Source of the DNA: Streptomyces sp. NBC_00670
Lineage (GTDB): Bacteria > Actinomycetota > Actinomycetes > Streptomycetales > Streptomycetaceae
DNA: 64,000 nt
Assembly (NCBI RefSeq): GCF_036226765.1
Contig: NZ_CP109017.1
Coordinates: 1-64,000 of the forward strand
Direction of reading: 5' to 3'
Below the pieces are notes generated by a model. That model was not told the origin of the DNA, made no database searches, and saw only the letters and a program-made list of their open reading frames with translations. Made by a program: the position numbers and the translations under genes. Positions 1 to 64,000 of this stretch are shown here, in pieces. Every line of letters begins with the position of its first letter. Position 1 is the first letter of the stretch.

Positions 1-130
1 GCGAACAACCGTGCTGCGCACGGTTGTTGCGCTCCCGCTCCGCGGGAGCGCTGGCGGGACGCTACGCGTCCCGCACAACCCCGCTGCTGCGCAGCCGGGT
101 TGACGCTCCGTCCGCTGCGCTCCCGGAGCA
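1..130. repeat. Streptomyces-type telomere palindromes (left replicon end)
   Basis: Five hairpins follow each other almost without gaps. They lie at about 4-28 (arms AACAACCGTGC / GCACGGTTGTT), 29-51, 54-74, 77-101 and 105-129, with loops of the GCTGCGC, GCTCCGC and GCTACGC type. Order, spacing and sequence agree with the archetypal telomere of Streptomyces chromosomes and linear plasmids as I remember it, except that the outermost one or two palindromes are absent. The contig therefore probably starts a few tens of bases inside the true end. In the family, these palindromes form the folded 3' overhang that is patched with Tpg as protein primer. The tap-tpg operon at 32.6-35.4 kb fits. Confidence 0.87.
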
Positions 131-389
131 GCAGGACTTCGTCCTGGACCCGGCCCTCCGCTGGCGCTCCAGGCCGGCCGGGCAGGTCCGCTGCGCTCCC
201 CCGCCCTCAACGCCCCTTCCGGCTGCGCCTCCAGTCCCCTCAGGCCCGCTGGCGCGGGCCTGGCTGGCTGCGAGGAGGGGTGGCCGCTCGTTCGTGTCGA
301 GTTTCAGAGTAGTGCATGCTTCCTTTTGATGCAGCATGTAGAGTTGGGGAAAACCAGTCACACCCTCAAGGCTGTTTGAGCTCGACAGG
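131..389. other. Subtelomeric GC-rich stretch without convincing gene
   Basis: The stretch continues with weaker inverted repeats, such as AGGACttcGTCCT near 134-146 and further GCTGCGC or GGCGCTCC loops up to about 270. Reading frames here are low-complexity Arg/Pro/Ala-rich and look like by-products of GC richness. A short AT-richer part (300-360) precedes the first gene and could hold its promoter, but I see no clear -35/-10 pair. Confidence 0.5.
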
Positions 390-1070
390 GTGAGCAAAGT
401 CGATGAGGTGAATCGAGTGACGATCAGGGAAAAGATTCCTGATGGGCTTACGCGCAGGGCTCAATATTTCGTCCGAATCCACGGTTACCGGATTCCTGAT
501 CCCGGTGTGGAGCAGCACCGGGCCCGGTGGCTGGAGCACGGAATCCCGTCAGCAGAGATTGACCGTGCTGTGGCGTATCAGGAAATCTGGGGCGGGATAG
601 CCCTCCCTCCGTCTCCGCACTACGACGGCGGGCCCAGTTCGCTGAGTGCGGACGTTCCTGAGGGGGCGGAGGCGGAGGGCTGGTGGTTCGGGGCCGGGCT
701 GCAGCGCACCGCGCTTCCCTACGCCTTCATGATTGGTCCCGAGGGGGAGTTCGGTATACATGCCGGCACTTGGGTGCCTCTGCATGGCAGCATCGAGGGA
801 TGGGTGGAGTCGGTGGCCCTCGCCGATCATGCCCGCCGGTGTGCCCGCACTGTCACTACGGTGACCGGTGAAGCCGTGGAGGCGCTGCAACTCGACGGCT
901 TCGAACCGGTCTTGGAGGTTGCCGGACGCGCAGACACCTGGTGGCGAGGAGCTGACTCTCTTGTGGCCGTCTACCGCGGGGAAGCTGAGTGCATGTTGGC
1001 ACCGCAATGCCGAACTGCAACGGTCTACTCCGGGCTCGATGAATGGGGCCTCGAAGGACTCGGCGCTTAA
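390..1070 (+). CDS. Hypothetical protein beside the terminal helicase gene
   Basis: The product is 226 residues with a GTG start at 390. I do not recognise a named family with certainty. The middle (residues about 65-150) is rich in Trp, Gly and Pro and alternates short hydrophobic stretches. It resembles SMI1/KNR4 (SUKH)-like folds in general character, but this is only an impression. No signal peptide or membrane segment is visible. It reads toward the TtrA-like helicase gene, 60 bases upstream of it, so the two may be co-transcribed. Base composition is slightly less GC-rich than its neighbour. It could be an accessory subtelomeric gene or part of the helicase operon. Confidence 0.6.
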   Translation: MSKVDEVNRVTIREKIPDGLTRRAQYFVRIHGYRIPDPGVEQHRARWLEHGIPSAEIDRAVAYQEIWGGIALPPSPHYDGGPSSLSADVPEGAEAEGWWFGAGLQRTALPYAFMIGPEGEFGIHAGTWVPLHGSIEGWVESVALADHARRCARTVTTVTGEAVEALQLDGFEPVLEVAGRADTWWRGADSLVAVYRGEAECMLAPQCRTATVYSGLDEWGLEGLGA

Positions 1071-1130
1071 AAGCTCACCTGCCATCGATGAGACATCGGG
1101 CTGCAACACCGCTCTCGGCAAGAGGAACTG

Positions 1131-3788
1131 ATGACAGTACAGTTTGGAATTCAGAGAATCGCGCTCAGAGAACACCAGGTAGATGCGACTGCGCGTATCC
1201 GTAAATGGGTCGGATTCCCTGCAAGGTCCTCTGTGCCCGCGGAAGGGGCGCGCGCCACAGTGGTGTCCGCCACGGGGTCCGGCAAGACGATCACGGCCGC
1301 GTGGGCTGCGCTGGAGTGCTTCCGCGGCGGGCGGATCCTCGTCATGGTCCCCACCCTCGATCTGCTCGTGCAGACCGCCCAGGCGTGGCGGAGGGTCGGT
1401 CACAACGGGCCGATGGTCGCGGTGTGCTCGCTGGAGAAGGACGACGTCCTGGAGCAGCTGGGCGTACGGACCACCACGAACGCGATCCAGTTGGCGCTGT
1501 GGGCGGGGCATGGGCCGGTGGTCGTGTTCGCCACGTACGCCTCCCTCGTGGACCGCGACGACCCGGAGGGCGCGTTGGGTCAGCGGAAGGTCCGCGGGCC
1601 GCTGGAGGCCGCTCTGGCAGGCGGAGAGCGGCTGTACGGACAGACGATGGCCCCGTTCGGCCTCGCCGTCGTCGACGAAGCCCACTCAACCACCGGCGAT
1701 CTTGGGCGGCCGTGGGCGGCGATCCACGACAACACCCGTATCCCGGCGGCCTTCCGGCTCTACCTCACCGCCACCCCCCGCATCCTCGCCTCACCCCGGC
1801 CGCAGAAGGGCAGGGACGGCCAGGAGCTGGAGATCGCCACCATGGCGTCCGACCCGGACGGCCCGTACGGCGAGTGGATCTACGAACTCGGACTGTCCGA
1901 GGCGATCGAACGCGGCATCCTCGCCGGATTCGAGATCGACGTGCTGGAGATCCACGACCCCTCCCCCATCCAGGCACTATCAGAGGAGGCGCAGCGGGGC
2001 CGGCGCCTCGCGCTGCTGCAGACGGCGCTCCTGGAGCACGCCGCCGCGCGGAACCTGCGCACCGTTATGACCTTCCACCAGCGGGTGGAGGAGGCGATGG
2101 CGTTCGCGGAGAAGATGCCGCAGACGGCCGCCGAGCTGTACGCGGCCGAGGTCTCCGACGATGTTCTGGCCGACGCGGACTTGCTGCCGAAGTCGTCGAT
2201 CGACGCGGAGTTCTACCAGCTGGAGGCAGGCCGCCACGTACCCCCGGACCGGGTCTGGTCGGCATGGCTGTGCGGTGACCACCTCGTCGCCGAACGTCGG
2301 GAGGTCCTGCGCCAGTTCGCCGACGGCCTCGATGCCAGCAACAAGCGCGTGCACCGGGCGTTCCTGGCCAGCGTGCGGGTCCTGGGCGAGGGCGTCGACA
2401 TCGTCGGCGAACGCGGTGTGGAGGCGATCTGCTTCGCCGACACCCGTGGCTCCCAGGTGGAGATCGTCCAGAACATCGGCCGGGCACTGCGACCGAACCC
2501 CGACGGCACGGCCAAGACCGCCAGGATCATCGTGCCCGTCTTCCTCCAGCCCGGCGAAGACCCGACCGACATGGTCGCCTCCGCCTCGTTCGCACCCCTA
2601 GTAGCCGTCCTCCAAGGCCTGCGCTCGCACTCGGAACGCCTCGTCGAACAGCTCGCCAGCAGGGCGCTGAGCAGCGGGCAGCGGCATGTACACGTGAAGC
2701 GGGACGAGGAAGGGCGCATCATCGGCACCACGGCCGAAGGAGAAGGCGGGCAGGACGAGACCGAGGGCCCGGTGGAGTCAGCACTGCTGCACTTCTCTAC
2801 CCCGAGGGACGCGGCGACGATCGCGGCGTTCCTGCGCACCCGGGTGTACCGGCCGGAGTCCCTGGTCTGGCTGGAGGGCTACCAGGCCCTGCTGCGCTGG
2901 CGGAAGGACAACCACATCACCGGCCTGTTCGCCGTCCCCTACGACACCGAGACCGAGGCCGGCGTCAGCAAGGCGTTCCCGCTGGGGCGTTGGGTCCACC
3001 AGCAGCGGCGCGTGTACCGTGCGGGCGAACTCGACGACCACCGCAAGGAACTCCTCGACGAAGCCGGAATGGTGTGGGAACCCGGCGAGGAAGCATGGGA
3101 GAACAAACTGGCGGTTCTCCGCTCGTACAGGCGGGCGCACGGCCACCTCGCCCCCCGACGTGACGCCGTATGGGGCACCGCCGACAGTGAACTGGCTCCG
3201 GTCGGGGAGCACATGGCCAACCTCCGCCGCACCCACGGCCTCGGCAAGAACCCCGAACGCGCTACGGTGCGGGCGGCGCAGCTGGCCGCGATCGACCCCG
3301 ACTGGAACTGCCCCTGGCCCCTGGACTGGCAGCGCCACTACCGCGTCCTCGCCGACCTCACCGCCGACGAACCCGACGGCATCCTCCCAGCCATCGAGCC
3401 CGGAGTGCTCTTCGAAGGCGACGACCTCGGACGATGGCTCCAGCGACAGACCCGCGAGTGGTCCCAACTCACCGAGGAACAGCAGCGGAGACTCTCAAGC
3501 CTGGGAGTGACACCCGCCGAACAGCCCGCACCAGCCACCACGGACGGCGGGAAGGCATCCGGGAAAGCATCAGCCTTCCAGCGCGGCCTGACCGCCCTCG
3601 CGCAGTGGGTCCAGCGCGAGGGTGCCCACAAGGCAGTGCCGAGGGGGCACGTCGAAGCCGTCGTCATCGACGGCCAGGAACACCAGCACAAGCTCGGCGT
3701 ATGGATCTCCAACACCAAGACCCGCCGCGACAAACTCACCCACGACCAGCGCACCGCACTCGCCGAACTCGGAGTCGAGTGGGCTTAG
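1131..3788 (+). CDS. TtrA-like telomere-proximal superfamily 2 helicase
   Basis: The 885-residue product is a DEAH-type helicase. SATGSGKT (46-53) is the Walker A motif, DEAH (about 181-184) is motif II, TATPR (about 212) is motif III, and QNIGRALRP (about 446) is motif VI. The C-terminal third (about 590-885) carries repeated Trp-rich segments like the helicase-associated domains of plasmid helicases (W-x2-P-x-DW, LGRWLQRQ). Helicases of this build sit next to telomeres on Streptomyces chromosomes and linear plasmids (TtrA/TtrA-like) and are linked to conjugal transfer from the ends. Position 1.1 kb from the telomere palindromes supports the assignment. The ATG at 1131 follows AGAGGAACTG. 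A C-terminal paralogue fragment lies at 18.3-19.5 kb. Confidence 0.85.
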   Translation: MTVQFGIQRIALREHQVDATARIRKWVGFPARSSVPAEGARATVVSATGSGKTITAAWAALECFRGGRILVMVPTLDLLVQTAQAWRRVGHNGPMVAVCSLEKDDVLEQLGVRTTTNAIQLALWAGHGPVVVFATYASLVDRDDPEGALGQRKVRGPLEAALAGGERLYGQTMAPFGLAVVDEAHSTTGDLGRPWAAIHDNTRIPAAFRLYLTATPRILASPRPQKGRDGQELEIATMASDPDGPYGEWIYELGLSEAIERGILAGFEIDVLEIHDPSPIQALSEEAQRGRRLALLQTALLEHAAARNLRTVMTFHQRVEEAMAFAEKMPQTAAELYAAEVSDDVLADADLLPKSSIDAEFYQLEAGRHVPPDRVWSAWLCGDHLVAERREVLRQFADGLDASNKRVHRAFLASVRVLGEGVDIVGERGVEAICFADTRGSQVEIVQNIGRALRPNPDGTAKTARIIVPVFLQPGEDPTDMVASASFAPLVAVLQGLRSHSERLVEQLASRALSSGQRHVHVKRDEEGRIIGTTAEGEGGQDETEGPVESALLHFSTPRDAATIAAFLRTRVYRPESLVWLEGYQALLRWRKDNHITGLFAVPYDTETEAGVSKAFPLGRWVHQQRRVYRAGELDDHRKELLDEAGMVWEPGEEAWENKLAVLRSYRRAHGHLAPRRDAVWGTADSELAPVGEHMANLRRTHGLGKNPERATVRAAQLAAIDPDWNCPWPLDWQRHYRVLADLTADEPDGILPAIEPGVLFEGDDLGRWLQRQTREWSQLTEEQQRRLSSLGVTPAEQPAPATTDGGKASGKASAFQRGLTALAQWVQREGAHKAVPRGHVEAVVIDGQEHQHKLGVWISNTKTRRDKLTHDQRTALAELGVEWA

Positions 3789-3843
3789 CAGCAGGGTCTG
3801 TCGGGTTGCTGAAGCGTGGCGTGTCCTGCGGGGTGCCTGGACC

Positions 3844-5222
3844 GGGTCTGTCAAATGAACGGTGTAACCAGGGTGGGTTGGGTTACTGGCGGGCTGCTGA
3901 GAGTCGGCCGTCGAAGGTGATGTCGAAGGCGTTCAATGCGGTCTTCCAGCGCATGGTCCAGCGGGTCTGGCCCTTGCCCGTGGGATCGAGGGACATGGTC
4001 GCCATGTAGACGCACTTCAACGCGGCTTGCTCGTTGGGGAAGTGTCCGCGAGCCTTGACCACCCGGCGGATCCTGGCGTTCACCGACTCGATCGCGTTCG
4101 TCGTGCACACGATGCGGCGGATCTCGGTGTCGAACCGCAGGAACGGGGTGAACTCTTCCCAGGCGTTCTCCCACAGCTTCACGATCGCCGGATACTTCCT
4201 GCCCCAGGCGTCGACGAACTCCGCGAACCGCTCCAGGGCCGCGTCCTCGGTCGGGGCGGTGCAGACGGGCTTGAGGAGGCGGGCGATCTTGTCCCAGTCC
4301 TGGCGGGCGGCATAGCGGAAGGAGTTCCGCAGCAGATGGACCACACAGGTCTGCACGATGGTGCGGGGCCAGACCGTTTCCACCGCCTCGGGCAGGCCCC
4401 TGAGCCCGTCGCAGACCAGCATCAGCACATCGTTCACGCCGCGGTTCTTGATCTCAGTGAGGATGTGCAGCCAGTGCTTGGCGCCCTCGCCGCCGTCGCC
4501 GGCCCACAGCCCGAGGATCTCGCGTCGCCCCTCGGCGGTGACGGCCAGGGCCACATAGATCGGCCGGTTGGCGACCGCGCCGTCGCGGATCTTCACGTGG
4601 ATGGCGTCGATGAAGACCACCGGATAAACGACGTCGAGCGGCCGGTTCTGCCACTCGGCCATGCCGTCCAGGACCTTGTCCGTGATCGTGGAGATGGTCT
4701 GCCGGGAGACCTCCGCCCCATAGACCTCCGCGAGATGGGCCTGGACCTCACCGGTGGTCAGGCCCTTGGCGGCCAGCGAGATGACCATCTCGTCGACACC
4801 GGTCAGGCGCTTCTGCCGCTTCTTTACGATCTTCGGTTCGAACGAGCCGTCCCGGTCGCGGGGCACGGCTATCTCCACAGGTCCCACCTCGGTCAGCACG
4901 GTCTTGGAGCGTTTGCCGTTGCGGGAGTTGCCGCCGTTCTTGCCCGCCGGATCGTGCTTGTCATAGCCGAGGTGGTCGGTGATCTCGCCCTCGAGAGCGG
5001 ACTCCAGCAGCCGCTTGGTCAGCTGCTGCAGCAGCCCGCCCTCACCTGTCAGCTGCAGCCCCTCCGCCTGGGCCCGGCTCACCAGCTCGTCGATCAGCTG
5101 GTCGTCCACGGCCTTCGCCGACACAGCCGCTGCCGACTCGACAGCCTGCTCGGCCACGTTCTCACTGGTCATCGATGCATCTTCCATGATCGGGAGTTAC
5201 ACCGAACGATTTACAGTCCCCC
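3844..5222 (-). mobile_element. IS256-family insertion sequence with 8-bp target duplication
   Basis: Imperfect terminal inverted repeats of about 25 bases are visible. The left one starts GGGTCTGTCAAATG and contains CGGTGTAAC. The right one, read inwards, starts GGGACTGTAAATCG and also contains CGGTGTAAC. The element is flanked on both sides by CCTGGACC (3836-3843 and 5223-5230), an 8-bp target duplication as expected for IS256. It encodes one complete transposase and looks recent. It landed between the end of the TtrA-like gene and the end of tnpC. Confidence 0.9.
3883..5187 (-). CDS. IS256-family (Mutator-type) transposase
   Basis: At 434 residues this is full length for the family. The order is an N-terminal DNA-binding part, then a motif with GYDKHDP...NSRNGKRSKT that is typical of IS256 proteins. 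A DDE core follows: Asp in VVFIDAIHVK, Asp in LVCDGLRGLPEA and Glu in TTNAIESVNARIRR. The frame is open with no damage, so the element is probably active. The start used is the ATG at 5187; an internal Met six codons in is a possible alternative. It lies wholly within the 3844-5222 inverted repeats. Confidence 0.95.
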   Translation of the reverse strand: MEDASMTSENVAEQAVESAAAVSAKAVDDQLIDELVSRAQAEGLQLTGEGGLLQQLTKRLLESALEGEITDHLGYDKHDPAGKNGGNSRNGKRSKTVLTEVGPVEIAVPRDRDGSFEPKIVKKRQKRLTGVDEMVISLAAKGLTTGEVQAHLAEVYGAEVSRQTISTITDKVLDGMAEWQNRPLDVVYPVVFIDAIHVKIRDGAVANRPIYVALAVTAEGRREILGLWAGDGGEGAKHWLHILTEIKNRGVNDVLMLVCDGLRGLPEAVETVWPRTIVQTCVVHLLRNSFRYAARQDWDKIARLLKPVCTAPTEDAALERFAEFVDAWGRKYPAIVKLWENAWEEFTPFLRFDTEIRRIVCTTNAIESVNARIRRVVKARGHFPNEQAALKCVYMATMSLDPTGKGQTRWTMRWKTALNAFDITFDGRLSAARQ

Positions 5223-5232
5223 TGGACCCGCC

Positions 5233-5793
5233 TCAGCGGTTGGTGTTCTCCTCTCGGATCATCCGTCGGAGGCTGGTGCGTGCTGCCGCCAGGTCTGTTT
5301 CCAGGGTGCCCACGCGGGCCTGGAGCCGGTGGTTGTCGTCGGTGGCCTGCTGGAGGCTGTCTTCGAGCCGTTGGTTGTTCCGGATGAGTTCGTCGACGCG
5401 TTCGGTCAGGTGCCCGGTGTCGAGGGCGTGGAGTTGCTGCCCGAGCTGGTGCTGGATGGCCTTCCTCATCCGGTCTCTGTCTTCCCTCAGGGTCCGGATC
5501 TCCTGCCTGGCGAGCTTGAGTTCTGTGCGCAGCGTGGCGGTGGTGCTGCGGGTGCGGGCGGGCGAGGGGGTGGTGGGGTGCTGGCGTTGTTGCGCGGCTT
5601 CGATGTGCTCGCGGATGCCTTCGGTGTAGGTGAGCCATGTGGAGACGCCGGCGGTGCGGGCGACCGCGGTGTGAGTGATCTTCTTGCCCTGTTGTTCCAG
5701 GGTGGTGAGTGCGGTCAGGGCTCGCTGGCGTTTGTCGAGGCTGGTGCGGCGGCGGGCCTGGGCGAGGGTGTGCGGGTTGCCGCGGGGGTTCAT
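5233..5793 (-). CDS. tnpC: TnpC-like accessory protein of a Tn554-type transposon
   Basis: The 186-residue product has an N-terminal helix-turn-helix-like segment (HTAVARTAGVSTWLTY) and a long coiled coil (about residues 75-180, rich in Leu, Arg, Glu and Asp). The ATG at 5793 overlaps the tnpB stop as ATGA, so translation is coupled. In Tn554, TnpC is the small third protein. It is not a recombinase and influences efficiency and orientation of transposition. The gene ends 3 bases from the IS256 target duplication, so the insertion just missed it. Confidence 0.8.
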   Translation of the reverse strand: MNPRGNPHTLAQARRRTSLDKRQRALTALTTLEQQGKKITHTAVARTAGVSTWLTYTEGIREHIEAAQQRQHPTTPSPARTRSTTATLRTELKLARQEIRTLREDRDRMRKAIQHQLGQQLHALDTGHLTERVDELIRNNQRLEDSLQQATDDNHRLQARVGTLETDLAAARTSLRRMIREENTNR

Positions 5794-8297
5794 GCCGGGT
5801 CGGTCCTGGAGACGACGGTGAGCGGTAGGAGGGTGTGGGTGTTGCCGGCTCGGGCTTTGCGCAGGATGGTGCTGGCCTCCTCGATCTCCTGGCGTTGTGC
5901 GGCGGGGAGGGCGGCGAGGCGGCGCTGCATACGGTCGGTGACCTGCTCGTAGGCGGAGATCTGGGCGGTGAAGGCGGTGATGACGAATTCGGCGGCGTCC
6001 ATAGCCTGGGCTGTTTCGCGGTCGGCGCGCAGTTCGTTGATGTGCTGTTCGATCGCCGGAAGGTAGGACGGGTCGGGGCGGTAGAAACCGCAGCCGGCGC
6101 ACTGGAAGCGGATGGGGCAGGAGCTGCCTGCGGCTTTGACGTTGCTGGGTTCGGTGCATCCGCCGTAGGGGACGGCGACGGAGCGCAGTTCGTAGGCGGT
6201 CTCGGAGCTGGGGCTGGGGTGGCCGTGGTTGTCGACGACGTGGGCGGCGAGCTTGGTGACGGCGTCGCGTTTTCGTTTCAGGGAGACGGTGTAGTAGCGC
6301 TGGGTGGTGCTGACGGACTTGTGGTCCATCAGTTCGCGCAGGACGTCGAGGGGGGTTCCGGCGTCGGCGTGGCGTTGTGCGTAGGAGTGGCGGAAGGCGT
6401 AGGCGTAGATGAGGGAGCGGTCGAAGGGCAGCGGGTTGCCCTGTGTGTCGGTACCTTCGCCGTGCAGGTGGGGGATGGAGTCGACCCAGTGGCGCAGGGT
6501 CTCGCCGAGGTAGCTGGTGTGCAGGTAGGGGCGGGTGGCGAGGTGCGTGAGGGCGGGGAAGAGGTAGTCGGCGCCGGTGGGCGGGAGGCTGGTCTGGAGC
6601 TGTTCTCGGCGTTCGTTCCAGGTACGGATGGCCTGAGCGGTGGACGTGGTGATGGGCAGGCGCCTGCGGTGGCGGCGGGCCTTGTGGTTGTTCCAGACCA
6701 GGGAGATCTGGTCGTTGCGGGTCTCCAGGCAGTCGCGGGGCAGGGAAAGGACTTCCAGGGGCCGCCGCCCGGTGTCTCTGAGCAGGATGTACAGCGTGCG
6801 GTACATCAGCTTCAGGTCGTCGGGAGCGAGGGTGCGCTGGCCGCGGGCCCGGCCCTGGCCGAGAAGGTGGACGTGGGCGTCGAGCTGGCGGATCACCGGT
6901 TCGGGGATCGCCTTGCCGATCTCGTCCTCGTTGGCCTCCTGTTCGGGGATGCGGTGGAGGGCGGGGTCACGGACGAAGGCGGCCGAGAGGTCGTCCGCGG
7001 CTCCGGAGCGGCGGCCGTAGTCGATCAGGGCAAAGAAGTGACTGGCGATGGACATGCGGTAGTTCCAGCCGGCCGGCTCGCCGTCCCGTTTCAGTGCGGT
7101 GCGGATCGCGTCGACCACGGCGGTGACGTCGTCGTAGCGCAAGCCTGCGGGGTCGTCGGTTCCCGGGCGCTGCGCGAGGGCCCGGGAGGCGAGCTCCACG
7201 CCGCGCAGCGTGCGGGCGAACTCGTCCGCTCCCGGGCGCTGCTGGACGGTCCAGGTGCGCAGCAGGCCGCGCAGCCACGGCTGCCGGATGGTGCGCAGAT
7301 CAACGGTCTTGGGCTGCCGGATACCGGCCGGGGTGCGGGAGCGCTGGCCGAGCGCACGCAGATCCAGGACGTCGTCCTGTGCCGGCGCGGTGCCGGTGTA
7401 CTGCGCATGGCCCGCCCGGACTGCCGTACGCACGCGGCCGAGCATCCGCAGGACCGCGACAGTGGAGCGCGGGCACATCTGCTGGTCCGTGATGCCGCCG
7501 ATGAGCGTGCCGGTCTCAGCCAGGTCCCGCACCATGCGGCGGACCTGCGGGGGTTCGAAGATCCGCAGCCACGGGTCCACCTGTTGCAGACCGTAGAGGA
7601 CCTCCCAGCGCAGCAGTTCGGGCAGCGGCAGGAGACTGAACTGGTGCGGGGCAAGATACGGGGGCTGCTGCGCCGCCCACGGCGCCACGGCCGCGTCCGG
7701 GTGAGTGCGTCGGTGCTCACGGAAACGCTGCGCATGATGCCGGCACAGGCCCCGGCCGTACAGGCCCGGCAGCGGGCAGGCGGGAGCCGGGCAGGCAGGG
7801 GTATCGGCATACGGGACGGCCGTGTCCTCCCACCGGCTGGCGGTCTTGCGGGTGGAGTGGGTTTTCCACTGGGTGTAGTGCGTGGCGCACAGTTCCTTGC
7901 AGTGGCGGGGCCGGACACAGCGCTGCCCGTCCTTCGTGAAACTGCACGGCTCCGGAACACCGCCGAAGGCAACCCGGTTACGCACCGGCACGAAGGCCCG
8001 CGCGAACTCCGCGTCGGGCAGCGGCGACCGTTTCCGCTCCTCCTTGCAGAAAGGGCAGAAGATGTTGGCCGGTGAGACCACGGTGTCGCATGCCTCCGTA
8101 CGGCACAGTGCAACCGAGCTGCGCGGCTCGTGGACACTGCCGGTGAACAGCCAGCAGTCCTGCCGCCATTCACTCGCCCGCCAGGCGGGATCGAGATGAC
8201 CTCGCAGCCACGCAGCCCATCCCCCGCTGTCGAGATCCCCCGCGTCTTCGGAGCGCGGTGCGGGCATCCGCGACAGTGCGGACGAGATGCTGCACAT
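5790..8297 (-). CDS. tnpB: TnpB-like tyrosine recombinase of a Tn554-type transposon
   Basis: This is an 835-residue tyrosine recombinase. The N-terminal third has several Cys/His clusters (CPFCKEER, CPAPACPLPGLYGRGLC) that may bind zinc. The C-terminal catalytic domain shows Arg in GRRPLEVLSL, the H-x2-R box in HSYAQRH and the catalytic Tyr in STTQRYYTV. A further Cys-rich tail (CPIRFQCAGCGFYRP) follows. The ATG at 8297 is preceded by GAAGGAGC, a good ribosome binding site. It is followed by tnpC with a 4-base overlap. Length and order match the larger recombinase of Tn554-like tnpABC sets. Confidence 0.9.
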   Translation of the reverse strand: MCSISSALSRMPAPRSEDAGDLDSGGWAAWLRGHLDPAWRASEWRQDCWLFTGSVHEPRSSVALCRTEACDTVVSPANIFCPFCKEERKRSPLPDAEFARAFVPVRNRVAFGGVPEPCSFTKDGQRCVRPRHCKELCATHYTQWKTHSTRKTASRWEDTAVPYADTPACPAPACPLPGLYGRGLCRHHAQRFREHRRTHPDAAVAPWAAQQPPYLAPHQFSLLPLPELLRWEVLYGLQQVDPWLRIFEPPQVRRMVRDLAETGTLIGGITDQQMCPRSTVAVLRMLGRVRTAVRAGHAQYTGTAPAQDDVLDLRALGQRSRTPAGIRQPKTVDLRTIRQPWLRGLLRTWTVQQRPGADEFARTLRGVELASRALAQRPGTDDPAGLRYDDVTAVVDAIRTALKRDGEPAGWNYRMSIASHFFALIDYGRRSGAADDLSAAFVRDPALHRIPEQEANEDEIGKAIPEPVIRQLDAHVHLLGQGRARGQRTLAPDDLKLMYRTLYILLRDTGRRPLEVLSLPRDCLETRNDQISLVWNNHKARRHRRRLPITTSTAQAIRTWNERREQLQTSLPPTGADYLFPALTHLATRPYLHTSYLGETLRHWVDSIPHLHGEGTDTQGNPLPFDRSLIYAYAFRHSYAQRHADAGTPLDVLRELMDHKSVSTTQRYYTVSLKRKRDAVTKLAAHVVDNHGHPSPSSETAYELRSVAVPYGGCTEPSNVKAAGSSCPIRFQCAGCGFYRPDPSYLPAIEQHINELRADRETAQAMDAAEFVITAFTAQISAYEQVTDRMQRRLAALPAAQRQEIEEASTILRKARAGNTHTLLPLTVVSRTDPA

Positions 8298-8307
8298 CGA
8301 CGCTCCT

Positions 8308-9451
8308 TCAGGGAACCGACACGTTCGACCGCCGCCCGCGCCTCGGCGTCGTCGACGTGCCGGTAGCGCTCCATCGACAACGGCGAGGCGTGGCCCAGGA
8401 GCCGCTGCACCACATCGCGGTCGACGCCGTCACGCAGCCAGCGGGTCGCCGCCGAGTGACGCAGCATGTGCGGACGGCACGCCTGCCCGAGAGCGCGCGC
8501 CAGCCGGTCGAACATCTCCTTGGCATTCGGGTACGACATCGCCCGCCCCAGCGGCGCACGGAACAGATTCACGAACACCATCTCCGACTCCACAGCCTCG
8601 GCCACATCGTCGCGTTCGTACTGGTAGTCGGTATACAGCGCGACCAGATCGGCGGTGACCGGCACGAAGCGGTGATGCCGGGACTTCGCCAGGACACCGT
8701 TGGGGTTGTCCATACGGCGGCGGACATGCACGTGCGGACCCTCCACGCCGCAGCCCACCACGCGGGAGGAGGCCAGCAGATGCATATCGCCGCGGTGCAG
8801 CCCGAGCGCCTCACCGATCCGCAGCCCCGTACACGCCAGCAGCGCGATCAGGAAACGGTCCCGGGCACTCGGCGCCGCAGCGATCATCCGGCGGATCTGC
8901 TCATCGCTGAGGTCCTCATAGCCCGGCTCGGTGACCTTGAAGCGGAACACGGCCGCCTCGACCTGGCGCCGCTGGCCCGATTCGCCGGTATCGAAGCCGG
9001 GCGGGGTGAAGCGCAGCAACTTCGGCTGGGACAGCAACGCCGTCGTAGCGGCCGGCACCCAGCCGTGCACGGCGCCGAACCGCAGGAACTCCCCCACCAC
9101 CGTCATGACCGCGTTCGCCGTCCCCCGCGACCGGTAACGGACAGCACCGGGCCGCACCTGGTCGGCCCGGTGCTGGACAGGCGTCTCGATCAGCCACCGC
9201 TGCAGCCCGGCCAGATCCAGGAAGCCGGGAGTCCGCCAGTCCAGCCCCCGCATCCGGCAGTAACTCAAATACAGAGCGACCCGCCCCGCATATGCTCGCT
9301 CGGTGTTCGGCGAACACCCCCGCGCCCGCAACGAAGCCAGGAACGCCACCGCCTCGGTGTGCAGATCGAACGAACCGGCGTCGACCACCACCCACCGCAC
9401 CACACCGGTTACCGGAGAAACAGCACGCTCCGCCACAAAGTCGACATCCAC
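8308..9451 (-). CDS. tnpA: TnpA-like tyrosine recombinase of a Tn554-type transposon, 3' end unclear
   Basis: The N-terminal SAM-like domain is followed by a tyrosine recombinase core: Arg in CTGLRIGEALGL, HMLRHSAATRW and the catalytic Tyr in LSMERYRHVDD. That gives about 380 residues, the expected size. However, the frame used for the core has no stop codon near its expected end. It runs on to 7091 inside tnpB, which would give 786 residues. A neighbouring frame has TGA at 8308-8310, just before the tnpB ribosome binding site. The likely explanation is a small insertion or deletion in the last few codons, or a read-through protein. The catalytic part itself looks intact. Confidence 0.8.
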
Positions 9452-9809
9452 GTGACAAACACAACCACCAGGCCCAGCGATGCGTACCGCACTCCGCCCA
9501 GCACCATCCCCGCAGGTGAGAGCCAGAACAAACGTCCCTCATCTCTGGCTCTCCCTCAGATAATTCTCGGCAAGGCCAGAGCCAGGGATTCGGGTCACGT
9601 CCCGCCGAGTGGTGTAGGCGGTCAGCCTTCGCGGCTTCGCAGGTCGCAGCGGTGATGGGCCTGGCTCCCGGACGCCGAGCGGTCCATGCCTTCCTACCGG
9701 CTCGCGCGACGGCGCGGGTCGTTGCCGCGCCGGCCGCCAACGGGCCATCCGGACCGGCGCCGTCCGGATGGCTACACCACTCGGCGGGACGCCATCGGGA
9801 TTCGTCGGG
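9452..9809. repeat. Intergenic region with an 18-bp inverted repeat
   Basis: No gene is convincing here. GTCCCGCCGAGTGGTGTA at 9599-9616 recurs as its exact reverse complement at 9773-9790, with 156 bases between. The region lies between tnpA of the Tn554-type element and the end of the large NTPase gene. Tn554 relatives lack terminal inverted repeats, so this pair is not their usual end. It may be a leftover of a smaller element, or a long-range hairpin acting as a terminator. Confidence 0.6.
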
Positions 9810-12800
9810 TCAGCGCTCGTTTTCCAAAGCCGCGTTCAACCCGTAGGCGCCTGCTTGCGAGAGTCTGTCGATGATGTCCAGGCATCGGATCCGTTGGGAC
9901 CTCGGGCTTTGGCGGTAGAGGCGGAGGACCGCCGAGACCAGGTAGTGGCCGTCCGCTGCTCGGTGGGTTCTCAGGTCGCCGAGGTCTTTGCCCGCGTGCT
10001 GGACGATGCGCTCGCAGGCGTCAATAGCCACGGCGGGAAGGGGGCCGGTGTGGTCGTAGAGAGCGAAGGCCAGGTGTTCGAGGTGGTCGGGGAACGCGTC
10101 GCTATCGAGGAAAGCACTGACGAGTTCGTCGGCTTGCGCAGAAAGCAGGTCGAATGCCTGCCGCATGCCCTGGGAGGCGTTCTTTCGCACGTCAGTGTCG
10201 TTGTCGTTGAACAGCGGGACAAGGTGCGGGTAGTGGTCGATGTTGTTGGCGAAGACTGCTGCCGCCCCACGGCGGGCTAGGGCGTTGAGTTCGTGCGTGC
10301 TGTTCGGGAGGTCTGGGGTGAGGCATCCCTGGATGGTGGCAACAGCCCAGGACTGGCCAGTGAGGTCGGCCGTATCGCCCGGCCCTTGGAGGGCCCGGGC
10401 GAGGTGGGCAGCGAAACGTGAGGGTTCACGGACCAGTGTGTTGATGAGCAGCCGTTGGGTGGTGGTGGCGTTGTAGACGTTGGTGTCCTGGTGGTTCAGG
10501 AGTTGTTCAGTGGTGTCCAGCGCAATCTGAGGATCATGGTGCATCAGGGCCAGCGCGGCCTGGGCGGCACAGACTCGTACAGCGAGCACGGGGTCGTTGG
10601 CGAGGCGGGTGACTAGGGGCGTCAAGGCGTGCAGGTGCTCACTGCCGTGGAAGAGCAGGGCGGCAACGGTGAGCGCTGCCTGGCCGCGGGTGGCGTTCAT
10701 GCCGGCGGTCAGCAGATCCGTTCGGGTTCCCTCGGCATCGGCGTCGCGGATGTCCTGCTCGGGGTGGGGATCCGTGGTGTAGCTGTCGAGGGCTGGCAGC
10801 GAAGCAGCAGTGAAGTTCTGCGGAGCCGACTGCAGGGCGCGGCAGATTGTGGGCGCGGCGGCGGGGCCGAGGGTCCGGTGGGTGTGGAGAGCCAACTGCT
10901 CCCAGCGGTCGGCGTCCAGATGAGGCGTGACCGCCTCCACGATCGCGCACAGGTAGGCGGCCGGTGCGTCGGGGCCAAGCGTGAAGGCGAAGTTGGTAAA
11001 GCGCTCGGGTTCCTGTTGCGCGCGGCTGCTCAGCGTCTGGGCCAGTTCATGAGCGCCCCCTTGAGGAGGCCAGGGTCGTTCGGGTTGGGGCTGGGCGTAC
11101 TTGTTCAGGGCTCGGTGCCACTGTTCATTGGTCATGTGCCGGGCCGCATGGTCACTGATCGGCGAGCCGACGAACCCAGTCTGGATTGGTGTCGGTGGCG
11201 ACGGGATCTGGCCAGGGAACTTGCGTTCCCATTCGTCGAGTCGGCGGCGTCCGGCGGCACTACGGCGCGAGGGACAGATCGCCGACAGCAACTCGTACTG
11301 GCTCCAGCCCCAGGCGCTGCGCTGCCCCTTCTGCCGTCGGTGTTCCCACGCCGGGTAGAAGTCGAGCAGCTTCGCGGTCAGACGTTCCAACGTCTCGTCA
11401 CTGCAGTGGGGCGTGGTTGCCTCGATGAGTTCACGCGAGGCCCAGCGCGCGCTGCTCAGCCAGCCCAGGCGCAGATTGCGTTCATCGCTCAGGAGCCAGG
11501 CGATCGCTTCGTCTGCCTGGTTCATGACGGCGTAGACACGGCAGGTGAGGAAGCGCAGCTCTTGAACCGGTGAGGGAGTCAGTTGCTGCAAGGCGCCCGC
11601 TGCGGCGGCCGGGGAGTTGGCAGCCAGGGAGCGCAGTGCTGTGTCGAGGGCGGTCAGCATTGCAGCGTCGACGCCGTGGCCGCCCACAAGGCGGTGAGCC
11701 CAACGGCCGCTGGGGGCGTAGGCGTCGGTGCGCCCCGTGCTGCCTGCCGTAGCCACGTCGATGACAAAGGGCAGGACCTGGCTGACGTAGGCTTCCGGTT
11801 CGGCCTCCGCGATGCGGGAGAGGACCGTGTCGGCAACCTGCGAATGCGTTGACAAGTGCCCGGATTCGAAGGGGTCACCGGAGCCATCGGCGAGTGCTCG
11901 GGCAAGGTGACGCCGCAGATAGGCACCTACAAGACGCGCAGCGGGAGCGGGAGCGGTCTCGGCCAAGCCGTAGAGGAGTGACCAGAAGTCACTGTTCACC
12001 GCGATGGGTCCACGCGCCTCGTCCGCATGTCCGCTCTCGATCAGGTCGACGGCGAGGTCGATAAGGCCGGGTGTGAGCGCCCACTCAATCAGCCGCAGAA
12101 GCCGCTGTCCCCACTGTGGCGTGGTGCCCACGTAAGGTCGCACAAGCTCCGCAACACGCTCGGGTCGGTGGCGCGCAACGGCCAGCAGTTCAGGGAAGGC
12201 AGCATCGGCCCTCTGCGGCGTGCTTAGCCAGCGTTCCCACCTCTGATCGTGGTCGGCGGCGTCGAACCACTGCGGCAGGGCGAGCAGACCTCGTACCTTG
12301 CCCGCCACAGGAGCCTGACCCCAAGCGACCGGTTCGACGGCCTTCCAGTCAGGCAGCGCGGCATCGAGCTGCCCAAGGACCGTGATGATCACATCATGCA
12401 GGTGCAGGCGGATCCGGTCGGAGCCTAGGAGCCGGGCCACTGTGGCGCGGAAGCGTTCAGGGTCTGTGCCAGCAAGGTGTTCGAGGATCTGCCGGGTCTG
12501 AGCGCGACGGAACAGATACTGACCTGAATTGGCCAGGAAATCGTGGATGTCCTCTCCGGCAGAGATGAAGGACCGGGCGAAGAGGAAATCGAAGTACGTA
12601 TCGTGGAAGAACCCGATCTGTTCCCCGTCGCGCACCAGCACACCGTGCGATTCGAGCACCTTGATGTGCTGGCGGGCGAAACCGTCGAGGAGAGCCATGG
12701 GTGCCTGGAGCGTTTCCCGTTCGCTCATGGACGCGCACAGCGTGCCCGTGATCCCCCGCCAGTCCAGCGCGGTGGCCTGTCGCTCGATCTCCTCGCGCCG

Positions 12801-13433
12801 TTCATCGGTGTAGCGCGCGTACAGCTCCTGCAAAGTCCGATACGAAGCGGCCCGTGCGGAGAGCGACAGCCGGCTGAAGATCGACAGGTGCAACGGAGTT
12901 CGCAGCAACTCCAGCGTCACCAGCCCCAGGCTGTCGGGATCCGTCCCGTTGGCGGACAGGACAGCCCGCACCTGTTCCAGGTCCAGGACGCTGAGGGGGA
13001 ACCGGACTGCCCGAGCGGGGTCTGCGACCAGACGGGACAGCCTCCGGTCGTTATCGATATCAACGGTGCGCGCTACAAGGAGCACCTTGACGTTCGGAGC
13101 GATGACCAGCTGCGCAAGTACGTCTTCCACGGCCTCGTAGGCGTCCGACATCCTGCCGTTGTAGGTGCTGACCGCGTCCAGCTGGTCAATCACCAACAGC
13201 GCTGGCGCTTCGTCCGCGACCCCGGCCAGCAGCACCGCCGGCGAGTCCGGCAGGGTCATCCTGGTCCCCAGATCCTTGGCCGTCTGCACGCTCGCGTCGG
13301 CGCCGTCCATCCGGACCGCGGCCGTCGGCCATCCCTGCTCGGCCAGCCGGACCAGGACGTCGGTGACGACCGCTGACTTACCCAGGCCAGCGCCGCCCTC
13401 GCAGACCACGATCTGCGGGCCGTCCTCGGCCAC
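9810..13433 (-). pseudogene. 3' part of an interrupted nuclease-STAND NTPase gene
   Basis: This part encodes about 1,207 residues. It begins with a P-loop NTPase domain (Walker A GGAGLGKSA, Walker B ALLVIDQLD, arginine-rich VLLVARTVD). A winged-helix-like stretch and a very long helical C-terminal region of HEAT/TPR character follow. This is the build of STAND NTPases used in antiviral and regulatory systems. The 5' end is cut off by an IS630-type element. Joining across one copy of the TA target gives an uninterrupted frame with the fragment at 14556-15362 (...YQRLV-AEDGPQIVV...). Whether this part is still made alone from an internal start (a GTG at the junction) is unknown. Confidence 0.85.
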
Positions 13434-14527
13434 TAGTGTCCTGAGTCGTTAATTCGTGTGCAGTATGCGGCGAGGGTGTCGAGGATGTTGTCGGCGGTCT
13501 TCGTCCAGACGAACGGTCTGGGGTTCTTGTTCCACTCGTTGATCCAGCCGCGGATGTCCCGTTCGAGTTCGATGACGCTGCGGTGGGCCGAGCGGCGGAG
13601 TTTGCGGGAGGTCAGCTCGGCGAACCAGCGCTCGACGAGGTTGAGCCAGGACGCCGAAGTGGGGGTGAAGTGCAGGTGGAAGCGGGGGTGCCGCAGCAGC
13701 CACTTCTTGACCGGTTCGGTCTTGTGGGTGGCGTAGTTGTCCAGGACCAGGTGAAGCTCGAGGTCCTTGGGGACGGCGGCGTCGATGACCTTCAGGAAGC
13801 GGAGGAATTCCTGGTGGCGGTGGCGGCGGTAGTGCTGGGCGATGACCGAGCCGGAGGCGATGTCCAGGGCGGCGAACAGGCTGGTCGTGCCGTGCCGGAC
13901 GTAGTCATGGGTCATCTTCGCCGGCACGGTCGGCGCCATCGGCAGCACCGGCTGGGTCCGGTCCAGGGCCTGTATCTGCGACTTCTCGTCCACCGCCAGG
14001 ACCAGGGCGTTCTCCGGCGGCGAGAGGTAGATGCCGACCACGTCGCGGACCTTGGTCACGAACTGCGGATCGGTCGACAGCTTCCACGTCTCCACGATGT
14101 GGGGCTTGAGGCCGAAAGCCCGCCAGATCCGCGAGACCGCCGACTGCGACATGCCTGCCGACTGGGCCATGGAACGCGTCGACCAGTGCGAATCACCCGT
14201 CGGCGGCGTCTGGCCGAGCGTCCTGGCGACCAGGGCTTCGACCTGCTCGTCCGTGATCTTCCGCGGTGCACCCGAACGCGGCCGGTCCACCAGGCCCTCC
14301 AGCCGGTCCGCGGCGAACCGGGACCGCCACTTGCGCACCGTCTCCCGCGAGATGCCCAGGTCCTGCGCGACCTCCGCGTTCGGCCGACCCTCCGCACATG
14401 CCAGCACGATCCTCGACCGCATCACCAGCGCCTGCGACGCAGTCTGCTTGCGCAACCAGCCCCGCAGCACCCTGCGTTCGTGATCGGACAGCTCCAGCGG
14501 CAACGGCTTCGGACCAGGCATCGCCAC
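13433..14527 (-). CDS. IS630-family transposase
   Basis: The product has 364 residues. The N-terminus carries two helix-turn-helix motifs (AEVAQDLGISRETVRKWR; SAGMSQSAVSRIW). The DDE domain follows, with Asp in LAVDEKSQ, Asp in LVLDNYATHK and Glu in WLNLVERWF. The full length and intact motifs suggest an active copy. The TAG stop is completed by the TA target duplication plus the next flanking base, so the gene ends exactly at the element border. Confidence 0.95.
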   Translation of the reverse strand: MAMPGPKPLPLELSDHERRVLRGWLRKQTASQALVMRSRIVLACAEGRPNAEVAQDLGISRETVRKWRSRFAADRLEGLVDRPRSGAPRKITDEQVEALVARTLGQTPPTGDSHWSTRSMAQSAGMSQSAVSRIWRAFGLKPHIVETWKLSTDPQFVTKVRDVVGIYLSPPENALVLAVDEKSQIQALDRTQPVLPMAPTVPAKMTHDYVRHGTTSLFAALDIASGSVIAQHYRRHRHQEFLRFLKVIDAAVPKDLELHLVLDNYATHKTEPVKKWLLRHPRFHLHFTPTSASWLNLVERWFAELTSRKLRRSAHRSVIELERDIRGWINEWNKNPRPFVWTKTADNILDTLAAYCTRINDSGH

Positions 14528-14564
14528 ACTCTACAACCGCACGCGAACTAACGACTCAGGACAC
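13436..14564 (-). mobile_element. IS630-type insertion sequence with TA target duplication
   Basis: The termini are inverted repeats. The left end reads GTGTCCTGAGTCGTTA and the right end reads TAACGACTCAGGACAC. Both ends are flanked by TA (13434-13435 and 14565-14566), the duplication expected of IS630/Tc1-like elements. It is 1,129 bp long, with one intact transposase gene on the minus strand. It interrupts the nuclease-STAND gene and restores a single open frame if removed with one TA. Confidence 0.92.
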
Positions 14565-15362
14565 TAGGCGCTGATACAACTGCTCCACGTGCGGGCGGGC
14601 TGCCATCCCGAACACAGGCTTGTCCCGCCGCACGCGCCGCACAAAGCGCTCGACGGTCCCGGCCAGCGCCGTGAGCGTTCCGGTGTCACCGGCCAGCAGG
14701 CGTGGGCGTACTCCCGGCACGGTCAAAAGGTGGCTGCGGATCTGGGAGCCGGTGAGGCGCTGGTGCAAGTGCTCGTCGAGATAGCCGCGCACCTGCCGGA
14801 CAATCACTTCCGGATCGCCGACGAACAGCAGCTCATACTCGGAGACCACCAGGCGGCGCAGCGCCTCCGGTGAGTAATGCTCCACGTGCACGGCCTGCAG
14901 ATACCGCCAGCCGACCTCCCGGTCGACCGGCGCCCCGTTCACAGACCAGTTCCCGAGCACCTGTATGAATTGGGGAAGCTGGGCCTTGGTGATGATGCCA
15001 TCGAACTCGGCGAGTGTTTCGGCGGCCCGGGCCCGCTGGGCAAGATCGTGCAGTTCAGGAGCCCCTGTGGACAGCACGAGGCGCACCTTCTTGCCCCCCG
15101 CGAGATGCCCCGTGACGGCCTTGAGGATCTTCCCCGCAGCATCCAGGGTCCACGGCCCCTTCGAGGGGACGTCCTTCACCTGCTCGCACCACGTGCCGTC
15201 GGCAGCCTCGAGTTCGAACTCGATCCCGGCGCCCGCCGGCCCCGGCGGCTCCAGGCGGATCCGCGACGCCCGCCCCCGCAGCAACTCCGCCACCCTCAGC
15301 GCGGTCCACCAGTCCTCGTAACGATTACCCGCCTTGTCCGCAGCCCCACCCGCCAGCCCCAC
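14556..15362 (-). pseudogene. 5' part of the interrupted nuclease-STAND gene: Cap4/DUF4297-like nuclease domain
   Basis: These are the first 268 residues of the interrupted gene. AGNRYEDWWTALRVAELL near the start and the E...EQVKD core (IEFELEAADGTWCEQVKD) fit the PD-(D/E)XK nuclease domain found at the N-terminus of Cap4/DUF4297-type defence proteins. The frame ends with a premature stop supplied by the IS630 end. The intact ancestor would be about 1,475 residues: nuclease, then STAND NTPase, then a long helical sensor region. That architecture is like Avs-type antiviral proteins. A short nuclease-only product may still be made. Confidence 0.75.
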
Positions 15363-15678
15363 CCAGCCTCACCCCTCTAGAAAACCGCAAAAGCCCCCTC
15401 ATTCAGGAGTTCGCGCCCCGCGACCTTACCTCCACCCACCGACAATCAGACATACCAGAATATTGCCTCAAAACATCCACCTGTGTGCTGTCCTCAGCCT
15501 GCAGACACGGAGGCCACAGTCATGGATTTGTTCGATGAGCCACTGCCTCAGCGGGACCTTGCAGGACGTCGACGCGTCAGCTCCCCAATTGAGGGCAACA
15601 AAAGGCGGACGCCGCGCCTGACACTCGATTCATGCAACTGCCCCAGTCCTCGCCAGAAGTCGAAGCAGAATCACCGAC
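15363..15678. promoter_or_regulatory. Divergent intergenic region with a possible 57-codon ORF
   Basis: The region separates two divergently transcribed nuclease genes. Bases 15420-15490 are AT-richer than the surroundings and could hold both promoters; no firm -35/-10 pair is assigned. An ATG at 15522 follows CGGAGGCCACAGTC, a good ribosome binding site. It opens a 57-codon frame (MDLFDEPLPQRDL...) that ends at 15695, inside the next gene. It could be a small leader protein or, with a frameshift, the true start of the downstream gene. Confidence 0.4.
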
Positions 15679-17172
15679 GTGGCCGAGAACTTTGAACCCA
15701 AGCTGAACAATGACGCCCTACTGCTCACAGGCGTCAGCGACCTAGCTGACGCGTACACGCGGCTCAGTGCCGCAGGCGATCCGCAACGCCGGGGGAAGGA
15801 CTTCGAGCACCTACTGCAGCGAGCCTTCCAGCTCGCTCACTTCGAGGTAGAACTCAACCCGAGGATGGCACATCCACGCCAGACAGACTTGTCCGCCCGC
15901 TATGGAGACAGCCGGTATCTCCTGGAGGCCAAGTGGCAAGGAGCGAAGGCGGACATGGATGTGCTCGGTGGCCTACGCGACCGCTTGCGCCGGACCAGTC
16001 CCGACGTAGTAGGTGTGCTCGTCAGCGTCTCCGGCTTCACCGGAACCCTCGTAGAGGAGGTCAGCCGAGAACGTCAGTCACCGATCCTTCTGGTCGACCA
16101 AGAAGATCTGCTGGGCGCGCTTCGGGAGCCGACGACACTGCCCGGACTGCTCAGAGCCAAGCAGGAGGCATTGATCACTCATGGCCAAGTGCATCTCGGT
16201 GAGTCTCTTCGGGCACACGCCGCAACCCGTAGGCCAGATCGCGCGCTGCCAGCAAGAGACCTGCATCTCCGCGACGCACGTGGGGAGCAACACCCTTACC
16301 TGACTGTTCCGGGCGGCTTCGCTCCCGTGGTGTTCGCTACCGCCGTCACAAACGTGGACTGGTCCTTCGGTCGCGGCCGCGGCGTGTGTATGGACATCCC
16401 CATCCAAGCCCATACTGCTGACGACTTGATACGCCTGATCCACGGCCTTGATGAGCTCGGGCTGGCCAGCGCACGTCCCACCTGGACCCTCCAGCAGAAC
16501 GACACCTCATGGTTCGGAATCGGCGCCGGTGAACTCATACAGGCATTGGACAACGCACAGCAGCGTATGGCGGAGCCGGCTGCCCCGCACCACAGCGAGC
16601 AGCTCGTGTACTGCGACACCACCCTGGGTGGTCTCTACACACTGACGGCAATCATCGCTGCGGCTGAGCCGTCACCCACCGGCCAGCGACCGGACGAGTG
16701 CGCCCCCTCGAGCGGCCAAGGCGACAGAACGCCGGCACCCCTCCTGGTCTCGCAGTGCCAACTTTCCTTCCAGCTACCTGGCACTCCGCTGGATGCCACA
16801 GCCCTGCGTCACCTCCACGACCGATTCGGAGCGACGCACAACGTCTACTTCCGCCACTTGGACATCACGGCGATCAAGATCAGCTGGCTTGATCAGCAAC
16901 CAGCAGACCCACTGGCCACCATCGTGGAGCACGACCCAATCACAGGCCAAGACTTCGTCGTCGGCCTCGTCGTGCACGATCACTACTCCGTGAACAGCAA
17001 GCACGCCGTGCTCGAAGGCTGGCCGCTAGAACTCCAGGAGAGCGGGTTTCTGGTGTGCGCCTTGGCGGATCACCATCCCGTAAGTCGCCCACCAGAGAGC
17101 TACTGGCTGGAAGCCGTGCACACCGCCCACACGTCCGACCTAGCCGTAGCAACGATCCGGGCCAGATGGTGA
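15679..17172 (+). CDS. PD-(D/E)XK (Mrr-like) nuclease with long C-terminal domain
   Basis: The product has 497 residues. Residues 35-115 form a Mrr-like restriction endonuclease domain, with Glu43 in DFEHLLQRAF, Asp70 in RQTDLSARYG and E83-A-K85 in YLLEAKWQG, then helices that would pack on the core. The remaining 380 residues match no domain I know and end in a mixed, mostly beta-like region. The GTG start at 15679 lacks a good ribosome binding site and overlaps a short upstream frame, so the start is uncertain. It faces the nuclease-STAND gene and lies in a defence cluster. A restriction or abortive-infection role is likely by context only. Confidence 0.7.
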   Translation: MAENFEPKLNNDALLLTGVSDLADAYTRLSAAGDPQRRGKDFEHLLQRAFQLAHFEVELNPRMAHPRQTDLSARYGDSRYLLEAKWQGAKADMDVLGGLRDRLRRTSPDVVGVLVSVSGFTGTLVEEVSRERQSPILLVDQEDLLGALREPTTLPGLLRAKQEALITHGQVHLGESLRAHAATRRPDRALPARDLHLRDARGEQHPYLTVPGGFAPVVFATAVTNVDWSFGRGRGVCMDIPIQAHTADDLIRLIHGLDELGLASARPTWTLQQNDTSWFGIGAGELIQALDNAQQRMAEPAAPHHSEQLVYCDTTLGGLYTLTAIIAAAEPSPTGQRPDECAPSSGQGDRTPAPLLVSQCQLSFQLPGTPLDATALRHLHDRFGATHNVYFRHLDITAIKISWLDQQPADPLATIVEHDPITGQDFVVGLVVHDHYSVNSKHAVLEGWPLELQESGFLVCALADHHPVSRPPESYWLEAVHTAHTSDLAVATIRARW

Positions 17173-17218
17173 CCAGCGTCAGCTCCACGACGGATGAGCA
17201 GGGACAGACACTGCCGCA

Positions 17219-17265
17219 AGCAGGACCCGCTGGCTGGTGAAGGCCAGCAGCCAGTGGGTCCTGCT
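17219..17265. terminator. Strong hairpin terminator between convergent genes
   Basis: AGCAGGACCCGCTGGCTG (17219-17236) pairs with CAGCCAGTGGGTCCTGCT (17248-17265), an 18-bp stem with one mismatch and a short loop. It lies between the nuclease gene (plus strand) and the regulator gene (minus strand), so it can serve both. Confidence 0.8.
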
Positions 17266-17282
17266 CACTCAAGCCCAATTGC

Positions 17283-17777
17283 CTAGGCGGTCTTCCTCCG
17301 CCCTGGACTCCGGTCCCACCTAGCGGCAAAAGACCGGATGGACTCAGCGGTGAAGACCGGACCGGCACCAGTGCGGCCAATCGGTCGCGGGAAGTCAGGA
17401 TGATTACCGTCCAACTGGGCAACCCGCTGGCGGGAAACATCCAGTTCCTCAGCCGCTTCCCTGTACCCCATGAGCTCCTGCTCCCTGGGGTAGTCCCGCT
17501 CCGCGTTCGCCTGCTCAGCAGTAACCACGCGCAGGTCGATCAGCTGAGGCTCGTGACTCATCGCAGCCCCCAGCCCCTCAACCGCCGTATTAAGAGCCTT
17601 GTGCGCAGCCTCTACCAAGCTGGGCGCGTCCAGGCGCCACAGAAGGTGAAGACGCTGCCCGGCAGCCTCGTGCCTGATGACGCCAGCAAAGTGCCGATGC
17701 AACTCTTCGTATTGCTCATCCCGGAGGGCGCGGACAGCACCCACGGTTACAGATGCCCGCCATTCCTGTTCCATGCT
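17283..17777 (-). CDS. Small protein with C-terminal helix-turn-helix
   Basis: The product has about 164 residues when started at the ATG at 17777, which follows GGAAAGGAGAGAAGC. A longer form from 17795 is possible but lacks such a site. The C-terminal part (YREAAEELDVSRQRVAQLDG...FPRPIG) is a MerR/excisionase-like helix-turn-helix. The N-terminal 100 residues resemble small actinomycete proteins of unknown role. A smaller gene upstream on the same strand (17869-18069) probably shares the transcript. Function is not known; a DNA-binding regulator is a reasonable guess. Confidence 0.7.
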   Translation of the reverse strand, partial: SMEQEWRASVTVGAVRALRDEQYEELHRHFAGVIRHEAAGQRLHLLWRLDAPSLVEAAHKALNTAVEGLGAAMSHEPQLIDLRVVTAEQANAERDYPREQELMGYREAAEELDVSRQRVAQLDGNHPDFPRPIGRTGAGPVFTAESIRSFAARWDRSPGRRKTA

Positions 17778-17868
17778 TCTCTCCTTTCCTTCCATCTGTT
17801 TCGTTCTGCGGTGTGCGCGGATGGACAGGTACAGGGGGCCAGGCCTTCTGGCCCCCTTCTACACCTGG

Positions 17869-18069
17869 CTAGCCCTCGTCCGGGAAGACCAAGCCTGCGC
17901 CTCGCAGCGCCGAGATCAGATCGATCCACTCACCCGTGCCGTCCGGCTCGTGACCGATCGTGATCATGGTGCCGTTCCGGGAGAAGAACCAAGATCCCTG
18001 CAGGCTCTGCCTGCTCTCGAATCCCTGACGGTCCAGCGCCGCGAGGAGCACTTCCATCCGATTTGCCAT
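17869..18069 (-). CDS. Small conserved-looking hypothetical protein
   Basis: The product is 66 residues from the ATG at 18069; an upstream start at 18102 would add 11 residues of less typical composition. It alternates charged and hydrophobic residues (MANRMEVLLAALDRQGF) and has a WFFSRNG-type beta hairpin. It reads toward the helix-turn-helix gene about 90 bases downstream. No motif tells its role. Confidence 0.55.
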   Translation of the reverse strand: MANRMEVLLAALDRQGFESRQSLQGSWFFSRNGTMITIGHEPDGTGEWIDLISALRGAGLVFPDEG

Positions 18070-18301
18070 GTCGATACCACCCCCAAACCTTGCGCGTGTC
18101 AAGAGATAATCTCGGGCAACCTACTCAGAAACCTTGCTCCTGGCAAGTGGATCAAGAGTTCCGCGCGCACCTCTCCGGCCGGCCCGTCTCGTACAAGGAT
18201 CGAGGCACATGCCACGGAGCTGCACACAGCACTCGGACACCGAGATATCAGCAGGTCAGAAGGCCAACAAACACTCCCTACAGCTGCACCACCTGTAGAT
18301 A

Positions 18302-19510
18302 AAGGGCCTGCGCAGCCACGATGAGCGCCTGGTCGAGCAGCTCGCCTCCCGCGCGCTCACCAGCGGCAAGCGCAAGGTGCACCTCCGGCGTGACGAGGAC
18401 GGGCAGATCGTCGGGGCCGACGGAGAGGGCGACGGCGAGGACCAGGAGGACGACACGCAGGCCGCCGCCGAAGCAGCGCTGCTCCACTTCTCCAGCCCGC
18501 GCGACGCGGCCACGATCGCGGCGTTTCTGCGCACCCGGGTCTACCGGCCGGAGTCCCTGGTGTGGCTGGAGGGCTACCAAGCCCTGATCCGCTGGCGGGC
18601 GGAGAACAAGATCACCGGCCTCTACGCCGTGCCCTACGACGTCGAGGTCGAGGTCGGCGTCACCAAGGACTCCCCCCTCGGGCGGTGGGTGCACCAGCAG
18701 CGCAAGGCACTGCGCGCCGGCGAACTCGATCCCCACCGCAAGGAACTGCTGGACGCCCCCGAGGCCGGGATGGTCTGGGAGCCAGGCGAGGAAGCATGGG
18801 AGACCAAGCTCGCCGCACTGCGCTCCTACCGGCGGGCCACGGGACACCTTGCCCCGCGTCAGGACGCCGTGTGGGGCGAGGGCGAGGCGATGGTGCCGGT
18901 CGGGCAGCACATGGCCAACCTCCGGCGGAAGGGCGCGAAGAACGGCCTGGGCAAGGACCCGAAGCGGGCGGAGCAGCGTGCGGAGCAGCTCACCGCGATC
19001 GACCCGGACTGGGACTGCCCGTGGCCCCTGGACTGGCAACGCCACTACCGCGTCCTCGCCGACCTCGTCGACGCCGACGGCCACCTGCCCGACATCGCCC
19101 CCGGCGTGCTCATGGACGGCGATGACATCGGACGGTGGCTCCAGCGGCAGAAACAGCCGGGCACCTGGGCGCAGCTGTCCACCGAACAGCAGGACCGGCT
19201 GTCCAAGCTGGGCATCAAACCCACCGAGGCGCAGTCTCCTGCCCCGGCAACCAAGGGTGCAACAAAGGGCCAGAGCAAGGCGCAGCAGGCATTCCAGCGC
19301 GGCCTCGCGGCCCTCGCGCAGTGGGTGGAACGGGAAGGCGTGCACCGGCCGGTCCCGCGCGGCCATGGTGAGCTGGTCGCGGTCGACGGCGAGACGGAGC
19401 CGGTGCTCGTAAAGCTGGGCGTATGGGTATCGAACACCCGGGCGAGGCGGGACAAGCTCACCCAGGAACAGCTCGACGCCCTACGGGAGCTGGGTGTGGA
19501 GTGGGCATAG
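18302..19510 (+). pseudogene. Truncated C-terminal half of a second TtrA-like helicase gene
   Basis: From about 18302 the sequence matches the 1131-3788 helicase from its residue 493 to the end. GLRSHDERLVEQLASRAL here corresponds to GLRSHSERLVEQLASRAL there, and the stop position is the same. The whole ATPase half (Walker A to motif VI) is missing, so this is a remnant. An internal ATG at 18377 keeps a 377-codon frame open, so a helicase-associated-domain protein could still be made. It may mark an old recombination end: CTACAG...CTGTAG lies directly at the breakpoint (about 18277-18297). Confidence 0.85.
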
Positions 19511-19613
19511 AGGTTGCGCACAGGAATCGGAGCCAGCGGAGATTCGCACCGATGTGCGATCTTATGAGTGTGTATTGATCCAGTTGCAGGCTGTCTCTAG
19601 AGTGACGCGCATC

Positions 19614-20852
19614 GTGACAGAGAAGATGCCCCACTCAGCGGCTGGCCAGATGCTGGGCTACCTCTACCAGTGCGAGTGGGCGTTGGTGGAGCTGGCGCAG
19701 CGGTGGTTCAAGGACGCCGAGGCCACCCTACGCATGGAGATGCTGGACGACATTGACCTGCTGCACGGGTCAGTTCCTGTCGAGCTTGTGCAGTCCAAGC
19801 ATCATGGCGGTCAGGGCGAGATCGGCTCCACCAGTGCTGATCTGTGGCGTTCTATCAATTCCTGGTGCGATGCCTTAGAGATCCTCGGGGACGCGCCGCT
19901 GCCGCTGCTCCGCTTGGTCACCACGCAGCAGGTTTCTGCCGGGAGCCTCCTGGAGAAGCTGCGCGCCGAGCCGCAGACGCGCGATGTAGCCGCAGCTCTA
20001 GCAGCTCTTGAGGAGCTAGCTGGTGATGCCGAGGGTCCGAAGACGACACGCCCTTGGCGGGAGCGCTTCCTCCGGTGCACTCCGGTGGTCCGGGAGGCTC
20101 TGGTGGGCCAGATCGTCGTGGACGATCTGGCGCCTCGAGTGTCAGAGGTGGACTCTAAGCTCCGTGAAGTGATCGGCGTATGGAAGACGGATCAGGGCCA
20201 GAGCCAAGAGATCCTGGAGGAGCTAAAGGGCTGGTGGTGGGGGGTCTCCAAAGAGATGCTCGACCGCTCCAACCCCATCCGGAGAGACACTGTTTCCGCC
20301 GAGGAACTGCGCACGAAGATCGACTATGTGATGAGCAAGTACGCGCAGACCTCGTTGCCCATCAGCGACCGGCTGGAACGGCTCACCGAGGACGAGGTGG
20401 CCCGGTACAAGGACCGCGTCTTCGTTGCCCAGCTCCAGCTCCTGAAACTGGGGCGCCGAAGCATCCGATTCCATCTCGGCGAGTATCACCACGCATGGAC
20501 CCATCGATCTCGCTGGCTCCACCGTCACTACGTCGCCCAGAGCGAACTCGACCAGTTCGAGTCAGATCTCCGGCGTGAGTGGGAGCAGGTGTTCTCCAAA
20601 CTCGCCGACGCCTATGACGCTGGCGAATACGGGGACGATGCGGTCAAGGCCGGTGTGGACATTCTGGACAAGGCCATGGCTGCCGTAGAAACACTGCGGC
20701 TGCGTCCGCAGGTGGAGAAGCGATGGGTCGCCCGCGGCACGCTTCACGCTTTGGCCGATCTGGCTACGCAGGACGACGAGCCGGTGGGCTGGCATCCCGA
20801 CTTCGAGAACCTGCTGTCCCAGTCGTCTGATACTGCTGACAGGGAGGAATAG
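19614..20852 (+). CDS. ABC-3C defence system effector with DUF4297-like nuclease domain
   Basis: The product has about 412 residues. AAGQMLGYLYQCEWAL near the N-terminus and DDIDLL...VELVQSKHHG match the start and the D...E-x-Q-x-K core of DUF4297/Cap4-type double-strand nucleases. The rest is helical with many Trp and Arg. It is followed by a small middle component and a DUF3732 ATPase, the gene order of ABC-three-component (ABC-3C) systems. In that family the first gene carries the effector domain. The start is taken as the GTG at 19614; an ATG at 19626 is the alternative. The 3 bases before the next start suggest translational coupling. Confidence 0.75.
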   Translation: MTEKMPHSAAGQMLGYLYQCEWALVELAQRWFKDAEATLRMEMLDDIDLLHGSVPVELVQSKHHGGQGEIGSTSADLWRSINSWCDALEILGDAPLPLLRLVTTQQVSAGSLLEKLRAEPQTRDVAAALAALEELAGDAEGPKTTRPWRERFLRCTPVVREALVGQIVVDDLAPRVSEVDSKLREVIGVWKTDQGQSQEILEELKGWWWGVSKEMLDRSNPIRRDTVSAEELRTKIDYVMSKYAQTSLPISDRLERLTEDEVARYKDRVFVAQLQLLKLGRRSIRFHLGEYHHAWTHRSRWLHRHYVAQSELDQFESDLRREWEQVFSKLADAYDAGEYGDDAVKAGVDILDKAMAAVETLRLRPQVEKRWVARGTLHALADLATQDDEPVGWHPDFENLLSQSSDTADREE

Positions 20853-20854
20853 CC

Positions 20855-23316
<2,462 letters not shown>

Positions 23317-23468
23317 ACCTGGCCGTAGCTCCCCATGAGTCTCGCGTGTGAGACCTGAGTTCCACGCACGAAGGACCAATGTGAGCCGCTCCTGGTGGCC
23401 GGGGCGCGAAGGTATGCCGGGCGTCAGGGCCGCTGAGGGATGGAGCGTCGCTCGTCCCACTGGTGCCC

Positions 23469-23789
23469 CTACGGGTGGGGGCCGATGACGAGGACGGTGA
23501 TTACCGAGATGGTCTCGCCCGCCGCGTTCTTCTCGTCCGGCCCGTACATCCAGTAGATGCGCCAGGCGCTGGGGTTGTGGTTCTCCACGTAGGAGTCCCA
23601 GACCTTCTCCGAGGCGTACCCGGGGAAGTTGTCGTACTGGTGGGAGTGCAGGCCGGGGTGGCGCGGGTTGGCCTGCAAACGGGCGAGTGCGTTGTTGACC
23701 TTCTTGAGCTTGGCCGGGTCGGCCTTCGAGCCGACGGTCAGGCGGTTGAGGGTCTCGTCGGCGTCTTCGGTGAAGCGGAGGCTGTGCAC
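23469..23789 (-). CDS. RelE/ParE-fold toxin-like protein
   Basis: The product has 106 residues. The pattern FTEDADETLNRL...ALARLQANPRHPGLHSHQY...WRIYWMYGPDEKNA...ISVITVLVIGPHP is that of RelE/ParE-like toxins: a long N-terminal helix, then a beta sheet with Arg/Tyr and a terminal His. It lies 6 bases downstream of a gene with an AbrB-like start, so the pair forms a type II toxin-antitoxin module. Stabilising the replicon or acting in defence are the usual roles. Which RNA or partner it acts on cannot be told. Confidence 0.75.
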   Translation of the reverse strand: MHSLRFTEDADETLNRLTVGSKADPAKLKKVNNALARLQANPRHPGLHSHQYDNFPGYASEKVWDSYVENHNPSAWRIYWMYGPDEKNAAGETISVITVLVIGPHP

Positions 23790-23795
23790 CTGGTT

Positions 23796-24101
23796 CTAGT
23801 CCTCGTAGTCCTCGTCGAGGTAGTGCGAGAAGTCGCCGCGGTCGATGGTCTTGCCGGCCTTGGCCTGCTCGATCCCGGTGCGGATGCGCTCGGCGAGGTG
23901 CGGGTCGTTCCACACCTGCATCTCCCGCTCCGGGATGGAGACGACCGGGGTCAGCAACAGCACGCCGTCCGGGTTGCTCTCGACCCGGTACCGGCGGCCC
24001 GGACGGGCTCCGGCACGGCCGAGGGAAACTCGTCCGCGGCTGTCGACCTCAGTCTCGGCGACGGTCTCGAACTCCTCGCGCTCGTGAATGGCGGTCATGT
24101 G
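23796..24101 (-). CDS. Antitoxin-like protein with AbrB-type N-terminus
   Basis: The product has about 101 residues. Residues 14-50 (TEVDSRGRVSLGRAG...RYRVESNPDGVLLLTPVVSI) form an AbrB/SpoVT-like swapped-hairpin DNA-binding domain. The acidic tail (DRGDFSHYLDEDYED) would wrap the toxin. Two ATGs, at 24107 and 24101, are candidates. The second overlaps as ATGA the stop of a 15-codon frame that starts after TAGGAGGC at about 24145, so a leader peptide may couple its translation. The toxin gene follows at once. Confidence 0.7.
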   Translation of the reverse strand, partial: HMTAIHEREEFETVAETEVDSRGRVSLGRAGARPGRRYRVESNPDGVLLLTPVVSIPEREMQVWNDPHLAERIRTGIEQAKAGKTIDRGDFSHYLDEDYED

Positions 24102-24239
24102 CATGCTCCCTCGGTTCCGCCGGAAGGCTCTCCACGGCTCATGCCTCCTACGAGCGGGAGGCACGCCTTCCGGCGCTTAGCACCAAGGTACCCTCATTCG
24201 GGAAAGTGGGTAGTTCCCACTTTCGTGTTTCTCCTCTCC

Positions 24240-25085
24240 TCAAAGTCCAATGGCTTCGGCACCACCCGAGGCCTCGATGGCGTTCTCCGTGGAGGCCGCC
24301 TTCTTCCGCGCGGGGCGTGCGATGAACGGGTCGAGCAGCACGTAGCGATTGACCTCGGCCGTCCCGGTCGGGCTGAGAGGGGCGGTGATGTAGGCCTTGT
24401 GGACCTGGAGCACGCCCTCCTTCGCCAGCTCCCGGAAGCCGCGCTCGGCGGTATCAGGCGACCACCCGTACCACTCCTTCATCCGCTCAGTCGGAAGTTC
24501 GAAGAAGGCCGGCTCGCAGCTGGCCGTCAGCAGCATGGCCAGGGCCGGGAGGCTGAGCTTGTCGATCAGGCCAGTACGCCAAAGCTCGAACGGGATCTTC
24601 AGGTAGGCGTCGCGGTTCTGGTTGCCGGGCCGGGTGTACGGGTCGAGGCTTCCGTCCTCGCGCAGCAGCGTGACCTGGATGTCCCAGGTTCCCTTGGGCC
24701 GCTCATAGGTGATCAAGCGGCGTTCCTCGAGGCGCTTGAGGACCTTGGTCACCGCCGTGCGGGCGGAGGCCGGCGTCGCGTTCTCCGTGGTGCCGAAGGC
24801 CCTGGCCCACACCCCGCCGGGGAGGGTGGTGCTCCACCCCGACTCAGCGGTCTCGGCGCTGGTGACCGCGACGATGAACAGATATGCGCGCAGGCCGCGC
24901 ACGTCTCCATTGGTGACGAACTCGGCCAGTCGGCTGGACCGGTCCGCCTCGTCGCGCTTCTTCTGCACGAACGCCCGCCGGATGGGCGCGAAGTCACGCG
25001 CGGCCCTCTCGAGGAGGGCTTCCCGCGTCTCGGCGGGGGAGGCGACCGGCTTCTGGGATGTCTGCTGCTTCACACCACAGACCAT
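24240..25085 (-). CDS. Winged-helix protein, possibly a plasmid replication or regulatory factor
   Basis: The product has 281 residues. Two helix-rich segments look like tandem winged helices: about 95-125 (SARTAVTKVLKRLEERRLITYERP) and 200-230 (KEWYGWSPDTAERGFRELAKEGVLQVHK). This is the layout of small plasmid replication initiators and of some MarR-like regulators. The upstream region holds 12-base direct repeats (25164-25200), as would suit an initiator or autoregulator. There is no membrane segment. The ATG at 25085 has a poor ribosome binding site; a GTG four codons later is possible. I do not recognise the exact family. Confidence 0.6.
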   Translation of the reverse strand: MVCGVKQQTSQKPVASPAETREALLERAARDFAPIRRAFVQKKRDEADRSSRLAEFVTNGDVRGLRAYLFIVAVTSAETAESGWSTTLPGGVWARAFGTTENATPASARTAVTKVLKRLEERRLITYERPKGTWDIQVTLLREDGSLDPYTRPGNQNRDAYLKIPFELWRTGLIDKLSLPALAMLLTASCEPAFFELPTERMKEWYGWSPDTAERGFRELAKEGVLQVHKAYITAPLSPTGTAEVNRYVLLDPFIARPARKKAASTENAIEASGGAEAIGL

Positions 25086-25163
25086 GCCGGACGGGCGCCC
25101 CGCAGGACAAACAATCCAGCTTCCGTAGTTCGGACGCTGTAGCGGGTGTCTGGAGGATTACGA

Positions 25164-25200
25164 GTGACGATGACATGTGACGATGACAGTGACGAGATCA
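25164..25200. repeat. Iteron-like direct repeats
   Basis: GTGACGATGACA occurs at 25164-25175 and 25177-25188, followed by a diverged copy GTGACGAGATCA at 25189-25200. The period is 12-13 bases. They lie 80 bases upstream of the winged-helix gene at 24240-25085. Binding sites for that protein are a simple reading. Confidence 0.6.
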
Positions 25201-25559
25201 ATGTCTAATGACACTAGTAGGTGGAGTCCAGAAGGCGCAGCGCTGAACCCGTGGGTCCCCAGCGCGGGAACCATCCTCCGAGGCAGAAACTGCCGCCCGC
25301 TTCGCCAGAAACCCGCGAAGGACCCTTGCGGGGGCCCAGAGGACCCTTCCCGCCCCCGAAACGTGCCCTCCTCCATCGGGCCCGCACAGGGGCCCTGCAG
25401 CTGCTCCAGCCGCCCAGACAGCGCGGCCGAAGGCGGACAGGATGCCGGTCTCCCTCGCGGACCGATCGTCCGCAGGGCCGTCCGTCCCGAGCGCCCGAGG
25501 CCTTGCGCCGCGGAGGTCGCCCCGGGTGCTGGCGGAGCTGAGCTCACCCGGCAGGCGGG
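25201..25559. other. Decayed stretch, no intact gene
   Basis: The stretch is very rich in C and G and has no frame with sensible protein composition. It is probably the eroded remainder of the gene whose 5' part is at 25560-25791. Confidence 0.4.
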
Positions 25560-25791
25560 CGTGGCGTGGATCTCCCGGACGGTGCCGATCAGGTCGGGGA
25601 AGCGGCCCTCGCGGCGGGATCGGGCGAGCTGCGCGGACAGCCGCCGGTACATCGGCGCGGCGTGCGGCAAGCGCGCCCTCGGAGACCAGGCGGTACATCA
25701 CCTGGCGCAGCGTGACGCCGCCCTCGTAGCTCTCCACGATCTCCCGGGCCCGGTCCACCACGGCTGGCCACCGGATCCGTTCCGACGCCAT
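25560..25791 (-). pseudogene. Frameshifted, truncated 5' end of an actinomycete accessory gene
   Basis: MASERIRWPAVVDRA...GVTLRQVMYRLVSEGAL is followed in another frame by PHAAPMYRRLSAQLARSRR...IGTVREIHATPA. The joined sequence is one that recurs in actinobacterial accessory regions. The change of frame at about 25672-25676 needs one extra C, and the similarity stops near 25560. A gene remnant is the best reading; the family has no function that I know. Confidence 0.65.
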
Positions 25792-25851
25792 CCGTACTTG
25801 TACTTGTACCCATCGCCGCCGCCGTGGCGTAGCCGGGCCGGGAGGTCCTGC

Positions 25852-26028
25852 TCAGGCGTGGCTGCCCGCCGGCTCCCACAGCGGGCGAGCACGTCCGGTC
25901 CCGTCGCAGTGGAAACAGCGGCCGCCGCCCGGTGTGCTCCGGGCACCGATGGTGCCGGAGGCGTGCAGTGCGTGCCACAGGTCGCCCGGCAGATCCTGCG
26001 GTCCGGTCTCTTCTCGGCTGCGTCTCAT
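25852..26028 (-). CDS. 58-residue protein with a CxxCxGxG motif
   Basis: MRRSREETGPQDLPGDLWHA is followed by CFHCDGTGRARPLWEP. The CxxCxGxG element resembles half of a DnaJ-type zinc finger. The length is complete from ATG to stop. I see no strong ribosome binding site. It could be a small DNA- or RNA-binding plasmid protein. Confidence 0.45.
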   Translation of the reverse strand: MRRSREETGPQDLPGDLWHALHASGTIGARSTPGGGRCFHCDGTGRARPLWEPAGSHA

Positions 26029-26437
26029 ACGGCTGGTGTAGGGCCTCCGGTGAGCTGCCCTCGTCGATGGGGCCGCTCGCCGGGGGTCAGCGGGCCTGGG
26101 CGCGGGCGCTCTACTGCCCCTGCAGCCGGCGGAGCATGATGCGGCAGTACTCGGCCAGTGGCCGGTGCTGGTCCTTGTCGATGACCAGAGCGACCGTATC
26201 CGTACCTGCATTGGTGTCGTGCGGCGCGGATGTCGATGACGATGCAGCCGGGGCGGTGTCGTGCACGCCGTCGACTGCGAAGGGGGGCTGGCAGGCGCGC
26301 CGGTTCTGCCGCTGGACCGGACAGTTGACGCCGCCGAGGTGCCGGGGTTCGACTGTGCTCGCTGTGCGGCGCCGCCGCCGGGCTTGACCCGGTCCTGAAG
26401 GGCTTCGACCACGGGTTCGGGTGATGGTGTGCGAGGG
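26029..26437. other. Intergenic region with only a weak small-ORF candidate
   Basis: A minus-strand frame ending at 26114 reads ...DTVALVIDKDQHRPLAEYC and stops after RRLQGQ. Its composition looks protein-like, but the only start is a GTG near 26266 without a ribosome binding site. Apart from that I see no gene, repeat or clear signal. Confidence 0.3.
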
Positions 26438-27577
26438 TCAGCCAGCGGTCCGGGACGCAATGAGCCGGTTGGTGAGTTCCACCGTTCCGAGGTACCACCA
26501 GAAGATCCAGTCCAGGAACGCTTCGTCGTAGTCGCCGCGCTGGTCTGCCTTGCGGTGGCGCAGGTCGTAGCGGTTGGCGATCTCGAACAGCGCACCTTCG
26601 TCCTTGCCGAGCTTGTCCTTGAGCAGGGCGCGGCGTTCCTCGAGGATGCCCGCCAGGGTGACGATCGCCGACCGCTTGCTCTCCACCGTCGTGTCCCGGC
26701 CGCGGAACAGGGCGATCGCGTGGCGGACCCGGGCCGTGATGTCTGGGGCGCTCTCGTTGAACGCCCGGTGCACCAGCGAGCTGCGGGCGTCGTCGGTGAC
26801 GGCGACCAGGCGCCCGAGGTCCTCGCCTTCGGCAGCCAGCTCGTACTCGATGCTGGCCTCGCGCAGCAACTCGTTGACCCTGCCCCGGTACAGGACGCGG
26901 GCGGGCCCGTTGTGGAACTCCGAGTGGTGCCATCCGCAGCCGCTGTAGGAGTGGTAGCGCCGTATGCGAGGGCGGCTCACCAGATCGTGGAACACCTCGA
27001 TCAGCCCGTAGAAGGTGTCTTCGTCCCACGTCTCCGGTGTCAGAGGCCACAGATCAGGGATGCCCAGGCGCCTGTCGATCACCTCAGAAGCGTCGGGCAG
27101 CTCACTGTTATCGTCGACGCATTCCTCGCCGAACACCTCAACCAGATAGCCCTTGTTTTCAAACTCACCGACGAGCCGTGCGAAGTCACGCCGTGTGTCC
27201 CGTGGAGTGCTGCCGTCATGCGACAGCCCACGGCCGCGGCGCTGCGGCCAGTATGGCCGGGGAGCCGCCGCCTGCCGGAGCTCCCCCGCCCGGTGGACCA
27301 GTTCGGTGAACCACTCCCGTTTGCCCATCCCGGGCTGGCTGTCCCAGCCTGGAGTGGTGGACGACCAGGGGGCGTCCGTGGGCACATCACGGTCTGGCAG
27401 CTCCTCGAAGTCCGCGACCGCGGTGGTGCCGGCCAGGGCCTCGGTGATGATCCAGGTAGCTCTGTCTACCCATGAAGAGTCCGAGGTGCGATCCGATGCG
27501 CACAGGATGCGCTCGCCTTCAGACGCGAGTAGCTCTGCGGGCCAGAGGAGTTCGTAGTTACTGAGGTCCAAACTCAC
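26438..27577 (-). CDS. Hypothetical protein with HEPN-like C-terminus
   Basis: The product has 379 residues from the GTG at 27577; longer starts would run into sequence of poor composition. The C-terminal 150 residues are helical, with a segment RYDLRHRKADQ that recalls the Arg-x4-6-His motif of HEPN domains found in abortive infection proteins. The similarity is short and may be chance. The middle contains a Trp/His-rich patch (SYSGCGWHHSEF). It is transcribed alone, with a small gene (27634-27855) just upstream on the same strand. Confidence 0.6.
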   Translation of the reverse strand: MSLDLSNYELLWPAELLASEGERILCASDRTSDSSWVDRATWIITEALAGTTAVADFEELPDRDVPTDAPWSSTTPGWDSQPGMGKREWFTELVHRAGELRQAAAPRPYWPQRRGRGLSHDGSTPRDTRRDFARLVGEFENKGYLVEVFGEECVDDNSELPDASEVIDRRLGIPDLWPLTPETWDEDTFYGLIEVFHDLVSRPRIRRYHSYSGCGWHHSEFHNGPARVLYRGRVNELLREASIEYELAAEGEDLGRLVAVTDDARSSLVHRAFNESAPDITARVRHAIALFRGRDTTVESKRSAIVTLAGILEERRALLKDKLGKDEGALFEIANRYDLRHRKADQRGDYDEAFLDWIFWWYLGTVELTNRLIASRTAG

Positions 27578-27633
27578 CGCAACATCATCACTTATCAGGG
27601 ATGTGTCACGGGCCTGAGTGATGGATTCCCGTC

Positions 27634-27855
27634 TCAGCCTCGGATGAGGTCCTGAAACTGAGGACATCCGACGGCATGCCACTCCCTGACGAGGACTTCC
27701 CCGTCCACAATCACGACCTCGGCGTGCCATGGCAGGCAGTCGTGGCACGCATGGATCTCGTACGAGTTGCCGTTGTCGTCGAACGCCTTCAGGTCGACGG
27801 AGCCGACGGGCGCCCGGTAGGTGACGTCCTGCTGCGAAACGGGGCGTTCTGTCAT
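27634..27855 (-). CDS. Small hypothetical protein with CHDC motif
   Basis: The product has 73 residues and is acidic, with YEIHACHDCLPWHAEVVIVDGEVLVREWH forming what looks like a small beta sheet. The two Cys and two His could bind a metal. It precedes the 26438-27577 gene by about 55 bases on the same strand. No function is known to me. Confidence 0.6.
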   Translation of the reverse strand: MTERPVSQQDVTYRAPVGSVDLKAFDDNGNSYEIHACHDCLPWHAEVVIVDGEVLVREWHAVGCPQFQDLIRG

Positions 27856-28043
27856 GTCGGCCAGTATCTACGTGCTGGAGCTGTGGGCTCTCATGGCGTT
27901 GGTTACACGAGTTCCTCGAACGTGAGCTGCTGCAGGACCATGACGAGCGGCGCCGACGGCTGTCAGTGGCGTGCTGTAGCTTGATCGTTAGGCGCGGGGC
28001 CTGGGCGGTCGGGGTGCGACCGCTGGAGAGTCCAGGAGGACTC

Positions 28044-28382
28044 GTGCCCATAGGACGCGTCAACGCCGCGAAGTTCATCGCTCGTCTTCTGCCAGAACCG
28101 CACGAAACGGATTTCGGCGGCGAGCCCGCCCACCGCCTACTGACCACCGCTCACGCCGACCGGGTTTGCCCACCGTCCGGCCACAGCATCGGCTGGACGG
28201 ACTGCTACGCCAGCGCGGACATGCTGCCTCTGCCCGACAAAGCGGATCTGCTGCTTGAGCCGAACGGCGAGCCCAGGTCGATTCCGCATCATCTGGTTGG
28301 CGAGGCACGTGAGCTGGCGGACTGGGCCGGCCGCCAAGCGGCGCGGATCCGTCGGGAAGCTCACCATCGCGGACTTCGCTGA
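28044..28382 (+). CDS. Hypothetical protein
   Basis: The product has 112 residues. The GTG at 28044 follows CCAGGAGGACTC, a strong ribosome binding site, which decides this start over upstream ones. The composition is protein-like, with a long C-terminal helix (EARELADWAGRQAARIRREAH). There is no recognisable domain, and it is transcribed away from the 27634 gene. Confidence 0.6.
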   Translation: MPIGRVNAAKFIARLLPEPHETDFGGEPAHRLLTTAHADRVCPPSGHSIGWTDCYASADMLPLPDKADLLLEPNGEPRSIPHHLVGEARELADWAGRQAARIRREAHHRGLR

Positions 28383-28433
28383 AGCCGCTCGTAGTCCAGC
28401 ACCCGCCCTATCCCGGGGCGGGCGTTCGCGTAC

Positions 28434-28814
28434 TCAGTCCCCGTATTCGCGCACTGACCAGCCGTCTGGCACTTCGCGGACTTCAAAGCCTGGCGCGATG
28501 ATCTGGTGCAGTGTTTCGCCGTCGGTCCAGTCGTGGAGCGTGTCGGCAAGAGTGGTTATGAGCGGCTCGTCCACGTTGTCGAAGAGGATGACGGGCTCGA
28601 CGGCCAGTTGGTGATCGGTTCGCCGCATACCGTCGACGGGAGTGGCCCAGCCGACGATTGGCATTACCAGGATCATGCCGTCGTCGGGACATTTGATCGC
28701 CACTCGCCACCCGTCCGGGGCGGCAGCGAAAGGGAACACGACTGCGGTCATGACGACAGACTCTAGCCCTGCGGTTTCGGGCAGCTGCCCGGGCATGACG
28801 GGCACGATGTCCAT
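28434..28814 (-). CDS. Hypothetical protein
   Basis: The product has up to 126 residues; an ATG at 28751 would give 105 and removes an N-terminus of uncertain value. It alternates beta-like hydrophobic stretches (WRVAIKCPDDGMILVMPIVGW, AVEPVILFDNVDEPLI) and ends acidic. No motif or neighbour tells its job. Confidence 0.5.
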   Translation of the reverse strand: MDIVPVMPGQLPETAGLESVVMTAVVFPFAAAPDGWRVAIKCPDDGMILVMPIVGWATPVDGMRRTDHQLAVEPVILFDNVDEPLITTLADTLHDWTDGETLHQIIAPGFEVREVPDGWSVREYGD

Positions 28815-28976
28815 GCCGCTGCACCCGTCGGCCCCGAGCTTCTCCTTCCGCCGTTCAGAGGACGCCTTTGAGCAACGCGGAGCGAAACTCGACCTCCGTA
28901 CTCAAAGGTTTCGAACATGGCTCCGGCGGCCCGGAAAACGACAGCAGGGGAACGCAGTGATCGCCACACTTGCAGG

Positions 28977-30356
28977 ATGAGCTTGTTCCACACCGACTCC
29001 TACAGCCCCGACGACATGGTGATGCACCCTCGCCATCAGGCTATGCAGCCGGTCCTGGTCCAGCTCATCCAACAGCTCCGCGCCTGCGAGTCGGTGGAGG
29101 CCGGGGCGGATTTTCAACGGGACCTGCTCACGTGCCTGCTGGAGGTGGAGAAGGACCGCTGGGAGTTCAAGCGTGCCGTCACCCGGATGCGCAACGGCAA
29201 GCAGCCGCACCGGGAGGTCCCGGAGCTCCAGTCAGGCCGCGACCCCGCTGACATCGCGACCTGGCGTTTCGAGCACGACGTGTGCGAGAGGCTGGCCCGT
29301 CAGTTGCGTTCAGTCGGTGACGCGCTGGCCTGGCGCGTCTTCGGCTTCCACCGCCCGTTCATCCTCGCTCTGTGCCGCAACCAGTCGCCCGGCCCGATGT
29401 ACGGCAAAGCGGGCCTGCCGGCAGAACTCGAACACTTCGAGAGGGCCTGCAAGGAGGACGGCGCTTTCGCACTCCTGCACGACCTGACCAACTGCCTGCG
29501 CATCGGCGACATCACCGTATGGGACGGCGTGCACCCGCCCCGAACAGAAGAGATCAAGACCAACCCGAAGAACAGCAGGAGCGCGCAGCTACGGCGGATC
29601 AACCAGGCCCGCGCGGCTGTGCTGGACGGCGGCCCGCTTCCAGGGGACAACGCCTCCGAACTCCTCTACGACCTGAACCTGCCGCTGCGCACCCACCTGG
29701 ACGTGCTGCGCGACGCCCTGGAGCGGGCCGCAACCGACGGCATCTACGCCACCCCGGTGCCCGGCAGCCGGGCCCTGTTCGTCGTCGACCAGTACGCATG
29801 CGCCCAGCACGGCATGTCTTCCAAGCAGTTCAACGAGCGTCTTCAGCATGCAGCCGCCACCGCCCTGCAACGGGCGGGAATCGCGGCCGGCCGCGAGGAC
29901 CACAACGTCCACGCCACCAGCCTCGACAGTACGGCACGCGACCCGCTGCGGGTGCCCTGGGCGAACTATCCACTGCATCCGGTGGCCTGCGCCCGGCTGA
30001 TCGGCGACTACGCCGTGGCGACCGTGGAGACCTCCGGTCCGGTACTGACCCGCCTGCTACAGGCCGCCGGCCTGGACGCACGATGGGTCCGCCCGCCGGG
30101 CAATGCGGACCTCCAGCAGGGCGAGGTCATCATGGAGATCCACCAGCAGGAACAGCTGCGGTCCGTGGCACTTCCTGGCAGCCTGACGATGACGCCGGGA
30201 TGGACGCTGCAGATGCGCCGATCCGAGCTGGACCGCTATCTGATTGAGCTCCTGCAACCAGGCTCGTGGGTCGCGGGTATCAAGGACGTCCTCGCCGCAC
30301 GGCAGGCCGGGCGGCCGTGGCCTCACTACCGCAACGAGCACGAAATCTGGGTCTAG
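28977..30356 (+). CDS. Hypothetical protein of 459 residues
   Basis: The ATG at 28977 is taken because the product then begins with ordinary composition (MSLFHTDSYSPDDM). The N-terminal half is helical and charged. The stretch about 180-215 (LRIGDITVWDGVHPP...IKTNPKN) resembles the core strands of PD-(D/E)XK-like folds (D...E-I-K), but the catalytic set is not clear. The gene overlaps the stop of the next, convergent gene by a few bases. No family is recognised. Confidence 0.6.
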   Translation: MSLFHTDSYSPDDMVMHPRHQAMQPVLVQLIQQLRACESVEAGADFQRDLLTCLLEVEKDRWEFKRAVTRMRNGKQPHREVPELQSGRDPADIATWRFEHDVCERLARQLRSVGDALAWRVFGFHRPFILALCRNQSPGPMYGKAGLPAELEHFERACKEDGAFALLHDLTNCLRIGDITVWDGVHPPRTEEIKTNPKNSRSAQLRRINQARAAVLDGGPLPGDNASELLYDLNLPLRTHLDVLRDALERAATDGIYATPVPGSRALFVVDQYACAQHGMSSKQFNERLQHAAATALQRAGIAAGREDHNVHATSLDSTARDPLRVPWANYPLHPVACARLIGDYAVATVETSGPVLTRLLQAAGLDARWVRPPGNADLQQGEVIMEIHQQEQLRSVALPGSLTMTPGWTLQMRRSELDRYLIELLQPGSWVAGIKDVLAARQAGRPWPHYRNEHEIWV

Positions 30357-31075
30357 GTGGCGCGCTCCACAGCGCACTGCTCGATCCAGCGGGCGAGGAC
30401 GCTCAAGGTCGCCAGGTGCTCCAACGCTTCCTGTTCGGTCCAGGTCACCTCATCCTCGTGCGCGGCGACGTTCCGCAGGGCGAGGAAGGCGCCGGCCGCG
30501 AGGTACTTGGCGCCTTCCTGTCGGGCGCGCCACGTAGGTGTGTTGCGGTCGCCGTCGAAGCGCAGGCGTGGTTTCCCTGCGGCGGGTTCCTTCATGTCGA
30601 AGGCCTGCATGCACAAGTCCGTCTCGCCGATGTCGTGACGTCCCAGCTTCTGCTGGAGTCGGCGGTTCACAGTGCGGGCAGCAGCCAGGACGGCGTCCTG
30701 CCGGGCCTCTGCGCCCCACAGTGGGGCGGCCGGCTCCCACACCCAGGGGTGGAACTGGTCAGCGGGCAGGGTGGGGGCATCTGGTACGAGCCGGGCGGCC
30801 CATTCGTCCATGTCCGCCAGGATGCCCAGGCCCCGATGAACCTCGTTGCGGGCCATGTCTTCGCCTGCCATCTGATCGAGATTGATCTTTTCGGCAAGCT
30901 GCGGGTCCAGGAGCCGCAGGATCTGCTTGACCGTGGGCTCTGCGCGGTGCAGCTGTTCATACAACGCCGCATCGCCTATGTAGTCGCCGGGCCCTGTACT
31001 TCGTTCGTAGCGCAGGGCCAGGTCGTCGAACGCCTCAAGCCGCTGTCGCATCCAGTCTCGATCCACGGGCCGCAT
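30353..31075 (-). CDS. TIGR02391 (Ymh-type) family protein
   Basis: The product has 240 residues. The C-terminal half shows the family pattern: AARTVNRRLQQKLGR, GETDLCMQAF, then ARQEGAKYLAAGAFLALRNVAAHED, and ends with a helix containing LATLSVLARWIEQC. Proteins of this family occur in phage and defence regions. They look like HEPN-type helical domains with the R-N-x2-A-H motif; the biochemical role is not settled. The ATG at 31075 lies only 5 bases from the IS701-type element, so the original promoter has been separated from the gene. Confidence 0.75.
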   Translation of the reverse strand: MRPVDRDWMRQRLEAFDDLALRYERSTGPGDYIGDAALYEQLHRAEPTVKQILRLLDPQLAEKINLDQMAGEDMARNEVHRGLGILADMDEWAARLVPDAPTLPADQFHPWVWEPAAPLWGAEARQDAVLAAARTVNRRLQQKLGRHDIGETDLCMQAFDMKEPAAGKPRLRFDGDRNTPTWRARQEGAKYLAAGAFLALRNVAAHEDEVTWTEQEALEHLATLSVLARWIEQCAVERAT

Positions 31076-31080
31076 CCTAG

Positions 31081-32488
31081 TAGTGCTTCGTTACGTTGAG
31101 TGATCTCGGCTGGTGGTGGGCAGCCTCCCAGGATGAGGCTGGGGGAGGTGGAACGGCTCCGGGGCGAGTTGGCGGGGTTCGTTGCCGATGTGTTCGGGTC
31201 GTTGCCGCGCCGGGATCAGCGGCGGTGGGGCGAGTGTTATCTGCGGGGCCTGATGCTCGACGGCCGGCGCAAGTCGGTCCAGCCGATGGCCGAGCGGCTG
31301 CCGGACGGGAACATGCAGGCCCTGCAGCAGTTCGTGAACCAGTCGCCGTGGGATCCGCTGCCAGTCAGGCAGCGGATCGCTGAGCGGCTGTCCGAGGTGA
31401 TCACTCCTGAGGTGTGGGTGATCGACGACGTGTCGTTCCCCAAGTGCGGCAAGGCGTCGGCCGGGGTGGCCCGCCAATACTGCGGAGCGGTCGGCAAACG
31501 CGCGAACTGCCAGGTCGCGGTCAGCGTCCATGCCGCCACCGACACCGCGTCCTGCCCGCTGAACTGGGAGTTGTATCTGCCGCGCGAGTGGACGGACGAA
31601 CCGGACCGCTGCCGCCGGGCCGGAGTCCCCGACGACGTCGTCCACCAGGAGAAGTGGCGTCTCGCGCTCGGCCTGCTCGACAGCCTGACCGACTGGCGGT
31701 TGAAGGCGCCGGTCGTGGTCGCCGACGCCGGCTACGGCGTCAGCACCCCCTTCCGCCTCGGCCTCGAGAAGCGAGGACTGTCCTACGTCCTCGCGCTGAC
31801 CGGCAAGGAAGTCGCCCACCCGGAGGAGGTCGAGCCGCACCAGCCCGTCTACGGCGGGCTCGGACCGCCGACCCTGCCCCGCTACCGCACCCCACCCCGA
31901 GCCGTTTCCGCCCTTGCGGCGCGGGCCAGTGCCAGCCGGTTCACCGAGGTGACCTGGAGGCAGGGCAGCAAAGGCGCGATGACCTCACGGTTCGCGGTGC
32001 TGACAGTGCGGCCCGCGGGCAAGCAATGCCTGGCCGCTGCCCAGGAGGCGGGCGGCGGCCGCAACCACTGGAACGGAGTCCTGCCCTCCCAGACCCTGCT
32101 GGTCGAATGGCCGGACGGCCAGGACGCTCCGACCGGCTACTGGATATCAAACCTGCCCGCCACCACCCCGGTCGCTGACCTGGTGCGGTGGGCGAAGATG
32201 CGCTGGCGCATCGAGCACGACTACCGCGAGCTCAAGCACGGACTCGGGCTGGACCACTTCGAAGGCCGCGCCTGGCGCGGCTGGCACCACCACGTCACCC
32301 TCGTCACCGCCGCCCAGGCCTTCCTCACCCTCCGGCGGCTCGACCCAAAAGCCCACATGCCGGCCTGACCCTCTACCAGGTCCTCGATGTCCTCCAGGAC
32401 CTGCTGAGGTGCTGGACCGGCACCTGCACCACCTGCGGTCGACCACTCACCACACGCAGAATCAGACCCAGAACCTAACGAAGCACTA
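31081..32488 (+). mobile_element. IS701-type insertion sequence with CTAG target duplication
   Basis: The terminal inverted repeat is TAGTGCTTCGTTA on the left (31081-31093) and its complement TAACGAAGCACTA on the right (32476-32488). CTAG lies immediately outside both ends (31077-31080 and 32489-32492), a 4-bp target duplication as known for IS701-like elements in Streptomyces. One intact transposase gene is inside. The element is inserted directly upstream of the TIGR02391 gene. Confidence 0.92.
31133..32368 (+). CDS. IS701-family transposase
   Basis: The product has 411 residues from the ATG at 31133. The DDE residues are Asp in VWVIDDVSFPKCGK, Asp in VVVADAGYGV and Glu in RIEHDYRELKHGLGLDHFEGR. 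The last block is a signature of IS701/IS4-like proteins. The frame is intact. An upstream ATA-type start in the same frame would only add residues from the inverted repeat. Confidence 0.93.
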   Translation: MRLGEVERLRGELAGFVADVFGSLPRRDQRRWGECYLRGLMLDGRRKSVQPMAERLPDGNMQALQQFVNQSPWDPLPVRQRIAERLSEVITPEVWVIDDVSFPKCGKASAGVARQYCGAVGKRANCQVAVSVHAATDTASCPLNWELYLPREWTDEPDRCRRAGVPDDVVHQEKWRLALGLLDSLTDWRLKAPVVVADAGYGVSTPFRLGLEKRGLSYVLALTGKEVAHPEEVEPHQPVYGGLGPPTLPRYRTPPRAVSALAARASASRFTEVTWRQGSKGAMTSRFAVLTVRPAGKQCLAAAQEAGGGRNHWNGVLPSQTLLVEWPDGQDAPTGYWISNLPATTPVADLVRWAKMRWRIEHDYRELKHGLGLDHFEGRAWRGWHHHVTLVTAAQAFLTLRRLDPKAHMPA

Positions 32489-32540
32489 CTAGGAGCGGAG
32501 TCTGACACTCCCTGCCCGCAGGCTCGGCAAAGCCGGGAGC

Positions 32541-32585
32541 AGCAGCAAGGGCCCAAACCCAGAAGCAGTTCGGGCCCTTGCTGCT
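32541..32585. terminator. Hairpin terminator downstream of tpg
   Basis: AGCAGCAAGGGCCC (32541-32554) and GGGCCCTTGCTGCT (32572-32585) form a perfect 14-bp stem with a 17-base loop, just after the tpg stop codon. It most likely ends the tap-tpg transcript. Confidence 0.85.
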
Positions 32586-32592
32586 GGGAGAT

Positions 32593-33150
32593 CTACAGGT
32601 CGAATTCGATGTGCTCGATGTCAGTGAAGCGGACCTCTTCCAGGCTGCCGGCGCGGCGTCCGCCGTCCTGGAAGTAGACCTCCTTGAGTGCTTCGGCGGC
32701 GATTTCCTGCAGGCGCTGGTCGGTGGCGCCCTGCTGCTGGGCGTCGAAGAGGCGGGCGGCATACTGCGGCGGCAGCGCGACGGTGAGGTGCCGGAGACGG
32801 GCGTCGTCGGTCGTGCCCACGGGGGCGATGTAGCCGATCCGGGCGCGGGTGTCGATGATGATGCCGCCGGTTGTCGCCGCCTTCTCGCGGGCCTTCGCCC
32901 GGATCTGCGGCTGCCAGCGGGCCTTCACCTCGCGCTCCAGGCGTGCGGCGAGGTCCGGGCGGGGCTTTTTGATCTGGTCCTTCACGTACCGTTCGACGGT
33001 GCGCTGGGAGATGCGCAGCATCTGGGCGACCTGCTTGGTGCCCTTGAGCTGCTTGACCAGGTACCGCATCTGCGCGGGTGCGCTCTTGGGTGCCGGACGG
33101 GTGAAGGCCTTCTGTACCGCGGCGTCCAGGCCGTCCCCGAACAGGCTCAT
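32593..33150 (-). CDS. tpg: Telomere terminal protein Tpg
   Basis: At 185 residues it has the normal length for Tpg. It opens with MSLFGDGLDAAVQKAF, followed by RYLVKQLKGTKQVAQMLRIS and a helix-turn-helix (QRTVERYVKDQ). GGIIIDTRARIGYIAPVGTTDDAR and ALPPQYAARLFDAQQQGA follow. All of these are hallmark segments of Streptomyces Tpg. Tpg is covalently attached to the 5' ends of linear replicons and primes synthesis of the last stretch of the telomere. It is the second gene of a tap-tpg operon, 12 bases after tap, and is followed by a terminator. Confidence 0.95.
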   Translation of the reverse strand: MSLFGDGLDAAVQKAFTRPAPKSAPAQMRYLVKQLKGTKQVAQMLRISQRTVERYVKDQIKKPRPDLAARLEREVKARWQPQIRAKAREKAATTGGIIIDTRARIGYIAPVGTTDDARLRHLTVALPPQYAARLFDAQQQGATDQRLQEIAAEALKEVYFQDGGRRAGSLEEVRFTDIEHIEFDL

Positions 33151-33162
33151 CGTCGCCCTCTC

Positions 33163-35382
33163 CTACTCTCCGTTGTCGACGTCGGTGACGGTGCCGTCCT
33201 TGATGTAGCGGGCGAGGTTGAGCTCGGGGGCGTTGAACCGTTCGCGGACCCCTTCGCCCCACAGGACGGTCTGGGTGCCCTCATGCTTGACGAGGCCCGG
33301 GTTGATGCCGAGCTTGAAGCCGCCGGGCAGCGGCTTGCCGTCCCGGTAGGGCAGGAAGTCCAGCGGCAATTCGCCGTTGGCCGCGTACACGACGCAGTCG
33401 GACAGGATTGCCACCGGGTACTGCCCGGTGAATGCCGCGTGCTTGACGATCTTGCGGTGCAGGTTGATCCGCGTGCGGGAGATGACCGCAGCGCGGATGT
33501 CCGGCCGCCACGTCGGCCGCTCCAGCGCCCGCCACCGCTCGCCGGGCCGCCAGCCCTCACCACGCGACCGCTCGCGCAGCTTGCCCAGGCCGCCCTTGAC
33601 CGTCGCCTTGATCGCCGAAACGACAATCGCCAGCTGCGGGTCGCGCTCCTTGTAGCCGTCCATGGCCGCGAGGAAGTCGGCCGGCTCCATGTCGGCGTGC
33701 ACGCCGAGGTCGGCCATCGTGGCGAGGTAGGCGTCGCGCAGCCGATTGTACCAGCCGTCCAGGTAGCGGCCGTTCTCGTACCGCACGTACGCCTCGATCG
33801 GCGCGACGTCGTAGCCCAGCTCCATCGCGTAGGCGACGGTGGGCGTGGCGTACCAGGCCGGGCCCTCGGGACGGTCACCCTTCGGGGTGAACGGGCTGGG
33901 CAGCAGACTCGCGTCCAGGTCGACCCACTTGTCTTTGGCGACCTTCACCCTCGCCAGGTCGACGTGGGACAGATCGACCAGCCAGGAGCCGGGCAGCTTC
34001 GGGTCGAAGACCGGTGCCCTGACGTGCGTCGGCGCTCCGAGGCCGACGGCCAGGCCGTTGGCTCCGGCGGCGAAGGCCATGTTGACGTCGATGCCGACCA
34101 GGTGCCGCAGGGCGCATTCGGCGTCCGTCATCGGCCGCGCCCAGTCGTATGCCTCCTCGAACAGTTTCTCCGCCAGGCCGCGGACGTGGAAGCGTGGCAG
34201 GTCCGCCAGGAGCGGGTGCCCGTCGGGTGCCTCGCACGGGGCGCAGTCCACTGGGTCCTTGCCCAGGCTGCCGGGGTTGTACTCGGAGTGCCGCTTGCCG
34301 TCGGCGTCAGGCTCGGAGGCGCGGGTCGGTGGGTGCAGCGCGGTCATCAGCTCCAGGCCGGTGACGGCGGTGGAGCCGCGCGGCGTCATCACCCGCGACG
34401 CGTACACGCCCAGCACGCGGGCGAGGTCCGCTGGCGGAAGCTGCCCGGCCTCGCCCCAGTGGCGGGAATCAAGCGCGTGCCACGACGGGATGCACAGCTG
34501 CACGCACTGCCGGTCCGAGCCCTGCGCGGGGCGGTAGATCCGCGCCCACGGCCCGAACCCGCGCTTCGTCAGCTTCCAGTCGGCGCGCGCCAGCTGCTTG
34601 ACGACCTTGTGGCCCTCGGAGATCCGCCCGGCGAGCCGCTCCTCATCTGTGAGGGCGGCCGGCAGGCCGTAGCGGTGCAGCGCGGCCTCGGTGAGTACGA
34701 GCAGCGGGTCGGCGTCCTTGCCGGGGCCGGACAGTTTCGGCTGCCCGAGCTTCGCTTCCTTCAGCGTCCAGTCCACCAGGGACGGGAGGGACTTGGCGGG
34801 CACGTCCAGGACCAGGCCGCCGGTGCAGTACGCGAGGACCTGGCCGTCGGTGTCGACGTCGACGACGGCGAGCGGTCCGTTCTCGAAGCGCGGATCGGTA
34901 CCGCCCGCCGGGGTTCTGGCCGGGGACGCCTTTCGCGCGCCCGGGCGGCGCGACGTCGACGTGCTCCTGGAGGTACGCGCCGGGGGCGGCGCGGCCTGCT
35001 CCGCAGCAGCGGGGGCGGGGATGGTCTGGGTGTTCTCGCGTTCAGTCACGGCCGCAGCCTCGGAGGCCGGGGCTGTGGACAGAGTCCGCGATTCGGCCGG
35101 GGTCGGCTCGCCGGTGAAGGCGGCCGGGGCGGCGGGCGCGGGGTAGAGCTCGGCCAGCTTGTTCAGCAGCCGCGCGTACGCCTCACGCTCCGGGCCGCGT
35201 GGCTCGGTCGGCTTCTTCAGCGACTCCCAGCCGGACACCGTTGCCCGGCGCACCTTCAGCGCGGCGGCCACGTCGTCCAGCGTCAGCCCGTGGGCCTGGC
35301 GCAGCCGCTTGCGCTCCTCCGCCGGCGGCAGCGGAGCGCGGGACGCCACCAGCGCGTCGACTGCGTCGAACAACTCGGACAT
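33163..35382 (-). CDS. tap: Telomere-associated protein Tap
   Basis: At 739 residues it has the length usual for Tap. The N-terminus has an XRE-like helix-turn-helix (LTLDDVAAALKVRRATVSGWE, about 31-51), then a Pro/Ala/Thr-rich linker (about 80-160). The long C-terminal region has the pattern TEAALHRYGLP...RLAGRISEGHKV...KRGFGPWARIYRP that is known from Tap proteins. Tap binds telomere single strands and recruits Tpg. The ATG at 35382 follows AGGAGGTGTTTC; longer frames upstream lack this. The tap-tpg order on one transcript is the standard one. Confidence 0.93.
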   Translation of the reverse strand: MSELFDAVDALVASRAPLPPAEERKRLRQAHGLTLDDVAAALKVRRATVSGWESLKKPTEPRGPEREAYARLLNKLAELYPAPAAPAAFTGEPTPAESRTLSTAPASEAAAVTERENTQTIPAPAAAEQAAPPPARTSRSTSTSRRPGARKASPARTPAGGTDPRFENGPLAVVDVDTDGQVLAYCTGGLVLDVPAKSLPSLVDWTLKEAKLGQPKLSGPGKDADPLLVLTEAALHRYGLPAALTDEERLAGRISEGHKVVKQLARADWKLTKRGFGPWARIYRPAQGSDRQCVQLCIPSWHALDSRHWGEAGQLPPADLARVLGVYASRVMTPRGSTAVTGLELMTALHPPTRASEPDADGKRHSEYNPGSLGKDPVDCAPCEAPDGHPLLADLPRFHVRGLAEKLFEEAYDWARPMTDAECALRHLVGIDVNMAFAAGANGLAVGLGAPTHVRAPVFDPKLPGSWLVDLSHVDLARVKVAKDKWVDLDASLLPSPFTPKGDRPEGPAWYATPTVAYAMELGYDVAPIEAYVRYENGRYLDGWYNRLRDAYLATMADLGVHADMEPADFLAAMDGYKERDPQLAIVVSAIKATVKGGLGKLRERSRGEGWRPGERWRALERPTWRPDIRAAVISRTRINLHRKIVKHAAFTGQYPVAILSDCVVYAANGELPLDFLPYRDGKPLPGGFKLGINPGLVKHEGTQTVLWGEGVRERFNAPELNLARYIKDGTVTDVDNGE

Positions 35383-35588
35383 GAAACACCTCCTGACCGG
35401 CACCCTACCCCCTGAACCGTACTGTCGGCGTAACTTTCGCGTACTAATACCGTACGGATGCCGCACGAATGCGTTTGGGTGGCGGCAAGACGGGCCCTGG
35501 CCAGGGAAGGGCTGGAAACCATCGCGTCGTGAGCGCTCTTTCTGGGGAGATTCGATCGGTCGCACGCTCTGAGTAGCCAGGGGGTCAC

Positions 35589-36557
35589 GTGGGGTGGAGA
35601 GACGCTTTCGGCGACGCGATGAAGGAACTGACGGCGATACGGAAGCAACTGGAACGCCTTGACGATCCGACGGTGGGGCTGACGGCACTGCACGGTGAGG
35701 TCACCCAAAGCCGCCTGAAGATCCTGGAAAAGATCGAGGGGGGCGTCACCGGACTGCGCGAGGAAAACCGGGAGGTCCGTCGGCGCCAGGACCGGATGAT
35801 CAGCGACCTGAACGAGACACGGGGCGAGCTTCGGGAACTGCTGGACCTGGTCGGCGTCCTTCGCCCCCTCGCGCTGGCGGAGAAGGGTGGCGAGGGTGCG
35901 CAGGTAGGTCCCGAGGAGATCGCACCGCCGCCGGAGCCCGGGGCGGAGACCGACTACGGCTCCCGCGATCCCGCCGCGGCGCACCCGGCCGTCTCATCGG
36001 ACACCGACTCCCAGGGGGGAACCGTGGAGAACACTGAGCGCCGGCCGCAGCACGAGGCCGGGATCCAGGAGGAGGAACTCTCTCTCAAGAGCGCCATCGA
36101 GGCCGCTTACCAGGGGAAAGGCAGTTCCCACGCCCACCTTTCCGGTGCCGTGCCACAGGCATCGGCCAGCGCGGAGGATCCGCAAGTCGGCCACGGTGTC
36201 CTGCTGCTGAGGGCCGCCGGCGTGGCCTCCGCGGAACTGATCGCGCACCGCGACACCTGGGAGTGGCTCGCCGCCCTGGCCGTCGACCACAGCCACTTCC
36301 GCACCCCACCTGCCGTGGAGGACTTCAAGGAGGGCCGCGTACGGACCGTCCTGTCCGGACGCTCCCTCATCGCCCTGCTGATCGAGCTGTGGAACACCCG
36401 CTCCACCGCTACCCCTCTGGAAGGTGACTGGGCCATGGCCGTGACCTCCTACAACCGCATCGCATCCGAACTCGCGGACATCGCCGGACAAGGCGAGACC
36501 ATTCGCATCGTCCTGGACGACGGCCTCCGCCACGAACCCCACGAGGACGGCGCCTGA
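35589..36557 (+). CDS. Hypothetical coiled-coil protein next to tap
   Basis: The product has 322 residues with a GTG start at 35589. Residues 5-95 are a heptad-rich coiled coil. A Pro/Glu-rich linker (about 110-170) follows, then a helical C-terminal domain (SGAVPQ...VLLLRAAGVASAELIAHRDTWEWLAAL). It is transcribed divergently from tap. No family with known function is recognised; a role in plasmid maintenance is only suggested by place. Confidence 0.65.
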   Translation: MGWRDAFGDAMKELTAIRKQLERLDDPTVGLTALHGEVTQSRLKILEKIEGGVTGLREENREVRRRQDRMISDLNETRGELRELLDLVGVLRPLALAEKGGEGAQVGPEEIAPPPEPGAETDYGSRDPAAAHPAVSSDTDSQGGTVENTERRPQHEAGIQEEELSLKSAIEAAYQGKGSSHAHLSGAVPQASASAEDPQVGHGVLLLRAAGVASAELIAHRDTWEWLAALAVDHSHFRTPPAVEDFKEGRVRTVLSGRSLIALLIELWNTRSTATPLEGDWAMAVTSYNRIASELADIAGQGETIRIVLDDGLRHEPHEDGA

Positions 36558-37189
36558 TCAGCACTGCCTGCCGACGAACAGACGATGGCCGCCCGCATCG
36601 ACCCGGGCAGCCATCGTGTGGCCCCTCCTCATACCGCCTGCGGACCAGAACGTCGACGAACAACAGCCCGGCGCCCACCAGCAGCTTGCCTGCGGGGGTG
36701 CCGGACGAATCCCTGCTGGACTACACGGAGTTCTGGCCCTTGTCGCTGCCCTCGGTGCCGTAGCCCTTGCCAGGCGGCGACGGCGTAGCGCAGGTAGGGA
36801 TAGCGGCTGGCGTCACGGCGCCAGGGGTCGCCCGCGGTGCCGGGCGGCCGACCGTCCGCGACCACGAGCCGGGTGGCGGCATCGATGACGACTTGATGGT
36901 TGGTCGAGTACCTGTAGTCCTTCGACTACTCGGCGATCGTGTGGTCACGCATGGGCACCAGAGTCCCGTCCACGATGAGTACCGCGTCCTTGCGGAACCG
37001 CAGGCGGGGCCCGAGTGCGAGCAACGGCCCAGATGATCGATGATGCGGTCGGCTGCGGACTTCGATACGCAGGACGCGGCTGGAACGGGACGGTCGGGAT
37101 CCGGCCGAGGCCGGCCGTCCACCAGACAGACGGTCCTGTTCAAGATCAGGCGTGCCGCGGCGTCTTACGCCCGAGCGGCTGTCGCACCC
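36558..37189 (-). pseudogene. Broken IS5-type transposase remnant
   Basis: Pieces of an IS5/IS1647-like transposase are readable on the minus strand: AVLIVDGTLVPMRDHTIAE, an in-frame stop (about 36926), then SKDYRYSTNHQVVIDAATRL and VADGRPPGTAGD. Further frameshifts follow. Only the part around the first catalytic Asp remains recognisable. There are no intact ends. Confidence 0.7.
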
Positions 37190-38272
37190 TCAAGATCGCG
37201 CTCCTCCCTCATCCGCGTTGCCTGGACCGGCCGCGTGCTGGCGGTTGGTGTCGTGGATTCCCCTTCCGCGGGCGAAGATCCAGTGCAGGTCTCCCGAGTC
37301 TGGGCAGGCCTGCCATGACCTGAGCAGCCCGGCTGCTGCCAGTTGGTCGAGCAGGACGGGGAGTTGCGCGAGCGGGATGCCACAGGCGCGCGCCATCTGG
37401 TCGAGCTCGCTCAGTCCGCTGCCGGCTTGCGGGTCGGTGTGCGCCGCGAGGTAGGCGCTCGCCAGTTGCGGCAGCGGTCCGAGTGTTCCTGCTGTCGAGG
37501 AGGAGCTGGCGCGCAGTGCCCAGTCCGCGGCACGCATCCGGTCGGGGCGGGCCGGCGCTTGGCCGAGCAGCGCGGCGTCAAGTAGTTCGGCAACGACCTC
37601 GTTGGCTGCGTTCGCGGGGATGATGCGCAGCCATCGCGCGTGCTCCAGCTCGCGCCATGGGTCCTGGACGGCGTGGAGGCGGAGGCTGCGCAGCACGCCG
37701 TTGGGCAGCCGGATGTTCATTTTGGTGTTCATGCGGAGCGCGCATTGCAGCGCGAGCAGGCGTGCAGCGGCCGAGGTGCCTGGTGGAAGGGCTGCGGCCA
37801 GGTAGCTGAGGATTTCACGTACCCGGGTCTGTTCGCCGGGTTCCTTGGGGCGGCGTTTGTGCCGCCGGGCGGTTGTCGGGTGCAGGGGTAGGCGGGGGAG
37901 GACGGTGTCGGGCACTACGGCGGCCTGTGCTGTTGCTGCGGCGCAGGCACTGCAGGCGTCGGCGAGCCGCCATAGTCGTCCGCCCCTTTCGCGTGCGAGG
38001 AGGAGGCGGATGGGGCCGGCGCAGCCGCGGTGGCGGGGGTGCCAGTGGCAGCCGCGTTCATGACATTGGCAGATCCGTAGGTGTGGGGGGAGAGGGTTGC
38101 CGCGTGCGTGGCGTGCGAGGTGGGCGAGGGCGGCCGCGCGGGCGGAGGCTGCGGTGATCTTCCCGTTGCCGTGCGGGCATTGCCGGCATACGAGAGCAAG
38201 CCCGCCGGCGTGCGGGCGCAGTTCCACGGTCCAGGTGCGTGGTGTCGTCGGACATGCTGGGCGCAGCCTCAT
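37190..38272 (-). CDS. Plasmid-type hypothetical protein with Cys/His cluster
   Basis: The product has about 360 residues. The ATG at 38272 follows AAGGAGGAACACGCGCCC. The N-terminal 120 residues contain several Cys/His pairs (CRQCPHG, CQCHERGCHWHPRHRGC, CSAC) likely to bind zinc. The C-terminal half is helical and ends in a winged-helix-like segment (LDQMARACGIPLAQLPVLLDQLAAAGLL). It is transcribed away from the XRE regulator at 38439, with shared candidate operators between. Proteins of this kind recur on Streptomyces plasmids; the role is unknown. Confidence 0.65.
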   Translation of the reverse strand: MRLRPACPTTPRTWTVELRPHAGGLALVCRQCPHGNGKITAASARAAALAHLARHARGNPLPPHLRICQCHERGCHWHPRHRGCAGPIRLLLARERGGRLWRLADACSACAAATAQAAVVPDTVLPRLPLHPTTARRHKRRPKEPGEQTRVREILSYLAAALPPGTSAAARLLALQCALRMNTKMNIRLPNGVLRSLRLHAVQDPWRELEHARWLRIIPANAANEVVAELLDAALLGQAPARPDRMRAADWALRASSSSTAGTLGPLPQLASAYLAAHTDPQAGSGLSELDQMARACGIPLAQLPVLLDQLAAAGLLRSWQACPDSGDLHWIFARGRGIHDTNRQHAAGPGNADEGGARS

Positions 38273-38342
38273 GGGCGCGTGTTCCTCCTTGTCGCTTCCG
38301 CGCCGGTCCCGTTCTTGGGTGGGGGGACGGCCGCCAACCGTA

Positions 38343-38424
38343 GTGCAGACGTCTGCCCTCTCGCGGGCGCCGCCACCTGGGAAAATAGGGCAGAGGTATG
38401 CACTGGCAGTGCAGGGGTCTGCAC
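38343..38424. promoter_or_regulatory. Three copies of a GTGCAG-n3-TCTGCAC operator
   Basis: GTGCAGacgTCTGCCC at 38343-38358, GGGCAGaggTATGCAC at 38388-38403 and GTGCAGgggTCTGCAC at 38409-38424 are copies of one palindromic site. They lie in the divergent promoter region between 37190-38272 and the small XRE regulator that starts at 38439. Autoregulation by that XRE protein is the obvious reading. Confidence 0.7.
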
Positions 38425-38438
38425 CGTCGGATGGACGG

Positions 38439-38702
38439 GTGACGATCTTGCCGCCCGATCCGGACCTCACTGCGCTGCGGTTCGAACTCGCGCGCCTGCG
38501 GGCCGCGCGAGGGTGGAGCTATGACGAGCTTGCCTCCCGTAGCGGCCTGGCCAGGCGCACCGTCATCGAGATCGAGCAGGGCCGCACCATCGGCACGCTG
38601 AAGACCTGGCACGCTCTCGCCCATGCCCTTGACACCCCGCTCGACGAGCTCTTCAGCACTCTGTGCCGCGGGCACGACTTGCCCGGCCCCGCCCAAGACT
38701 GA
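38439..38702 (+). CDS. Small XRE-family helix-turn-helix regulator
   Basis: The product has 87 residues with a GTG start at 38439. The compact XRE domain has helix 2 in SYDELASRSGL and helix 3 in ARRTVIEIEQGR, then an LKTWHALAHALDTPLDEL tail as in many plasmid regulators. It is preceded by three matching palindromes in the divergent promoter region. Control of itself and of the divergent gene is likely. Confidence 0.85.
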   Translation: MTILPPDPDLTALRFELARLRAARGWSYDELASRSGLARRTVIEIEQGRTIGTLKTWHALAHALDTPLDELFSTLCRGHDLPGPAQD

Positions 38703-38862
38703 CTCCCCGTCCGAGCGCCAGTCGCAGATCACCCGAACCAGCGAGGCTGTCTCGAACACATGATCAAGCGTTCGAACTCCAGTCGCGCCGTATGAGGCTG
38801 ACCGGGCGATCCGGCAGAGCGGCTGCCGCGGGTCCGGCGTGTTGGCTGGCAGGTTCGCCCGC

Positions 38863-39759
38863 ATGTGCCCCACACCTGATCCCCCGGCCCGGCACTGGGA
38901 CGGAAGCCCCCTCGCCCACCGCGTGCGCCGTTCCCTGCGCGTATCCCCCGACGGCGTCAGCCGGCTGCTGCGCTGTGGCCAGGGTGACCGGTGCCGCGAG
39001 TGCGGCAACCGGATCGAGTGGTACCACCGCGGCGCTCAGCGGCCCGTCCGCCTTCATCCGCACGAGCTTCCGGCCGCCCGGGTGCCCTCCGTGTGCCGCT
39101 GGCATGTCAGCTCCGGTGTTGCCTGGCCGGGTGGAGATGGCAGCAGCTGGTGCCGTCTGCCGCACGCCGTCGTCTGTCCCGCCCGCGACACTCCCCCGCC
39201 GCCTCCCGAGCTGACCGGGCTGCGCCGGTCGCTGGCCGTGAACACCCGCCGTCTGATCGACGCCGGCGCCTTCACCCCTCCCCCGGCCTCCTCAGAGAGC
39301 CCGGCGCCCCAGCGAGGGGACTCGGCGGCCTGCCGCCCGGCCCGCCCTGTCGTGCAGCTGCTGTACGTGCGCTACCTCGCCGCCCGCCCGGTGGACGAGA
39401 TCCAGTGCATCGCCCAGACCCGGCGCCGGCACCGCTGCACCAATACCCTGCTCTCCCCCGATGCCCCGGCCGGCATCTGGAGGCTGGTCCCGGCCACTGC
39501 GAGGAGCGGGCAGCTGGCCCTGCCCGCCGCGGTCATGGCCGTCTACGACCTCAGCGGCCTCCCGTACGCCGAGCAGCTGCGCTGGCGGGCCCAGCGCTGC
39601 CTGCAGCACGCCGCCATCCCCTCGGCCGCCGACCTAGCGGTGGCCGACTGGGAGCCCTTCGACCCTCTGGCCCACCACGAGCACATTCACAACCGCCTTC
39701 CAGCCCGCCCCCGACGCCCAGGCCCCACGGGCAGGGCACATGAGGCAGGTGGCCCATGA
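38863..39759 (+). CDS. DUF6083-type protein
   Basis: The product has 298 residues from the ATG at 38863. The segment MCPTPDPPARHWDGSPLAHR and the run CRECGNRIEWYHR...VRLHPHELP...CRWHV...WCRLPH are typical of DUF6083 proteins of Streptomyces plasmids. Two Cys/His groups probably bind zinc. Its stop overlaps the start of the next short frame (ATGA at 39756). The function of the family is unknown. Confidence 0.75.
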   Translation: MCPTPDPPARHWDGSPLAHRVRRSLRVSPDGVSRLLRCGQGDRCRECGNRIEWYHRGAQRPVRLHPHELPAARVPSVCRWHVSSGVAWPGGDGSSWCRLPHAVVCPARDTPPPPPELTGLRRSLAVNTRRLIDAGAFTPPPASSESPAPQRGDSAACRPARPVVQLLYVRYLAARPVDEIQCIAQTRRRHRCTNTLLSPDAPAGIWRLVPATARSGQLALPAAVMAVYDLSGLPYAEQLRWRAQRCLQHAAIPSAADLAVADWEPFDPLAHHEHIHNRLPARPRRPGPTGRAHEAGGP

Positions 39760-39956
39760 CGCCCTTCCACGCCCTCGAGCTCACCCTGCCCAGGCCCGCC
39801 GCCCGCACGGGGCTTCGGCGCGCCCGGGCAAGCGTCCGGCCGGCCGCCAACGCGGACCGTACCCGGCTGATGGCGGTGCAGAGCCCACGCAGCCTGGGCA
39901 GTGCCCTGCACGTGCCGCGGCACCAACGGGGTACGGCGCGCCGATCGGCATCCTGA
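39756..39956 (+). CDS. Possible short ORF coupled to the DUF6083 gene
   Basis: The frame has 66 codons whose ATG overlaps the stop codon before it. The composition is rich in Arg, Ala and Pro and the protein has no motif. The region 39957-40200 in a neighbouring frame looks protein-like (NRVLVNIAFGPSSRCG), so the two may be pieces of one damaged gene. Confidence 0.3.
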   Translation: MTPFHALELTLPRPAARTGLRRARASVRPAANADRTRLMAVQSPRSLGSALHVPRHQRGTARRSAS

Positions 39957-40241
39957 CCACGCACTACCCCAACCGGTGCAACCGGGTTCTGGTCAACATC
40001 GCCTTCGGCCCCTCGAGCCGATGCGGCCTCCGCCGGGCCGCATCGGCCCTGGGCAGCGGCCGCAGGATGTGCTCAGCCAAGTGCGTGGCCGCGGACCGTG
40101 CCCAGCATGAGCTGGAACGCGCCCGGCGCCCGGAGAACCGGCTCGAGAGCCTGATCGCCCACCCCACCATCGAAGAAGTCCTGGTCTTCACGGCCCGATT
40201 CCTGCCCCTTCCGATGCTTTTTCCTCCTTTTCGCGGAGTTC

Positions 40242-41714
40242 TTGTTGCACACGCCTACCGACGAACAGGCGCACGCTGCCGACGTTTTCCGGGCCGGTCA
40301 CCATCTCGTCCTGCAGGCCGGCGCCGGGACAGGGAAGACCAGCACCCTCGGCCTCCTCGCGGCCGGCACCCACCGCCGCGGCCGCTACCTCGCCTTTAAC
40401 AAGAACATCGCCCAGGACGCCGCCGGCCGCTTCCCCCGCACGGTGCTGTGCAAGACCGCCCACGCCACAGCCTTCGCCGCCGTCGGTCACCGCTACACCC
40501 GCCGGCTCAACAGCCCCCGCCAGCCGGCGTGGAAGACCGGCCAGGCCCTCGGCATCACGCGTCCGGTCCGCATCGGCGATCACGAGATCAGCCCCCGCGT
40601 GCTCTCCCACACCGTGCTGCGCACCGTCACCCGCTACTGCTACTCCGCCGACCGCACTCTGACCCGTCACCACGTGCCACGACTGCGCGGCCTGGACACA
40701 CCCGGCGGCCATGCCCGACTTGCCGACGAGGTCATGCCGTTCGCGACCAAGGCCTGGGCCGACCTGCACAACCCCGATCAGGGGGTGGTCCGTTTCGAGC
40801 ACGACCACTACCTGAAAATGTGGGCCCTGACCGAGCCGAAGATCGAGGCAGACTTCCTCTTTCTCGACGAGGCCCAGGACACCAACCCGGTTCTGGAGGA
40901 GGTCTTCACCGCCCAGCGCGGCCATGCCCAGCTCGTCATGGTCGGCGACTCCGCGCAGGCCATCTACGGCTGGCGCGGGGCCCGGGACGTGATGACCGGC
41001 TTCGACGCCACTCCTCTCACGCTGACCCGCTCCTTCCGCTTCGGCCCGCTGATCGCCGAAGAGGCCAACCGGTGGCTCACACTCGCCGACGCCCCCATCC
41101 GTCTGACCGGCACCGACACGATCGCGACCGAAGTCGGCAGCCTCGACCGGCCGAACGCGGTGCTGTGCCGAACCAATATCGGCGCCATGGCCGAAGTCAT
41201 GCGCCTGCTCTCCGCCGGCCACCGCGTCGCGCTCACCCGAGGCGGCCAGCAGTTGGCCGCGCTCGCGCTCGCGGCCCGCGACCTCAAGAACGGCCGCCGC
41301 ACCTCCCACCCCGAGCTCGTGCTCTTCGCCTCGTGGGGCGAGTTGCAGGACTACGCCGCCCACGACCCCGCAGGACGTGACCTCCAGCCCTTCGTCGACC
41401 TCGTCGACACCCACGGACCCGACGCTATCCTCACCGCTGTCGACCAGCTCACCGACGAACAGCACGCCGACGTCACCGTCTCCACCGCCCACACCGCCAA
41501 GGGCCGCGAATGGCCCACCGTCAAGATCGCCGATGATTTCCCCCCGCCCAAGGACACCGACCAGCACGACGCCCAAGGCCAGCCCATTCCGGAATCTGTC
41601 AGCGACACCGACGCCCGCCTCGCCTACGTCGCCGTCACCCGAGCCCGCCACCATCTCGACCTCGGCGGCCTCTCCTGGATCAACACCCACCCCACTGCAG
41701 AGAGCGCGGGCTGA
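40242..41714 (+). CDS. UvrD/Rep-like superfamily 1 helicase
   Basis: The product has 490 residues. AGAGTGKT (26-33) is Walker A, FLDEAQDTNPV is motif II, and GDSAQAIYGWRGA is motif III. TLTRSFRFG is motif IV, STAHTAKGREWPTV is motif V, and LAYVAVTRARHHLDL is motif VI. It is shorter than UvrD because the 1B/2B insertions are reduced. The start is a TTG at 40242; the residues from there on match the family start (TDEQ). A role in plasmid replication, repair or transfer is possible. The next gene follows 90 bases downstream. Confidence 0.85.
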   Translation: MLHTPTDEQAHAADVFRAGHHLVLQAGAGTGKTSTLGLLAAGTHRRGRYLAFNKNIAQDAAGRFPRTVLCKTAHATAFAAVGHRYTRRLNSPRQPAWKTGQALGITRPVRIGDHEISPRVLSHTVLRTVTRYCYSADRTLTRHHVPRLRGLDTPGGHARLADEVMPFATKAWADLHNPDQGVVRFEHDHYLKMWALTEPKIEADFLFLDEAQDTNPVLEEVFTAQRGHAQLVMVGDSAQAIYGWRGARDVMTGFDATPLTLTRSFRFGPLIAEEANRWLTLADAPIRLTGTDTIATEVGSLDRPNAVLCRTNIGAMAEVMRLLSAGHRVALTRGGQQLAALALAARDLKNGRRTSHPELVLFASWGELQDYAAHDPAGRDLQPFVDLVDTHGPDAILTAVDQLTDEQHADVTVSTAHTAKGREWPTVKIADDFPPPKDTDQHDAQGQPIPESVSDTDARLAYVAVTRARHHLDLGGLSWINTHPTAESAG

Positions 41715-41804
41715 AGCCCGCGCAACGGGTAGCGTCATGGCCTGCGCAGGGGTTACGCCCGGCTCCCCGCCGAGCAGCAGACCCACCGGCCAAAGGAGGC
41801 CACG

Positions 41805-42014
41805 ATGACATTCACGTCTGCGGAGCGAGAGGCGATCGCCGCCCACTCCGCCGCTCTGGGCCTGTCCGCTGATGAGTACATCCGTCAGACGGCAGCCGAC
41901 CGGGCCTTGTCCTGGCAGCGCGAGCGGGAAACCTTCCACGCGATGGCACAGCGACGCGGCTGCACCGCCGACGAGCTCGTGCAGCGCGGAACCGTCACCG
42001 ACAACAGCCTCTAA
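41805..42014 (+). CDS. Small helical protein, ribbon-helix-helix-like
   Basis: The product has 69 residues. The ATG at 41805 follows AAAGGAGGCCACG, a very strong ribosome binding site. The sequence (FTSAEREAIAAHSAALGLSADEYIRQTAADRAL) looks like a mobilisation-type or antitoxin-type ribbon-helix-helix domain with a second helix pair. It is the last plus-strand gene before the CRISPR-transposon block. Confidence 0.6.
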   Translation: MTFTSAEREAIAAHSAALGLSADEYIRQTAADRALSWQRERETFHAMAQRRGCTADELVQRGTVTDNSL

Positions 42015-42218
42015 CCAGCCGGCGTCCATAGCAGCCGGGCAAGCTGCCACGCGAGAGGTGCGGCTCGTCCGACAAGGCCACTGCCGGTGGCTGTCCCGCC
42101 TGTCCAGCCCGGTTCGCGTGCTCCGCCTTGCCCTCCGGCAGAAGGCACTGCTGACTGCCGCCCGGACCACATGAGTAAGATCCTCTATCGATAAAACTGG
42201 CCTCGCAGGTCAGCAAGG
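42015..42218 (+). promoter_or_regulatory. Leader region of CRISPR array 1
   Basis: The first 150 bases show nothing recognisable. The last part, from about 42175, is AT-rich (ATCGATAAAACTGG) and ends in CGCAGGTCAGCAAGG immediately before the first repeat. The same ending (CGCAAGGTCACCAAGG) precedes array 3 at 58.9 kb, which marks it as a conserved leader end. Confidence 0.65.
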
Positions 42219-42219
42219 G

Positions 42220-42309
42220 GTCATCCCCGCGTGAGTGGGGGTCTTTCTACGGCCGCACCACCGGTGGCGTCACCACCTGGTTGTTCCCCACTTGGGTGGG
42301 GGTCCGCCC
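42220..42309 (+). CRISPR. CRISPR array 1: two repeats, one 32-base spacer
   Basis: Repeats lie at 42220-42248 (core CCCCGCGTGAGTGGGGGTCT) and 42281-42309 (core CCCCACTTGGGTGGGGGTCC), 61 bases apart, with a 32-base spacer between. Repeat length and hairpin (CCCC...GGGG) are those of actinobacterial type I-E. It lies 290 bases beyond the end of the TnsC-like gene, with its leader to the left. A single spacer directly beside the transposase genes recalls the short, separate guide units known in some CRISPR-associated transposons. Confidence 0.8.
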
Positions 42310-42595
42310 TCAACGAACACAGTCAACCGGCCGCTGACCAGCGAGCGGGCGCCGGACGAGCCTGGCTTCGTGGGCCTAGACGGGGCTCCGGGGCAAGCGG
42401 CCCATACGATGCGTTGGTTGTGGCGGGTTGGTCGTTGTTCGACACCTCCGGGAGGGTGGATGTGCCAGCCGCTCCCCAACGTTGAGGGTCACCGGGCGTG
42501 GAGTATCGCGGATAGTTGCCTGTGCCGCACCGCCAGCTCCCGTGGCGGTGCGGATACGCCAAGACGCCGAGATCCTCATCAGCGGGGGCGGCGCT
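42310..42595. other. Gap between CRISPR array 1 and tnsC, nothing recognised
   Basis: There is no gene, repeat or terminator that I can support. If the locus is a transposon, one end might be expected around here. I looked for the TGACATCG-n3-TGAGA sites seen at 50.5 and 59.2 kb and did not find them. Confidence 0.4.
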
Positions 42596-43464
42596 TCAGT
42601 CGGTGTGGCGTTGGGTGGGGTCGAGGCGGCTGAGGACGGCGCGCACGAGGTCCCGGCTGTAGGGATGGAGCGGTGCGGCTGCGCTGTGTGGAGTGGGCGG
42701 GTGCGTCAGACCCGCGCTACCGGCCCCCTTCGGGCCTGCGCCGCCGTGCTGTTCCCGGAGCAGGTAGGTGATTTTGGCCCACTGGCGGAAGTTGCCGTGG
42801 CAGGCGACGTCGTCGATCCACAGCAGTTCGTCGGTGGGTACGTCCGCCCACAGCGGGTGGTATTCGGGGACGACGGTGAGGACTTCGGCCGGGGTGAGGG
42901 GCTTGTAGCGCTGCCAGACGAGGATGCGGGAGTCCAAAGCCGGACGGTTCTTGATCTTCTGGTAGCAGGTTTCGGCTCCGACCAGAACGACGGCGAGGCG
43001 GGTGTCCTCGTCGTCCCAGAGCTCGCGGATGAATTCGAAGGCCGGGTGTCCAGCCACTGTGCTTCGTCGACGACCAGGACGCGCGGGGTTTCCGACAGGG
43101 CTTCCTTGAGGAGGGTTTCGCAGCGGGTGCTGTTGAGGGGGGCCTCGCCGGGCAGGTCGAGCTTCTTGTACAGGGCGGCGCGCAGAGCCTGGATTTTGGC
43201 GGAGCCGACTTTGATGCGCAGGGTGGTGTGGGGGGCGAGATCGTCGAGGTGGCTGTTGACGGCGAAGGTCTTGCCCAGGCCGACGCCACCGTGGACGCAC
43301 ATGATGGCGCCCTTGCCGGCGTCGGCGTTGAGGGTGGTGACAAGGTTGGCGTAGGTCTCTGCGCTGGCCTGGGTCAGCATGGCGCGGGCACCGGGCAGGC
43401 CCATGTAGTGGTAGTTCGGGCCAGCGGTCGGCTGGTTCTCGGGCGTGGTCGTCGGGTGGGTCAC
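42596..43464 (-). CDS. tnsC: TnsC/TniB-like AAA ATPase, apparent one-base frameshift
   Basis: The GTG start at 43464 overlaps the transposase stop (GTGA), so the two are translationally coupled. Walker A GGVGLGKT is at 59-66 and Walker B VLVVDEAQ at 129-136. The frame is then lost after WLDTR (residue 141). The next frame continues with AFEFIRELWDDEDTRLAVVLVGAE (sensor 1) and ends ...RLDPTQRHTD at 42596. Adding one G in the run at 43044-43046 joins both parts into a normal ATPase of about 289 residues. Such ATPases (TnsC, TniB, MuB) link target selection to the DDE transposase. Real mutation, sequencing error or recoding are all possible; no slippery heptamer is visible. Confidence 0.8.
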
Positions 43465-45047
43465 TCGGTGTCCTGGGGCTTGGGGCCGGGCCGGGGCTTG
43501 GTCCAGCGGGCGGAGTCGGGCTGGGGCCGGTTGAGGAGGTCGGGCCGGGCCTCGGCGTGCAGGTGACCTTCCGGTGTCTGCAACTGGCGTAGCTGGGCGG
43601 CTGCCTGGCTGGCGGTGAGCCGGTTGAGGGGTTCGGGCGCGGCGGCGACGCTGGTGGCGGCGTAGCGGGGTGTGGCGTTTTTGCGTGCTCGACGGGCTTT
43701 GGCGGCGTAGCGGTCGGCTTCGCGTCGGCGGGCGTTGTGCAGTGCGCGGGCTTGGCGGGGGCTCATTTCGTCGCTGCGGAAGGCGGGGCCGCGGTAGGTG
43801 AGGGTGTCGGCGTCGTAGAGTTCGACGCGGTGGTAGTGGTGGGGTTCGTGGCGCAGGCGGACCATCTCGCCGGCGCTTGAATGGCCGTGCATCCAGTCGC
43901 CGACGTAGTAGGCGCTTTTCCAGCGGACGCCCTTGCTGGTGACCTTCCGGGGTGGGCCGGCGTCGGTGAGGGTGTAGGTGTGCAGGTCGGCGGGGTCGAG
44001 GGTGTCGATGGGGGTGAGGTCGGCGTGCCAGGCCTGGGCGGGGGTGCGCCGGTGGAGGCGGGCGATGGTGTGGTCGTTGTTCCACCAGTCCACCCAGTCG
44101 AGGACGACGGTGACGAAGGTTTCGTAGTCGAGGAGTTCGTTAAAAGCCCACAGGGGCTGGCCGCGGCGGTCGCGGCGGCTTCGGGGGGTGTGGGCGTAGC
44201 CGGGCAGTCCTTTGAACAGCATGTGCTTGGCGGCGCCGTTGATGGCTTCGACGGTGCCTTTGAGGTGGGGGCTGTAGGGCGGCAGGACGATCAGTTCGGT
44301 GCCGAACTTTTTGAACGCCTCGTCCACGCACCTGCCCAGGAAGTCGCGGCCACGGTCGGTGCGGATCTTGCGGGGGATGCCGCCGAAGGGCCGGTGGTGA
44401 TCCGTGCAGAGGATGGCGTCGCGGGCGGCGGCCAGGATGGCGTCCTGGCTGGGCTGGTGGGGGGTGATGGCCAGCCCGCAGATGACGGCGGTGGTGTGGT
44501 CGATGAACCAGGTGATCCAGGGTTTGCGGCGGCGGCCGTCGATGTTGACGAAGACGCTGGCTTCGACGTGGTCGGTCTCCCAGACGTCGTTGCGGTTGCC
44601 GTGCGGGCGCAGGGCGTGCACGTCGTGTCGGCGGCGGGCGGCTTCGCCTCCTCTGAGGGCGGCACGCTGGCCGGGCGTGAGTTCCCGGCCTACGGCGCGG
44701 TAAAAGGTTGCCTGGGATACACGGGGCGGGTTGCCAAAGATGCCGTCGCCGACGAGTTCGCGGTAGGTGGCTGCGGCGTTGCCGTTCCATCGGGCCAGGG
44801 CTTCGTGCATGGCCGGGGTGAGGGTGAAGTGGCGGCGGCCTTGGGGGGTGTAGGTGCCGTTGTGGGTGGTGGCGTTGTCCATCCAGCGGCGCACGGTGCG
44901 CCAGTGGACGGTGAAGGCGGCGGCGACGGTACGCACGTCGTAGTGGGTCAGGCGTTCGGCATTACGCAGGCGCAGTAGGCGGCGTACGGCGGCGGCGCGC
45001 AGGGAGGTGGTGTCGTAGGGGCCGTTGGGTGGTGGTGTGGCGGGCAC
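43461..45047 (-). CDS. tnsB: TnsB/TniA-like DDE transposase in the cas operon
   Basis: The product has 528 residues. An N-terminal helix-turn-helix (about 35-55, VRTVAAAFTVHWRTVRRWM) is followed by the rve core with Asp159 (VWETDHVEAS), Asp231 (RTDRGRDF) and Glu267 (LKGTVEAING). The last two are 35 residues apart, the classical D-35-E spacing. The WWNNDHTIARLHRRTPAQAW box and a Mu-type C-terminal barrel (about 370-420) complete the Tn7/Tn5053/Mu architecture. The GTG at 45047 lies 46 bases after cas6e, in the place where cas1 normally begins in type I-E loci. All key residues are present. Confidence 0.9.
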   Translation of the reverse strand: MPATPPPNGPYDTTSLRAAAVRRLLRLRNAERLTHYDVRTVAAAFTVHWRTVRRWMDNATTHNGTYTPQGRRHFTLTPAMHEALARWNGNAAATYRELVGDGIFGNPPRVSQATFYRAVGRELTPGQRAALRGGEAARRRHDVHALRPHGNRNDVWETDHVEASVFVNIDGRRRKPWITWFIDHTTAVICGLAITPHQPSQDAILAAARDAILCTDHHRPFGGIPRKIRTDRGRDFLGRCVDEAFKKFGTELIVLPPYSPHLKGTVEAINGAAKHMLFKGLPGYAHTPRSRRDRRGQPLWAFNELLDYETFVTVVLDWVDWWNNDHTIARLHRRTPAQAWHADLTPIDTLDPADLHTYTLTDAGPPRKVTSKGVRWKSAYYVGDWMHGHSSAGEMVRLRHEPHHYHRVELYDADTLTYRGPAFRSDEMSPRQARALHNARRREADRYAAKARRARKNATPRYAATSVAAAPEPLNRLTASQAAAQLRQLQTPEGHLHAEARPDLLNRPQPDSARWTKPRPGPKPQDTE

Positions 45048-45093
45048 GCGTCGGGGTCCTTCTTGGGGTGGCGCGCGTCGGGGCGCGGGTGGG

Positions 45094-45804
45094 TCAGGCG
45101 GGGGCGAGGGTGAGCAGACCGGCGCCGTAGGGCTTGCCGCGGCCGATGCCGGTGAGTAGGGCGTGGCTGAGTTGGTCGGGGTCGGTGATGGTGGCCAGGC
45201 CGTCGAAGCGGGTCAGTGCGTGCATGGGGCCGGGAGAGTGGGCTTGTTCGCCGGGCTTGTCGGCGCGGCGGCGTGTGCGGGGGAAGCGGGCGGGGGTGAT
45301 GTCGGTGGTGGCCAGGCTGAGGCCGGCTTGGTGGGCGCGGCGCTGCCACCAGGCGAGGGCGTCGTCGCCGTAGAGGGCGACGACTTTTCTGCCGTGCTTG
45401 TTGTCGACGGGGTGGTGGTCGTCCAGGACGCGGCGGGCGGCGCTGGCGTTGGCGGTGATGCGGTAGCGCACCGCTCGGCCGGGGGTGAGGGCCTGGAACA
45501 TGGGGTGCAGGGGTCGGGTTTCGGCGCTGCCGTAGTGGTGGGGCAGGCGGGTGAGGTCGGGCGGCTGGTGGGACTGGACGAGCAAGGTGGGTGGGGTGTC
45601 GTCGGTGGCGTCTTCCAGGCGAAAGAGCAGGCCGGCCTGCTGCCGGGGGTTTTCGCCGAGGTCGTCGGGGGCCAGGAGCATCACGCTCTTGTGCAGGCTG
45701 ACGGCGTCGGCCAGGTCACGGCGGGCGGCCGGGCTGCGGCGGTTGAGGCGGATCCGGGTCAGTGTCGCTGTGGTGGCGAGGGCGGCGGTTGGGGTGCTGG
45801 TCAC
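45094..45804 (-). CDS. cas6e: Cas6e (Cse3) crRNA-processing endoribonuclease
   Basis: The product has 236 residues. His38 in LHKSVMLLAPDD is the expected catalytic region of Cas6e. The sequence then shows RYRITANASA and ends in the glycine-rich GIGRGKPYGAGLLTLAP typical of RAMP proteins. The GTG start overlaps the cas5e stop as GTGA. Cas6e cuts the repeat hairpin and remains on the crRNA 3' end in Cascade. The transposase gene follows on the same strand. Confidence 0.93.
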   Translation of the reverse strand: MTSTPTAALATTATLTRIRLNRRSPAARRDLADAVSLHKSVMLLAPDDLGENPRQQAGLLFRLEDATDDTPPTLLVQSHQPPDLTRLPHHYGSAETRPLHPMFQALTPGRAVRYRITANASAARRVLDDHHPVDNKHGRKVVALYGDDALAWWQRRAHQAGLSLATTDITPARFPRTRRRADKPGEQAHSPGPMHALTRFDGLATITDPDQLSHALLTGIGRGKPYGAGLLTLAPA

Positions 45805-46592
45805 GGGGTGGCGTCCTGGTGGATGTAGGCGGTGAGTTCGGTGAGCGCGGGGGGTGGGGCGTACAGGGCGGCGGGCAGGTCTTCGGTGGTGTGCCAGGTA
45901 CGGCGGGTCTTGTGGAAGCGCCGTGTGGGAGTGAAGTCGTGGGGGACATCGGCGACTTCGCGTTCGCTGTGCGCGGCAGGCACGTGGGAGGGCGGGTGTT
46001 CCCAGACGAAGGCGACGGGCACGGTGGCCTGGCCGGTGCGCGGTGGTGTGGTGAGGCTGAGCGGGACGTGGTGGAGGAGTTCACCGATGGGGTCGGGGTG
46101 CGGGCCGCCGAGGACGAGGGGTTCGTTGGGGAGGCAGGCGCGCCGGCCGAGGTAGGGGCCGAAGGCGGGTTGTTCGAGCCGCTTCAGGAGGTGTTCCAGG
46201 AACGGGTCGGGTCCTTGGACGGCGAGGGTGAAGACGGCGTCGGCGAGGTAGACCCGTTCGGTGATGAGGGTGGACTTCTCGCGGGGGCGGTAGGCGCCGC
46301 TGCTGGTGCGCAGGCCCTGGCGGTGCGGGCGGCCGCCGCCGACGGTGTGGTAGTCGGTGTGCCGGGTGCCGGGGCGGTCGATGCGGACGGTGAACGTCAG
46401 GTCGGTGTAGGGATTTTGGCCGGTGGCCGGGTCGGGGGCGAGGGCTTCGCTGCGGGGGCGTGCGTCGGCGGCGGCGAACAGGCCGATGAGGGCCGAGCGG
46501 GAGGGGAAGGGGAGGGTGTCGCGGTAGTGGAAGGCGGCGTGTTCCCCGAACGACATCAGCGGTGCGGCCAGGCGCAGCAGGATGCCGTTCAT
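45801..46592 (-). CDS. cas5e: Cas5e (CasD) Cascade subunit
   Basis: The product has 263 residues. It begins LLRLAAPLMSFGEHAAFHYRDTLPFPSRSALIGLFAAA, the hallmark N-terminus of Cas5e, and contains HTVGGGRPHRQGLRT and the EHLLKRLEQPAFGPYLGRRACLP block. It holds the 5' handle of the crRNA. Start and stop overlap both neighbours by 4 bases (ATGA, GTGA), showing a tightly packed operon. Confidence 0.94.
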   Translation of the reverse strand: MNGILLRLAAPLMSFGEHAAFHYRDTLPFPSRSALIGLFAAADARPRSEALAPDPATGQNPYTDLTFTVRIDRPGTRHTDYHTVGGGRPHRQGLRTSSGAYRPREKSTLITERVYLADAVFTLAVQGPDPFLEHLLKRLEQPAFGPYLGRRACLPNEPLVLGGPHPDPIGELLHHVPLSLTTPPRTGQATVPVAFVWEHPPSHVPAAHSEREVADVPHDFTPTRRFHKTRRTWHTTEDLPAALYAPPPALTELTAYIHQDATP

Positions 46593-47779
46593 ACGAGGGT
46601 CCCGGTGGGCAGGGCCGCGTTTTTGGTGAGGGCGTCGATGAGGTCGTCGAGACCGGCGTGCGCGGTGCCGAGGTGGTCGACGGGGCCGGGGTGCAGGGTG
46701 GCGTAGCCGCAGCCGACGAGGCGGCGGGTGCCCAGCAGCCGGTTCAGAGCGCCAGCATGCTCGGACAGGGCTGTGATGGCGGGAGCGGTGTGGCCGCCGC
46801 CGGGCGCGTGCTTGACGGGCTGTTCGAAAGCGCCAGCGTAGGAGACTGGGCGGCGGTCACGGATCGTGTAGTGGACCAGGTGGGGGTAGGTGTGCGGGGC
46901 GGTGGAGGTCTTCTTCGCGCCGGGCATGACGTCGATGAAGGCGTCGGCGAACAGGCCCAGCAGGTGCAGGGCGTGGTCGTGGTCGCCGTTCAGGTTGCGG
47001 GTCAGTTCGGTGAGGTTGACCGTGGCGTAGCGGTAGAGCAGGCCGGTGGTGAAGAACGCGGTCTGCAGGTGGGCGCTGCCGGCCTCGTTCGGGGCTGCCC
47101 AGTCCTCGACGGCGGTGAAGTAGTCGGGCTGGGGGGAGCTGGGGTGGACGGTGAAGGCGGGTGCCATCTGCACGGCGCCGTCGACGTGGGCGTCGGGCAC
47201 CTCGGCGAGCATGCGGCCGAAGAGGTTGATGGTCGCGGTGCGCCGGCGGATCACGGAAGCAACCCTGGGTGTGGGCAGGACGGCCTCCGCCTTGGGCTTC
47301 TTGCGGGGTCCCTTGGCCGGGGCGGACTGTGCGGCGGTTTCCTTGGCGAGGGCTTCTTCGAGTTGTGGGCGGTGTTCGGTGCACAGGTCGGTGAGGTCGT
47401 CGAGGACGTCGCGCGGCAGGTAGAGGGTGGCCGAGGTGATGCCGCGCTGGTCTTCCTCGGTCTTGATGCCTTCTGTGGTGGCCGAGCGCACGATCTGGGT
47501 TCCGGCGAAGGCGGCAAGGTCGGTGGGCCAGCCGGCTGCGCGCAGGGCGTCGGCCACGCGCAGGGGCAGCATGCGGGTGCGGGCGGCGTGCTCGTCCAGG
47601 ACGTCCTCCAGGCGCAGGCGGATGGCTCGCTTCCAGGACTGTGAGGACACCAGGGCGCGGACCACGCCGCCTAGGTTCAGGGTTTTGGGCAGGTCGTCCT
47701 CTCCCCGGTTGAGGAGGGAGGCGGGCAGGGGGTGCAGGATGTGGAAGTCGGCGTAGCGAGCGGGTGCGTAGGCGGCCAT
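46589..47779 (-). CDS. cas7e: Cas7e (CasC) Cascade backbone subunit
   Basis: The product has 396 residues. The N-terminus (YADFHILHPLPASLLNRGEDDLPKTLNLGG) and FGRMLAEVPDAHVDGAVQMAPAFTVH are typical of Cas7e. The C-terminal part includes YRYATVNLTELTRN. Several copies of this protein coat the spacer part of the crRNA. The ATG starts one base after the cas11 stop. Confidence 0.95.
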   Translation of the reverse strand: MAAYAPARYADFHILHPLPASLLNRGEDDLPKTLNLGGVVRALVSSQSWKRAIRLRLEDVLDEHAARTRMLPLRVADALRAAGWPTDLAAFAGTQIVRSATTEGIKTEEDQRGITSATLYLPRDVLDDLTDLCTEHRPQLEEALAKETAAQSAPAKGPRKKPKAEAVLPTPRVASVIRRRTATINLFGRMLAEVPDAHVDGAVQMAPAFTVHPSSPQPDYFTAVEDWAAPNEAGSAHLQTAFFTTGLLYRYATVNLTELTRNLNGDHDHALHLLGLFADAFIDVMPGAKKTSTAPHTYPHLVHYTIRDRRPVSYAGAFEQPVKHAPGGGHTAPAITALSEHAGALNRLLGTRRLVGCGYATLHPGPVDHLGTAHAGLDDLIDALTKNAALPTGTLV

Positions 47780-47780
47780 G

Positions 47781-48443
47781 TCAGTGCTCCTTGGACGTCA
47801 GGGTGTGCAGGGTGAGGAAGTAGTTCTCGCGCCATCGGGCCGCGGTCTCGAGGCGGTCGTCGTCCCACCAGGCCAGGTCCTCGAGCAGGACGGCGAAGTC
47901 GAGGCGGGCGGCGCCGCGGCTGTTCAGGTGGCCGGTCAGCGTCCATAGCCTCGGGTGCAGCAGCGAGGTGTCGAGCCGGGTGAGGGTTTTGACGCGGTTG
48001 GTCATGGTGGCTTCCTTGAAGCCGTACCGGGCCACGGCGATGGCGAGGTGGGTGCCGAGATCGGGACGGCTGCGCCAGGGCCGCTCAGCCGGGCTCGCTG
48101 CCGATGCCGGGGCCAGGTGGTCGGCCGCGGGTGCTGCGGTCGCGGTCGGTGCGGTGGTGTCCGGGTTCTTGCCGGGGGTGGGCAGCTCTGGCCGGTAGGG
48201 GCCGTCTTCGTGGGGCAGGTCGCGGTGCAGGGCGATGAGTGAGGCCACGGTGTAGTGGGCGCGGCGTGCTCCGAAGCCGGCGATGTGCCGGGTGAGGTGC
48301 TCTGGCATGCGGGAGCACTCTGCGACGGGCCGTCCGAAGCCTGAGTTGAGGTCGGCGCGGATGCCGTTGACCGCGCACAGGGTGATGACCTGGTGGACGA
48401 AGTCGTCGTAGTGGGCGCGGCGTTGTGCGGTGGTGACGGGCAT
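47781..48443 (-). CDS. cse2: Cas11 (Cse2/CasB) small Cascade subunit
   Basis: The product has 220 residues and is mainly helical and basic. FGARRAHYTVASLIALHRDL and LAIAVARYGFKEATMTNRVKTLTRLDTSLLHPRLWTL are the conserved Cse2 parts. A low-complexity Ala/Pro/Thr insert (about 105-135) separates them. It stabilises the R-loop in the complex. It starts 60 bases after the cas8e stop. Confidence 0.93.
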   Translation of the reverse strand: MPVTTAQRRAHYDDFVHQVITLCAVNGIRADLNSGFGRPVAECSRMPEHLTRHIAGFGARRAHYTVASLIALHRDLPHEDGPYRPELPTPGKNPDTTAPTATAAPAADHLAPASAASPAERPWRSRPDLGTHLAIAVARYGFKEATMTNRVKTLTRLDTSLLHPRLWTLTGHLNSRGAARLDFAVLLEDLAWWDDDRLETAARWRENYFLTLHTLTSKEH

Positions 48444-48503
48444 AGGGGTGGCAGCCTTCGATAGGGCGGCAAATAGAGGGCAGAGGGCTGTGGTGAGGGA
48501 AGG

Positions 48504-50099
48504 TCAGCGGCTGCGCAGTCGTAGCTGGGCCAGGGCTGTGGCAATGGCTTCGGCGGCGCGGAAGTGCTGGGCGATCGCCGGGCGGGTGGCGGTGCGCAGG
48601 GCGTCGATGGCGTCCGCGGCGAACGCCGCGCGGGCGCTGCGGACGGGTTCGTCCAGCAGGCTCCAGAAGGTGGACTCGGCGCGGGGCCAGTACAGGGTGC
48701 GGGCGCTGCGGGTCCAGGGCGGCAGGTGCCGGGGGCTGCCGGAGTTGGTGGTCTGCTTCCAGGCGTCCTGGGAGAGGCGGTCGAGGTGGGTGCCGATCTC
48801 CTCGGCGGCCTTGCGGCATTCGGCGATCCGCTCAGCCGCGCCCGGATCGCACTCCTGCGTCCAGGGCCAGATCGGCGGGGTCAGGGCCGTGTACCAGGTG
48901 CGGTTGGTGGTCTTGCCGTCCTGGTCGAATCCGTAGACCCTCACCCGCAGGGCGGCGCGCAGGTCGGGGGGCAGGTCGTTGAGGGTTGTGAAGGCGTCCG
49001 GGCGTTGGACGGTGTAGCGGCCCTTGCCGCTCTTTGCCTGTGAGCCTTTGCGGTCGTCCTCGTCGCCCGCCAGCAGCAGGGCGTCCAGGTCGCGCCACAG
49101 GGCCCGGTCGGCGTCCGCGCGGCGTGGTCTGTGGCGCCGGGTGACGGGCTCGTCCGCATGGAAGTGATGGATGAGGTAGGGGTCGAAGGCCGGGAGTTTC
49201 TTCTGGGTGGCCCAGGTCAGGTAGGCGTCGATGACCTGGCGTCCGTCCGGTGCGGGGATGAGGAGGACGGCGTGGCGGGAGCGGCCGGTCAGCAGCCGGC
49301 CCGGTGATGACACCGGCAGCGGCGCGGCATCGGGGTCCAGGCCATCGTCGAGGTCAAGGTCGTCGTCAGGGTCGGGGGCGGGCAGCGGCTCCTCCCACGG
49401 GCAGCGGTCCACGGCGTCCGGCCACGACGGGTCGGGCTTGGGTATGCCGGCCAGGAGGGTCTCGTACAGGGTCCGGCCCAGGGGGTGGAAGGACAGACTC
49501 GAGCGCAGTGGGCCGGCTTTGGCACGGTTGAGCGAGCGGCCGCCGACGGTGCGCACGGAGCACTGGCCGGCCGCGCCGTAGTAGTGGTGGATGAGCAGGT
49601 GCCATAGCGCCTGTGCGCTGGGCACCGGCTGCGGGTCGGTGTCGGAGTGCGGGCTCAGCCAGGAAAGGTTGTTGCCTTCGGGGCGGCCGAAGACGAGCTT
49701 ATTGACGCCGGCGCGTTGCGGGCACTGGCTGGCCAGTCTCGGGTCTTGCAGGAATGGCCGCACCGGGTGGAACAGGTCCCAGATGTAGTTGTCGAAGTAG
49801 GCGTGTACGGCGTCGGGGTCGAACCCGTCGGGATGCGTCAGTAACTCGCGGCGGCGGGCCGCCCACTGACGTGCCGTCATGCGCCGCTCTCCCCGTGCGT
49901 CCAGGCCGCTGATCCGTGCGGCCATCACAACGAGCAGGCGCAGGACGGCGGATGCCGCCGGCGGCACCGGCAGTGCCAGGTCCTTGATGAGGTGGGCGCG
50001 CAGCAGTACGTCCCGCCATCCCAGCTCCTCCTGGTGCCCGTCCGGGAAGATGACGGGAATGCACGGTTCTTTGTCGGTCTGAAAGTGCGGTAAGGACAC
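48504..50099 (-). CDS. cas8e: Cas8e (Cse1/CasA) large Cascade subunit
   Basis: The product has 531 residues. The Cse1 pattern is clear: GWRDVLLRAHLIKDL near the start, AVHAYFDNYIWDLFHPVRPFLQDPRLA, then VNKLVFGRPEGNN. WHLLIHHYYGAAGQ follows, with the helical bundle at the end. Cas8e recognises the PAM and recruits Cas3; in CAST systems the large subunit contacts TniQ-bound Cascade. The GTG at 50099 follows GGAGCCTGT. It is the first gene of the long operon running to tnsC. Confidence 0.94.
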   Translation of the reverse strand: MSLPHFQTDKEPCIPVIFPDGHQEELGWRDVLLRAHLIKDLALPVPPAASAVLRLLVVMAARISGLDARGERRMTARQWAARRRELLTHPDGFDPDAVHAYFDNYIWDLFHPVRPFLQDPRLASQCPQRAGVNKLVFGRPEGNNLSWLSPHSDTDPQPVPSAQALWHLLIHHYYGAAGQCSVRTVGGRSLNRAKAGPLRSSLSFHPLGRTLYETLLAGIPKPDPSWPDAVDRCPWEEPLPAPDPDDDLDLDDGLDPDAAPLPVSSPGRLLTGRSRHAVLLIPAPDGRQVIDAYLTWATQKKLPAFDPYLIHHFHADEPVTRRHRPRRADADRALWRDLDALLLAGDEDDRKGSQAKSGKGRYTVQRPDAFTTLNDLPPDLRAALRVRVYGFDQDGKTTNRTWYTALTPPIWPWTQECDPGAAERIAECRKAAEEIGTHLDRLSQDAWKQTTNSGSPRHLPPWTRSARTLYWPRAESTFWSLLDEPVRSARAAFAADAIDALRTATRPAIAQHFRAAEAIATALAQLRLRSR

Positions 50100-50850
50100 A
50101 CAGGCTCCATTGCCGGGTGTGAAGAAAAAGGGAATCTCTGGGGAGACTTACGTGTGGCGCCAGAATTCTGCGCAGGCCGAGGCGCCAGGGGCGCGGGGCG
50201 GCAGAAAGGAATAGTGGCAGGGCGGCAGGGGCGCGTGCCGGGTCAGGCCACGCCAGTGTGCTGCCCCTGCGACGCGGGAGTACCAAGGGTGCGGTGCACA
50301 CAGCGCAGCAGGCAGGGCGCGCGAGGCCGGGATCGAACGTCAGCCCGGGCTCCGCATTTCCATATTAGCCATAGACAAGCAGCTTCCGAACCACATAGTT
50401 CAGCGGGAAATTACCGGTCGGTGCCCCTTTTTTTGAACGGAAGTCATTTCCGGCTGGGGCCCTCAATCCGTAACTGCGGCGCAGCGGATGCCTGCTCTCA
50501 TTTCGATGTCACCGCCAGCTCTCGCTCAGATGTCACGTATTTCCGCCTGGTTCAAGCGGCGAAGCAGTGGCATCGAGTGAGAAGCCCTGGCGGCCTGACA
50601 CGAGGACTCCCAGCGCCCCTGCCTTCTGGCGTCGCACTGCTGCGTGCCTCGGGCAAGGAGCGCCGCCCGCCTCTGAGGGGGCGGCAGGCGTAGCCGTGCG
50701 GTCCGCGGCGTGCGCTGTCTGGCGCGGCGACCGCGCAGGGCCGCGGCTTGCCCACTCGGTACGGCACACGGCGGGCGCTGGTCCCGTCCAGCAGCAACGG
50801 CACGCCCATGAGAGGAGTTCGGGCGGGCAGTGTGCGGCGGGGAGGGCGTT
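50100..50850. promoter_or_regulatory. 751-bp gap between cas3 and cas8e with promoter candidate and repeated sites
   Basis: In type I-E loci cas3 and cas8e are usually close, so this gap is unusual. It holds an AT-rich patch (50355-50430) with TTCGGA, 17 bases, TAATAT on the minus strand, a fair promoter for the cas8e operon. At 50494-50555 lie two copies of the site TGACATC-n-GAG/AATGAGA (read on the minus strand), preceded by TGAACCAGGC. The same block is inverted at 59234-59298. The remainder (50560-50850) has no convincing gene and may be decayed sequence. Confidence 0.55.
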
Positions 50851-53733
50851 TCAGTCCTGGGTGTGGACCAGTCCCAGGGCGTCGTCGAGGTGAAGACGGT
50901 GCCGTCCGAAGCGCACCGGCCGGGTGGGATCGCCGGCGTCTTGCGGGAGCAGGACGAGGTCGGCGAGGAGGGCGTGGCTGCGCCAGGAGGCGGGGACGTG
51001 GTGGTCTCGTGCGCGGCCGGCGACCCAGGCGGCGGGGACGGGCAGGGTGTGCTGGAGGATCGTGCGGATCTGTGCGGTGGTCGGTTTGCGGTGCTCGGGC
51101 AGCGGCCGGGTGCCGGCCGCGTCCAGAGCGAGGCGGCCGCAGGACATGCGGTAGACGGGCAGGAGGCGACGGGGCATGGCGCCCAGGCGGGTGGCGGCCT
51201 CGCGGGGGTGCAGGTTCTGGCGGTGCAGATCGGACAGCGAGAGGGTGTCGTGCCAGGCCGGAACCAGGTGCAGCAGGCTGTGGTGTTCCTCGGTGCGGAT
51301 GCGGGCCTGGTGCAGGGTGTGGCTGCGGCGCAGGGCGGCATCGGTGCGGGCCAGGGCGTCGGCGTCTCCGTGTACGGCTTCCACGAGCTGCTGCACGTCG
51401 TCGGGCAGGGTGAGCGGCTGCTCGGGCCGTCGGGCGAGGTAGGTGGCGGTGGCGAGCGGCAGGAACGGGGAGTCCAACGGGCGCCAGGCGGGCGGCAGGA
51501 GGGTGCGGCCGCGATGGTCGGTGGGGTCGAGGACGATCAGGCGGGGGCGGTCGCTGGACAGCCAGGCGGGGCGCTTGATGTGGTCGAAGCGCCACAGGCG
51601 GCCCAGGCGTTGCAGGAGGGTATGCAGGGGCGCCAGGTCGCTGACCATGACGTCTACGTCGATATTGAGGCTCATGTCCAGCAGGCTGGTGGTGACGACC
51701 ACCAGCCGCCCGGGGCGCTCGCCGGCTGAGGCCAGGGCGGTGCGGATACGGCGGGTGAGGGCCTCGCGTTGGTGGCCGGGCAGGCGGGCGTGCAGCAGGA
51801 GCAGCTGGCCGTCAGGGCCGCCGTCCGGCCAGTCGAGGGCGGTACGCAGATGCGTGTAGGTGGTCTGGGCGTCGGCCATGGTGGCGCAGTACACCGCCGC
51901 GCAGCCGCCCGAGCGGGCGATGGGGGCGATCTCCTGAGTGATTCGCTCCAGGCGGCTCTCCCGGGCGGGTGTGTCTTCGGGGTCGGTGCAGGAGGGGTGG
52001 TGCACCGGGTAAAGACGGAGGTCGGCGCGGCGGCGGTGGCGGTCGGCGTGGGCTTCGGCCGCGGCCGGGTCGATGCGGGTGAGGGAGGCGTCCGAGGCGG
52101 CGGCGTAGAGCCAGCCGGGATAGGGAGGCCGGCAGTCCAGGTGGGCCGTTGCGGAGTGCGGGTGGCCAGCGCCGTCGAGATAGCTGCGTACGAGCTGTCC
52201 GCTGATGTGGCCGGGCAAGGTCGCGGACAACAGCACCACGGGGCAGCCCATGGCGCCCAGCCAGTGCAGCAGCCGAGACAGCGTCTGCCGCATGAAGGGG
52301 GGCAGCGCGTGGACTTCGTCGATGATGACGGTCCGTCCGCAGATGGCCAGCATGCGCAGGGCGCTGAAGCGGACTGGCAGGGCGGCCATGAGGGCCTGGT
52401 CGTGGGTGGCGACGGTGAACTGGGCCAGCAGGGCCCGGTCCCAGCCGCGCAGCCAGCCGTCCGGCACCGTCACGCGGTTCTCGGGCCGCTCCCCCGCAGC
52501 CGGCTCACCACCATTGTCGTCGCCGTCGTCGCTGTCGGGCCAGTAGGCGTCGCTGGTGGAGGGTTCGTGGGTGGCCAGGCGGTGGTCGGTGTAGGCGGTG
52601 TTGTCGTAGCTGTGGCTGTGGACCAGGGAGACCGAAGCGTGCTCGGGCTGGTGAGCGGCCACGTAGGCCTCGAGGAGGTCATAGGCAGCGTCGGTGGTGG
52701 CCATGGTCGGCAGCAGCCACAGGATGCCGGCCGTGTCACCGGAGGCGTTGAAGATCCGCGCTGCTTCCAGCGCGGTAACGCTCTTTCCGCCGCCGGTGGC
52801 GTCGGTGACCACCAGGATGCCGGGCCCCTTCTCCCCCACCACGGCGGCGAGTTGCCGAATCACCGAAGCCTGCAGGTCGTTCGGCCTCTCCAGGCCACCA
52901 TGGGCCTGTGTGAACGGCACCTCTGGCAGGGTGATACGGGTCAGCCCGGACTCCTCGACCACAGCGGGGGCGTCCCGGACGGCCTGTGCGTAGTGCTGGC
53001 CGGCACCGAAGGCGGGTGCCTGGGCCCTGGGCAGCCAGTAGTGACGCTGGCTGCCCAGCCGGTCCGCGATGATACCGACCCCCGTGATCAGCACGGCCGC
53101 CGGCACCGACACATCCGAGGGCACCGCGGTGGCGCCGGTCAGATGGCGCAGCAGGGCGAAGTAGCGGCGGCGCAAATCCTGCCAGGCCGGCCCGCCCAGC
53201 GTGAGGTTGACCCGGGAGGCCTTGGCCGCGCCGTCGATGTCGACCTGCAGGAACCGGCCGTGGTGGCCGCCCAGGATCTGCGCGACCAGCACCCCGGGAC
53301 TGTCGGAGGTGTCCGCCGGATAGCCGGCCTCGGCCAGCAGGTGCAACACACTGTGCATGGACGCCCGTTCGTGCGGCATACGCCGCCAATTACGGGTGTC
53401 AGCACGTAGAGTGTCGCTGACCCGGGCCCAGGGATGCGCCTCCTGTTCCTGGAAAGCGGACAGCTTGCCCAGATCGTGCAGGCTGGCGATGAACATCACC
53501 AGACAGCGCGCCTCCGCCAAAGTCAGCCCCAGTCCTGCGGCGATCAGCCGACGCTGACCGCGGGTCAGATACCGGTCCCAGACCACGCCCGCGAGCGCCG
53601 CGACATCCAGCAGATGAAACAGCAGCGGATACACCACCCACTCTCCGCGGTCGAACTTGCCCCACGGCGTCAGATCGATCCCCTCGCGCCGGGCGTCCTC
53701 CCGCACTCCCACCAGCCACTCCCCATGCGCCAA
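50851..53733 (-). CDS. cas3: Cas3 helicase-nuclease
   Basis: The product has 960 residues. The HD nuclease domain has His40 and Asp43 (PLLFHLLDVAAL), HD at 86-87 (LHDLGK) and GGHHGRF near 155. The helicase has ATGGGKS (Walker A, about 310), IIDEVHALPPF (motif II), LLSATLP (motif III) and LQRLGRLWRF (motif VI). All look intact, so target degradation should be possible, unlike in the known CRISPR-associated transposons that lack Cas3. The start is a TTG at 53733, because an in-frame stop lies five codons upstream and the next candidate (GTG, codon 8) is late. It is transcribed toward the cas8e operon but 750 bases from it. Confidence 0.93.
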   Translation of the reverse strand: MAHGEWLVGVREDARREGIDLTPWGKFDRGEWVVYPLLFHLLDVAALAGVVWDRYLTRGQRRLIAAGLGLTLAEARCLVMFIASLHDLGKLSAFQEQEAHPWARVSDTLRADTRNWRRMPHERASMHSVLHLLAEAGYPADTSDSPGVLVAQILGGHHGRFLQVDIDGAAKASRVNLTLGGPAWQDLRRRYFALLRHLTGATAVPSDVSVPAAVLITGVGIIADRLGSQRHYWLPRAQAPAFGAGQHYAQAVRDAPAVVEESGLTRITLPEVPFTQAHGGLERPNDLQASVIRQLAAVVGEKGPGILVVTDATGGGKSVTALEAARIFNASGDTAGILWLLPTMATTDAAYDLLEAYVAAHQPEHASVSLVHSHSYDNTAYTDHRLATHEPSTSDAYWPDSDDGDDNGGEPAAGERPENRVTVPDGWLRGWDRALLAQFTVATHDQALMAALPVRFSALRMLAICGRTVIIDEVHALPPFMRQTLSRLLHWLGAMGCPVVLLSATLPGHISGQLVRSYLDGAGHPHSATAHLDCRPPYPGWLYAAASDASLTRIDPAAAEAHADRHRRRADLRLYPVHHPSCTDPEDTPARESRLERITQEIAPIARSGGCAAVYCATMADAQTTYTHLRTALDWPDGGPDGQLLLLHARLPGHQREALTRRIRTALASAGERPGRLVVVTTSLLDMSLNIDVDVMVSDLAPLHTLLQRLGRLWRFDHIKRPAWLSSDRPRLIVLDPTDHRGRTLLPPAWRPLDSPFLPLATATYLARRPEQPLTLPDDVQQLVEAVHGDADALARTDAALRRSHTLHQARIRTEEHHSLLHLVPAWHDTLSLSDLHRQNLHPREAATRLGAMPRRLLPVYRMSCGRLALDAAGTRPLPEHRKPTTAQIRTILQHTLPVPAAWVAGRARDHHVPASWRSHALLADLVLLPQDAGDPTRPVRFGRHRLHLDDALGLVHTQD

Positions 53734-53898
53734 CCCACCCTGGAATCAATGACGTTGATGCCCATCCTGCCGCATGTCGATCATTTCCCGATGCGGGGTC
53801 CCGGGTACCGGGGGGTGTAATCTGCGGTCCGGCTTCACCGGTTTCCTCGTCCTGCGAGGGTGCGCCCCTGCTGGTCATCATGGGCCACTCGGGGACCT
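53734..53898. promoter_or_regulatory. Divergent region between cas3 and CRISPR array 2
   Basis: These 165 bases should carry the cas3 promoter and the leader of array 2. A short AT-rich run lies at 53742-53790. No clear promoter is assigned, and the leader end found before arrays 1 and 3 (CGCA-GGTCA-CAAGG) is not visible here. Confidence 0.4.
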
Positions 53899-54908
53899 GT
53901 GTTTCCCCACACGGGTGGGGGTCTATCGGTGGCGGCGATGCGTTCGCTGAGTTCTTTTTGGGTTCCCCGCGTACGGGGGGGGTGTTTCGCGGATGCCGCG
54001 GTCGGTGGCGGCATGCCAACGATGGCCCCACCTCACGTGGGGGTCAGTCCCGGCCAACGAACTGGATGATCAGGCTCAGGCGGTGACTCCCCACGCCCGT
54101 GGGGGTCTCTCCATCTGCCTGCGCGGGCTCGAGCCGCACGAGGAGTCTTCTTCCCCACGCACGTGGGGGTCTGTCCCGCTGCTCGGTGGCGGTTGCCCAG
54201 TCGGTTCCGTCTTCCCCACGCGCGTGGGGGTCTGTCGAGCGTGTTGACGCTGCCGAAGGTGCGCTCGGCGTCCCTACACGTGTGGGGGTCTGCCCTGCTG
54301 ATGGATATGGTCTCGGTGAATCCAGGAACGCTCCCCACATGCCGTGGGGGTCTGCCAGGCGCCTACCTCTCCGCCCTGAAGATCCATCTGTTCTCCCCAC
54401 ACGCGTGGGGGTCTGTCGCCGACAAGCCGGTTGCGCAGCCCCAAGGGAGCTTCTTCCCCACGCAGGCGGGTGTCTGTCCCTGGGGTCGGCGAACAGGAAC
54501 GAGGCCAGCACGTCTTCCTCGCGCTTGCGGGGGTCTGTCCCACTGAGCGAGCAGCAGAACCAGGTCGAAGGCGTCCCCACAACGCACGTGGGGGTCTGTC
54601 AACCTTGCCCCGGTCGACAACGATCACCTTGGAACGCCCCCCATACGCGCGGGGGTTTGTCCTTCCAGATGTACGGGTCGCTACTGTCATCCGCGTCCTC
54701 CCCACACGCGTGGGGGTCTGCCCCGGATCCCCGCCACCATCGCCGAATCCGGCCAGCCTTCCCCACACTCATGGGGGTTCATCTTTCCGGGCCTGGGCGC
54801 ACCTGACCGCCCAAGGGAATCCTCTCCACGAACGCGGGGGTCCGTCCGACCCACCGCTCAGCTCCTCCCGGTGGAGACCGTCTTCCCCACATGAGTGGGG
54901 GTCTCTTC
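53899..54908 (+). CRISPR. CRISPR array 2: 17 degenerate type I-E repeats, 16 spacers
   Basis: Seventeen repeats of about 29 bases recur every 60-63 bases, at 53899, 53960, 54022, 54084, 54148, 54209, 54268, 54329, 54390, 54451, 54512, 54571, 54633, 54694, 54755, 54819 and 54880 (starts approximate). The shared core is close to CCCCACgcGTGGGGGTCTGTC. Hardly any two repeats are identical; copies differ in the arms, the loop and the last bases. Spacers are mostly 31-34 bases and all different. Such wear fits the absence of cas1-cas2 in this window: the array is probably no longer renewed. It follows cas3 head to head. Confidence 0.95.
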
Positions 54909-55073
54909 ACGTGAATAGGCGCCCCAGAGGGGAAGTTGAGCTTTTCCTCCGTCCGCAGGAACCGGTTCTGCACTCACTTGCACGATGCGAGTCGCCAGCC
55001 GGTCGGTCCTGCAGCTTGCCGACGCCCGTACGCCTGTGGCGGCCGCCCGGGGTGCGCCCCCCACCCACTATTG

Positions 55074-55088
55074 TCGTCATAATGACGA
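55074..55088. promoter_or_regulatory. Perfect 15-bp palindrome in promoter region
   Basis: TCGTCATAATGACGA is a perfect inverted repeat about 70 bases before the DUF2971 gene. It lies inside an AT-rich patch with TTGTCG at its left shoulder. A repressor site over the promoter of that gene is the likely reading. Confidence 0.65.
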
Positions 55089-55159
55089 AAATGGGGTAAG
55101 GTTGCTTGCCGCCGGCTGCGAGAACCGGTGGCGGACCGGGACAGCAAAGGGACTTGTGC

Positions 55160-56647
55160 ATGACCACCGACCATGAGCTCTCCAGCGGCTTCCGGGCGCC
55201 CGCACACCCGGCCTTGGCGTTCGAGACCTACAGCGAATACGAGGTGGCCACGGCCCCGCGGACCGTGACCGGCCAGCTCTTCCACTACACCAGCACCACG
55301 GCTGCGGTCACCGGCATCCTGGCCACGGGCACACTGCGTCTCTCGCCCTACAAGTCGACCAATGACCTGTGGGAATCACAGCCTCACTACCCGACGCTCA
55401 GCGCGCATCACGACGACGAAGGTCTCGATGCCGGCTTCTCCCTCTGGGATGAGATCGACCGGCAGCTGCGCCTGCACGCCAAGGTCGGATGCCTGACCCA
55501 GGACGTAGCCCTGCCATCCGATGTGTTCAACCCCGATGCACTGCGGGGATGGGCCCACCTGTCGCAGTGGGCGCACTACGGTGCCGGGCACACCGGCGTG
55601 TGCCTCAGGTTCGACTGGGACAAGCTCGTAGAATCCTTTCTCGAACACGCCGGTCCCGCAAGCTTCGCCTTCCACGGTCCGGTCCGGTACCTCAGCAGCC
55701 AGGACAGTCCCCCCACCCGCGGAGTCGATGTCGGCCAAGTCGCGGAGTTCGGAGCGGATGCCGTGGCCCTGGCCTATGCGGAAGCCAACAAGGACTCGTT
55801 GTTCTTCCGCAAGCACATCGACTGGGACAGCGAGGCCGAGTACCGGCTCATCCTGCTGAATCAGTCCACCGAGTTCGACTACGTCGACATCCGGACCGCA
55901 CTCACCGGTGTCGTCCTGGGCAACGCATTCCCGCAGGAGCACGTACGAGGCCTGCTGGAAGCCCTCAAGCCTTACCCCGACGTCACCGTGGAGTACCTGC
56001 AGTTCCTCAACCGCAGGCTGCACTGCTATCCCTTCGAGGGCATCGTCCCACAGCCTCGGCCGCTGTCCGCCCAGGCCTGGCCCGCTCCACGGCGGGACGG
56101 CTCCCTGGCAGAGCGGCTGCTGGCGCTGCGCAGCGCTGAAACCGAGGCCGAAGCACGCCGGCGGGCCGCGGCCCTTCTCGTCCAGGAGCCTCTGACACAG
56201 CTCGCAGAGGGTGCGGCGAGGCTTGCCTCGCAGCTGAGCCTGTGGCCTGGGACCGAGGTGGACAGCTACTCCCGGACCACGGCCGTACCCGGACACCTGC
56301 ACGCACGAAGCCCTGGCGTCCCCGGAGAGGTCGTCCACTACGAACGCGGCTTCCTCTGCGTGGTGGAGAACCTTCCCCGTCAGTCACACACTCTGACCGC
56401 ATCGGCGGCCATCCAGGTCCTGGACGACGAGAAGCTGCGCCTTCACGCCGTGGTGGACACCGAGCATTGGCTGCCAGATGGAAACCAGCGCGAGGAACAC
56501 TGGCGCAGCGAGTGGGAGATCCATGCAGCCGATGCCCCAGCCGCGCTGGCAGCACTCCTGAGCGAGCTGACCGCTGCTGTGCAGCATGCCCGCACGGCAT
56601 TCGACGACACTCGCTGCGCCAGCTCACAGTCGGAAGAAGCACCGTGA
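55160..56647 (+). CDS. DUF2971-family protein beside the CRISPR array
   Basis: The product has 495 residues from the ATG at 55160 (AAAGGGACTTGTGC before it). FHYTSTTAAVTGILATGTLRLSPYKSTND is the conserved start of DUF2971. HLSQWAHYGAGHTGVCLRFDW and FRKHIDWDSEAEYRLILL are further conserved blocks, giving a domain of about 290 residues. The family is often found in phage-defence islands and its fold recalls ADP-ribosyl-transferring proteins, though the function is unproven. The last 190 residues (ALRSAETEAEARRRAAALLV..., then a beta-rich end) look like a separate domain. It lies between array 2 and a regulator gene. Confidence 0.8.
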   Translation: MTTDHELSSGFRAPAHPALAFETYSEYEVATAPRTVTGQLFHYTSTTAAVTGILATGTLRLSPYKSTNDLWESQPHYPTLSAHHDDEGLDAGFSLWDEIDRQLRLHAKVGCLTQDVALPSDVFNPDALRGWAHLSQWAHYGAGHTGVCLRFDWDKLVESFLEHAGPASFAFHGPVRYLSSQDSPPTRGVDVGQVAEFGADAVALAYAEANKDSLFFRKHIDWDSEAEYRLILLNQSTEFDYVDIRTALTGVVLGNAFPQEHVRGLLEALKPYPDVTVEYLQFLNRRLHCYPFEGIVPQPRPLSAQAWPAPRRDGSLAERLLALRSAETEAEARRRAAALLVQEPLTQLAEGAARLASQLSLWPGTEVDSYSRTTAVPGHLHARSPGVPGEVVHYERGFLCVVENLPRQSHTLTASAAIQVLDDEKLRLHAVVDTEHWLPDGNQREEHWRSEWEIHAADAPAALAALLSELTAAVQHARTAFDDTRCASSQSEEAP

Positions 56648-57223
56648 CGCAAACACGCCCCCTCAGTGTCCCGAGGACCGAACTGCGCGGTCAGATTGGT
56701 CGACCACTCGTACGTGGCCTTGCGGTTGATGATCGACGCCACCTGGGGGGTCTCCCCTAACGGGGGACGTTTGTTGTTCCTGGTGGCTGTGTCCATCTCA
56801 TTCGGATGTCATGGCTGCTCAGGCAGCGGCGGTCGGCTGGTGTCGCACGCGCGCTGCGACACCAGCCGACGATCAGGCTCATGCGCCAACACGGCCTACG
56901 CGTTCCTCGTGCGGAATCCACAGAACGCCCGAGGAGGGCCCCGAGGGAGCCTAGTACAACGCTGTTGGAGCGTCTCAGCACCATCCGTGCAGTGCAACAG
57001 CGGTCTGGACAGGCACGCACAAACCCCTGCGAGTGGATCGTGTGAGCTGCGCATCTGTGGTCGTCAAAGGACGCGACAGCGGCGGCGGGCCGGGACAGGG
57101 GTGCGTCAACGTCATTGGTCGGCCTTGGGCCAGGCCCCTGGGGGTGCCAGGATCGGGCCCCAGGCGACGCCAACCGCCTGACCAGACAACGACCTTGCGG
57201 AATCCATCGTCAGGAGCAACACC
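56648..57223. terminator. Intergenic region with strong hairpin and one repeated site
   Basis: No gene is supported. GTCGGCTGGTGTCGCA (56832-56847) pairs perfectly with TGCGACACCAGCCGAC (56855-56870): a 16-bp stem with a 7-base loop, able to end transcription of the DUF2971 gene. Upstream of it, ATCTCATTCGGATGTCAT (56795-56812) is a single copy of the site clustered at 50.5 and 59.2 kb. The rest shows nothing I can name. Confidence 0.6.
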
Positions 57224-57460
57224 ATGTGTATGGCGGAACGCCGTCCCGCTTCGTGCCCGTGCAGTGCACCACTTGTGTCCCCGCGCCTTGGGCGGGGTGG
57301 GACCATCGTCATCATCTTCATTCTGGTCCTGGTCGCCGTCGTTGCGTGGGCCGGTTCCTCGCCGCTGGCCGTGGTTGACCTGCTGATCGGCTCCGGTGTG
57401 CTTGCCACCTGGGTGTACGGGCGTTCGCCGCAGGCCGGTTCCGCGCCCGCTCAGGCGTAG
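57224..57460 (+). CDS. Small membrane protein
   Basis: The product has 78 residues. The ATG at 57224 follows CAGGAGCAACACC. The stretch from about 27 to 66 (IVIIFILVLVAVVAWAG, then AVVDLLIGSGVLATWVYG) is two transmembrane helices. It ends 12 bases before the XRE regulator gene and is probably co-transcribed. No family is recognised. Confidence 0.55.
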   Translation: MCMAERRPASCPCSAPLVSPRLGRGGTIVIIFILVLVAVVAWAGSSPLAVVDLLIGSGVLATWVYGRSPQAGSAPAQA

Positions 57461-57471
57461 GGCGTGGCGGC

Positions 57472-58683
57472 ATGGGACGTCCGGAAGGGCAGATCAGCCC
57501 GGCAGCCGAACCCGCGCTCAGGGCGCTGGCCCTGTGGCTGCGTGCTCAACGTCAGCGCGCAGGGCTCACGTATCAGCGGATGGCCGAGCGAACCAGCTAC
57601 ACGCACAGCACGCTCTCGCGCGCAGCCCAGGGCAACCGGATCCCGCGTCTGCAGGTTGTCGAGGTCTACGCCAGGGTCTGTGGGGCTGATGTCGCCGAAG
57701 CCAGGAGGCTGTGGCGCCGAGCACGGCAGGCCGGTGTGCAGGCGGGTCCCGGAGTCCTCTCACCGACTGTGGTACGCCCCGAGTACGTTTCGGACTTCGC
57801 CGGGTTGCACGCGGCGATGATCAACCTGCGCCGAAGTGCTGGCGTGCCGTCACTGCGCGCACTGGCGCAGAGAGCTGGGGGGCATGGCGAGTTGCCACAC
57901 AGCACGCTCCATCGCGTGGTGAGCCGGCAGGCCATCCCGTCCCGCCGCCATCTCGCGGCGTTCGTTAAAGCATGCGGGGTCAGCGGGACGGCCGTTCAGG
58001 AGTGGACCGCTGCCTGGGACCGCGCCTGCGGACTGCGCACGGAGCAGGCGACCGCGCTGGCTTTCAGGGCGGCTTTGCCGTGGCCGGTGTCGCCTGCAGA
58101 CCCTTCCCGCGGCGCGGACACTCTGGCAGCGATGACGCGTCTGCTCGCCGCGGGTTCGCCAACGTTCAAGGGCTTTGTCGAGATGGAAAGTGCAGTTGTC
58201 AGCGCGCGCTCCGGCAAGCTGTTCACCCTGTCTGCCCTGTACTACGGCAACCGGAACCTGCTGGATGGCATGGAAGCCGATGCCGCACGTCAGCTCCAGC
58301 TCGCTGATCTGTACTGGGGCGCTGTGGATGCCGTGATCCCGCAATGGGAGATGGTCCGCCGCCGTGTGCTGCACGCGGCCGAGGTCCGCAAAACCTACCT
58401 GCACAGTCACGGCATTGCTCTGCACTGTCTGGGATCGATCGGCAATGTCCTTCTCAGACAGTCGGAAAGCCCCCGCAAGTGGGCGCCGTACCTTCAGCGC
58501 CTGGGCAGTATCGACTGGGCCCGAACCAACCCGGACTGGGAGGGCCGTGCGCTTGCCGACGGACGCATCGTCAAGAGCCTTCACCACGCCGTTCTCGCGA
58601 CTGAGTACCTGCGCCGGCGGATGGGACTTCCGCACAGCGGTGCCCTGCAGCCGGCGCCGCACCAGGGCAGCGTCCCATTGTGA
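57472..58683 (+). CDS. XRE-family regulator with long helical C-terminus
   Basis: The product has 403 residues. The N-terminal XRE domain (about 22-75: LRAQRQRAGLTYQRMAERTSYTHSTLSRA) is of the kind frequent in Streptomyces. A second helix-turn-helix-like segment lies near 115-165. The C-terminal 200 residues are helical and recall TPR-like sensor regions (AEVRKTYLHSHGIALHCLGS). Its target is not known; palindromes at 55.07 and 59.95 kb are possible sites. Confidence 0.75.
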   Translation: MGRPEGQISPAAEPALRALALWLRAQRQRAGLTYQRMAERTSYTHSTLSRAAQGNRIPRLQVVEVYARVCGADVAEARRLWRRARQAGVQAGPGVLSPTVVRPEYVSDFAGLHAAMINLRRSAGVPSLRALAQRAGGHGELPHSTLHRVVSRQAIPSRRHLAAFVKACGVSGTAVQEWTAAWDRACGLRTEQATALAFRAALPWPVSPADPSRGADTLAAMTRLLAAGSPTFKGFVEMESAVVSARSGKLFTLSALYYGNRNLLDGMEADAARQLQLADLYWGAVDAVIPQWEMVRRRVLHAAEVRKTYLHSHGIALHCLGSIGNVLLRQSESPRKWAPYLQRLGSIDWARTNPDWEGRALADGRIVKSLHHAVLATEYLRRRMGLPHSGALQPAPHQGSVPL

Positions 58684-58907
58684 TCACGCGAGGCTCAAGC
58701 GGTCAGTGCACGCAGTCAAGCCACCCGCTTCCGCGAACAGCTAACAGCCGTGATCCACCGCGTCAGTCCCAAAGACGACTAGCAGCTGGGCAGTTCAGGA
58801 CCGCGCAAGGCAACCACTGTGAGGCAACATCCAGCACCAGCACAGCCAGCACGTGTAAGTAACTAAAAGACAGCCCGCTGATCTTCAAGCCCGCAAGGTC
58901 ACCAAGG
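58684..58907. promoter_or_regulatory. Leader region of CRISPR array 3
   Basis: There is no gene. The last bases before the first repeat (CCCGCAAGGTCACCAAGG) match the end of the leader of array 1 (CGCAGGTCAGCAAGG). The AT-richer stretch AAGTAACTAAAAGAC lies 40 bases upstream, as expected for a leader promoter. Confidence 0.6.
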
Positions 58908-59059
58908 GTCTTCTCCACACGCAGTGGGGGTCTGCCCGTCGGGTACAGCAGTTCGAACCATTCCGGCCCGTCTCTCCCCCCACGCGTGGGTGTTTGCCCG
59001 GCCTGCGGAGACCTTCGTCGTAGCGCGGGTGTCTTCGCCACACACGTGGGGGTCTGTCC
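58908..59059 (+). CRISPR. CRISPR array 3: three degenerate repeats, two spacers
   Basis: Repeats lie at 58908-58936, 58970-58998 and 59031-59059. Cores are CCACACGCAGTGGGGGTCTG, CCCCACGCGTGGGTGTTTG and CCACACACGTGGGGGTCTG, with spacers of 33 and 32 bases. A damaged fourth copy (GTCTTCCCCGCGCCCGCACC) begins at about 59075 after only 15 bases. The repeat type matches arrays 1 and 2. Confidence 0.88.
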
Positions 59060-59160
59060 ACGATGATCCTCATGCGTCTTCCCCGCGCCCGCACCTTCCT
59101 CAAGCGCGTGGCGCCTCCACGAACGGAAGAAATCAGCAGGTCAGAGCCCTGACCCTATGG

Positions 59161-59302
59161 ACTTCTCACATCGATGCGCTGGGGATTCTCATTTCATGTC
59201 ACTGAACCTCCTCGCTCGATGTCAACGAATCAATGTTCTGACCAGGCACACCCCATGACATCGAGGTGAGAAACATGGATGACATCGCAATGAGAAGTCG
59301 CA
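59161..59302. repeat. Cluster of five TGACATCG-n3-TGAGA sites in opposed orientation
   Basis: Three copies read leftwards (59161-59182, 59185-59206, 59206-59229; about 22-24 bases apart) and two read rightwards (59255-59276, 59279-59300). The best copies are TGACATGAAATGAGA and TGACATCGCAATGAGA. The rightward pair with its flank (CTGACCAGGC...) is a close inverted match of 50494-50555. Site length and tandem spacing recall TnsB-binding sites at Tn7-like ends. Operators for the downstream nuclease gene are the alternative. Confidence 0.65.
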
Positions 59303-59325
59303 GGAGGAGAGCAACACTTGCCGGT

Positions 59326-59826
59326 ATGCCGAGCTTTCAGCAAAGGAAGGCCGTGGGCGACGCGCACGAAAAACGTGTCGCTGAGGAACTCGCCCTGCGC
59401 GGATGGGACGTCAGCCCCTGGGGCCAGGGCGTGCTGACCGAAGCGGTGCGAGTCGCCCTGCGGGGCACGGAGAGTTCGCTGCGGTGGACACCCGATCTGG
59501 TGGCCGCCAAGGACCGGCAGGTGTTTCTGATCGACTGCAAGAGCCGCATGACCAGCCGCATCACCCAGCGCCATGCGGTGGAACGGTCCGCCGTCATGGC
59601 GCACCTCCAGCTCGCCGCATGGACCCAGCTGCCGATCTGCTACGTCTTCGACAACCTCGACGTCCTCACTCCCCTGGACGTCCTGATACTGGGCCGCACA
59701 GGTCCGCAACCCGCCGCAGGCTCAGGCTCCCCCTACCACCTGGTGCCCACGAGATGCTCCCTCGCATTCGACGAGGTGTTCGGAACCACGCAGCAGCTAC
59801 ACACCCCCGAACTCGGCGCCGCCTGA
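59326..59826 (+). CDS. PD-(D/E)XK nuclease-like protein
   Basis: The product has 166 residues from the ATG at 59326. Upstream ATGs (59266, 59275) are in frame but lie inside the repeated sites; AGGAGGAG at 59302-59309 fits the later start only loosely. The nuclease core is visible: Glu15 (GDAHEKRVAEELALRGWDV), Asp57 (RWTPDLVA) and D70-C-K72 (VFLIDCKSR). The fold resembles Hjc/Mrr nucleases and, more distantly, TnsA, which also has a PD-(D/E)XK core with a preceding Glu. It lies between array 3 and the TniQ gene. A TnsA-like role is possible but not shown. Confidence 0.7.
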   Translation: MPSFQQRKAVGDAHEKRVAEELALRGWDVSPWGQGVLTEAVRVALRGTESSLRWTPDLVAAKDRQVFLIDCKSRMTSRITQRHAVERSAVMAHLQLAAWTQLPICYVFDNLDVLTPLDVLILGRTGPQPAAGSGSPYHLVPTRCSLAFDEVFGTTQQLHTPELGAA

Positions 59827-59937
59827 CCCGGTCGGAATATGGAACCGGTCGAACAATGACGACAACTGACCGCGTTGCGCGCATGGTCGGGCAAAGAGCG
59901 GTCCCTCTTCGTTCTCAGGGGCCGGGTATTGCCGTGC

Positions 59938-59967
59938 GGACGCTAGCGTCCCCCGAAGTGCGCACTT
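59938..59967. promoter_or_regulatory. Two adjacent perfect 14-bp palindromes
   Basis: GGACGCTAGCGTCC (59938-59951) and GAAGTGCGCACTTC (59954-59967) follow each other 20 bases before the ribosome binding region of the next gene. Both look like operator sites. Confidence 0.65.
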
Positions 59968-59989
59968 CTGCGGGAGGCTGGACGTCATA

Positions 59990-60559
59990 GTGGAAGCGGT
60001 CTCGGAACTTCTCACCCTCAGAACGGACTACGCGGCCAAGATCGATGCCGACCTGGAGCTCGTCGAGAAGGATCGCGAGCGTGTCCGTGCGGAGATCACC
60101 GCCTTGCAGGATCAGCTTCACACCCTGGAGGGCAATCACGCGCTGCTACTGAGCATGCGGGAGGCCCTGTCGGGTCACTCCCCCGCCGCCTGCCCGGAGC
60201 CGGGGCCGGACGGTGCAGCCACGACCGGCAGCAGTCCTGCCGTTCCGCTTGTGTCCGGCGGCGTGCCGCACACCGGCGACGGTGCCGCTGGTGATTGTGG
60301 CCGGGGTGACGGGGCACCGAAGGCGGGGAAGAAGGCGCCGACGCTTCGGGATCTGGTGGCCGATGAGCTGAAAAGGCGGGGCGAGCCCTGCTCGTCGCAC
60401 GACGTCGCCACCGCACTGGCCCGGGCGCACCCAGGCCGGAGGATCAAGGAGCCTGCGATGCGTCACGCGCTGGAGGCGCTGGTCGCGCAGGGGCGGGCGG
60501 GGCGGTCCAAGCGCGGCTCGCGCGTCTTGTACTTCTCGGCCGGCATGGGCAAGGACTGA
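59990..60559 (+). CDS. Coiled-coil and winged-helix protein
   Basis: The product has 189 residues with a GTG start at 59990. Residues 5-60 form a coiled coil (AAKIDADLELVEKDRERVRAEI). A Gly/Pro-rich linker (65-110) and a winged-helix domain (LRDLVADELKRRGEPCSSHDVATALARAHPGRR...MRHALEALVAQGRAGR) follow. It is probably a dimeric DNA-binding regulator. Two palindromes precede it. It converges with the helicase gene. Confidence 0.7.
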   Translation: MEAVSELLTLRTDYAAKIDADLELVEKDRERVRAEITALQDQLHTLEGNHALLLSMREALSGHSPAACPEPGPDGAATTGSSPAVPLVSGGVPHTGDGAAGDCGRGDGAPKAGKKAPTLRDLVADELKRRGEPCSSHDVATALARAHPGRRIKEPAMRHALEALVAQGRAGRSKRGSRVLYFSAGMGKD

Positions 60560-60592
60560 CGTCCGCCCGCCCGGCGGAGCGTGGTCGCTGGT

Positions 60593-62942
60593 TCAGGCAG
60601 CCGTCTCACGAAGTGGCTGCGCGGGCGACAGGAAGACCAGCATCGTCTCGAAGCCCAGAGCCGCCAGGCCGGCTTGCTGTCGGGGCGTCATCTGGGCGCT
60701 GTCCCTGCGCCGTCGAGCCAGCCAGGCCCCGAGGTGGACCTGTTCGCCGAAAACCTCTTCGGTGTGGTCCTTGGGCATGTCGAGGTGCCCATGGCGCTGG
60801 TGGTACTGGCGTGCCGCGCGCAGCCCGCGGTTGAAGGCCCGCTCGCGCAGGCCGGTGGGTCGGGTCAGCAGCATGCTGTGGGGGTGGGCGTCGGGGCAGG
60901 CGCGGGCCAGGGCGGCCAGGAGATGTTTTTGCTGGGGATCGAGCAGGTGCATGTGGGTGATCTGGCGGTCCAGCCAGCTGCCCCAGGCGGAGTCACGGCT
61001 GTCGTGGCGGTGGTAGGTGCACCGCCAGGTGCTGGTGGTCAGGCGGCGTCTGATCTGCGCGTAGGTGTACTGCCAGCGCAGGCTCCAGGGCGGGTTCCAG
61101 AAGGGGTCGACGGCGTTGAGGGAGGCGATGCGGGCGGGGGCGAGCCGGCCGGTGTCAGCGCGGCAGCGCATGGTCTCCAGCCAGGCGGCCAGGCGGCGGT
61201 CGCCGCCGTGGGCGTTCTTGCCCAGGGCGAGGGTGCCGTGACGGGCGGCGCAGGCGGTGATCTGGGCCAGGTGGTGTTCGAAGCTTTCGGGGGGATGCGG
61301 CCAGGACAGCCCCATGCTGGTGAGGGCGGCGATACGGTCGGCCGGCAGGGCTCCCGCGGCGTACAGGGAGCGTTGCTGGCCGATCCACTGGCCCAGGGCC
61401 AGGCCGTCGCTGGTGACGTGTTCGCTGGGAATGTTCAGGTGATGGTGGCGGGTGCGGAAGGCCTGGGCGGCCTGCAGACCGTCCCTCCAGAAGGCGTTGT
61501 TGGGGGCTTTGTGGGTGCGCAGTTTCAGGGTGCGGGTGACGTCGCCGGCGCGGTGCGGGCGCGGCGCAAGGGGCTGTGGTCGCGCCTTCATGCGGGAGCC
61601 GAAGCGCTGGTAGGCCCTGGTGTCGTAGACGGCGAGTCCGTTGAAGAAGCGCCAGAAGTCCGAGAACGAGGAGGACTCCATGGCCTGTCGGGTGGACTGG
61701 CCGGGCGCGATGTAGACGGGGATGAAGATGGAGGCGCACTTGGCCTGGCCCGGGGGTTTGCGCAGGGCCCGGCCGATGCTCTGGGCGATGTTGTTCGGGC
61801 TGCGGCGCGGATCGGCGATCAGGATGCCGTCGGTGTCGGGGGCGTCGACGCCTTCGCTCAGCACTCGGACGCTAGCGAGCACGGCGCAGTCGTGGCCGGC
61901 GGCGGCGCTGCCCGGGGTGTGGGCGGAGAAGTGCTCGAACTCGCGGAAGATCTGCTGGCGTCGCCAGGGCGCCTGGCCACAGTACAGGGCGTGCGCCCAG
62001 GGGTTTCGGATGCCGGTGCGGTCGGAGAGCACGTCGGCCGTCTCCGGCAGGGAGGCGACGAAACCGCGGGCGGCGGCGATCCGCCCGTGGAAGGACAGCA
62101 CCCGGCGCACGTCGTGTTCGGCCATGGACATCAGCAGGGCTGCCTGCATCGCGGCCAGGCGGAGCCCGTCCTGATGCGGGGTGGGCAGGGGGTCGTGGAG
62201 GATCTCGCGCAGCATCCTGTCGTGGACTTCCGGCACGATGAGCTGGTAGTCGGCGAGGATGCCGCGTTCGATCGCCTCGGCCAGGTCCAGGCGGTAGACG
62301 ACGGGGCCGTAGATGGTGGGGTCGTCCATCGAGGCGAGTCGTTCGATCCGGGTGCGCGCCGTTGGATTTTGCGTGGTGCGCCAGTTGCGGGGCGTGGCGG
62401 TCATGTAGAGGCGGTGCGTGGCCGGGATGGCGCGGTCGTCGTGGATGAGTCCCCAGCGCTTGTCCCAGTCGCCGCTGGTGCGGTGGGCTTCGTCGGCCAG
62501 GGCGAAGGCCCAGGGCGGCAGCCGTTCGCCACGGTGGGCCTCGGCGATGGTGGGCAGGGAGGCGTAGGTGGCGAAGACGGCGATGCGTCCTCCCTCGGCG
62601 ACGCGGCGGGCCAGGACCCGGGCGTCTGCGGTGAGCAGCAGACGGCCGCGCAGGCTGCGGTCGTGAACGCCGGGCAGTGAGCACACGCCGATGAGCTGGT
62701 CGAAGCCGCCGTCGGCCAGCCAGCGGGCCGCGGTCTGGGTCAGGAGTTCAAGGGTCGGGACGAGGACGAGGACGGGGCGCCGCGCAGCGAAGTGCTCGGC
62801 GACGCGCTTGCCGATGAGGGTCTTGCCGGTGCCGCAAGCGGCGATGATGGTCGCGGCCGCGTGTCGCGTGCCGCTCAGGGCCGTCCACTCCCGCGGCGAC
62901 GGCTTCTGTTTGGTGGGGGCGCAGCTGAACACGGCCGGACAT
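60593..62942 (-). CDS. TtrA-like superfamily 2 helicase, apparent frameshift near the start
   Basis: The product has about 780 residues. Motifs are AACGTGKT (Walker A), LADEAHRTSG (motif II), MTATPRNW (motif III) and QSIGRALRKP (motif VI). The helicase-associated domains follow in the C-terminal third (GQWIGQQRSLYAAGAL; LGAWLARRRR). The expected N-terminus (MSGRVQLRPHQTEAVAAGVDG, ATG at 62942) is in another frame than the rest; one extra G in the run at 62878-62880 explains this. Without the shift, an unrelated start at 62995 would be used. It resembles the telomere helicase at 1.1 kb in plan but is clearly diverged. It lies between the coiled-coil gene and tniQ. Confidence 0.75.
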
Positions 62943-62995
62943 GTGACGCGCTGACTCCCTTGTCGCGGAACTCCGTGCCCGCAGGGCACCTTCAC

Positions 62996-63208
62996 CAGCC
63001 TTTTTGCAGTGAAGAGCCTGGCAGCTTTCCCGCAAGGTCCGGCCGACGCTGCTCGAAGCTGCTCTTTGTTTTCTTCGCGTGTGCGTAAGGGGTCGCCTCT
63101 GGGACCGGGTGTAGGCCACGTGAGACCGTTTCGTGAGCCTGGGCTGCCTGCCGAGGGCGGCGGCAGTTAGATGAAGCCGCGGCCGGACATCCCGGAAGGA
63201 GCGCCGTC
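62996..63208. promoter_or_regulatory. Divergent promoter region between helicase and tniQ genes
   Basis: These 213 bases lie between two genes reading away from each other. A T-rich patch (63061-63080) is the likely promoter area. No clear -35/-10 boxes are assigned. Confidence 0.4.
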
Positions 63209-64000
63209 GTGGCGGAGAAGCGGGACCAATGGCTCGGGCGGCGCCGGATGCATCTGCGGCTGCGGTTTCTGCAGGGCGAGTCCACCGGCTCGTACGTGAC
63301 GCGGCTGGCTGCCCGTAACAACCGCCCTACGGAAGAGGTGCTGCGGAGCATGGGCACCGGCCCGGTGCCCGTCGATCCGCAGTACACCGAGATGTACGTC
63401 AGCCGCTACGCGCGTGAGCGGCTGGCCACTCTGGCCGGCCACACCGTGGCCGAGATGCAGGAGCGTCTGATCGGGCTGCGCGATGAATTCCTCATGGACA
63501 AGGACGCCAAGGACGACTGGGAGTGGCCCTGGGACGCGCGGGCCGGCTACATCGTGCAGGCCTGCTCTCTGTGTGCGGCGCGCCGCGGCACCCGCTCGCC
63601 TGCCTGGCTGATCCTTCCCGACCCCTGGCAGGTGTGCCTGCGCCACCGGCGCTGGACGGACAACTCCCGCAGCACCGATACCCCCTACGTCGATCTGAGC
63701 GAGCTCGCGGAGGTCGTGCGCGCGCAGCAGCGCCTGAACCGGGTGCGCAAACGCCTGGGTCCTGCCGGACGGTGGGTGTTCGCGGACGCCTGTTCCGTCC
63801 TCGTGCGCTCCGGGTATCTCGAGGACCCCGCGCAGACGAAGCAGTGGGGTGTCCTCGCGGCGCAGCTGGGCGAGCAGCGGGTGCGGCCCCTGGCGCAGTT
63901 AAGCCGGCTTTCCCTGCTGACCCGGGACCTGGCCTGGCTTGAGGTGCGCCGCCTGAACGGCGTACTGGGCGGCATGGAGTACCAGGACTGGCTGCCGCGG
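63209..64000 (+). CDS. tniQ: TniQ-family protein, cut by the window end
   Basis: At least 264 residues are open from the GTG at 63209 (GGAAGGAGCGCCGTC before it) to the last base of the window. The N-terminal block LRLRFLQGESTGSYVTRLAARN (E24, S28, Y29, R32-L33-A34) is the TniQ signature. Cys119-x2-Cys122 (CSLC) and Cys143-x2-His146 (CLRH), with WLILPDPWQ between, form the TniQ zinc finger. Helices with Leu/Arg repeats follow. TniQ/TnsD proteins choose the target for TnsC-TnsB, and in CRISPR-associated transposons TniQ rides on Cascade. It lies 18 kb from the tnsBC-like genes, with arrays and cas genes between. Confidence 0.85.
   Translation, partial: MAEKRDQWLGRRRMHLRLRFLQGESTGSYVTRLAARNNRPTEEVLRSMGTGPVPVDPQYTEMYVSRYARERLATLAGHTVAEMQERLIGLRDEFLMDKDAKDDWEWPWDARAGYIVQACSLCAARRGTRSPAWLILPDPWQVCLRHRRWTDNSRSTDTPYVDLSELAEVVRAQQRLNRVRKRLGPAGRWVFADACSVLVRSGYLEDPAQTKQWGVLAAQLGEQRVRPLAQLSRLSLLTRDLAWLEVRRLNGVLGGMEYQDWLPR

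Follow-up and report, generated by a model that had tools for sequence, protein, structure and literature searches.

The window analysed here is the first 64 kb of the complete 7.58-Mb chromosome of Streptomyces sp. NBC_00670. Pfam and NCBIfam searches placed the effector and tnsB/tnsC genes on the minus strand between 42596 and 53733 (Table 1), in the operon order cas3-cas8e-cas11-cas7-cas5-cas6e, followed by the gene for a tnsB-like DDE transposase and then by that for a TnsC/MuB-like ATPase. The first-pass annotation had read the region as a full type I-E Cascade set sharing an operon with TnsB-like and TnsC-like genes and accompanied by short CRISPR arrays; both points are upheld, the first by these searches and the second by repeats at three sites, all with a period of 61 bp. 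Since Cas3 is present, the interference module is complete, and the interference genes of this copy look intact. Cas1, which acts as the integrase in classical CRISPR adaptation, had no match anywhere in the complete genome, and no cas2 was found among the genes of the cas operon by Pfam or NCBIfam.

Table 1. Features of the I-E/TnsBC locus and its surroundings (window coordinates)
Feature	Position	Strand	Remarks
two-unit CRISPR block	42144..42340	+	own leader ending gcaggtcagcaagg; repeats 42219-42340
tnsC/MuB-like AAA ATPase	42596..43464	-	frameshifted; AAA_22 9.1e-11
tnsB-like DDE transposase, 528 aa	43461..45047	-	occupies the cas1-cas2 place; rve + Mu-transpos_C
cas6e (cse3)	45094..45804	-	Pfam CRISPR_assoc 4.9e-45
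cas5e	45801..46592	-	NCBIfam casD_Cas5e 2.1e-44
cas7e (cse4)	46589..47779	-	Pfam Cas_CT1975 1e-89
cas11 (cse2)	47781..48443	-	Pfam CRISPR_Cse2 8e-10
cas8e (cse1)	48504..50099	-	Pfam CRISPR_Cse1 1.8e-55
cas3, HD nuclease-helicase, 960 aa	50851..53733	-	Pfam Cas3_HD 3.5e-36, Cas3-like_C_2, Cas3_C; PADLOC Cas3e 4.8e-141
main CRISPR array, 17 units	53899..54940	+	divergent repeats; leader motif unrecognisable at array start
three-unit CRISPR block and possible partial unit	58834..59105	+	leader-like sequence; repeats 58909-59075
tniQ of a separate tniQ-tnsB-tnsC element	63209..64231 (window part 63209..64000)	+	

The profile searches that the first-pass annotation had proposed for the two transposition proteins both gave matches, with rve and Mu-transposase-C domains in the transposase and an AAA_22 domain in the ATPase. 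The nearest PDB entry to TnsB by profile is the TnsB of ShCAST, a type V-K CRISPR-associated transposon or CAST (7svw, 1.4e-25), and a profile built from relatives of the ATPase found MuB as its nearest match (8xvb, 1.7e-10). The D-D-E residues are conserved in all 14 of the TnsB copies aligned. An alignment with the closest relative, genome G091, whose TnsB is 86% identical, puts the window tnsC out of frame from about 43038, which could reflect either a mutation or an error of sequencing within a run of C/G; the TnsC-like ATPase called earlier is therefore present by its domain, but in a frameshifted gene. G091 carries the locus near both chromosome ends (L036 and L037), and in one of these copies tnsB is split across two frames.

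Array units were located with iterated position weight matrices, by which some degenerate units may be missed. A motif, GCAGGTCAGnAAG, is kept just ahead of the first repeat in the arrays of tnsB/tnsC-bearing loci (TnsBC arrays), as it is in the arrays of Cas1-bearing loci; several of the blocks carry a copy of their own. The leader end of the main window array looks as if it had been deleted, its second spacer being the ninth in G091. With its frameshift in tnsC and with no recognisable leader motif at the main array, the window copy is probably failing in adaptation or has already lost it. Among the relatives, the arrays of loci L004 and L039 hold internal leader copies, and for this reason look like several joined leader-array modules. 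An identical spacer or spacer pair recurs in two blocks of one locus in G161 (L096, units 15073 and 17426) and in G118 (units 27834/27895 and 35236/35296; in both cases the numbers refer to the loci after re-orientation), and this recurrence suggests that blocks were duplicated within the two loci.

Several neighbouring genes deserve mention in their own right. Two genes between two of the array blocks, at 55106-56647 and 57472-58683, encode a DUF2971 protein, weakly similar to PDC-S31 (a candidate defence family in PADLOC), and a DndB-like protein that has an HTH domain. The gene at 60593-62995 encodes a helicase that has Helicase-associated (HA) domains, a type that annotations frequently place close to the ends of linear Streptomyces plasmids; helicase genes with HA domains are among those targeted by spacers of related CRISPR systems. 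On the other side of the operon, a UvrD-like helicase gene (40242-41714) is 78-82% identical to genes downstream of tnsC in G034 and G097 (L038 and L043), and is thus a possible neighbour common to the three loci. Beyond the window, a SMODS nucleotidyltransferase gene (chromosome 71201-72259; L002:13202-14260) lies near a JAB-domain gene (68873-69349), and the two may possibly be part of a CBASS-type defence cluster.

The same gene order, cas3-8e-11-7-5-6e-tnsB-tnsC, is annotated on the Streptomyces plasmids NZ_CP134205 and NZ_CP030074, the latter a plasmid record of S. cadmiisoli, and comparison revealed it at further loci on chromosomes, so that it is conserved across 14 loci in all. A Cas5e like that of the window is encoded in 22 of 393 genomes; those other than the window's own are a sample and partly drafts. 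These 22, together with G097, whose contig holds the tail of the locus, formed a comparison set of 23 genomes. Thirteen of them have a close, cas-linked tnsB homologue without a full Cas1 match, and in nine of the remaining ten cas1 lies no more than about 2 kb from cas5e. The one exception, G048, lacks both cas1 and this tnsB, and the stretch of it that was examined yielded neither cas8e nor cas3. G254 gave a weak N-terminal Cas1 match; similar matches occur in three genomes alongside a genuine cas1, and the one in G254 was taken as unrelated to that gene. The co-occurrence for which the first-pass annotation had proposed a survey was thus found for I-E cas genes with tnsB/tnsC and without cas1, but did not extend to tniQ (see below).

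In a tree of concatenated Cas proteins the TnsBC loci are monophyletic (support 1.0), as are all 14 of the cas-linked copies in the TnsB tree (0.988), and the branching of the two trees is largely congruent. Close homologues of the DDE and ATPase pair are frequent where there are no cas genes, often lying close to the end of a replicon, and one might therefore picture a two-gene transposon that came to lie by chance beside an I-E operon that had lost cas1-cas2. The tnsB start lies only 46 nt past cas6e, an operon-like spacing that, like the order and congruent monophyly seen in 14 loci, argues against such an accident, and we give it practically no credence, since the congruence of the Cas and TnsB trees refutes it; the chance neighbourhood that the first-pass annotation had thought trees might reveal did not appear in them. 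Judged by these trees, the presence of tnsBC in the place of cas1 is evidently one ancient replacement, and the conserved order and largely congruent, monophyletic trees support the view that the I-E cas genes and tnsB/tnsC are functionally connected.

The first-pass annotation had further proposed that the locus is an RNA-guided transposon using the tniQ gene of the region. A tniQ gene does start at 63209, but it belongs to a separate tniQ-tnsB-tnsC element: beyond the window it is followed by a tnsB of its own (64825-67530) and then by a weakly matching AAA gene (66972-68597). This tniQ-tnsB-tnsC-like element, spanning 63209-68597 of the chromosome, has a Tn5053/Tn7-like gene set. Of 150 genomes of the genus, 16 have a homologue of its tniQ, counting the one that the window comes from, and none was found in six other I-E/TnsBC genomes (G028, G034, G068, G091, G097 and G118). 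Given the adjoining tnsB and tnsC and the absence from six related genomes, tniQ was rejected as a part of the CRISPR system. With tniQ assigned to a separate element, Cas3 retained and neither convincing ends nor a convincing self-target found, the proposal of an RNA-guided transposon using this gene finds no support.

A version of the idea without TniQ, in which the I-E Cascade would recruit TnsC directly and move the cas operon, could draw on the co-inheritance of TnsB and the TnsC-like ATPase with Cascade, on the type V-K CAST origin of the nearest TnsB in the PDB, and on the occurrence of the loci both on plasmids and at various sites in chromosomes. However, the retained Cas3 would degrade targets, and a search of the flanks of 12 loci for inverted repeats of 15 nt gave one isolated 15-mer in the window and none that was convincing (ends were sought as inverted 15-mers and homology boundaries, so that shorter or degenerate ones may be present). 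Homology between G118 and BB1-1-1, which have the locus in different genomic contexts, stops a few bases past the tnsC stop codon. Matches of the window spacers to their own genome were weak and partial at most, none of them convincing, and plasmid genes are what the spacers are directed at. As the nearby tniQ is also part of another element, we regard a TniQ-less CAST as improbable.

The locus is a member of a kind of arrangement that is already known. While the first-pass annotation knew of no well-characterised I-E case, I-E/TnsBC loci, a variant of the Streptomycetaceae, are credited in the literature to Faure et al. 2019, who are reported to have noted that transposon ends are lacking and to have proposed TnsBC as an alternative adaptation module in place of Cas1-Cas2 (as summarised in passages of PMC8730458 and PMC12231136). 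For this hypothesis, in print since 2019, no experimental test was found in the literature searched. As far as those passages describe the variant, the window locus agrees with it in gene content, loss of cas1, position of tnsB-tnsC after cas6e, variable spacer length and absence of transposon ends, and differs in its frameshifted tnsC and in a main array whose leader is not recognisable. The repeat divergence, leader-end differences, PAM-flanked plasmid targets and anti-tnsBC spacers described below go unmentioned in the same passages of PMC8730458 and PMC12231136. With CRISPR-associated transposons of types I-F3, I-B and V-K the locus shares the linkage of a CRISPR effector to a transposase resembling TnsB and an ATPase resembling TnsC; unlike them, it keeps Cas3, has no TniQ of its own and no ends that could be found, and carries ordinary anti-plasmid spacers. 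CasMu-I and CasMu-V likewise link a Mu-type transposase and ATPase to CRISPR (PMC10910872), and the ATPase here is nearest to MuB; CasMu systems, however, no longer have an active effector nuclease, and their ends are defined (PMC10910872), whereas cas3 is retained in the window locus. Canonical Streptomyces type I-E systems have the same effector genes, 61-bp array period, leader motif and AA-type PAM (AAN is reported for S. avermitilis, as cited in a passage of PMC12231136), but have cas1 beside cas5e/cas6e and repeats of 94-100% mean identity, neither of which holds for the window locus.

Concatenated spacers matched Streptomyces plasmids at up to 97-100%, in genes that include those for HTH regulators, helicases and TniB-type ATPases and a neighbour of conjugal-transfer genes, with 5'-AA[C/G] as the flanking PAM. 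Among 225 spacers, counted without those of BB1-1-1 as near-duplicates of the G118 spacers, 25 matched the neighbourhoods of CRISPR-less tnsB relatives, compared with 2 when the spacers were reversed; these neighbourhoods had been retrieved for another purpose and not for a target search. AA stood at the PAM position in 20 of the 25 targets, as opposed to 7.6% of random sites, and the next base was mostly C or G. At least four window spacers (W_54083, W_54147, W_54328 and W_54755) have plausible targets, most of them with AA, and the target of W_54083 is the tnsB/tnsC region of CRISPR-less relatives. Targets in or within about 600 bp of CRISPR-less tnsB/tnsC genes are those of W_54083, G118_26481, G254_11931, G254_12052, G068_26769 and G385a_11492. 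A phage search with 4.2 kb of spacers, reaching through most of the G068 array, returned one weak match to a Microcystis phage, which was judged to be due to chance.

The TnsBC arrays are conspicuous for their irregularity. Mean pairwise repeat identity is 0.67-0.90 in 12 of them versus 0.94-1.00 in nine Cas1-bearing loci, and the standard deviation of unit length is 0.5-4.1 versus 0-0.3; at 1.14 in the window array, it implies a variable spacer length. The most uniform repeats (0.90) are those of G161, which is nested in the TnsBC clade. The repeats flanking 18 spacers whose plasmid-type targets are matched at 94% or more (mean 96%) are on average 83% identical, gaps allowed; had they been identical at acquisition and drifted at the rate of the spacers, a difference of at most about 8% would be expected. 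The excess may stem from imprecise copying, from selection on the spacers while repeats drift, or from recombination of arrays, three sources that are inseparable here. Neighbouring repeats are more alike than random ones in five of the 12 arrays (G118, L004, G068, G034 and G161), and not clearly so in the window array (p = 0.07). No significant correlation was seen between spacer-target identity and excess identity of the flanking repeats. Pairing in the repeat stems (88-95%) was no higher than in shuffles, and for this reason stem covariation speaks neither way.

Spacer content was compared between related arrays. G118 and BB1-1-1 have their leader-proximal spacers in common, and no spacer gain is seen on the time scale that separates them. 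G254 shares two distal spacers with G118, in the same order, and one with BB1-1-1, while the leader-proximal 10-16 spacers differ between G254 and the other two, G254's own ten being all different. This is the pattern expected of acquisition at the leader end once the lineages had diverged, in a clade that lacks cas1, although the distal spacers that polarise the comparison could be independent matches to one gene. In G028 and G265 the first unit is common and nearly all others are different.

These observations also bear on the view that acquisition has ceased, in which the spacers would derive from an ancestral cas1-cas2 or one acting in trans in an earlier host, the arrays would be decaying, and TnsBC would be employed elsewhere, for example in moving the locus. 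Ordinary decay could account for the repeat divergence seen in all TnsBC arrays, and the frameshift in the window tnsC and the static leader ends of G118 and L004 would fit it as well. Against it, some spacers have PAM-flanked matches of 94-100% in extant plasmids, so that many of them are not old, spacer content is largely different between related arrays, the repeats of G161 are nearly uniform inside a cas1-less clade, and the catalytic residues of TnsB are conserved. We therefore consider such an end to acquisition unlikely, if less so than a TniQ-less CAST.

Taken together, the results make it probable that the I-E/TnsBC group provides plasmid- or chromosome-borne adaptive immunity in which a domesticated TnsB-TnsC has replaced Cas1-Cas2 in adaptation. 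Cascade and Cas3 would carry out ordinary interference, and TnsB-TnsC would add spacers at the leader in the place of Cas1-Cas2. We infer that TnsB-TnsC itself performs the integration, and that repeats are copied or maintained with lower fidelity by this pair than by Cas1-Cas2. Relatives of the window locus appear, from their spacers, still to collect new ones against plasmids. Rather more tentatively, TnsB-TnsC may represent a second, independently evolved DDE spacer integrator, which would use the same leader anchor and take up PAM-flanked spacers, with imprecise repeats that diverge faster than the spacers. Suitable material for testing the hypothesis is offered by G161, with its near-uniform repeats, and by the trio G118, BB1-1-1 and G254, with its leader-end differences. 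The spacers against CRISPR-less tnsB/tnsC suggest that one use of such a system would be competition among related mobile elements on linear replicons. If the transposase pair is indeed the integrase, CRISPR memory would have arisen a second time, and the chemistry of integration might then be a different one.
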